A stretch of 25,034 nucleotides of DNA, taken from a virus. A model generated the notes under the pieces. That model was not told the DNA's origin and ran no database searches. It worked only from the letters and a program-made list of their open reading frames with translations. The stretch lies in the IMG/VR virus record IMGVR_UViG_3300009609_000058, positions 1 to 25,034 of that record. One strand, given 5' to 3'. Shown here piece by piece: positions 1 through 25,034 of the stretch (position 1 is the first letter of the stretch; the number at the start of each line of letters is the position of its first letter). Both the position numbers and the translations under genes were made by a program.

Positions 1-67
1 ATGCGTTATACTCAGCGGGGTTGCCGAGGTCCACCGGCTTTAACTTACGCAACGTTCTGTTTCTCAT
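1..67 (-). CDS. Partial small basic protein, start only
   Basis: Only the first 22 codons lie in the window; the gene runs off the left edge. The peptide begins MRNRTLRKLKPVDLG and is basic. The ATG (67-65) overlaps the stop of the gene before it in an ATGA, so translation is probably coupled. A strong Shine-Dalgarno sequence, AAGGAGG, ends five bases before the ATG. It is the clearest such site in the window and fixes this start. No function can be given. Confidence 0.6.
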   Translation of the reverse strand, partial: MRNRTLRKLKPVDLGNPAEYNA

Positions 68-444
68 ACGCGCCTCCTTAGTAACCAATCGCGGTCCACC
101 AGCCGAAAATTTTCCTCGAATGGCTGCCATATGTAAACCAATGCCTCTTGCTTGTCGCGGCCAAAGAAAAAATCGATCACCTGCGCAAAGGGCCGCGCGA
201 TCTGTTTATTGGGATCGTGATAGATGACAAGCCCTGCGAGTGGCGTTAGTCTTTCAACCGTTCTTTGCAACTGAGACCAGCCTATGATGATATCAATTTC
301 CGCGTTGAACGCCTTCTGCGCTCTCCGGAAGACTGGATACCTGTCCTTCCCGAGAATTTTAATCGAGGGAATAGTCAGCCAGCCCATGAGTGGGCGTAAG
401 GGCTCGGGCGGCGGCATCGAATTAACTGGCGCAGGATCAATCAT
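64..444 (-). CDS. Hypothetical protein, 126 aa
   Basis: I do not recognise this family. The protein has a proline-rich N-terminus (residues 4-18) followed by a mixed charged and aromatic sequence ending in a basic LLRRRV tail. It has no signal peptide or membrane segment. The ATG at 444 lies 8 bases inside the end of the sulfotransferase gene, and its stop overlaps the next start by ATGA, so it is a link in the leftward train. An internal Met at residue 9 is a possible later start. Confidence 0.65.
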   Translation of the reverse strand: MIDPAPVNSMPPPEPLRPLMGWLTIPSIKILGKDRYPVFRRAQKAFNAEIDIIIGWSQLQRTVERLTPLAGLVIYHDPNKQIARPFAQVIDFFFGRDKQEALVYIWQPFEENFRLVDRDWLLRRRV

Positions 445-1168
445 ACTGTTGATTTTGAAATGTGGGCATTAATACTTCTTCGATGTTCTTCGCGAGCACT
501 TCCGTGATTGGTGACTTGCTTGGAGTCGCACCAGTCACCGGCAACTCGAAAAGATTTTTCTGCGGGCAGTCTAGTTCCAACCATGCGAACATCCGGGACA
601 CGTCCCGCAGTTGCTCATAGTGATAGAATCGGCAACGGTCCTGATGTTCCTGCCGCAGTCTAGAATAGAATTCGAATTGCTTATGCCAATCATAGAAAGC
701 CGCATTGGCAGGAGACCAGCCCATGCCGATCTGTGATGCGATTTGCTCCCGTGGGTCCCGGATCAGCAGCACGAACTTGCATGATGGAAAAAGTTCAATC
801 AATAAGTCCACCACGGGATGATCGAACGCGACTTGGCCCCGGCCATATCTTACTTCCTTGAAGCCCCAGCGTCTTGAATGGGAAGGATTGAACGTCGCCT
901 CTACAAAGTCGCGCATGTTCCCGCGCAGATTGCCCACGGTGATGCAACTCTGACAGGGCACGAAGCCGTTCAGGTCCCGCAGCTTTTCCGGCTCGAAGCG
1001 AGAGTGCTTTGCGAGGCACTGGAGGTCAGACCCATAGTAGGCGCGCGCATAGCCGGATAGCATACCGCCATGCTCGCCATAGATCAGCACGCCGGGGTTC
1101 TGATTAATCGCACGTTGCAACAAAGTGCTACCGCTGCGCGTCTGCGCGAAAATAAAAATCTCGTTCAT
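437..1168 (-). CDS. PAPS-dependent sulfotransferase
   Basis: This 243-residue protein matches the sulfotransferase fold by its two cofactor motifs. The 5'-phosphosulfate loop RSGSTLL lies at residues 11-17, straight after a first beta strand (IFIFAQT). The 3'-phosphate motif is at 132-145 (FVLLIRDPREQIAS), with Arg137 and Ser145 as expected ligands. The family moves sulfate from PAPS to a hydroxyl or amine of a sugar, lipid or tyrosine; the acceptor cannot be read from sequence. The open frame extends 24 codons upstream of my start. I chose Met at 1168 because the P-loop then sits at the usual N-terminal position and the ATG overlaps the preceding stop (ATGA). It is unusual in a phage and may modify a surface glycan, possibly with the sugar-transfer genes at the right edge; that link is inference. 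Confidence 0.85.
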   Translation of the reverse strand: MNEIFIFAQTRSGSTLLQRAINQNPGVLIYGEHGGMLSGYARAYYGSDLQCLAKHSRFEPEKLRDLNGFVPCQSCITVGNLRGNMRDFVEATFNPSHSRRWGFKEVRYGRGQVAFDHPVVDLLIELFPSCKFVLLIRDPREQIASQIGMGWSPANAAFYDWHKQFEFYSRLRQEHQDRCRFYHYEQLRDVSRMFAWLELDCPQKNLFELPVTGATPSKSPITEVLAKNIEEVLMPTFQNQQYD

Positions 1169-1461
1169 GCTGCTTTGGCGAGGGGTTGATTTGCCACAAG
1201 CTGAACGGCGTAGCCGGAATTGCGCTTGAAAGTAAAGCACCCCGTCACCACGCGTTGCGCGACCTTCAAGTGCAACCGAAAAGTGCGCGCCTCATCGGTC
1301 CAGCGTTGAAAGTTCTTCAGGCTGGTCTCAAGGATCGATATCGGACTGCGGTGGTTGCTCGGATGCTGGCGATACTTCACGCGGTCGTTGTCCACACTAA
1401 TAAGAGTGGCGCGCCCACCTCGCTTATTAACATAGGTCCAGCCCGGTATATAACGTATCAT
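1165..1461 (-). CDS. Hypothetical protein, 98 aa
   Basis: Small, basic, beta-rich-looking protein (MIRYIPGWTYVNKRGGRATL...). It shows no recognisable motif, signal peptide or membrane helix. The N-terminal third, with a VNKRGG turn and repeated VxV patterns, would suit a small barrel, but that is only an impression. It directly precedes the sulfotransferase in the leftward train and overlaps it by ATGA. Confidence 0.6.
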   Translation of the reverse strand: MIRYIPGWTYVNKRGGRATLISVDNDRVKYRQHPSNHRSPISILETSLKNFQRWTDEARTFRLHLKVAQRVVTGCFTFKRNSGYAVQLVANQPLAKAA

Positions 1462-1483
1462 TGTCGGGAGTATAACAGATCGG

Positions 1484-2014
1484 TCAATACTGTAATAATT
1501 TACGGCGTTCCTCCTGCGCCTGATACTCCAGCATTTTATCGATCTCGTGCTGCAATTTCTCGGGCACGATCATCTGAAAACCTTTGGAGGTTTCGAACAC
1601 GGGAATGTTGGCGCGCTTTGTCTTATCGCCCGCACCGTGCGGAAGAAATATCATAGCGACCTGCTTGCCATTGTCGTTCACGTGCAGCATTTTATTTATG
1701 GCGCTGTTCACCATCGCTTCGAGCACGTGCTGTTTAAACTCTGCGACGCGCTCAGGATGCTTCCTGAGTTTCTCCAGCGCGCCTTCGGGGATGAAAGTGC
1801 CGATCATATATCCAATGCGCTTGTGGACCCCTTCCCCGTAAGCCCCGCCATCTATGCGAAGCTGACAGAGTTGCTGGCGCGCGTCCTGCGCTTCGATCTT
1901 CAATCGCTCATTCTCACGAGCTAGTTCATAGCAGCGTTGCTGCCATATCTCGACCTCAATGGACGATTGCTTTCGGCGCTTCGTCGTGCTTCGTGACTTG
2001 CGGGGTCGGGCCAT
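1484..2014 (-). CDS. Coiled-coil basic protein, 176 aa
   Basis: Residues 1-16 are strongly basic (ARPRKSRSTTKRRK), followed by a predicted coiled coil at about 19-52 (IEVEIWQQRCYELARENERL), then a helical and mixed domain. The basic arm plus coiled coil suggests nucleic-acid contact and self-association; I do not recognise the family. The frame is open up to 2137, but that part overlaps the better-supported gene at 1956-2165. I chose Met at 2014, which leaves a 59-base overlap. The real start could be further up (for example at 2068). Confidence 0.6.
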   Translation of the reverse strand: MARPRKSRSTTKRRKQSSIEVEIWQQRCYELARENERLKIEAQDARQQLCQLRIDGGAYGEGVHKRIGYMIGTFIPEGALEKLRKHPERVAEFKQHVLEAMVNSAINKMLHVNDNGKQVAMIFLPHGAGDKTKRANIPVFETSKGFQMIVPEKLQHEIDKMLEYQAQEERRKLLQY

Positions 2015-2165
2015 AAACTTTATGAAACTTCTTTTCGCCGCGTCCGCCAGTTGGCCAATCAATGTCATCATAATTTTTCCTCCAGTCGGTGCTGCGTTCT
2101 TTGTCGCCCTTGCCTGCTCCAGTGCCAACAAGGCCAATGTCGCGTGGGTGCCTGCGTTTTGCCAT
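1956..2165 (-). CDS. Hypothetical basic protein, 69 aa
   Basis: Small hydrophilic protein (MAKRRHPRDIGLVGTGAGKG...), rich in Lys, Arg, Gly and Asp, probably largely disordered. Its ATG begins one base after the stop of the membrane peptide gene at 2167-2262, which supports the start. It overlaps the next gene (start 2014) by 59 bases in another frame. Both frames look like natural protein here, which is unusual in this window. Function unknown. Confidence 0.55.
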   Translation of the reverse strand: MAKRRHPRDIGLVGTGAGKGDKERSTDWRKNYDDIDWPTGGRGEKKFHKVYGPTPQVTKHDEAPKAIVH

Positions 2166-2166
2166 A

Positions 2167-2262
2167 TTATTTTCGGATGGTGTTGATGATGTTGAGGATG
2201 GTCCCGATCAGTAAGCAGATGCTACCAACGAGAAACCACAGTTGCGGGATAAGTGTTTTCAT
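2167..2262 (-). CDS. One-helix membrane peptide, 31 aa
   Basis: Translating the minus strand from 2262 gives a 31-residue peptide beginning MKTLIPQLWFLVGSICLLIG, with one hydrophobic helix at about residues 8-26 and a basic C-terminus (TIRK). The start overlaps the previous stop by ATGA and the stop lies one base from the next start, so it fits the packed train exactly. It may be an inner-membrane peptide; holin, spanin partner or exclusion roles are all possible and cannot be separated. Confidence 0.6.
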   Translation of the reverse strand: MKTLIPQLWFLVGSICLLIGTILNIINTIRK

Positions 2263-2492
2263 TGCGCGTTCACGAAAGCCATGCAGCCCCGCTCTGGCGG
2301 GTTGCACCACGAGTCGCCCATCTTCCGATACTTATCGCTGTGCGGGTTTGTCGCCCTCTCGCCGTTTCGCCATGCTTGCACCGCTTTGTCCACGGTGAAC
2401 TGTGGGCGCTTGCGCAAAGCAACATCGTTGAGTGGTGTCTCGAAGATGCGGCCATACATGAAGTTAAAAAGTAGGACTTGAGATGACCGCAT
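2259..2492 (-). CDS. Hypothetical protein, 77 aa
   Basis: Hydrophilic protein containing ALRKRPQFTVDKAVQAWRNG, with conserved-looking aromatic and basic residues and two Cys near the C-terminus (SWCNPPERGC). The frame is open up to 2660. Met at 2492 was chosen because it has a weak AGGT site upstream and keeps only a 29-base overlap with the preceding gene; Met at 2459 would avoid overlap entirely. The stop overlaps the start of the membrane peptide gene by ATGA. Function unknown. Confidence 0.5.
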   Translation of the reverse strand: MRSSQVLLFNFMYGRIFETPLNDVALRKRPQFTVDKAVQAWRNGERATNPHSDKYRKMGDSWCNPPERGCMAFVNAQ

Positions 2493-2751
2493 CGGGATTT
2501 GACCTGTTGAATTCGCGGGTGCAATTGTGTAGAATCTCCGCCGCTGCACACCAGTGAAGGGGCCACGGGATTGCAGGTAGCGGGTGATCACTCCATGGAT
2601 AGTCTCGCTTGGCAGAGCACCAGTTAAAAATGTCAGCAGCATATTGTCTTGCGGCCTCACGGCCTAATTCGCCCGGGGATTTTTGTAGCCCGCGTGTCCA
2701 CGTCCAAGGCGCTTGATGCTCGGGGCCAAAATTCCACGTGGTGAAGATCAT
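2464..2751 (-). CDS. Trp-rich hypothetical protein, 95 aa
   Basis: The protein begins MIFTTWNFGPEHQAPWTWTRG and is rich in Trp, Pro and His. No family was recognised. The frame stays open up to 2832, but the segment above 2751 is occupied in another frame by the small Cys/His protein. The ATG at 2751 overlaps that gene's stop in an ATGA, which decides the start. Confidence 0.55.
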   Translation of the reverse strand: MIFTTWNFGPEHQAPWTWTRGLQKSPGELGREAARQYAADIFNWCSAKRDYPWSDHPLPAIPWPLHWCAAAEILHNCTREFNRSNPDAVISSPTF

Positions 2752-2903
2752 TTGTTCCAGCACCTTTCGTAATCTTCTTTGTTTCGGCGATACATGATTA
2801 GCTTGCAGCACTCGCATCGCCTGCAATCCCAACCACGGTCATACCACTCATCGCCCCATCGATGACCGCCAAGTTTCCCGCAGAGCCACTGCCAGAACGT
2901 CAT
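2748..2903 (-). CDS. Small Cys/His zinc-binding-like protein, 51 aa
   Basis: Read from the minus strand, the peptide begins MTFWQWLCGKLGGHRWGDEW and continues with DCRRCECCKL. The layout of an aromatic N-terminus, GHRW, then a CxxCxCC cluster at residues 27-33 resembles small phage proteins in which a His and several Cys hold one zinc ion. Both ends overlap neighbours by ATGA (2900-2903 and 2748-2751), which is strong evidence that the gene is real. Zinc binding and any role in nucleic-acid contact are inferred from the motif. Confidence 0.65.
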   Translation of the reverse strand: MTFWQWLCGKLGGHRWGDEWYDRGWDCRRCECCKLIMYRRNKEDYERCWNK

Positions 2904-3136
2904 GACAGGCAGTCCTTCGCCTCTTTCAGGGCGTGCACCAGCTTCGATGCCTCAAGCTGGTGCGTGTGTCTGTTAGAACCGCGCGAATTCGTCAGGTAGA
3001 AAATACCCGGTTCCTCTTTCAGTTCCCACACCATTGCACCGGGGTGGCCTTCGACTTTGTGTGTATTTACTTTATCACTACTCATAAAATGTTTGCCTCT
3101 GCCTTCCGAAAACTTTATGACGATCTCGTCGATCAT
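2900..3136 (-). CDS. Hypothetical protein, 78 aa
   Basis: Small acidic-basic mixed protein (MIDEIVIKFSEGRGKHFMSS...) with a predicted strand-rich middle and an amphipathic C-terminal helix (HQLEASKLVHALKEAKDCLS). No known motif was seen. It starts seven bases after the NUDIX gene's stop and overlaps the Cys/His gene by ATGA. Confidence 0.6.
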   Translation of the reverse strand: MIDEIVIKFSEGRGKHFMSSDKVNTHKVEGHPGAMVWELKEEPGIFYLTNSRGSNRHTHQLEASKLVHALKEAKDCLS

Positions 3137-3142
3137 TTCACT

Positions 3143-3613
3143 TTATAAATAAAAAATGTTCGGGGCTTTGGCCATATCCTGCGGCGCATCGAACAGCGCC
3201 ATCGGTATCAGCCAATTGAGATTCGGAATTTTTCCTGAGTGCCGCATCACATCGCGCACAACCCAAACAGAGACCGGCTCGTCCGTCGCGGTGAACACAT
3301 CGGGCAGCGCGTGGGCCATCCTCTTGAAAACGAAAATGGTTGCACCGGGGAAGCGCATGACCACGAAGGGCTCCCAGTCATCGACAATGGTGCCCGTTTC
3401 TTCTTTCCACTCGCGGGCCATCGCCTCATCTGGAGATTCGCCGGGCTCAATCTTCCCGCCCACGCCATTGAGCAAGCCCCGCTGCCAGTCCGGTTTGTTT
3501 TTCCGTATCAGCACGACCTTGTGGTTGGCCATTGGGTCTGGATCAGTGCCGCGCAGTTCAGTGCGAGGCGCGAAGCAGAAGCCGAGGACGTATTCCTTAT
3601 GCTGTTGCGTCAT
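3143..3613 (-). CDS. NUDIX hydrolase
   Basis: This 156-residue protein has a near-complete Nudix box at residues 53-75: Gly53, Glu59, then R67-E68-W69-K70-E71-E72-T73-G74. This is the metal-binding helix that cuts nucleoside diphosphates linked to another group. The preceding strand (KVVLIRKNKPDWQRGLLNGVGG) is also typical. Substrates in this superfamily include oxidised dNTPs, NAD and capped RNA ends, and sequence alone does not decide among them. In a phage, nucleotide-pool cleaning or RNA 5'-end processing are plausible. The start at 3613 overlaps the previous stop (ATGA). Confidence 0.88.
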   Translation of the reverse strand: MTQQHKEYVLGFCFAPRTELRGTDPDPMANHKVVLIRKNKPDWQRGLLNGVGGKIEPGESPDEAMAREWKEETGTIVDDWEPFVVMRFPGATIFVFKRMAHALPDVFTATDEPVSVWVVRDVMRHSGKIPNLNWLIPMALFDAPQDMAKAPNIFYL

Positions 3614-3840
3614 TGCTTTTTAAAGTCTTCCAGAGCGGCATCCACCTCGCGCCGAAATTCTCGAATGTCATTCCCCAGCGATAACGGATGTATGTGCGAA
3701 AATTCAACTCTCGTGACGAAGTTCTTCACCGCATCACCGATGCCTTGACGCAGCCGCGTAAAGTCCGTTTTCTTTTTGTGCTCGCGCCAAACTCGATACT
3801 CATCGAACTCAGCTTCGGTCATCGTGATGTTTATGTTCAT
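3610..3840 (-). CDS. Hypothetical protein, 76 aa
   Basis: Mostly helical, charged protein. It starts MNINITMTEAEFDEYRVWRE and ends in an amphipathic helix (REFRREVDAALEDFKKQ). No family was recognised. It overlaps the NUDIX gene by ATGA and so is probably translated with it. Upstream there is no Shine-Dalgarno sequence, but an A/T-rich stretch. Confidence 0.6.
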   Translation of the reverse strand: MNINITMTEAEFDEYRVWREHKKKTDFTRLRQGIGDAVKNFVTRVEFSHIHPLSLGNDIREFRREVDAALEDFKKQ

Positions 3841-3877
3841 ATTATTTGCTCACGGCAAACTTTGCACGAGGTCCTCG

Positions 3878-4303
3878 TCAGCAGCCGTGCTCGACAACCA
3901 CGATGGAGTTCAAACGGAAAAGCGAATCCTCCAGATGAGTGATAGCCAGCGCAATGTGCCGGGCGTCTTCGTTTATGAAGTGGCCCTTCAGCGCGCGCAG
4001 TTGTTCAAGCTGTGACTTGAGTGTCCACTTCAATCGGCCCACTTCATCATACGGCGGGCCAGAGCGCACCCATACTCGTGTGGTAGTCGAGGCAGGTGGC
4101 GGCGCAGAGTTGATCAGCATGCCCATCGCCTTCGCGTCTTCCTCACTCACGATCAGACCCGGGCCGGGCTTCAGTCGTTCTTGATCGATCTTCACGCGCG
4201 CTTCCAAGTCAGCACGCAACCGCTCTGATTCGTTGCGTCGCGTCTGTTCCTCCAATTGCTGGACCGCAGTGCGCGGCATTTCATCTTTTGGTGTCATAAT
4301 CAT
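3878..4303 (-). CDS. Charged helical protein, 141 aa
   Basis: Residues 1-45 are rich in Glu, Arg and Gln and should form a long helix or coiled coil (VQQLEEQTRRNESERLRADL). The middle is Pro/Ser/Thr-rich (SAPPPASTTT), and a second helical part at about 85-130 carries QLEQLRALKGHF. No catalytic motif was seen. The gene stands 22 bases from the preceding membrane peptide gene. Met3 is an alternative start. Confidence 0.6.
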   Translation of the reverse strand: MIMTPKDEMPRTAVQQLEEQTRRNESERLRADLEARVKIDQERLKPGPGLIVSEEDAKAMGMLINSAPPPASTTTRVWVRSGPPYDEVGRLKWTLKSQLEQLRALKGHFINEDARHIALAITHLEDSLFRLNSIVVVEHGC

Positions 4304-4325
4304 TCGGGCGGTCGTTTACAGGCGT

Positions 4326-4442
4326 TCATGCGTTGTTGATAAAACGGATGGTTGCGAATATCGCAATGAGCAGGGCGCACAACGTGAGAATCACGAGCGG
4401 GAAGCCCATGAGGACGATGAACAATTCTTTCAGACATTTCAT
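4326..4442 (-). CDS. One-helix membrane peptide, 38 aa
   Basis: The peptide begins MKCLKELFIVLMGFPLVILT and has one long hydrophobic helix from about residue 7 to 32, with Lys before it and Arg/Asn after it. The frame is open upstream to 4631, but the ATG at 4442 overlaps the stop of the next peptide gene by ATGA, which settles this short form. Function unknown; a membrane role in lysis or exclusion is possible. Confidence 0.6.
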   Translation of the reverse strand: MKCLKELFIVLMGFPLVILTLCALLIAIFATIRFINNA

Positions 4443-4525
4443 ATGTTTGGTGGGCCAGCGAAATGTAGCGCCACGACGACGAGCAGCCATACTGCCACGA
4501 TAGTGATTGTGATGCCCCAAATCAT
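4439..4525 (-). CDS. One-helix membrane peptide, 28 aa
   Basis: Minus-strand translation from 4525 gives a 28-residue peptide starting MIWGITITIVAVWLLVVVAL, nearly all one membrane helix, and ending HFAGPPNI. Both ends overlap neighbours by ATGA (4522-4525 and 4439-4442). Two membrane peptides in a row suggest they may work as a pair, but this is only inferred from position. Confidence 0.58.
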   Translation of the reverse strand: MIWGITITIVAVWLLVVVALHFAGPPNI

Positions 4526-4737
4526 TTGCGACGCGGCACGATTGAATCAGAGCGTTTGCTCTCCCCCAATATGATGCCGAAAAAGGTTTTCCCATCCTTG
4601 AATACGTTTGCACCAGTCCAGCGCAAGTCACGAGTGTGGTTCATGCCCATGCGGACCAAGGAAGCGACTTCCGACATCGTCTCTGCTTCGAGACTGATCT
4701 CGAAACAACCGCCGTGATCATTCACCACCACTTTCAT
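4522..4737 (-). CDS. Hypothetical protein, 71 aa
   Basis: Small soluble-looking protein: MKVVVNDHGGCFEISLEAET at the start, then a helix (MSEVASLVRMGMN) and a basic end (KRSDSIVPRRK). The alternation of strand, helix and strand suggests a compact alpha/beta fold. Not recognised. Its ATG shares one base with the stop of the upstream small frame (TGATG). Confidence 0.6.
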   Translation of the reverse strand: MKVVVNDHGGCFEISLEAETMSEVASLVRMGMNHTRDLRWTGANVFKDGKTFFGIILGESKRSDSIVPRRK

Positions 4738-4877
4738 CAGTTTTCTCCGGGCACAGGTTCACCCGCCGCAATCATGCGAGCGCGCAAATCTTCCAGATCG
4801 CTCTTGAACAACTGAAGTGCATCGCGCGAGATGAGCGCCTTATTGACGAGACGCTCCTGCTCCTGTAACCACGACAG
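4737..4877 (-). CDS. Small coiled-coil frame without a normal start, about 46 aa
   Basis: Between the GroES-like gene and the gene at 4737 lies an open frame reading ...SWLQEQERLVNKALISRD... to ...RMIAAGEPVPGEN. The composition looks natural, and its stop is coupled to the next start (TGATG). No ATG, GTG or TTG occurs before the middle of the frame; CTG at 4877 is the best placed candidate. Alternatives are a frameshift from the GroES-like gene, which it overlaps by 38 bases, or a later start at TTG or ATG giving a 12-30 residue peptide. Confidence 0.4.
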   Translation of the reverse strand: MSWLQEQERLVNKALISRDALQLFKSDLEDLRARMIAAGEPVPGEN

Positions 4878-5133
4878 CGATGTGCTTGTCTTCGATCAAC
4901 ACCGCGACGACTGACGCACCGCTGGAGATGTCGTTGCCCTGCTCACGCGAGTAGAGGACTTCATCACCCACGTTGATCTGCTTCACGTCCGGGCCGACAG
5001 CGAGCACGCGACCTTGAACGAACTTGCTCGCTTCGCGGGCCTGCTGCGGGATGAAAAGACCACCAGAACTTTTCTGATCCACTTCCTCAGTGGCAGGTGG
5101 TGTGACAAGGATTCGATTGAGTGTTGGTGTCAT
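4840..5133 (-). CDS. GroES-like co-chaperonin (cpn10)
   Basis: The protein has the cpn10 order: an N-terminal strand LNRILVTPP (5-13), a mobile loop around 14-30 with the SSGGLFIP segment that contacts GroEL, the GRVLAVGP strand, then VGDEVLYS and the final strand VLIEDKHIAVVV. It would cap the host GroEL ring, probably to help fold the capsid protein, as phage T4 gp31 does; that role is inferred from the family. I chose Met at 5133, which gives 97 residues and puts the first strand at the usual place. The frame is open to 5181. The last eight residues (TGAGASRQ) extend beyond the usual end and overlap the next small frame. Confidence 0.85.
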   Translation of the reverse strand: MTPTLNRILVTPPATEEVDQKSSGGLFIPQQAREASKFVQGRVLAVGPDVKQINVGDEVLYSREQGNDISSGASVVAVLIEDKHIAVVVTGAGASRQ

Positions 5134-5201
5134 ATTCTTTTTAAAATCGGCGCGCATCACCACACGGATGAGACGGCGCATGGTGTATGCGCGCCAATTA
5201 T

Positions 5202-5618
5202 TTAGTTCGCGGGTGCGGTTGGTTCGGGAGATTTCGCATCAGCCTGCACGGCTTTCGCCTGAGCAGCGCGATTAGCTGCCTCTTGCTGGCGCATGTGGTT
5301 GATCGTGCCAGTGACACGACGGAAAAGAATCGCGAGGGTGCCGATCAACGGCTCATACTCGCCCTTGAGAGAAAAGAAAGCGCCGAGCAGTTCACCGCCG
5401 TGCTTTTGAAAAGAGTTGTTGAGGAACTGTTTCAAGGCGCGCTTCGTGGCCTCCGCAGTAGGAGTCAGGATGGTCTGCGCTTCGAGTTGGTTCAGGTTAT
5501 CCAGCGCACCAGCGATGCGCGTGGCAACGTTGATGTCGAGGACCTCACCGATGTTTTCGGTGGTGTCGTTTTGTTCCGGTGCCTTCTCAGGCTGGCCGGG
5601 TGTGATGATTAGGCTCAT
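5202..5618 (-). CDS. Helical hypothetical protein, 138 aa
   Basis: Acidic N-terminus (residues 1-28), a helical middle (ATRIAGALDNLNQLEAQTIL), then an Ala/Gln-rich helix and a Pro-rich tail ending AKSPEPTAPAN. No catalytic motif, signal or membrane span was found. It overlaps the long upstream gene by 4 bases (ATGA) and precedes the co-chaperonin gene by 20-70 bases. It may be a structural or assembly protein; this is a guess from composition. Confidence 0.6.
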   Translation of the reverse strand: MSLIITPGQPEKAPEQNDTTENIGEVLDINVATRIAGALDNLNQLEAQTILTPTAEATKRALKQFLNNSFQKHGGELLGAFFSLKGEYEPLIGTLAILFRRVTGTINHMRQQEAANRAAQAKAVQADAKSPEPTAPAN

Positions 5619-6598
5619 TGTGGTTGGGTGGTGGTAGGGTTTTGGTTAGTGGTAGTGAAAATATCTTCAACAGGATTGACACCAATTGGTGTCAAAGCAG
5701 CGATGTGCTCGCGTTTCAAATCGTCGATCATCTTATGCGCCTCAGGCGTGAGGATCGACTGACCATTCTCATAATCATAACGCACTGGCACTTGGATCGT
5801 CACGGTGTGATGAATCATGGATGGGTCCCGTGGATGCGGGATATGCACTTCGAATGGCTCCAAGCTTTTGTCAGCACCGAGCGCGAAGCCCGTGACTTCA
5901 CCGGCCTCAGGCGAATACCATTCTGAATTCACTTTCGTCATTGCCGTGTTCTCGTCTGCACGTTCGGACTTTACAATTTCCGCATCCACAATGTCAATGC
6001 GCTTATACGGAAATGGGCCATGTTTAAACAGCGCGAGTTCGGCCCTTAGATCAGCGAACTCTTTCTTCATCAGTTCAGCGAGATTGAAGAAATGTTTCTC
6101 CACTTCAGCGAAGCGAGCGATGAATTCATCACGCACTGTGTAGCGACGCTCAGTGATGCGCACCGCAGAGTCAGGCGTTTCAGCGCACAGCACATCGATG
6201 CTGATGAGATACTTTTCGATCTCCAATATGAGAGCCATCGCCTTTGGCTCGTGCTCCAGATCATTCTTCACCTGCTGGATTGGAAAGTTCAAATCCGACT
6301 CAGTGGGCTCGCGTCGATCACGCATGCGATATTTGGCGAAGTGCCATCGCGCCAGATCGGCGAATCGGCATGCGTCCGCGAGAATGATCGAGTAACCGAT
6401 GATGCGCTGAGCATCACCTATAAATAATTTAACAGCGAAGATCTTGCCATCCTTCATCAGTTGCAGGTTGCGCAAATCACCAGCGTGCCAGATGTCGTTG
6501 GCCTCATCATTGAGAGCGGAATATTGTGTGAAGATGCCGGGTGTCTTCAGCTTGCACGCGAGCGCATATAGCGTTGAGTCTTTGGCTTGTCTGCCCAT
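5615..6598 (-). CDS. Hypothetical protein, 327 aa, first gene of the leftward cluster
   Basis: This is the largest leftward gene. It has a mixed alpha/beta N-terminal part, a long charged helical stretch (FAEVEKHFFNLAELMKKEFA), a strand-rich C-terminal part and a Thr/Gln/Asn-rich tail. No family was recognised. The open frame reaches TTG at 6751 (378 residues), but the extra part is rich in codons such as AGA, AAT and TGT, which are unusual here, and it has no ribosome site. I chose ATG at 6598, which stands 18 bases from the first base of a promoter-like motif on the same strand (6616-6604). The 3' end contains one copy of an 18-bp palindrome shared with 9099-9116. Confidence 0.6.
   Translation of the reverse strand: MGRQAKDSTLYALACKLKTPGIFTQYSALNDEANDIWHAGDLRNLQLMKDGKIFAVKLFIGDAQRIIGYSIILADACRFADLARWHFAKYRMRDRREPTESDLNFPIQQVKNDLEHEPKAMALILEIEKYLISIDVLCAETPDSAVRITERRYTVRDEFIARFAEVEKHFFNLAELMKKEFADLRAELALFKHGPFPYKRIDIVDAEIVKSERADENTAMTKVNSEWYSPEAGEVTGFALGADKSLEPFEVHIPHPRDPSMIHHTVTIQVPVRYDYENGQSILTPEAHKMIDDLKREHIAALTPIGVNPVEDIFTTTNQNPTTTQPQ
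5677..5694. repeat. 18-bp palindrome, copy 1 (inside a gene)
   Basis: The sequence TGACACCAATTGGTGTCA is a perfect palindrome, 20 bp when the outer T/A pair is included. It codes LTPIGV near the C-terminus of the leftward 327-residue protein. A second identical copy lies at 9099-9116. Taking flanking bases into account, 22 bases match in inverted relative orientation. Confidence 0.8.
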
Positions 6599-6603
6599 AT
6601 CGT

Positions 6604-6616
6604 CATCAAACTGTGC
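6604..6616 (-). promoter_or_regulatory. GCACnGTTTRRTR motif, leftward copy
   Basis: On the minus strand this reads GCACAGTTTGATG, a full match to the motif found at eight plus-strand unit heads. The ATG at 6598 is 18 bases from its first base. It lies inside the possible TTG-started extension of the same frame, which argues that the extension is not translated. Confidence 0.5.
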
Positions 6617-6751
6617 AGGTTCGCGCAGATGATTACCACAATTATTTCTAAATTCTTCTCGTGCGCGAGCAAGTGTCTCATGGAGTGCCCAATTTGAGAC
6701 GTAATGGCATGTGGGCGTAGAGGCGGATAGCCGGGTCGCCGTGTCGCCCAA

Positions 6752-6998
6752 ATAGATTTATTCTATGTTAATTTTTGCTCCGGTGCGCACCCCAAACCCC
6801 ATACCCCCCTCTTTTTTATCACGCTATTAACCGCAGCCCTTGCCTATTGGGTTTCTGATTTTTTGGCCTCTCTATAGAGATAGTATAATATTCAATATGA
6901 GAATATATAGGGAGCCTCCAGAAATTAGAAACATATAACAAAACAAAACTCTGGCTCCCGCTCCGGCATTTTCTTATGGCCGAGTGTCCACGAAAACT
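6752..6998. promoter_or_regulatory. Divergent control region
   Basis: No gene is supported between the leftward and rightward clusters (about 6599-7010). It holds a 10-bp palindrome GGTGCGCACC (6782-6791), a C-run, a 12-bp palindrome TCTCTATAGAGA (6869-6880) and, next to it, a -10-like TATAAT (6884-6889) with only a weak -35 (TTTTGG, 17 bases upstream). Further on, GGGAGC and CAGA near 6911-6923 can pair with TCTG and GCTCCC near 6950-6960 as a bulged stem. The layout suggests a rightward promoter overlapped by an operator; this is inference. Confidence 0.45.
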
Positions 6999-7011
6999 GC
7001 ACAGTTTGATG
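6999..7011 (+). promoter_or_regulatory. GCACnGTTTRRTR motif, copy at the rightward cluster head
   Basis: Reads GCACAGTTTGATG. A GTG start codon (7011-7013) begins 12 bases after the motif's first base, the same spacing as in the protease-gene copy at 13319. Confidence 0.55.
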
Positions 7012-7181
7012 TGAAGAAATGCAAAGCGCCAGTGGACAATGACGCGATCCTCTTTCGTGACCATCATCAGGTCCGCGATCTCCACCGCACCGCGAAGCAC
7101 AATCTTCGAATGAAGAAGCGATCCGAATATGCCCGAGAAAAGCTACGTCAAGGAACTACAGAAGAACGTCGCACACATTGA
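7011..7181 (+). CDS. Small charged protein, 56 aa, possible GTG start
   Basis: The frame reads VKKCKAPVDNDAILFRDHHQ... with a strongly basic C-terminal half (KRSEYAREKLRQ). It begins with GTG inside the promoter-like motif; the frame is also open 27 bases further up to another GTG at 6984. It overlaps the next gene by 53 bases. Composition is natural but nothing is recognised, and the start is uncertain because no Shine-Dalgarno sequence exists. Confidence 0.45.
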   Translation: MKKCKAPVDNDAILFRDHHQVRDLHRTAKHNLRMKKRSEYAREKLRQGTTEERRTH

Positions 7182-7782
7182 CCGCGAGAACGCGTTCCTG
7201 CTCTACGCTGCGTTCACTGGTGATCTGGAGCGCACAGCGCACGCGCTGGGCATCCGCACTATTGATGTGCTCAACATCGCCAACGAGGACCAATGGAACG
7301 AGAAGCTCAAAGGCATCCTTGATTTGAAGAAGTCCGGCAAGCCCGGTGATATCGAGCGCGCAATCAATCGCGCGTTGAATTTCGTGCAGGCCCACCGCAT
7401 GCGCCTCATCATCGAGCGCGTGATTCGCAAGTTGACCGGCATGAGCGATGAAGAATTGGAGCAATACTTATTCACCGAAGCCAACATCGGGACATCTGAG
7501 AACCCGGTGAACTACAAGAAACTCACCACGCGACAACTGGCTGACCTCGCATCCGCAATTGAGAAGTGTCACGCCATGTCCTACGCTGCGCTCAACGACA
7601 CGACGCAAGAGCGCATCAAGCGCGACAGCAGCGGCAAGGATGAAGTAGCAGCCGGTGAACTGCACGTGCAGCTTGCGCGAGCGATGCAAGAGGCAGCCCG
7701 GAGCAAGTCACCACAGGCGCAGCTATTGGACGCACAGCTTGCCATTGCTGCCGAGGTGGCCGACGACGCCAAGAGCCAGTAA
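7129..7782 (+). CDS. Possible terminase small subunit (HTH-like protein)
   Basis: This 217-residue, mostly helical protein has residues 22-50 (AFLLYAAFTGDLERTAHALG and onward) resembling the helix-turn-helix of phage small terminase subunits, where a small hydrophobic helix is followed by an Ala-x-x-LGI turn. The middle (RMRLIIERVIRKLTGMSDEELEQYL) and C-terminus (Ala/Gln-rich) would form oligomerising helices. Small terminase marks the packaging site on DNA and feeds it to the large subunit. Against this call, the large-subunit gene is 9 kb away. Other DNA-binding regulators would fit equally well. Confidence 0.4.
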   Translation: MPEKSYVKELQKNVAHIDRENAFLLYAAFTGDLERTAHALGIRTIDVLNIANEDQWNEKLKGILDLKKSGKPGDIERAINRALNFVQAHRMRLIIERVIRKLTGMSDEELEQYLFTEANIGTSENPVNYKKLTTRQLADLASAIEKCHAMSYAALNDTTQERIKRDSSGKDEVAAGELHVQLARAMQEAARSKSPQAQLLDAQLAIAAEVADDAKSQ

Positions 7783-7784
7783 CG

Positions 7785-7890
7785 TTAAAAGTTAGGCTCG
7801 TCTAACACTTGACCCTGTATTGACAATGTATTTACATTGTATTTACGCCCATAGGTAAGCGAAACAATCTTCGGCTCACCTAACTTTTAA
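7785..7890. repeat. 12-bp inverted repeat bracketing an operator-like site
   Basis: TTAAAAGTTAGG (7785-7796) is the exact reverse complement of CCTAACTTTTAA (7879-7890). A short GTTAG/CTAAC hairpin also sits at 7791-7806. GGCTCnnCTAAC recurs directly at both ends, so this element contains both direct and inverted repetition. It follows the stop of the gene at 7782 and no gene lies inside. Confidence 0.55.
7820..7845 (+). promoter_or_regulatory. 18-bp operator-like palindrome on a -35 box
   Basis: ACAATGTA-TT-TACATTGT (7823-7840) is a perfect two-arm palindrome. It overlaps TTGACA (7820-7825), an ideal -35 hexamer. The -10 is weak (TTTACG/TTACGC at 16-17 bases; TATTTA at 14). The arrangement is that of a repressor binding site covering a promoter. 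Confidence 0.45.
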
Positions 7891-8313
7891 GCGATTCATT
7901 GAGGATTTCACACGGTTTCAGATCGACCCGGCAGTATTTGCCTACCAACATTCTAAAGAACGGCTACACGGCGATCCGCCGAACCGCCCTCGTAACCTGT
8001 TGCCAATCAGCCACTTAGCCATGTCGCCGAGTTCGGAATTGGGCTTGGGGGGGTTCGCGCGCCTGAAAGGCCGCTTACCGAGGTCACCGCGAGATGAAAA
8101 ATCGAGATCGAGGCAGCTTATGCCCGGTGTGAGATGGACGAAGTTGCCGTTTACACGGCAGTCCGGCGATACGGCGGTAAGACTTTCCGGCGAGACGCCA
8201 TGATGGCGGAATGGCGGAAGGACGAGCCGCGTTGTCAAATCTTTCTGCATATCGCACCGTTTAGTGATCAATGGCATCTAACGGCAGATTTCCAGCAAGC
8301 GGGCAGACGGTAG
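7859..8313 (+). pseudogene. Possible decayed coding remnant between 7782 and 8271
   Basis: This 490-base gap has no intact gene. One frame from 7859 reads naturally (KRFIEDFTRFQIDPAVFAYQ, then LLPISHLAMS) but has no ATG and turns into Arg/Ser/Pro-rich sequence after a run of seven G. Another frame, after a stop near 8096, reads IEIEAAYARCEMDEVAVYTA and RDAMMAEWRKDE and ends at 8313; it includes an ATG at 8134. A single -1 shift at the A-run near 8097 would join the two frames. It may be a broken gene, a sequencing error, or two chance frames. Confidence 0.3.
8254..8266 (+). promoter_or_regulatory. GCACnGTTTRRTR motif before the tail-fibre gene
   Basis: Reads GCACCGTTTAGTG. The tail-fibre ATG (8271) is 17 bases from the motif's first base, with no Shine-Dalgarno sequence between. 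Confidence 0.5.
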
Positions 8314-9068
8314 GCCCCATCGCCGATCCAGAGCAGAACGATGACGCAGTGTCAAAGTCCTACATGCTGGATCAAGGCTATGCTGTCGCCTCGGCTGTTG
8401 CATCCGCTCTTGCGGCAAAGGCTGATCTCTCCCACACCCACGCGCAATCTGATATCACAAATCTCGTGTCCGATTTAGCGGGCAAAGCCGCTTCAGTGCA
8501 TACTCATGCGCAGTCTGATATCACCAATCTCGTGTCAGCATTGGCGGGCAAAGCTTCTTCCTCGCACACTCATTCCCAATCTGATATCACCAATCTGGTT
8601 TCTGATCTCGCGGGCAAGGCTGCTTCTGTTCATACCCACGCCGGTCTTCCCGTATTATTTCGTTTAAACGCTGATTCTCAGAACTCAAGTAATTCGTCGT
8701 TCACGAATATTTTTTCGCAGGCAGTGCTGGCAAATGAGGTGTGGTCTTTTGAGTGTATCGTTTATTTTCTGACCGCCGCTTCCACTACGGGATTGGTGGT
8801 GCAGGTCGATTCGCCCGCTTCACCAGCAGCCAGCCAAATTTCCTTTACCACCTTCGAGACTGCCACGGTCATTCGGAATCTCACCGGCGCGCAAGGCGTC
8901 GCTCTCGTCGGCACCGCAGGGCTCGCTACTGTTTTGGAAGCGCGCATCTCTGGAACGATTGAGAATGGTTCCAATGCTGGGAATATTATTCTCAAGTTCC
9001 GCTCCGAAGTAAATGCCTCAGCGGTCACTGCGAAACGTGGCTCATGGGGACGCTTCTACAAGCACTAA
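8271..9068 (+). CDS. Tail-fibre-like protein with HTH-SDITNL repeats
   Basis: The 265-residue protein has three parts. The N-terminus (1-54) carries DDAVSKSYMLDQGYAV, a pattern seen in phage fibre and collar proteins, and an Ala-rich helix. Residues 55-120 hold three 22-residue repeats of the form HTHAQSDITNLVSDLAGKA, plus a final HTH at 121; HxH-bearing repeats of this sort are common in trimeric phage fibres. Residues 125-265 are strand-rich and probably form the receptor-binding knob (GLVVQVDSPASPAASQ; FRSEVNASAV). It would act at the virion surface in host recognition. It has its own promoter-like motif, so it may be expressed separately. Confidence 0.75.
   Translation: MASNGRFPASGQTVGPIADPEQNDDAVSKSYMLDQGYAVASAVASALAAKADLSHTHAQSDITNLVSDLAGKAASVHTHAQSDITNLVSALAGKASSSHTHSQSDITNLVSDLAGKAASVHTHAGLPVLFRLNADSQNSSNSSFTNIFSQAVLANEVWSFECIVYFLTAASTTGLVVQVDSPASPAASQISFTTFETATVIRNLTGAQGVALVGTAGLATVLEARISGTIENGSNAGNIILKFRSEVNASAVTAKRGSWGRFYKH
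8433..8630 (+). repeat. Three 66-bp in-frame direct repeats
   Basis: The three 22-codon fibre repeats are also close at DNA level (the CAATCTGATATCAC-like core recurs with few changes), so they probably arose by recent tandem duplication and could change in number by slippage or recombination. Confidence 0.8.
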
Positions 9069-9086
9069 TTAACTAATAGTTAATTA
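9066..9086. terminator. A/T-rich hairpin at the end of the tail-fibre gene
   Basis: TAATTAACT-AAT-AGTTAATTA is a 9-bp perfect stem with a 3-base loop that begins on the fibre gene's stop codon and is followed by TTTA. The A/T-rich stem is weak for a Rho-independent terminator, so it may instead be an mRNA 3'-end structure or a protein site. Confidence 0.35.
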
Positions 9087-9098
9087 TTTACACCGCTT

Positions 9099-9116
9099 TG
9101 ACACCAATTGGTGTCA
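9099..9116. repeat. 18-bp palindrome, copy 2 (intergenic)
   Basis: Identical to the copy at 5677-5694 (TGACACCAATTGGTGTCA). It lies 30 bases after the tail-fibre stop codon. Read on the plus strand in the frame matching copy 1, the DNA gives LTPIGV followed by ILLRESPTSR and a stop. Confidence 0.8.
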
Positions 9117-9225
9117 TTCTTCTCCGTGAATCCCCTACCTCGCGGTAAGCAGTCTTCCTATTGTCCCTCTCGACCGCGTTTGCTATGGTGTGCCTAACAA
9201 ATGAAACAACTATTCGAAACAAAAA

Positions 9226-9600
9226 GTGAAACCAAATCATCTCTACCATCGTGATATCTTCTTCCCCGAGGACCTGTTGCAACTGTCAAAGCAGAAGCAC
9301 ATTCAACTGACCTATGCGCCGACCGCCCGCGAGCACGCGAAGCATGATGCCCTGCCGATCCGTGGCGGCATCGATGTGACGTGGACCAACATCGTCGAGG
9401 TCGGCAGCGCGCAATATTTGAAGCCGTCCGATTCCATCGAACGAGTGGTCGTCCGGGAACCATTGGATGCTGACACCGATCTGGTTTTCGACATCAAGAC
9501 TGATCTCCGGTCTGGCCATGGCACCGTGGTGCGAACTACTCGTGCGAATGCGCGCAAGCCGCACTACTCCGCGCGCCTCTCGGAATATATTTCCTGCTAA
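9226..9600 (+). CDS. Hypothetical protein, 124 aa, GTG start
   Basis: The sequence after residue 25 is strand-rich (IQLTYAPTAREHAKHDALPI; GGIDVTWTNIVEVGSAQYL), which would suit a small virion or tail component, but no family was recognised. The only start upstream in frame is GTG at 9226. An ATG at 9201 opens a different frame of 17 codons (MKQLFETKSETKSSLPS) that overlaps it, which may be a leader peptide or may mark a frameshift near the start. Confidence 0.55.
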   Translation: MKPNHLYHRDIFFPEDLLQLSKQKHIQLTYAPTAREHAKHDALPIRGGIDVTWTNIVEVGSAQYLKPSDSIERVVVREPLDADTDLVFDIKTDLRSGHGTVVRTTRANARKPHYSARLSEYISC

Positions 9601-9633
9601 CACCTCCCAACAAACAACAACAAAAGCAAAAAC

Positions 9634-10029
9634 ATGAAATCATACTGTATACTTCTCGCTCTCGCTCTTGTTGGCTGCACCTCGGTTCGTGAGTCGGGCC
9701 AGATCGGTGACGTGAAGATTTATCGGGCCACTGCCCGTGGAGTCTTTTCGCCGTCGTCTACCACGCTCATCGCCGCGCCAGCCAACGGTGCGAAGAACGT
9801 CGAAGACCTCCAAGTCCTCTCCGCCGCGCATGGCCCCGGGTTCGTCCCTGCCGTCGCGCAAGCGGGCGGGATCGCTGGCGGCGCTGCACTGCTTCGTCCT
9901 TCGCGGAATTCCACTTCCGTCTCGGGCACGAGTAATGCCGCTGCAACTGCCAATGGTGGCACTAGCACAGGTGGCGGCACTCAATTCGTTCCGCCCGGCC
10001 ACGTGAACAACCCCAGCCAGAACAACTAA
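9634..10029 (+). CDS. Small lipoprotein, 131 aa
   Basis: The N-terminus is a lipoprotein signal: Lys2, a hydrophobic run, then the lipobox LVGC at residues 12-15, with Cys15 as the lipid-attachment site. The mature part has a strand region (GDVKIYRATARGVFSP), a Gly/Ala-rich stretch and a disordered Ser/Thr/Gly/Asn tail ending PSQNN. It should be anchored in a membrane of a diderm host. Phage lipoproteins of this size act in superinfection exclusion or as outer spanins; the sequence does not decide. Confidence 0.75.
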   Translation: MKSYCILLALALVGCTSVRESGQIGDVKIYRATARGVFSPSSTTLIAAPANGAKNVEDLQVLSAAHGPGFVPAVAQAGGIAGGAALLRPSRNSTSVSGTSNAAATANGGTSTGGGTQFVPPGHVNNPSQNN

Positions 10030-10033
10030 AAAT

Positions 10034-10083
10034 TGTGCGGCCCCCGTCAGAAAGTTGTGGTATTTTTTCTCCGGGGGCTGCAC
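10034..10083 (+). terminator. Large hairpin, 13-bp arms, after the lipoprotein gene
   Basis: GTGCGGCCCCCG(T) at 10034-10046 pairs with CCGGGGGCTGCAC (10071-10083) around a 24-base loop containing TATTTTTT. No T-run follows, so it is a poor classical terminator. Its 3' arm runs into the promoter-like motif at 10080, so it may insulate or control the RNA block that follows. Confidence 0.4.
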
Positions 10084-10092
10084 AGTTTGGTA
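10080..10092 (+). promoter_or_regulatory. GCACnGTTTRRTR motif before the RNA block
   Basis: Reads GCACAGTTTGGTA, followed by GCTTAGAG, which resembles the TAGAG that follows the copies at 16178 and 19369. No protein gene follows for over 700 bases, so the unit it heads would be the RNA block. Confidence 0.5.
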
Positions 10093-10130
10093 GCTTAGAG
10101 TGGTGAAGGGCACCATTCGATAAGAGGGAC

Positions 10131-10160
10131 TTGACAAGTGATTGCTCGATAGTGTAGGTT
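10131..10160 (+). promoter_or_regulatory. Sigma70-like promoter for the RNA block
   Basis: TTGACA at 10131-10136 is a perfect -35; an 18-base spacer leads to TAGGTT (10155-10160), a weak -10. It would give the RNA block a host-driven promoter in addition to the phage-type motif upstream. Confidence 0.35.
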
Positions 10161-10534
10161 AAGCACACTCGGCACTAGGCCGGGTAGGTCCAGAAACGGG
10201 CGAGCGGCAGAGCGGGGAAGTCCCCGCAAAATTAGTGGGCGATATCTGCGCGAGTGGATGCGCCCCCGTTGAGCACGGCGTCAGGGCCACGATAGCGTCC
10301 ACCAATTTTTGGCCGGTAGCTTAAGTCAGAGCACTCGGGCAGAGCGGACTCGTTTCATGAGGTAGCGCGGCGCGGGGGGGACGGAGGTAAAATCCTCCCC
10401 GGTCTTTTGATCTTTGAAAATTTAATGGGCCGGAGTTTGAAGGAAAGGCGGGTCATAACCGCTGAGTAGATCAAACGCAATAGCGGAGGAATCACGCGCG
10501 TGAGTCCCGAGTGTTTCCCGGCCCGCCAATTTAT
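10161..10534 (+). ncRNA. Candidate large structured RNA upstream of tRNA-Met
   Basis: No protein frame is credible here, yet the strand is full of nested complementary arms. There is a hairpin GCGGGG-AAGT-CCCCGC (10212-10227). A 14-bp helix with one mismatch joins 10228-10241 and 10296-10309, with small hairpins inside. GGCCGG (10311-10316) pairs with CCGGTC (10399-10404) and encloses GGAGG/CCTCC. GGGCCGG (10427-10433) pairs with CCGGCCC (10518-10524) and encloses GTTTGA/TCAAAC and GCGG-GTCATAA-CCGC. Three coaxial domains in a row next to a phage tRNA recall the GOLLD and ROOL classes of large phage RNA; I cannot test membership. Ends are approximate. Confidence 0.5.
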
Positions 10535-10611
10535 TGCGGGATGGAGCAGTCCGGTAGCTCAGCACGCTCATAACGTGAAGGTCGTAGGTTCAAATCCTGC
10601 TCCCGCAACCA
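10535..10611 (+). tRNA. tRNA-Met (CAT), initiator-like
   Basis: A complete 77-base cloverleaf: acceptor TGCGGGA/TCCCGCA with encoded ACCA end, D stem GAGC/GCTC, anticodon loop CTCATAA (10567-10573) with CAT at 10569-10571, and T arm GTAGG-TTCAAAT-CCTGC. The A11-T24 pair and overall sequence follow bacterial initiator tRNA. Two initiator marks are altered: position 1-72 is a T-A pair instead of the usual mismatch, and the three G-C pairs of the anticodon stem have become A-T, C-G and G-C, with a G/A mismatch at the stem's base. It may start translation or serve as an elongator Met tRNA. Confidence 0.92.
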
Positions 10612-10809
10612 ATTTGTCATGGTGTAAATGTAGCACTCCGGCTCGCGCCGGTGGCGTGGCCTCGGAAGCCACTGATGAACCCCGTAGCTGTTCAGGGGGA
10701 CGCTGAATAGCTCCACTTTGTGGAACGAGGTTCGTCGCCTTGTGAAAGGCTTCTGGCGATTAAAGTTGTGGCTAACTGGTGTTCAGCCCGCACGCCTCGC
10801 GACCCTTTT
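10612..10809 (+). ncRNA. Hairpin-rich non-coding stretch after the tRNA
   Basis: No gene is supported until the ATG at 10810. Five hairpins stand in a row: CCGGC-TCGC-GCCGG (10638-10651), GTGGC-CTCGGAA-GCCAC (10656-10672), CCCC/GGGG (10680-10699), TCCAC-TTT-GTGGA (10712-10724) and GCCTT-GTGA-AAGGC (10737-10750). They may be the 3' part of the structured RNA that surrounds the tRNA, or the leader of the next mRNA. Confidence 0.4.
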
Positions 10810-11322
10810 ATGAAAAAACTAATAGTAAGTATATTACTGACTTGTTTAAACATCCTCCACGCCGACAACGTCGCGTTCTCGTGGCGGGCCAACACCGAGC
10901 CCGATCTCGCGGGCTACTATCTCTACTATGGGCCGACGATTGGGATGCCGGTCAATTCGTTTCCGCAACTCATTCAAGGCACGCATGGCGCGCTGAACAT
11001 GCCGCCGCACTACTTTGCGTGGCTGACTGCGGTGAACGTCGGCGGATACGAGAGCGATCCGGCTTACCTCGTGTATCGCCCAAAGGTTGCCGAGGTGTCT
11101 GTGCTCGAATCGCCTACGCTTCAATTCAATGGGCAGCCGCTCACGAAACTGGAAGTGTTCCGGGCAGATGAGACGGTGTTCCCGGCCCTGACCCCGCCCT
11201 CCCTAAAAATTTATCAGGGACAGATCATCATTTTCTACCGGGGCCAGTCTTTTCCAGTTCCGGTGCCGATAACTGGCGAAAAGAATTTTTTCATTTCGTT
11301 CGTGACATCTCGGTCGATTTGA
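10810..11322 (+). CDS. Exported fibronectin-III-like protein, 170 aa
   Basis: The N-terminus (MKKLIVSILLTCLNILHA) is a good signal peptide with a likely cut after Ala18. The next part has the fibronectin type III pattern: VAFSWRANTEPDLAGYYLYY, then FAWLTAVNVGGYESDPAYL, where the Trp and Tyr cores and the xVNxxGxES turn are typical. Such domains act in carbohydrate or cell-surface contact. The C-terminal 70 residues are strand-rich and not recognised. The frame extends up to 10720, but the signal sequence fixes the ATG at 10810. A signal peptide on a phage decoration domain is unusual and suggests export by the host. Confidence 0.65.
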   Translation: MKKLIVSILLTCLNILHADNVAFSWRANTEPDLAGYYLYYGPTIGMPVNSFPQLIQGTHGALNMPPHYFAWLTAVNVGGYESDPAYLVYRPKVAEVSVLESPTLQFNGQPLTKLEVFRADETVFPALTPPSLKIYQGQIIIFYRGQSFPVPVPITGEKNFFISFVTSRSI

Positions 11323-11324
11323 CC

Positions 11325-11337
11325 GCACTGTTTGATG
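11325..11337 (+). promoter_or_regulatory. GCACnGTTTRRTR motif before a small-gene run
   Basis: Reads GCACTGTTTGATG; the ATG of the 50-residue gene (11339) lies 14 bases from its first base, leaving no space for a ribosome site. Confidence 0.55.
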
Positions 11338-11338
11338 T

Positions 11339-11491
11339 ATGGCAACGACTCACAATCATAAACCCGCTTACATCCTCGACATTCGACCCGGCACGTGGCA
11401 TCTGAAACCGGTGCGCACCGTTGCTGGTCCCGCGCAGTGGACTTTTTACTTCCTCTGCTTCAAGGTTACGAAGACCAGCTATGTCGCTTGA
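11339..11491 (+). CDS. Small hypothetical protein, 50 aa
   Basis: Reads MATTHNHKPAYILDIRPGTW and continues to a strand-like WTFYFLCFKVTKTSYVA end. It has a natural composition but no known motif. It follows the promoter-like motif directly and overlaps the next gene by 11 bases. Confidence 0.5.
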   Translation: MATTHNHKPAYILDIRPGTWHLKPVRTVAGPAQWTFYFLCFKVTKTSYVA

Positions 11492-11693
11492 TCCCGGAAA
11501 TATCATCGACCTCATGCCCTATCTCGAAGGGCAGAAGTTCGGCTGGACCGTGGACATGACCCACGCGGTCTTGAAGCATGGGGAGAAAGCCCCGCTCGAA
11601 CGTCCGCCGATCAATCCATACACTGGAGAGGTATCGGCGCTTGCGTGTTTGAAGACGACCGTGTTTCCGCCGAACATGGGAGATATAAAGTAA
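11481..11693 (+). CDS. Hypothetical protein, 70 aa
   Basis: Begins MSLDPGNIIDLMPYLEGQKF; contains a likely helix (MTHAVLKHGEKAPLE) and ends VFPPNMGDIK. The frame is open 60 bases further up, but ATG at 11481 overlaps the end of the preceding gene only slightly. Its stop and the next start share a base (TAATG). Function unknown. Confidence 0.55.
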   Translation: MSLDPGNIIDLMPYLEGQKFGWTVDMTHAVLKHGEKAPLERPPINPYTGEVSALACLKTTVFPPNMGDIK

Positions 11694-11872
11694 TGCCCTA
11701 CACCAAACGCAAACTGAAAAACGGCAAGGTCCGCGTCACCTCTCCGAATGGGGTGAAGTCCAAGGGCAGCACGCCCGAGAACGCGAAGAAGCAGGTCCGT
11801 TTGCTCCAAGCAGTGGAGCATGGCTTCAAGCCCACGCACCGGGATGCGATCAGAAAGAAGATGGGCGTATGA
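11693..11872 (+). CDS. Small basic protein, 59 aa
   Basis: MPYTKRKLKNGKVRVTSPNG, then KSKGSTPENAKKQVRLLQAV: a short strand pair followed by a helix. This layout is known from small phage proteins of unknown role that carry a Ser/Thr-Lys helix. The ATG at 11693 uses the last base of the preceding TAA, so I prefer it to the upstream in-frame Met at 11645. High Lys/Arg content suggests nucleic-acid contact. Confidence 0.6.
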   Translation: MPYTKRKLKNGKVRVTSPNGVKSKGSTPENAKKQVRLLQAVEHGFKPTHRDAIRKKMGV

Positions 11873-11955
11873 GACCGACAATCCTGACACGCATCCTGCT
11901 CGCGGTCATCGCCACCATCGCGTTTGCGCTGTCGTTCGCAATCTTTTTCTTATGA
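11869..11955 (+). CDS. One-helix membrane peptide, 28 aa
   Basis: MRPTILTRILLAVIATIAFA and SFAIFFL: one membrane helix with an N-terminal Arg pair. It overlaps both neighbours by ATGA (11869-11872 and 11952-11955). Its position just before a cell-wall-type peptidase makes a lysis or export partner possible, but the sequence alone does not show it. Confidence 0.6.
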   Translation: MRPTILTRILLAVIATIAFALSFAIFFL

Positions 11956-12431
11956 GATTCTATTTCTACCGGGGCAAGGGAATTTGGGCTGCGCTGATCC
12001 GCTGGTTCACGCGCAGCAAGTATGCACACATGGCTGTCGTTTTCGAGGACGGCACGGTCTACGAGTCCGTGCCCGGTAAGGGCGTCATCAAGGGCACGTT
12101 GAAGTCCACCGAGGGGGTTACACCGTTCTGCTATAAGATGGGCGCGCGACCAAACTCGGAAGCGGCTCGGAAATTTTGCGAGTCGGAACTCGGCACCGGT
12201 TACGACTACTGGGGCTGCATTTGTTTTCTGATTGGCATCCGGCAGCGTCGCAGCGCGTCTCGATACTTCTGTAGCGAGTTCGGCGCGGACGCGGCGAAGG
12301 TTGCCGAGGTAGCGTTGCAAGAGCGCGTTGAGTCCTCGGTGTTGTCGCCGGATATCTGCGCAATGTCGCCGGTGATCATGGTTGATTACACGCGCCGGTT
12401 CCAGTGGGACCACGTCGGAAGATATTCTTGA
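11952..12431 (+). CDS. Papain-like (NlpC/P60, YiiX-type) peptidase or amidase
   Basis: This 159-residue protein shows the permuted NlpC/P60 pattern. His26 lies in SKYAHMAVVF after a first helix (IRWFTRSK), followed by DGTVYESVPGKGV. The nucleophile Cys107 is in RYFCSEFGAD, and the C-terminal part has the usual SPDICA near-end motif. Enzymes of this fold cut peptide or amide bonds in cell wall, lipid or protein substrates. In a phage it may help lysis or entry. The ATG at 11952 overlaps the membrane peptide's stop; the frame itself is open to 11820. Confidence 0.75.
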   Translation: MRFYFYRGKGIWAALIRWFTRSKYAHMAVVFEDGTVYESVPGKGVIKGTLKSTEGVTPFCYKMGARPNSEAARKFCESELGTGYDYWGCICFLIGIRQRRSASRYFCSEFGADAAKVAEVALQERVESSVLSPDICAMSPVIMVDYTRRFQWDHVGRYS

Positions 12432-12456
12432 CAAGCGCGCCGGAATCTGGTAAGAT
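12428..12456 (+). promoter_or_regulatory. Sigma70 promoter, -10 six bases before ATG
   Basis: TTGACA (12428-12433), a 17-base spacer and TAAGAT (12451-12456). Only six bases separate the -10 from the ATG at 12463, so the expected transcription start falls on or near the start codon. The -35 overlaps the peptidase gene's stop codon. Confidence 0.7.
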
Positions 12457-12462
12457 CACTCC

Positions 12463-12807
12463 ATGATCGGACTATACGGAAGCATCGCTGGACAAACATT
12501 CGCCGCTGCGAAACATCTCTCTGATGAACCGCCGCATTGGATGGCCCCGGATACAGATTGCATGGGGCACCCCACGCCGGGCTACTGGCGACAATTCTTG
12601 CGTTGCTCGGACGGTTATATTGTAATCGGCATCGGCGTCTATGCGGAGGCAGCCACGGCGCAGGCAAAGAAAATGCGCGATGATCGCGAGGCGACTTTGA
12701 AACTCCCGCCCATAGAACGTCTGAAGCTACTGGCTGCGGGGAGTCTCTGCGACCAAGAGATGAAAGAGGCGATCCGGCTTCTGATCCAACTTTTGGTGAA
12801 AAAATGA
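12463..12807 (+). CDS. Hypothetical protein, 114 aa
   Basis: The N-terminus is Gly/Ala-rich (MIGLYGSIAGQTFAAAKHLS), with His/Trp/Pro in the middle and a helical C-terminus (EMKEAIRLLIQLLVKK). It has its own host-type promoter, unlike most neighbours, so it may be expressed early or constantly. No Shine-Dalgarno sequence fits before the ATG. Function unknown. Confidence 0.6.
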   Translation: MIGLYGSIAGQTFAAAKHLSDEPPHWMAPDTDCMGHPTPGYWRQFLRCSDGYIVIGIGVYAEAATAQAKKMRDDREATLKLPPIERLKLLAAGSLCDQEMKEAIRLLIQLLVKK

Positions 12808-12935
12808 AAGCACTGTTTAAACGCATCCGAAAAGCGTTCCGATTGTGGATCAGACACAACGAAAATAACACGAAATATCTCGGCTTCATAAAATGTTTGG
12901 AAGACGCCGGAGATTTCGTTGACGATCTTCACTGA
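12804..12935 (+). CDS. Small basic protein, 43 aa
   Basis: MKALFKRIRKAFRLWIRHNE at the start is an amphipathic, strongly basic helix; the rest (YLGFIKCLEDAGDFVDDLH) is acidic. It overlaps the preceding gene by ATGA. It might bind membrane or RNA, but nothing specific is recognisable. Confidence 0.5.
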   Translation: MKALFKRIRKAFRLWIRHNENNTKYLGFIKCLEDAGDFVDDLH

Positions 12936-12940
12936 GGTTT

Positions 12941-12953
12941 GCACTGTTGGGTG
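12941..12953 (+). promoter_or_regulatory. GCACnGTTTRRTR motif, weaker copy
   Basis: Reads GCACTGTTGGGTG, differing from consensus at the third T. The next ATG (12991) is 50 bases on and, unlike most genes here, has an AAGGAA ribosome site. Confidence 0.4.
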
Positions 12954-12990
12954 ACGCGGAATAATCCGAGTCGTAACCAAAAGGAAACCT

Positions 12991-13263
12991 ATGCCAAATA
13001 CACTGAGGGTCTCTTGGCCCGCCAATCCGCCTGCTGATCAGGCGCTCAACTACGAACTGTTCCAATCCGCCAACGGTGGGGCATTCGCATCGCTGGGTCT
13101 GAATCCCGCTACGTCTCGCGACGTGACGGTCGGCACGGGCGTCTATCGCTTCAAAGTGAAGGCGCATAACGTGGCCGGTCCCGGGCCTGAGTCTGACATC
13201 GGTAACGGTCCTGACATTCCGACGAAGCCGGGCACGCCGGTCGTCGAGACGGTCACTCCGTAA
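12991..13263 (+). CDS. Single fibronectin type III domain protein, 90 aa
   Basis: Almost the whole protein is one fibronectin III domain: LRVSWPANPPADQALNYELF as strands A-C, then GVYRFKVKAHNVAGPGPESD as strands F-G with the typical Asn-x-x-Gly turn, and a Pro/Thr/Val tail. Such domains are common in phage virion decoration. An AAGGAA site seven bases before the ATG supports this start. A terminator follows, so this is probably the last gene of its unit. Confidence 0.75.
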   Translation: MPNTLRVSWPANPPADQALNYELFQSANGGAFASLGLNPATSRDVTVGTGVYRFKVKAHNVAGPGPESDIGNGPDIPTKPGTPVVETVTP

Positions 13264-13270
13264 TCCTCTC

Positions 13271-13296
13271 GGGGTTCCCGCTTCGGCGGGAATCCC
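13271..13296 (+). terminator. Rho-independent terminator
   Basis: An 11-bp stem GGGGTTCCCGC/GCGGGAATCCC (one G-T pair) with a TTCG tetraloop, 8 bases after the stop of the fibronectin gene. The downstream T-content is modest (TTGCCATTTTC). Confidence 0.75.
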
Positions 13297-13318
13297 TTGC
13301 CATTTTCATTCCTGCACT

Positions 13319-13331
13319 GCACTGTTTAATG
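13319..13331 (+). promoter_or_regulatory. GCACnGTTTRRTR motif before the protease gene
   Basis: Reads GCACTGTTTAATG; GTG start at 13331, 12 bases from the first motif base. It stands between the terminator and the protease gene, exactly where a promoter is required. Confidence 0.6.
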
Positions 13332-14134
13332 TGAACACACGACTGAAGAAATTCCTGAAGTCGCGCCTCGGCGCGTGGACTGTTGCATTGCTGGTTACCG
13401 CCTCTATGGTCGGCAGCCGGACCATTTCGACAAAGGTGGACTACTGTCGCATGCAACAGTCGGTTGTGCTCATTCAGGCCAGCGATGGTCAAGGCTCTGG
13501 CGTTGTGATGGAACGTGTCAACGAGCAGGGCCGAACGCGCGTGTTCATCTGGACCGCGAACCACGTCGTTGAGAATGACAACAAGGTGAAGATCGTGAAG
13601 AACATCCGCACCGAAGGCCATCGTGCCGGGCAGGCTGAGTTCACTGCGGTCGTCATCGGCAGAGACAAGGCGCGCGACGTTGCGCTTCTATGGCTCGATG
13701 CTCCGGCTAAATATTTTCGCGCCGCTGAGTTTGCGCCTTCGGCCCCAATCGCCGTGGGAACTCCGCTCACTCATGTCGGCAATGTTCAAGGGATCGCGTT
13801 CGAGGATAGTGTCAGTAATGGCATCCTCTCACAGGTGGGTCTCAAGCCCGAGGGTTGGCCATGGGAGATGACCGATCAAGCGGCACTCGCTGCTTACTTC
13901 GGTTCAAGTGGTGGTCCAATTTTTCGCACGCACAATGGAGATGTTGTCGGCCTCACCTGTGGTGGCGTCGTCGGCTCCGGGTTCATGAACTTCGTGCCCG
14001 TGCGCGTGATCGAAGATTTTGCAAACGGCGCGGTGCTGCATTGGGCGGTGCGTGGCGACTGGTGCCCCGGCGATGGATTGTTGAACGGGCTGGCGAACAG
14101 GGAAGTGCAAGTGAAAACCTTTAGTGTAAATTAA
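13331..14134 (+). CDS. Trypsin-like serine protease, membrane-anchored
   Basis: This 267-residue protein has the chymotrypsin/HtrA catalytic triad in order: His78 in IWTANHVV, Asp116 in KARDVALL, Ser193 in FGSSGGPI. Residues 14-28 (GAWTVALLVTASMVG) form an N-terminal signal anchor or signal peptide, so the enzyme should work outside the cytoplasm. No PDZ domain follows, unlike full DegP. Start choice is GTG, placed in the promoter-like motif; the next in-frame Met (26) lies inside the hydrophobic segment. Possible roles are processing a surface protein of host or virion, or disabling a host defence; none is shown. The next gene begins two bases later, so the two are probably co-transcribed. 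Confidence 0.85.
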   Translation: MNTRLKKFLKSRLGAWTVALLVTASMVGSRTISTKVDYCRMQQSVVLIQASDGQGSGVVMERVNEQGRTRVFIWTANHVVENDNKVKIVKNIRTEGHRAGQAEFTAVVIGRDKARDVALLWLDAPAKYFRAAEFAPSAPIAVGTPLTHVGNVQGIAFEDSVSNGILSQVGLKPEGWPWEMTDQAALAAYFGSSGGPIFRTHNGDVVGLTCGGVVGSGFMNFVPVRVIEDFANGAVLHWAVRGDWCPGDGLLNGLANREVQVKTFSVN

Positions 14135-14136
14135 TT

Positions 14137-14985
14137 ATGGCAGCACAACCCGGTGACGGAAAATATCACATCCTTTGGAAACTCGTCGAGTCGGTAGGCG
14201 GCGTCCCCCGTCAAGGCGACTCGCTTCGCGATCTGCTCGCGCGTTATCTGCGTGACATCGGTGGAACTCCCGCGCAAGGGGATCACTTTTACAATCTGTT
14301 GGTAAAGGTGGTGATCATCAAAGGCGGCACGCCGCAGCCCGGCGACAACGAGTGGGACCTTCTTGTCGAATGGCTCCAAGCAGAGGGTGTGTGCCCGAAA
14401 TGCGGTGACTCGGTTCACGATCTGTGGTTGAAAGTTTTGGCGCTCCCTTTATTGCCTGAGGGTCCGGTGATGGTATCCATCGCTGATGAGGAAGCGCAGA
14501 TTGCAGACCCCGGCGCTTATCTGAACACTCACTATGTTTTAATTCAGACCTCCGAGGACGGGGTTAGTGGTTGGACTAACGGGTTTGAATATCCCGTAGA
14601 CCAGTCCCCGTTGAATTTGGCCTTAGGTGGTGCGGGCGGTAAATTCGCCCGAGCCGCGTATACCACCGGCAACGCTGATCCGGTGACCCAGTGGTCAACC
14701 CCCGTGTTCGTGCTCCCGAACGTCCCGTTGTTTGCGTGGGTGAACGTCAACACCTTTTTCGTCAGCCCCACGCTCGCGGGCGGTTATCTTCAGGTCCAGC
14801 ACGCCCCTGATGTTGGTGGTCCTTTCACCGACTTTCTTGCCGGTGTCGCGACGCCCGGGGCAGATCATACCCTCGACTTCACCGGACAGGGTGAACCGGG
14901 CGGTCTGTGGTATCGTGGCCGAGTCTCGTTCGATCAGGTGAACTGGTCCAATTGGGGCAACGCCGCTTGGGACGACAACTCTTGA
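14137..14985 (+). CDS. Protein with five 21-residue GD..LL repeats and a strand-rich C-domain
   Basis: Residues 4-107 hold five tandem units of about 21 residues: xxGDxxxxLLxKxLxxxGGTP (for example QGDSLRDLLARYLRDIGGTP at 26-45). Each should form a helix ending in a Gly-Gly-x-Pro turn, so the region is a small solenoid. The rest (108-282) is strand-rich with repeated Gly/Pro turns and a WSNWGNAAWDDN end, reminiscent of carbohydrate-binding or fibre domains. It follows the protease at two bases. A structural or adhesion role in the virion is my reading; the family was not identified. Confidence 0.65.
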   Translation: MAAQPGDGKYHILWKLVESVGGVPRQGDSLRDLLARYLRDIGGTPAQGDHFYNLLVKVVIIKGGTPQPGDNEWDLLVEWLQAEGVCPKCGDSVHDLWLKVLALPLLPEGPVMVSIADEEAQIADPGAYLNTHYVLIQTSEDGVSGWTNGFEYPVDQSPLNLALGGAGGKFARAAYTTGNADPVTQWSTPVFVLPNVPLFAWVNVNTFFVSPTLAGGYLQVQHAPDVGGPFTDFLAGVATPGADHTLDFTGQGEPGGLWYRGRVSFDQVNWSNWGNAAWDDNS

Positions 14986-15010
14986 CGGGACTTGACAGCC
15001 ATGTTATAGT
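14982..15010 (+). promoter_or_regulatory. Sigma70 promoter, -10 six bases before ATG
   Basis: TTGACG (14982-14987), a 17-base spacer and TATAGT (15005-15010), followed six bases later by ATG at 15017. The spacing matches the promoter at 12428 exactly. The -35 overlaps the stop codon of the repeat protein. Confidence 0.7.
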
Positions 15011-15016
15011 GGCTGC

Positions 15017-15232
15017 ATGAAGTATTCAGTCAAGACGCTACGTTCAGCGGGATTGGAAGCCCGCTGGTCCCGCAATCGTCATGGCGCTCCCATCATCGTC
15101 GCCCGAAAGGCCGGTGAAAAAACTTGGTGGCACGTGGGCCAAGATATGTGGAAGCGCATGATGCAGATCGGCATCGTTCCTGCGTTTGAACAGCACACAC
15201 TTCTCGGAGACATTTTCAGCATCCCGGTATGA
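15017..15232 (+). CDS. Small basic protein, 71 aa, ahead of the recombinase
   Basis: MKYSVKTLRSAGLEARWSRN, then an Arg/Lys/Trp-rich middle. The start resembles a helix followed by strands and could bind DNA. It is driven by the host-type promoter just upstream and overlaps the recombinase gene by ATGA, so a regulator or accessory factor of the recombinase is possible. No family was identified. Confidence 0.55.
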   Translation: MKYSVKTLRSAGLEARWSRNRHGAPIIVARKAGEKTWWHVGQDMWKRMMQIGIVPAFEQHTLLGDIFSIPV

Positions 15233-15897
15233 ACGTCGTAGGCTACATTCGGGTCAGCAGCACTGGCCAGATTAGCGGTGACGGCCCGCAGCGTCAGGAA
15301 GACGCGATCAGGAAATTCTGCGAGGCTCACAAAGTAAATCTCGCGGTGACGTATCTGGAGGCAGGCGTCAGCGGGACGGTGGAGGCGATGGACCGCGAAG
15401 CGTTCGCGGCGATGGTGGCCTACATCGAGAATAAGAAGGATATCTCCGCCGTCGTTGTAGAGCGGCTCGACCGCCTCGCCCGTGACCTGATGGTCTCGGA
15501 AATTTTGCTCACCGAACTCCGTAAGCGCGGAATCAAAGTTTTTTCGGCGGACCAAGGTGCGCTCATTGATATGGCGAACGATGAAGTCGATCCAACTCGC
15601 AAATTGATTCGCCAGATTATCGCTGCGCTTGCGGAGTGGGAAAAGTCGCAACTAGTTTTGAAGTTGCGAGTTGCGCGCGAGCGAAAACGGAAACTGACGG
15701 GCCGATGCGAAGGCGTCCTTCCATATGGGCGCACTGGGGCGGAACGCGCGACACTGGAGACAATCCGGCAGTGGCAGCGGCAGAAGATGTCACTTACGGA
15801 TATTGTCTACTGGCTCAACAAGGGCGGAATTAAAACCCGCATGGGCCGGGAGTGGACGAAGAACAATCTCAATCAAATGCTTCGTAATCAACCATGA
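15229..15897 (+). CDS. Serine recombinase (resolvase/invertase family)
   Basis: The catalytic domain is clear: GYIRVSS with Arg8 and Ser10, the nucleophile that forms a phosphoserine link to DNA, then ERLDRLARD with Asp81, Arg82 and Arg85. The long E helix (DEVDPTRKLIRQIIAALAEW) follows. The C-terminal part (TLETIRQWQRQKMSLTDIVY; INKG-like turn; RMGREWTKNNLNQML) is a short recombinase-type DNA-binding region. At 222 residues it lacks the zinc ribbon and coiled coil of large serine integrases. It is closer to IS607-like or invertase-type enzymes that act on short paired sites. It lies in one host-promoted unit with its two neighbours. Candidate sites: see the 18-bp palindromes. Confidence 0.9.
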   Translation: MNVVGYIRVSSTGQISGDGPQRQEDAIRKFCEAHKVNLAVTYLEAGVSGTVEAMDREAFAAMVAYIENKKDISAVVVERLDRLARDLMVSEILLTELRKRGIKVFSADQGALIDMANDEVDPTRKLIRQIIAALAEWEKSQLVLKLRVARERKRKLTGRCEGVLPYGRTGAERATLETIRQWQRQKMSLTDIVYWLNKGGIKTRMGREWTKNNLNQMLRNQP

Positions 15898-16094
15898 ATG
15901 ATGCACTGCTACAGTTTATAAATGGACGCCGGGCCGAAGTGGTCGCTGCGTTTAAACGAGATGAGGAACTCGCGCTCCGGCGCGCGCGCATTCAAAACGG
16001 GGCTCACCCGGATTACCTCAACGGGCACCCCAAAGACCAAGAGAAAGGCAGACTCGTGCCAAAGAAACGCAAAAAGAAACAGCGCGGTTACTAA
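15894..16094 (+). CDS. Small basic protein, 66 aa
   Basis: Begins MNDALLQFINGRRAEVVAAF, helical, then a strongly basic end (RLVPKKRKKKQRGY). The start overlaps the recombinase stop by ATGA and a terminator follows 21 bases after its own stop, so it closes the recombinase unit. The basic tail suggests DNA or RNA binding. Confidence 0.55.
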   Translation: MNDALLQFINGRRAEVVAAFKRDEELALRRARIQNGAHPDYLNGHPKDQEKGRLVPKKRKKKQRGY

Positions 16095-16115
16095 ATTTTC
16101 CCACATCCCCACCCG

Positions 16116-16149
16116 AAGGCCCGGAGAGAAATCTTCGGGCCTTTTGATT
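16116..16149 (+). terminator. Rho-independent terminator after the recombinase unit
   Basis: AAGGCCCG (16116-16123) pairs with CGGGCCTT (16136-16143), followed by TTGATTTTC with a T-rich run. This is a good classical terminator. Confidence 0.85.
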
Positions 16150-16177
16150 TTCTCGTGGTATATGCTCTGGGATAAAC

Positions 16178-16190
16178 GCACAGTTTAGTA
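16178..16190 (+). promoter_or_regulatory. GCACnGTTTRRTR motif before the small RNA and packaging genes
   Basis: Reads GCACAGTTTAGTA followed by GAG; shares AGTTTAGTAGAG with the portal-gene copy apart from one base. It lies between the terminator at 16116 and the structured leader. Confidence 0.6.
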
Positions 16191-16285
16191 GAGAGCACCT
16201 GTGCAGGTCTGAACAAGAGTAACGCTGCCAATGGGGCACGGCTCTCGACCCCGATGAGGGGTAGATTGGTGCCCCATTTTTATTT
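16191..16285 (+). ncRNA. Candidate pseudoknotted small RNA or attenuating leader
   Basis: Between the promoter-like motif and the ATG at 16286 lies a compact fold. AATGGGGCAC (16230-16239) pairs with GTGCCCCATT (16269-16278) in 10 bp and is followed by TTTATTT, which makes it terminator-like. ACCCC/GGGGT (16248-16262) makes an inner hairpin. GAGAGC (16191-16196) is complementary to GCTCTC (16241-16246), which lies in the loop of the 10-bp stem, so the two together would form a pseudoknot. ACCT/AGGT adds a small 5' hairpin. It could be an independent 95-base RNA or an attenuator controlling the genes downstream. Confidence 0.5.
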
Positions 16286-16588
16286 ATGGAAGTATTTGCA
16301 TACTATGACTGTTCCCCCAGTGCTCCGAAGAATCAACCGGACTTGGTAGTCCACTGGGAACGACGCTGGCGTGACCTCGGGCATAAGCCGCGCTTGATCA
16401 CCGCCCGGCACGCGCGCCGGAGTAAATTCTACGCCCGGCGAAAGGATCGTCCCGGGATGCTCCCACTTCTGGCGATGCACGCGGTCGGTGGCGGGTGGTT
16501 CGCGCCCTTCGACGGCTCGCGGGTGAAGATGAATAAGACGGCGCTCGAAAGGTTCTTCAAGAGCCGCGCTCGCAAGTTTCGACCGTAA
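16286..16588 (+). CDS. Hypothetical protein, 100 aa, coupled to terminase
   Basis: MEVFAYYDCSPSAPKNQPDL begins with a strand and an acidic loop, followed by a helix with WERRWRDLGHKPRLI and a very basic C-terminus (RFFKSRARKFRP). The first 45 residues look like the start of a sugar-transfer (GT-A-like) fold, where a strand leads to a helix and then a second strand, but it is far too short for an enzyme. Its stop shares a base with the terminase start (TAATG), so translation is probably coupled. Confidence 0.55.
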   Translation: MEVFAYYDCSPSAPKNQPDLVVHWERRWRDLGHKPRLITARHARRSKFYARRKDRPGMLPLLAMHAVGGGWFAPFDGSRVKMNKTALERFFKSRARKFRP

Positions 16589-18525
16589 TGCTCCCGGAGA
16601 ATCTACGACCCTTCGCAAAGGAAGTGGCCGCACTGGTCCATAAAGAACAGATGCGCGAAGCCGCGCAGATGGTCACCGACTTTGCCCGGTTGAAGTTCAT
16701 AGTGGACTCCGACAGTCCGGTCAAGACTCTGCCCCCGCTCCAGACTTATCTGCACTATCTGCTGAACAATGGCGGCATGGAGGAAGCGGCGCAACTGCTC
16801 TGGTCTCCAACGCAGTTCACGCCCGAGCCAAAATACACACAGGACCTCTGGAAATTTTTCGATGAGTCCAGCATGGGTCTCATCATGGGCGCGGCATCCT
16901 GTTCCAAGTCGTATGGGATTGGTGTGCGTCTGTTCCTCGAATGGATTCGTGACCCGGAGTGGACCACGGTAAAAGTTCTCGGCCCCAGCGAAGCGCACTT
17001 GGAGGCAAATCTTTTTTCACACCTCGTGCGGTTGCATGAGACTGCGAAGTTGCCGATGCCCGGCGAGGTCGGCGAGCTATTCATCGGGCTGGATCGTCGC
17101 AATCAGGTGTCGTGCATGATGGGCGTCGTCATCCCAATCGGGAAGGTGAAGAAAGCGAGTCGCTTGCAAGGTAACAAGCGCATACCGCGCACGCGCGAGC
17201 ATCCGATCTTCGGGCCTCAGTCGCGCATGTTCATTTTCATCGACGAAATTGAGAATGTATCAGCGGGCCTCTGGTCCGATGTGGACAACGTCCTGTCACA
17301 GATTCAAGAGGAAGACGGAGGTGGTTTCAAAATCTTCGGCGCTTACAATCCCACGAACCAAACCGATGAAGTCGGCAAGCGCGCTGAGCCACCGTTCGGT
17401 TGGGAACGCTTCGATGTGGAGACGCACTACCGATGGAAGTCCACGCGCGGCTGGGATGTGATCCGGCTCGATGGCGAGAAGTCGGAGAACGTCCTCCAGA
17501 ATCGCATGGTGTTCCCCGGCTTGCAGACGCGCACTGGTCTGGAGAAAATCGCGCGTAACGCGGGCGGTCGTCAGGCAGGCGGATACTTTTCGATGGCGCG
17601 CGGCGCTTACCCACCTTCGGGTGTGGAACTGACGATCATTCCCCCGGGCATGCTCACGAAGTGGCGCGGCGAATACATCTGGTATGGTGAACCCAAGCCT
17701 TGCGGCGGGTGCGACCTCGCGCTCGAAGGTGGCGCAGCAGCCGCGTTCGCGATGGGCCGCTGGGGGAAGGCCACTGGTGTCAAGCTGCCACCCTCTCTGG
17801 AATTTCCAAACGGCCAGACGGTAATGTTCCGCGACGAGAACACTCAGGGTGTGATCCCGCGCACCGTGATTCAGGTGGACAGTATTTTCGCGCTGGCCAA
17901 GGGTGACAGTGTGTTCATGGCCGATCAACTCATCGCACTGTGTCGCAGGTCCGGCATCCGGCCTGAATACTTTGCGTGCGACAAGACCGGCCACGGCGTG
18001 GGCGCGTTCGACCTGATGAAGAACATGTGGAGCGGTGCCATCCACGGAGTAAATTACTCTGGAGGTTGCAGCGACTCGCGCATCATGCAGCAGGACTCCG
18101 ATCCGGCCAACGAGATGTATGATCGCATCTGCACGGAACTGTGGTTTGCATTGCGGGCGTTCGGCGAGTTTGGATTCCTCATGATTCATCCCAACGTAGA
18201 CATGACGAAACTCACTCCGCAACTGACGCAGCGGAAGTATCGTCCCTCTGGCGCGAAGTCAAAGGTGGAGTCGAAGAAAGATTTCATGAGCCGTGGTTTT
18301 TCTTCACCAGACGAAGCGGATGCGCTTACCCTGATCGTTCATGCTGTCCGGCGCGGTGCGATGCTCGTCCCTTCCATGACGGGCGAGGACATAGGCGAAG
18401 GATCATCGACCGAGTCTGATGATGGCTGGTGGAACGGCAGCGGCCAAGGCAACGACCCAACGATGGAACAGGACACGCTGGAGATATCCACGATGTCGGA
18501 ATTTTTGCAGATGAGCCCAAACTAA
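16588..18525 (+). CDS. terL: Terminase large subunit
   Basis: The 645-residue protein has both engines of a packaging motor. ATPase: Walker A-like GAASCSKS at 101-108 with Lys107, Walker B MFIFIDE at 214-220 with Asp219 and Glu220, and a coupling-motif region near GAYNPTN (251-257). Nuclease of RNase H fold: Asp376 in CGGCDLALEGG, Asp465 in YFACDKTGHG, and Asp575/Asp578 in SSPDEADAL. It cuts concatemeric DNA and drives it into the prohead through the portal. Residues 1-80 form a helical N-terminal extension of unknown role. The phosphate loop has Ser-Cys-Ser where many have Gly-x-Gly, as often in this family. Confidence 0.95.
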   Translation: MLPENLRPFAKEVAALVHKEQMREAAQMVTDFARLKFIVDSDSPVKTLPPLQTYLHYLLNNGGMEEAAQLLWSPTQFTPEPKYTQDLWKFFDESSMGLIMGAASCSKSYGIGVRLFLEWIRDPEWTTVKVLGPSEAHLEANLFSHLVRLHETAKLPMPGEVGELFIGLDRRNQVSCMMGVVIPIGKVKKASRLQGNKRIPRTREHPIFGPQSRMFIFIDEIENVSAGLWSDVDNVLSQIQEEDGGGFKIFGAYNPTNQTDEVGKRAEPPFGWERFDVETHYRWKSTRGWDVIRLDGEKSENVLQNRMVFPGLQTRTGLEKIARNAGGRQAGGYFSMARGAYPPSGVELTIIPPGMLTKWRGEYIWYGEPKPCGGCDLALEGGAAAAFAMGRWGKATGVKLPPSLEFPNGQTVMFRDENTQGVIPRTVIQVDSIFALAKGDSVFMADQLIALCRRSGIRPEYFACDKTGHGVGAFDLMKNMWSGAIHGVNYSGGCSDSRIMQQDSDPANEMYDRICTELWFALRAFGEFGFLMIHPNVDMTKLTPQLTQRKYRPSGAKSKVESKKDFMSRGFSSPDEADALTLIVHAVRRGAMLVPSMTGEDIGEGSSTESDDGWWNGSGQGNDPTMEQDTLEISTMSEFLQMSPN

Positions 18526-18526
18526 T

Positions 18527-19096
18527 ATGCAAAAGATCAACGTTAATCTTTTTCCCAAAGGCGGATACATCTTCAAGGATAGGGACGGGACCACGCACGT
18601 GAGCGTGCGCAGTTGGCGTGATGTGATCAATCGTGTGGACTCATATCGACGCCTCAACAACCTTCCGATTGGAGACCCGGAAAAAGAAGTGCTCGAACAA
18701 GCGTGCCAGAGAAACCCGGGCCACTGTTACGAAGACACCGCTGCTCCGGTAAAGAGTTCCACCGCGCGCTCGACGATTAAATCAGCGGTGCTGGCGTGGC
18801 TGGCTGGGATTCGACGCGCGAAGGACACGCTCACTTATGTTTCCCCCGAGACGGCAGCCAAGCGCACCGAGACGTGTGCCAACTGTCCGTTCAACATCAC
18901 CCTGAAGCAAGGGTGCGCGCCCTGTCAGACTTTTATCGCGGAGATGCGCAAGAGCATTTTGCGGAATCGCAACGCGGACTCGCGCCTCAACGCATGCGAG
19001 AAATTTTCTCGCGACACTGGAGTGATGGTGCATCTCGATTCGATATCTGAGAAGCGCGACGATCTCCCGGACCATTGCTGGCTGAAGATAAAATGA
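18527..19096 (+). CDS. Cys-rich zinc-binding-like protein, 189 aa
   Basis: Residues 117-133 carry CANC...GCAPC (Cys117, 120, 130, 133), and Cys157 and Cys184 follow, so at least one zinc ribbon is likely. The N-terminal half has a strand start (INVNLFPKGGYIFKDRDG) and a helix (SWRDVINRVDSYRRLNNLP). The ATG follows the terminase stop by one base and the gene overlaps the next by ATGA. Position between terminase and portal suggests a head-assembly or packaging role; this is inferred from order only. It shares Cys spacing with the next gene and may be related to it. Confidence 0.7.
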   Translation: MQKINVNLFPKGGYIFKDRDGTTHVSVRSWRDVINRVDSYRRLNNLPIGDPEKEVLEQACQRNPGHCYEDTAAPVKSSTARSTIKSAVLAWLAGIRRAKDTLTYVSPETAAKRTETCANCPFNITLKQGCAPCQTFIAEMRKSILRNRNADSRLNACEKFSRDTGVMVHLDSISEKRDDLPDHCWLKIK

Positions 19097-19350
19097 TTTT
19101 CCGTTGGCACACTCCTTTTCGTTATGCCGCTGCGCAGGTGCGCAGGTTGTTCGCATGGATGCTCGATTATGAGACCACCGTCACGGACGCTGAATGGGGC
19201 GACCGGCGCAAGACATGCGAGCAATGCGAGGAATTGGTAGACGAGCAGTGCCGGATTTGCACCTGTTTCGTGGACGCAAAGACCTTTCTGGCTCTGGAGC
19301 AGTGCCCCAAGCGCAAGTGGAAACGCATCTGGAGGCGAAAAAGTCAATGA
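19093..19350 (+). CDS. Small zinc-ribbon protein, 85 aa
   Basis: Residues 42-71 contain CEQCEELVDEQCRICTC and then ECP-like QCPKRKW: Cys42, 45, 53, 56, 58 and 71. The pattern CxxC-x7-CxxCxC-F-x3-K-T...CP-x2-KW is a known small phage zinc-ribbon type. The frame is open 18 bases further up, but ATG at 19093 overlaps the preceding stop (ATGA). It ends very basic (KRIWRRKSQ). Likely a partner of the larger Cys-rich protein before it. Confidence 0.7.
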   Translation: MIFRWHTPFRYAAAQVRRLFAWMLDYETTVTDAEWGDRRKTCEQCEELVDEQCRICTCFVDAKTFLALEQCPKRKWKRIWRRKSQ

Positions 19351-19368
19351 CAAATCTCCGTAAAAACA

Positions 19369-19381
19369 CCACAATTTAGTA
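19369..19381 (+). promoter_or_regulatory. GCACnGTTTRRTR motif before the portal gene
   Basis: Reads CCACAATTTAGTA, followed by GAG; two changes from consensus. The portal ATG (19387) is 18 bases from the first motif base, with only AGAGTT between. Confidence 0.45.
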
Positions 19382-19386
19382 GAGTT

Positions 19387-21465
19387 ATGGCAGACCAAAA
19401 AAACTTGGCGCAAGATGGGCTTATCCAGAGCCCGGCGTTAAATGCGTCAGGTGAGCCTACCCAGCGCAGCATCAAAGATGTCTTTATGGCCCAAGAGGTT
19501 GTGAAGACCATCATCGCCGCCAACCGCGAGCGCCAGATCGTCAACGGCCGCATTTTGGCCAAGTATAACGCCGAACGTCCTTACAGTTCCGCCCGGCTAC
19601 ATGCCGAGGGGTTGGGCTGGAAGCAGAATTTTACCACGAAGCCGCTCCCGAGCATGATCGAAAAGGTCGCGCCTCGGTTTGTGCGCGCCGTCGCCGCTCA
19701 GAAGTATCTCACCAACTCATCCCTCTCGTCCCGCTGGGAAAATGCGGTCGAGAAGACGGAGATGTTTCGCGAGCACATCACCAAAACGATCCGGGCGCGC
19801 AAGGGCTGGACGACTTTGGTTGAGGACATCGCGTTCACCAACGCGCTGTTCGGACATTCGGTCCCCGCGTGGCTCGATGAGTTCACATGGTTTCCGAAGA
19901 CGTTCGCGCAAGACGAAATTTATCTCTCGGACGGCACCAAGCAGCTTCCTTCCACCTCTCAGGTGGTCGTGCTTCGCGAAACTTTCATGCCCCACGAGTT
20001 GTATGCCTACATCAAGGACAAAGAGGCAGCGGAGACCGTTGGTTGGGATATCGCAAAAACCATCACTGCGATCAATAAGGCGTCCCCGAATCAAGTCCGC
20101 AATGCGTTAGGTGACGGCACCTCGGAGACGTGGTATCAAAATGCCGCGCGCGAGTTGACCCTTGGGGCTTCCTACATGGGCGGCGCGAGCGTGGTTGTGG
20201 TTTACTCTCTGCTCGTCCGAGAGGTTACCGGCAAGGTCTCGCACTATCGTTTGGCCGGGAACGAGTATGATCTCATTTTCGAAAAGGAAGACCGATTCAA
20301 TAGCATGGACGACTGCGTAGCATTTTTCGCATTCCAAAAAGGTAATGGCACGATGCACGGCTCAAAGGGCGTTGGCCGGGACATCTACGAAATGGCCGGG
20401 ATGATCGACCGCACGCGCAATGAGATTGTGGATCGCTCCATCCTCTCCGGCAAATCAATTTTCCAAGGCGACATCAAGCAGATTCACAAGTTCAAGATGA
20501 GCGTCGTCGGCGCAGCCCTCATTGTCCCGCAAGGCTGGACTTTGCTGGAGCAAAAGATCGATGGTAATGTGGAGGACTTCGTCAGACTCGATGCGTTTTT
20601 CGGGATGATCGTGGATCAGTTGATCGGTTCGACCTCGCCGCCCAAGATCGAGGGCGAAGCTTTCCGCTCCCCCGCTGCCGTCAATCTTTACGCTCAGCGC
20701 GAGGAAGAACAGCAGGACGTTCGTATCGCTCGTTTTCTGGAGCAGTTCGTCAGTCTCGTCGGCACGATGCAGCGTCGTTTGTGCGACAAGGAAACAGTCG
20801 AGGATGATGCGAAGGCGTTGCAAGAAGAATTGCTCGAGCACATGAGCCGCGAAGAACTGGACGAACTCGCTTCGCAACCTGTGGCCGGGACGGTCACTGA
20901 TCTTACCCCGTTGCAACGTCAATTGATTGTGTCGTTGGCAGCGGAGAAACGCGGCAATCCTCTTTACAATCAGCGCCAACTTGAAGTCGAAGATTTGACA
21001 GCGCGTTTAAACCCCGAGTTCGCCAAGCGTGTGCTGCTGCCGGAGAATGACCCGACCGTCCAAGCGGAGCAGCAACGGTTGCAGCAGATGGAACTGATGC
21101 TGATCCAGTCCGGGGCGCAGGTCCCGGTCAGTCCGCGTGATAATCACATGATCCACCTCGACATGCTGATGCCTGTCGCGGAGCAACTTGCGGGCTCGAT
21201 CATGCAGGGTCAGGGCGAGACGGAGCAACTCGAACCGATCATCGCGCACATCATGGAGCACTACAATCGCGCGTTGGAGCAGGGCGTTCCGAAAGACAAA
21301 TTGAAACCCGTCGCCGATCTCGTGAATAACGCGGCGAAGGCAATCGAACAACTCAAGCAGCTTGACCAGCAAGCCGCAGACCTCCAGCAGCAGTCGTCAC
21401 AGCACGACGCGGAGGAAGCAATCATCGAACAAGAAGACCAGCAATTACAACCCCCAACAGTGTAA
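19387..21465 (+). CDS. Portal protein
   Basis: At 692 residues this has the size and makeup of a large podovirus-like portal, the dodecamer at the unique capsid vertex through which DNA enters. Signs are the helical N-terminal region (VFMAQEVVKTIIAANRERQI), a wing-like middle with YHLDMLMPV-type late segment (DNHMIHLDMLMPVAEQLAGS at about 603-622), and a long Gln/Glu-rich C-terminal helix for the barrel (AAKAIEQLKQLDQQAADLQQ). It follows the terminase and two zinc proteins and precedes the scaffold, the standard head order. It has its own promoter-like motif. Confidence 0.8.
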   Translation: MADQKNLAQDGLIQSPALNASGEPTQRSIKDVFMAQEVVKTIIAANRERQIVNGRILAKYNAERPYSSARLHAEGLGWKQNFTTKPLPSMIEKVAPRFVRAVAAQKYLTNSSLSSRWENAVEKTEMFREHITKTIRARKGWTTLVEDIAFTNALFGHSVPAWLDEFTWFPKTFAQDEIYLSDGTKQLPSTSQVVVLRETFMPHELYAYIKDKEAAETVGWDIAKTITAINKASPNQVRNALGDGTSETWYQNAARELTLGASYMGGASVVVVYSLLVREVTGKVSHYRLAGNEYDLIFEKEDRFNSMDDCVAFFAFQKGNGTMHGSKGVGRDIYEMAGMIDRTRNEIVDRSILSGKSIFQGDIKQIHKFKMSVVGAALIVPQGWTLLEQKIDGNVEDFVRLDAFFGMIVDQLIGSTSPPKIEGEAFRSPAAVNLYAQREEEQQDVRIARFLEQFVSLVGTMQRRLCDKETVEDDAKALQEELLEHMSREELDELASQPVAGTVTDLTPLQRQLIVSLAAEKRGNPLYNQRQLEVEDLTARLNPEFAKRVLLPENDPTVQAEQQRLQQMELMLIQSGAQVPVSPRDNHMIHLDMLMPVAEQLAGSIMQGQGETEQLEPIIAHIMEHYNRALEQGVPKDKLKPVADLVNNAAKAIEQLKQLDQQAADLQQQSSQHDAEEAIIEQEDQQLQPPTV

Positions 21466-21480
21466 CCCCATATCACCCCT

Positions 21481-21789
21481 ATGGAAATCACCCTCGACGA
21501 AATCACATGGCATTCCGATGACCGCCTCGCGCTCGCGAATTTTTTGAGCGGTCCAACTGGAGTTAAATTTCTGCCCAAGCTGGCGGAACTAGCTCCGACG
21601 CTTTTGGCTGAAGGCGAAACCAACAAAGTTCTGATCCGCGCGGGCACGTTGCTCGGCACACAGGAAGTGATTCGGAATATTTTGACACTGGCCCGGCCCG
21701 AACCGGCTGCGCCCCAAACAGTTGAAAGCTTACCGGACCTTTTGGACGATTCTAAATGGGACGGTGAAAAGCTGAACCCAGCTAAGTAA
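21481..21789 (+). CDS. Hypothetical protein, 102 aa, between portal and scaffold
   Basis: MEITLDEITWHSDDRLALAN, then a helical middle (VKFLPKLAELAPTLLAEGET) and an acidic, Pro-rich end. It has the look of a small head protein. The region before ATG is ATCACCCCT with no ribosome site. Gene order suggests a role in head assembly, but no family was recognised. Confidence 0.6.
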   Translation: MEITLDEITWHSDDRLALANFLSGPTGVKFLPKLAELAPTLLAEGETNKVLIRAGTLLGTQEVIRNILTLARPEPAAPQTVESLPDLLDDSKWDGEKLNPAK

Positions 21790-21794
21790 TTTTT

Positions 21795-23168
21795 ATGGCG
21801 GACGAAAACACCCCACCCAAACCGGACTTGGAAACGGACCCAAGTAAGATCAACGCGGAAGTCGCCGAGAAGCTTAAGGCTCAGGATATCTCGGGACAGT
21901 CGCTCGCACCAAAAACAGGCGTTCACCAAGATACCGGCGACGCACTCGACGACATCCTGAAGCAAGTTCAGGGGAAGACCGAGGAATCGGACGAAGCGAA
22001 AGCTGAAGCCGAGGCTAAAGCCGCCGAGGAAAAAGATGCCAAAGAGAAGGCGGCTGCCGAAGCGAACGACCCGGCCAAACAAGCCGAGAAAGAAGCCGCT
22101 GACAAAGCCGCTGCGGAGAAGCAAGCCGCAGAGAAGGCCAAGGCGGACGAACTTTTTAAGGACACGCCCTCACTCCCGCAAGGCGCGAGTCCCAAATCCG
22201 CCGAGGCTTTTGCCACGGTGAAGATTCGTGCTGCGCAGGAGATCAGCGCGCGCGAGCAGAAGATCGCCGCCCTCGAAGCCGAGAAGAAGGAACTCGAAGC
22301 GAAGGCTGCACAGGCTGGAAAACTTCCTCCCGAGGTGGAGACCGAAGTGAAGGCCCTCCGCGAATGGCGCGCCAAGCTGGACATCGAGGCGGACCCGAAG
22401 TTCAAGGAAAACGAGAAGACCATCGCGAACGCCGCTGAGTTCATTTACGCGCAGCTTCGCAAGCACAAGCAGGTCGATGACGGTGTCATCAACGAAATCA
22501 AAAAGCACGGCGGGCCTCACAAGGTGAAGCTCGATGCCGTTTTCGCCGAGATCAAGGACCCAACGTTGCAGCGCATCGTGGAGTCTCGCATCGCGGAGAT
22601 GGTCAACTTGGAATACAACCAAGAGCAGGCCAAGGCCGCTGCGAAAGCGAACGTCTCGGAATATATGGCGGCGCGCCAAAAGGAAATCGAATCGACCGCC
22701 TCGCAGCACAATGTGGATACGGAGAACCACCTGAAGCAGCATTTGCCGAAGTTGGAATTCATCCAGCAGCGTCAGGTCCCGGCTGGGGCCGACGAGGCGA
22801 CGAAGAAAGCCATCGAAGCGCACAACAAGACCGTGACGGAAATCAATCAGCACATTCAGGAGGCGACAAAAGACGACTCCCCGGAGATGCGCGCGATCAT
22901 GATTCTCGGCATGGGCAAGTTGCTGTATCTTCAGCCGCGTTACGAGTCCGCGAAGGCTCGTATCACGGACCTTGAGAAGCAACTCAAGGAAGCGACCGAT
23001 AAGATCGCGTCGTTCAAAAACGCCAGCGTCTCTCGTTTGCGTGAATCGGCGGTTCCGCCCGGTGGTAAGTTGCCCGATGCGGAAAAGAAAGCTACCATCC
23101 ACACCCGGACTGGTGATGCGCTTGACGAAATCATGAGTCAGGTGCAGGCCGAAAACGCCCGCAAGTAA
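21795..23168 (+). CDS. Scaffold-like coiled-coil protein, 457 aa
   Basis: Composition is dominated by Ala, Glu, Lys and Gln with heptads from about 62 to 175 (AAEEKDAKEKAAAEANDPAK; ARE-QKIAALEAEKKELEAK) and a second coiled coil near 395-420 (DLEKQLKEATDKIASF). This and its place right after the portal suit a head scaffold, which organises the capsid protein and then leaves. The same short motif appears near both ends: TGDALDDILKQVQ at 47-59 and TGDALDEIMSQVQ at 439-451. It could be the binding site for the capsid or the portal. No protease motif was seen. Confidence 0.6.
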   Translation: MADENTPPKPDLETDPSKINAEVAEKLKAQDISGQSLAPKTGVHQDTGDALDDILKQVQGKTEESDEAKAEAEAKAAEEKDAKEKAAAEANDPAKQAEKEAADKAAAEKQAAEKAKADELFKDTPSLPQGASPKSAEAFATVKIRAAQEISAREQKIAALEAEKKELEAKAAQAGKLPPEVETEVKALREWRAKLDIEADPKFKENEKTIANAAEFIYAQLRKHKQVDDGVINEIKKHGGPHKVKLDAVFAEIKDPTLQRIVESRIAEMVNLEYNQEQAKAAAKANVSEYMAARQKEIESTASQHNVDTENHLKQHLPKLEFIQQRQVPAGADEATKKAIEAHNKTVTEINQHIQEATKDDSPEMRAIMILGMGKLLYLQPRYESAKARITDLEKQLKEATDKIASFKNASVSRLRESAVPPGGKLPDAEKKATIHTRTGDALDEIMSQVQAENARK

Positions 23169-23169
23169 T

Positions 23170-24048
23170 ATGAGCACCGATACCCTCAACCGGGGTATCG
23201 GCATCGCACCAACGGCGATTCCAGTGTCGGATTCTTTTCGTCCGCTGACGCAGAAGGTGCTGCTGATACTTCCGTCTTACAAGTCAGTGTCGCCGCTGAC
23301 GACGGTCTGTATCGCGCACCTGTCCGACCGCCGTCGAGTGGGCCTGATGGCGAATTGGGACGATGCCTTTGTGGCGCACACGCGTAACAACTGCGCGCGC
23401 GAGGCGCTCAAGACCCAATTCGATTGGTTTCTGTGGATGGATGATGACATGATCGTGCCGTGCGGGCATGCGCCGTGGTTTAAAGCCTACTGCGGCTGGC
23501 CAAAGTTCCCGGACAAGTTCGCCGGGCTTAATTCCATCGACCGTTTACTCTCCCATCAGAAAACTGTGGTGGGCGGACTCTATTTTGGTCGTCGTCCCGG
23601 CGCGGGTCCGGTCTACGCGGAGGGAATGTCGATCAAATCCGAAGCGGATTACGCGCGCACAGGCCCGCACGACCTCGTGAAGCCCACAAACTGGGTGGGA
23701 TTTGGTTGCACGCTCACTCACCGCAGCGTTTTCGACGACATCGTGAAGAAATATCCGGCACTCAATGGTCATTGGTTCACCAGTAGCGAGCACCGGCTGC
23801 TCGAAGATGTCGATGCCACCGTGAAAATGCTCGGCGAAGGTCCGATGGACGGTGAAAAAGCCCTGAAGGCTTTGCAAATGTTGGAAAACGCGCAAGCGCA
23901 CGCGACAAAAGTCTCAAATATGGGCGTGGGAGAGGACGTAATTTTCTGTCGGCGCGCCCGCGAGGCTGGACATCAGGTCTACGTGGACATGGGGCTCGTC
24001 TGCGGGCACGTTGGACATCGAGTTTACCCGGAAAATTTATGGCAGTAA
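23170..24048 (+). CDS. Glycosyltransferase, GT-A fold (family-2-like)
   Basis: The fold shows an N-terminal strand VLLILPSYKSV (30-40), a nucleotide-sugar strand, and the metal-binding DDD at 91-93 in FLWMDDDMIVP. Later come NWVGFGCTL, EDVIFCRRAREAGHQVYVDM (255-274) with the Glu-Asp catalytic pair, and CGHVGH at the end. These are the parts of an inverting GT-A enzyme that moves a sugar from a nucleotide donor. The acceptor is unknown: DNA, capsid or host surface glycan. It starts one base after the scaffold stop and overlaps the next gene, forming a sugar-transfer unit. Confidence 0.8.
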   Translation: MSTDTLNRGIGIAPTAIPVSDSFRPLTQKVLLILPSYKSVSPLTTVCIAHLSDRRRVGLMANWDDAFVAHTRNNCAREALKTQFDWFLWMDDDMIVPCGHAPWFKAYCGWPKFPDKFAGLNSIDRLLSHQKTVVGGLYFGRRPGAGPVYAEGMSIKSEADYARTGPHDLVKPTNWVGFGCTLTHRSVFDDIVKKYPALNGHWFTSSEHRLLEDVDATVKMLGEGPMDGEKALKALQMLENAQAHATKVSNMGVGEDVIFCRRAREAGHQVYVDMGLVCGHVGHRVYPENLWQ

Positions 24049-24731
24049 AGATTCCTGAAAATTTTTACGTCTTCGGGCACCTAGAATTTGGTGATGCGCT
24101 CGTGCTGAACGGGCTCATCCGCGTTTTGGCGCGCAAGCACGCTCGTGTGAAGTGGATTACAAAAACCGACTACGTCCGTGCTGTGCGCGCCACTATTGAA
24201 GACGTGCCCAACGTGCAGGTTCTCGCCGCAATCGACTACGAGGAAGTGAAAAGACGGTGGATTCCCCAGTGCCCGAACAGTCTTTGCCTCGGATACTTCA
24301 ATCAGCTTGGATTCAACGAAGCAAAATGGGACAGCGAGATGTATCGGCAGGCAGAAATTCCCTTCGACACACGGTGGACGGAGTTCCGGCTCCCGGCGCG
24401 ACTCGTGCGCGGGTGGAAAGAGCCCAAAAGGAACATCGCACTCGTCCACGAGGACTACGACCGGAATTTTTTGATCCGGCCCAACGCTCTGCCCAACGAT
24501 CTCGAAATTTTTCGCATCAACAAGCGCCCGTCCATCCTAGATTGGATGCCGGAGATACTCGCCGCGAAGGAATTGCACTTCATCGACTCATCCTTCTTGA
24601 ACTTGGCGGAGTCGATGCACGCGATGGGCGTTCTTCCCAACACAGCATTGGTATTTCATCGCTACGCGAAACAATACCCCGGCCACTCGCGCTGGCCAGA
24701 GTTGCGCGGCCCTTGGAGGATCATTGATTGA
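24039..24731 (+). CDS. Possible GT-B-type glycosyltransferase, 230 aa
   Basis: The N-terminus FYVFGHLEFGDALVLNGLIR with a small-residue loop resembles heptosyltransferase-like (GT9) enzymes, and near the end ELHFIDSSFLNLAESM and PNTALVFHRYAK match the usual donor-binding segment of that fold. At 230 residues it is short for a two-domain enzyme. It overlaps the GT-A gene by 10 bases. Together with its neighbours it would build or modify a surface sugar. Confidence 0.6.
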   Translation: MAVKIPENFYVFGHLEFGDALVLNGLIRVLARKHARVKWITKTDYVRAVRATIEDVPNVQVLAAIDYEEVKRRWIPQCPNSLCLGYFNQLGFNEAKWDSEMYRQAEIPFDTRWTEFRLPARLVRGWKEPKRNIALVHEDYDRNFLIRPNALPNDLEIFRINKRPSILDWMPEILAAKELHFIDSSFLNLAESMHAMGVLPNTALVFHRYAKQYPGHSRWPELRGPWRIID

Positions 24732-25034
24732 AGTGGCTATTGATTACTACACTGGGAACGAATCCCGGCGACGAGTTCGCTCGCATCGGCGTCCAAAATC
24801 TCATTCGAGAGGTGGACAAGGGTGCAGAGTTCGATCTGTTGAACAAGGAAAACCCGGAACACTACTGCCCGCGCGATTTCGACCGTGCAGTGATCTGCGG
24901 CATGCCGCTGTTTTGGGCGACGGAACAGGATAATTATGACATTTGGTGGTGGGATAAAATATTTGAAGACTGGATTGCGAAGGATCGTCGTAAGCTTATG
25001 GCACTGGGCGTTGGTCACGTCTTGCTCGACGACA
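24728..25034 (+). CDS. Partial polysaccharide pyruvyl-transferase-like protein, TTG start
   Basis: The first 102 codons are in the window; the rest is off the right edge. LKWLLITTLGTNPGDEFARI holds the Gly-rich TxGTNxGDE pattern of the pyruvyl-transferase/WcaK group. DRAVICGMPLFWA and a Trp-rich WWWDKIFEDW segment follow. The enzyme class adds pyruvate to sugars or acts as a GT-B transferase. The TTG start overlaps the preceding stop (TTGA). Third sugar gene in this unit. Confidence 0.6.
   Translation, partial: MKWLLITTLGTNPGDEFARIGVQNLIREVDKGAEFDLLNKENPEHYCPRDFDRAVICGMPLFWATEQDNYDIWWWDKIFEDWIAKDRRKLMALGVGHVLLDD

Follow-up and report, generated by a model that had tools for sequence, protein, structure and literature searches.

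Nine copies of a short motif, GCACNGTTTRRTR, stand ahead of genes and RNA blocks in a viral metagenome record, and the question they raise is which RNA polymerase reads them. The whole stretch of DNA analysed, here called the window, is 25,034 bases long, with a GC content of 0.55, and looks like a fragment. Three readers had been proposed: a phage sigma factor, a phage RNA polymerase, or a host polymerase modified by the phage.

The repeated element and its -35 partner

The nine copies, eight on the plus strand and one on the minus, were recovered at the coordinates and on the strands of the original prediction (Table 1). Seven are exact (6604 on the minus strand, 6999, 8254, 10080, 11325, 13319 and 16178), and the inexact ones likewise carry the changes described, one mismatch at 12941 and two at 19369. 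Random occurrence does not account for the exact copies: seven were observed, whereas 100 dinucleotide shuffles gave 0.02 on average and never more than 1, and the reversed motif, used as a control pattern, had 0 exact matches in the window. At the two-mismatch level the window holds 17 matches against 8.8 expected, which is near noise, so the case for the copy at 19369 comes from where it lies, from the -35 ahead of it (ATGACA-17-CACAAT) and from its synteny at the portal gene. A tenth copy, the exact GCACCGTTTAGTG at position 5620 of contig G015, lies just past the window's end with a perfect TTGACA upstream; this contig is 99.9% identical to the window over 12.7 kb and continues the phage rightward. 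An occurrence of GCACTGTTT at 12810 falls within coding sequence and was left out of the count. The window motif was unranked in both an initial 13-mer search and a later 8-mer word search.

Table 1. Positions of the motif copies in the window, with two host-type promoters for contrast
Feature	Position	Strand	-10	-35 or -35-like hexamer	Start or headed feature
Core GCACAGTTTGATG	6604..6616	-	CACAGT 6610-6615	-35-like GTGGTA 6634-6639, spacing 18	Predicted +1 6604; ATG 6 nt beyond
Core GCACAGTTTGATG	6999..7011	+	7000-7005	Weak, ATGGCC 6976-6981	Predicted +1 = G of GTG, ORF 7011-7181
Core GCACCGTTTAGTG	8254..8266	+	8255-8260	TTGTCA 8232-8237, spacing 17	Tail-repeat gene, ATG 8271
Core GCACAGTTTGGTA	10080..10092	+		-35-like GTGGTA 10057-10062	RNA block with tRNA-Met
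Core GCACTGTTTGATG	11325..11337	+		-35-like GTGACA 11302-11307	ATG 11339
One-mismatch copy GCACTGTTGGGTG	12941..12953	+		TTGACG 12919-12924	Leadered gene, ~38 nt to ATG 12991
Core GCACTGTTTAATG	13319..13331	+		TTGCCA 13297-13302	Predicted +1 = G of GTG 13331, trypsin-like protease gene
Core GCACAGTTTAGTA	16178..16190	+		-35-like GTGGTA 16155-16160	~90 nt structured RNA ahead of packaging genes; syntenic copy G001 7254
Portal promoter ATGACA-17-CACAAT-TTAGT-A (two-mismatch motif copy)	19347..19381	+			ATG 19387
Host sigma-A-type promoter TTGACA-17-TAAGAT-cactcc-ATG	12428..12465	+			Also leaderless
Host sigma-A-type promoter TTGACG-17-TATAGT-ggctgc-ATG	14982..15019	+			Also leaderless

The sites head the tail-repeat gene, the protease, the packaging region, the portal, RNA blocks and one leftward cluster. 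The labels portal and packaging (terminase) were taken from the earlier reading and from gene order; the corresponding window proteins had no match in Pfam or PHROGs. Two terminators had been placed at 13271 and 16116: the second corresponds to a terminator-like hairpin at 16115-16144, whereas near the first the scan places one at 13285-13301. The RNA between the promoter at 16178 and the next ORF (16190-16282) is structured over ~90 nt, with a minimum free energy of -36.9 kcal/mol (z -2.8) and a terminator-like stem; it has a counterpart in relative G001 at 7266-7340 and no Rfam match, and may be a small RNA or an attenuator. The RNA block at 10092-10800 contains one tRNA-Met (10535-10611); several other stretches in it look like tRNA but are not recognised by ARAGORN or Rfam. 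Further, a small serine recombinase of 222 aa with a Resolvase domain is encoded at 15229-15897 and is present in all ten relatives compared.

The view that the copies share no common -35 did not hold: upstream of CACNGT, at a distance of 17 (or 18) bp, there is a TTGACA-like hexamer. When the ten copies (the nine plus that on G015) are aligned at a spacing of 17, 37 of their 60 -35 positions agree with TTGACA (nominal p 2e-9). Resampling ten upstream positions 20,000 times never gave this score, even with the best of five spacings allowed. With the copies aligned on CAC, five hexamers are in register at 17 (TTGTCA, TTGACG, TTGCCA, ATGACA and TTGACA) and five lie one base farther out (GTGGTA three times, GTGACA and ATGGCC). 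Because the TTGACA-like hexamer stands 17 bp upstream of CACNGT, the latter is taken as the -10. It lies upstream of TTTRRT, to which this role had been assigned and which was rejected, as the -35 would then be 22-23 bp away. CACNGT keeps the A and the T that are most important to sigma-70 proteins. The five nucleotides TTRRT that follow it are the discriminator and the final R is likely the +1, in which case most copies would start transcripts at an ATG or GTG or a few bases before it. Judged from the sequence, the -35/17 bp/-10 geometry is of the type used by a sigma-dependent holoenzyme. The phage -10 (CACNGT or, in relatives, SACTRT) does not have the TANNNT form of the sigma-A class; a repeated promoter consensus unlike that of the host stands ahead of phage transcription units.

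Placement at start codons

The predicted +1 falls on the GTG of the protease gene and of the ORF at 7011, and four other window genes have predicted leaders of 2-6 nt. The same placement is seen across 91 family sites in 12 genomes, where an ATG or GTG (counted if it opens a frame of at least 40 codons) occurs 3-12 nt past the -10 at 67% of sites compared with 10.7% of random positions, the commonest distance being 5 nt. Shine-Dalgarno-like words are at about background level in most genomes tested. Given the closeness of the element to start codons, leaderless or almost leaderless transcripts are expected. The host-type promoters at 12428 and 14982 also place the +1 on an ATG, which suggests that the host may translate leaderless mRNAs generally.

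Lineage-specific versions and the sigma gene in relatives

Searches with the terminase and the portal recovered relatives on dozens of contigs, some of 69-75 kb and several with terminal repeats. Most of them are without the exact motif; the idea that it is a private feature of the window phage was dropped when per-genome word searches revealed diverged versions: GGCACTGTTTA in G001, GCACTGTTT in G006 and G019, TCACTGTT in G003, TGACTATTA in G009, CGACTRTT in G017, ACACTGTTTAC in G018, GAGACTAT in G031 and CACTANTA in G026. In places these stand at genes corresponding to those of the window. For example, a promoter variant is found at the portal start in G001, G002, G003, G006, G009, G010 and G012. 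In an unbiased search for words near starts the family ranked first in G006 (10/15), G009 (9/12) and G026 (7/9), and ranked high in G017, G018 and G003. Pooled, SACTRTT near ORF starts accounts for 99 of 432 occurrences against 31 expected (p ~1e-24), and reversed, shuffled or scrambled, and complement controls of this word were without clear enrichment there. The motif was at few sites or unconvincing in G012, G002, G008, G011, G028 and G030, all of which have the sigma gene described below. Across eight genomes, 55 of 71 sites are on the strand of the portal and structural genes; G014, G017 and G026 each have four or five sites on the opposite strand. This strand bias and the genes headed fit middle and late promoters.

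The spacing of the -35 recurs in relatives. In 19 genomes, pairs of TTGACA and SACNRHT peak solely at 17 bp (76 compared with ~28 at other spacings from 8 to 30), whereas TTGACA/TANNNT pairs are barely enriched when tested in the same way (107 versus ~83). Individually, G014 (16 sites), G031 (7), G018 (7), G017 (8) and G025 (3) have a TTGACA-like hexamer at 17 bp with scores reached by none of 5,000 null sets in each. The signal is weaker in G003 and in G001, for which the listed optimum of 16 equals 17 in the register used for the other genomes. No TTGACA-like -35 was found in G006, G019, G009 or G026, so the -35 is different or missing there. No simple rule was seen that connects residues in region 4 of the sigma with the -35; one candidate, that the region 4.2 residues QxTH go with a TTGACA -35, was dropped because G026 breaks it.

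Of the three proposed readers, the phage sigma factor is well supported, as a sigma-70-family gene was found in all ten near-complete relatives examined. It was recognised in G012 as a 210-aa protein with sigma region 4, adjoining a DUF5906 gene; homologues occur in the ten near-complete genomes and on further contigs, including G028 and G030. The protein has ~200-220 aa and two domains, regions 2 and 4. Pfam detects region 4 in 15 of 16 members and PHROG sigma families match 16 of 16, and the best PDB sequence match of the profile is FliA (6pmi_F, E 1.3e-16). The predicted fold, with a mean pLDDT of 82.5, has two confident helical domains joined by a low-confidence linker and matches PDB sigma factors. 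Against 50,697 named phage records the phage sigma gave one weak partial match, to a Staphylococcus phage.

The window, a 25 kb fragment, is without a sigma gene, and sigma queries did not recover a sigma contig of the window phage itself. The lineage nearest to it is represented by G001, whose portal is 77% identical, and G025. These contigs are 100% identical over 5,014 bp at their ends (G001:24750-29763 and G025:27548-32561) and are for this reason taken as parts of one phage; the sigma gene is carried on G025. G014, with a portal 78% identical and the other of the two lineages closest to the window phage, also carries one. The window phage presumably has its own sigma gene. Among the 50,697 named phage records the portal of this group had no match, and among cellular records a related portal was found just once, on L150 (48% identity). 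This 12.7 kb contig belongs to a Candidatus Peribacteraceae MAG and is possibly a host hint or possibly a mis-binned phage.

Two further observations concern gene content. Other matches resembling sigma region 4 pass the Pfam cut-off at G012:34370-34465, G018:1755-1838 and G008:40607-40693, in frames of ~100-120 aa that are possibly regulators. Six large genomes encode a protein of 2,174-2,892 aa (L069:1004-8869 and equivalents); the single one scanned had only DUF7178 and PHROG matches of unknown function.

Candidate readers and known systems

The best explanation, and a highly probable one, is that the host core RNA polymerase with a phage sigma factor reads a bipartite promoter family, mostly at middle and late genes, giving leaderless or short-leader mRNAs. 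The sigma-70-family protein, with its regions 2 and 4, would redirect the host core enzyme to promoters composed of a TTGACA-like -35, 17 bp, a -10 (CACNGT in the window phage), 5-6 bp and a purine at +1. The targets would mostly be the portal, packaging, protease and tail genes together with the RNA blocks, with mRNA 5' ends at the start codon or within a few bases of it.

The host primary sigma, assisted by a phage co-factor in the manner of T4 MotA/AsiA, could instead use the ordinary host -35 and tolerate the odd -10. The TTGACA-like -35 with its 17 bp spacer is as for host sigma-A, and the A and T needed most by sigma-70 proteins are in place. However, the departure of the -10 from TATAAT is constant within each lineage, every large relative encodes a sigma of its own, and the window also holds true TATAAT-like promoters, which makes this reading unlikely. 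An alternative sigma of the host, such as an ECF sigma, would agree with sites that are not of the classical sigma-A type, but the consensus shifts among related phages, which a sigma co-evolving in the phage genome explains more easily, and it is in the phages that a sigma gene is conserved; we regard this as very unlikely.

A single-subunit or multi-subunit phage RNA polymerase has only a slim chance of being the reader. The G009 version TGACTATTAGGGG somewhat resembles the T7 promoter CACTATAGGG, although a T7-like polymerase promoter was judged unlikely, and the very large protein of six genomes is function-unassigned. Yet no polymerase family matched: an Rpb2-type subunit was not found in the relatives by a search that detected its positive controls, and single-subunit polymerases had no match in ten genomes, a weak negative because the control genomes stayed silent too. 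Further, the partner hexamer at 17 bp is characteristic of sigma-type recognition. Finally, a role in translation or RNA processing, to which the position just ahead of start codons might point, is almost certainly wrong, as the copies at 10080 and 16178 head RNA blocks without an adjacent ORF, a copy follows the hairpin at 16115, and the element has a fixed -35 partner.

Phage-encoded sigma factors have precedents. Those of Bacillus phage SPO1, gp28 and gp33/gp34, use bipartite -35/-10 promoters at middle and late genes; the arrangement proposed here is similar but has a different consensus. T4 late promoters have only a -10, TATAAATA, and gp55, likewise a sigma-like factor for late transcription, is without region 4, which the sigma of these phages has. 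FliA/sigma-28 and other sigma-70-family factors match the phage sigma by sequence and fold, but at ~200-220 aa its layout is nearer to ECF factors and its promoter is different.

Phages phiEco32 and 7-11, the latter of Salmonella, each have their own sigma and promoter class for structural genes, with host sigma-70 promoters used early (PMC4331800). The phages described here similarly pair a phage-borne sigma with a distinct consensus before structural genes. Unlike their single extended -10-like block, with a TGATGT core in 7-11 (PMC4331800), several lineages here have a TTGACA-like -35 at 17 bp, and leaderless placement is seen here whereas the passages drawn on from that study describe no leaderless design. 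Portal and sigma searches of the 50,697 phage records returned no portal or sigma homologue from the phiEco32/7-11 group. What appears to be new is the phage group, which is uncultivated and whose lineages each have a promoter version of their own. It is set apart by this divergence of the promoter from lineage to lineage, by a TTGACA-like -35 that several lineages place at exactly 17 bp, and by leaderless placement.

Collectively, these results supply a transcription programme for a phage group without a cultured member in the collections searched, and allow late genes and true start codons to be called from sequence alone. The series of diverged consensus sequences, mostly with a sigma gene in the same genome, lends itself to the study of how sigma specificity changes, and leaderless starts at most sites inform on translation in the host. 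A wider and more tentative reading, possible but short of probable, is that sigma and promoter co-evolve as pairs across the clade, with a lineage-specific -10, some -35 elements changed or missing, and most late mRNAs leaderless. If true, the natural series formed by these phages would allow direct reading of the sigma recognition code and of leaderless late expression.
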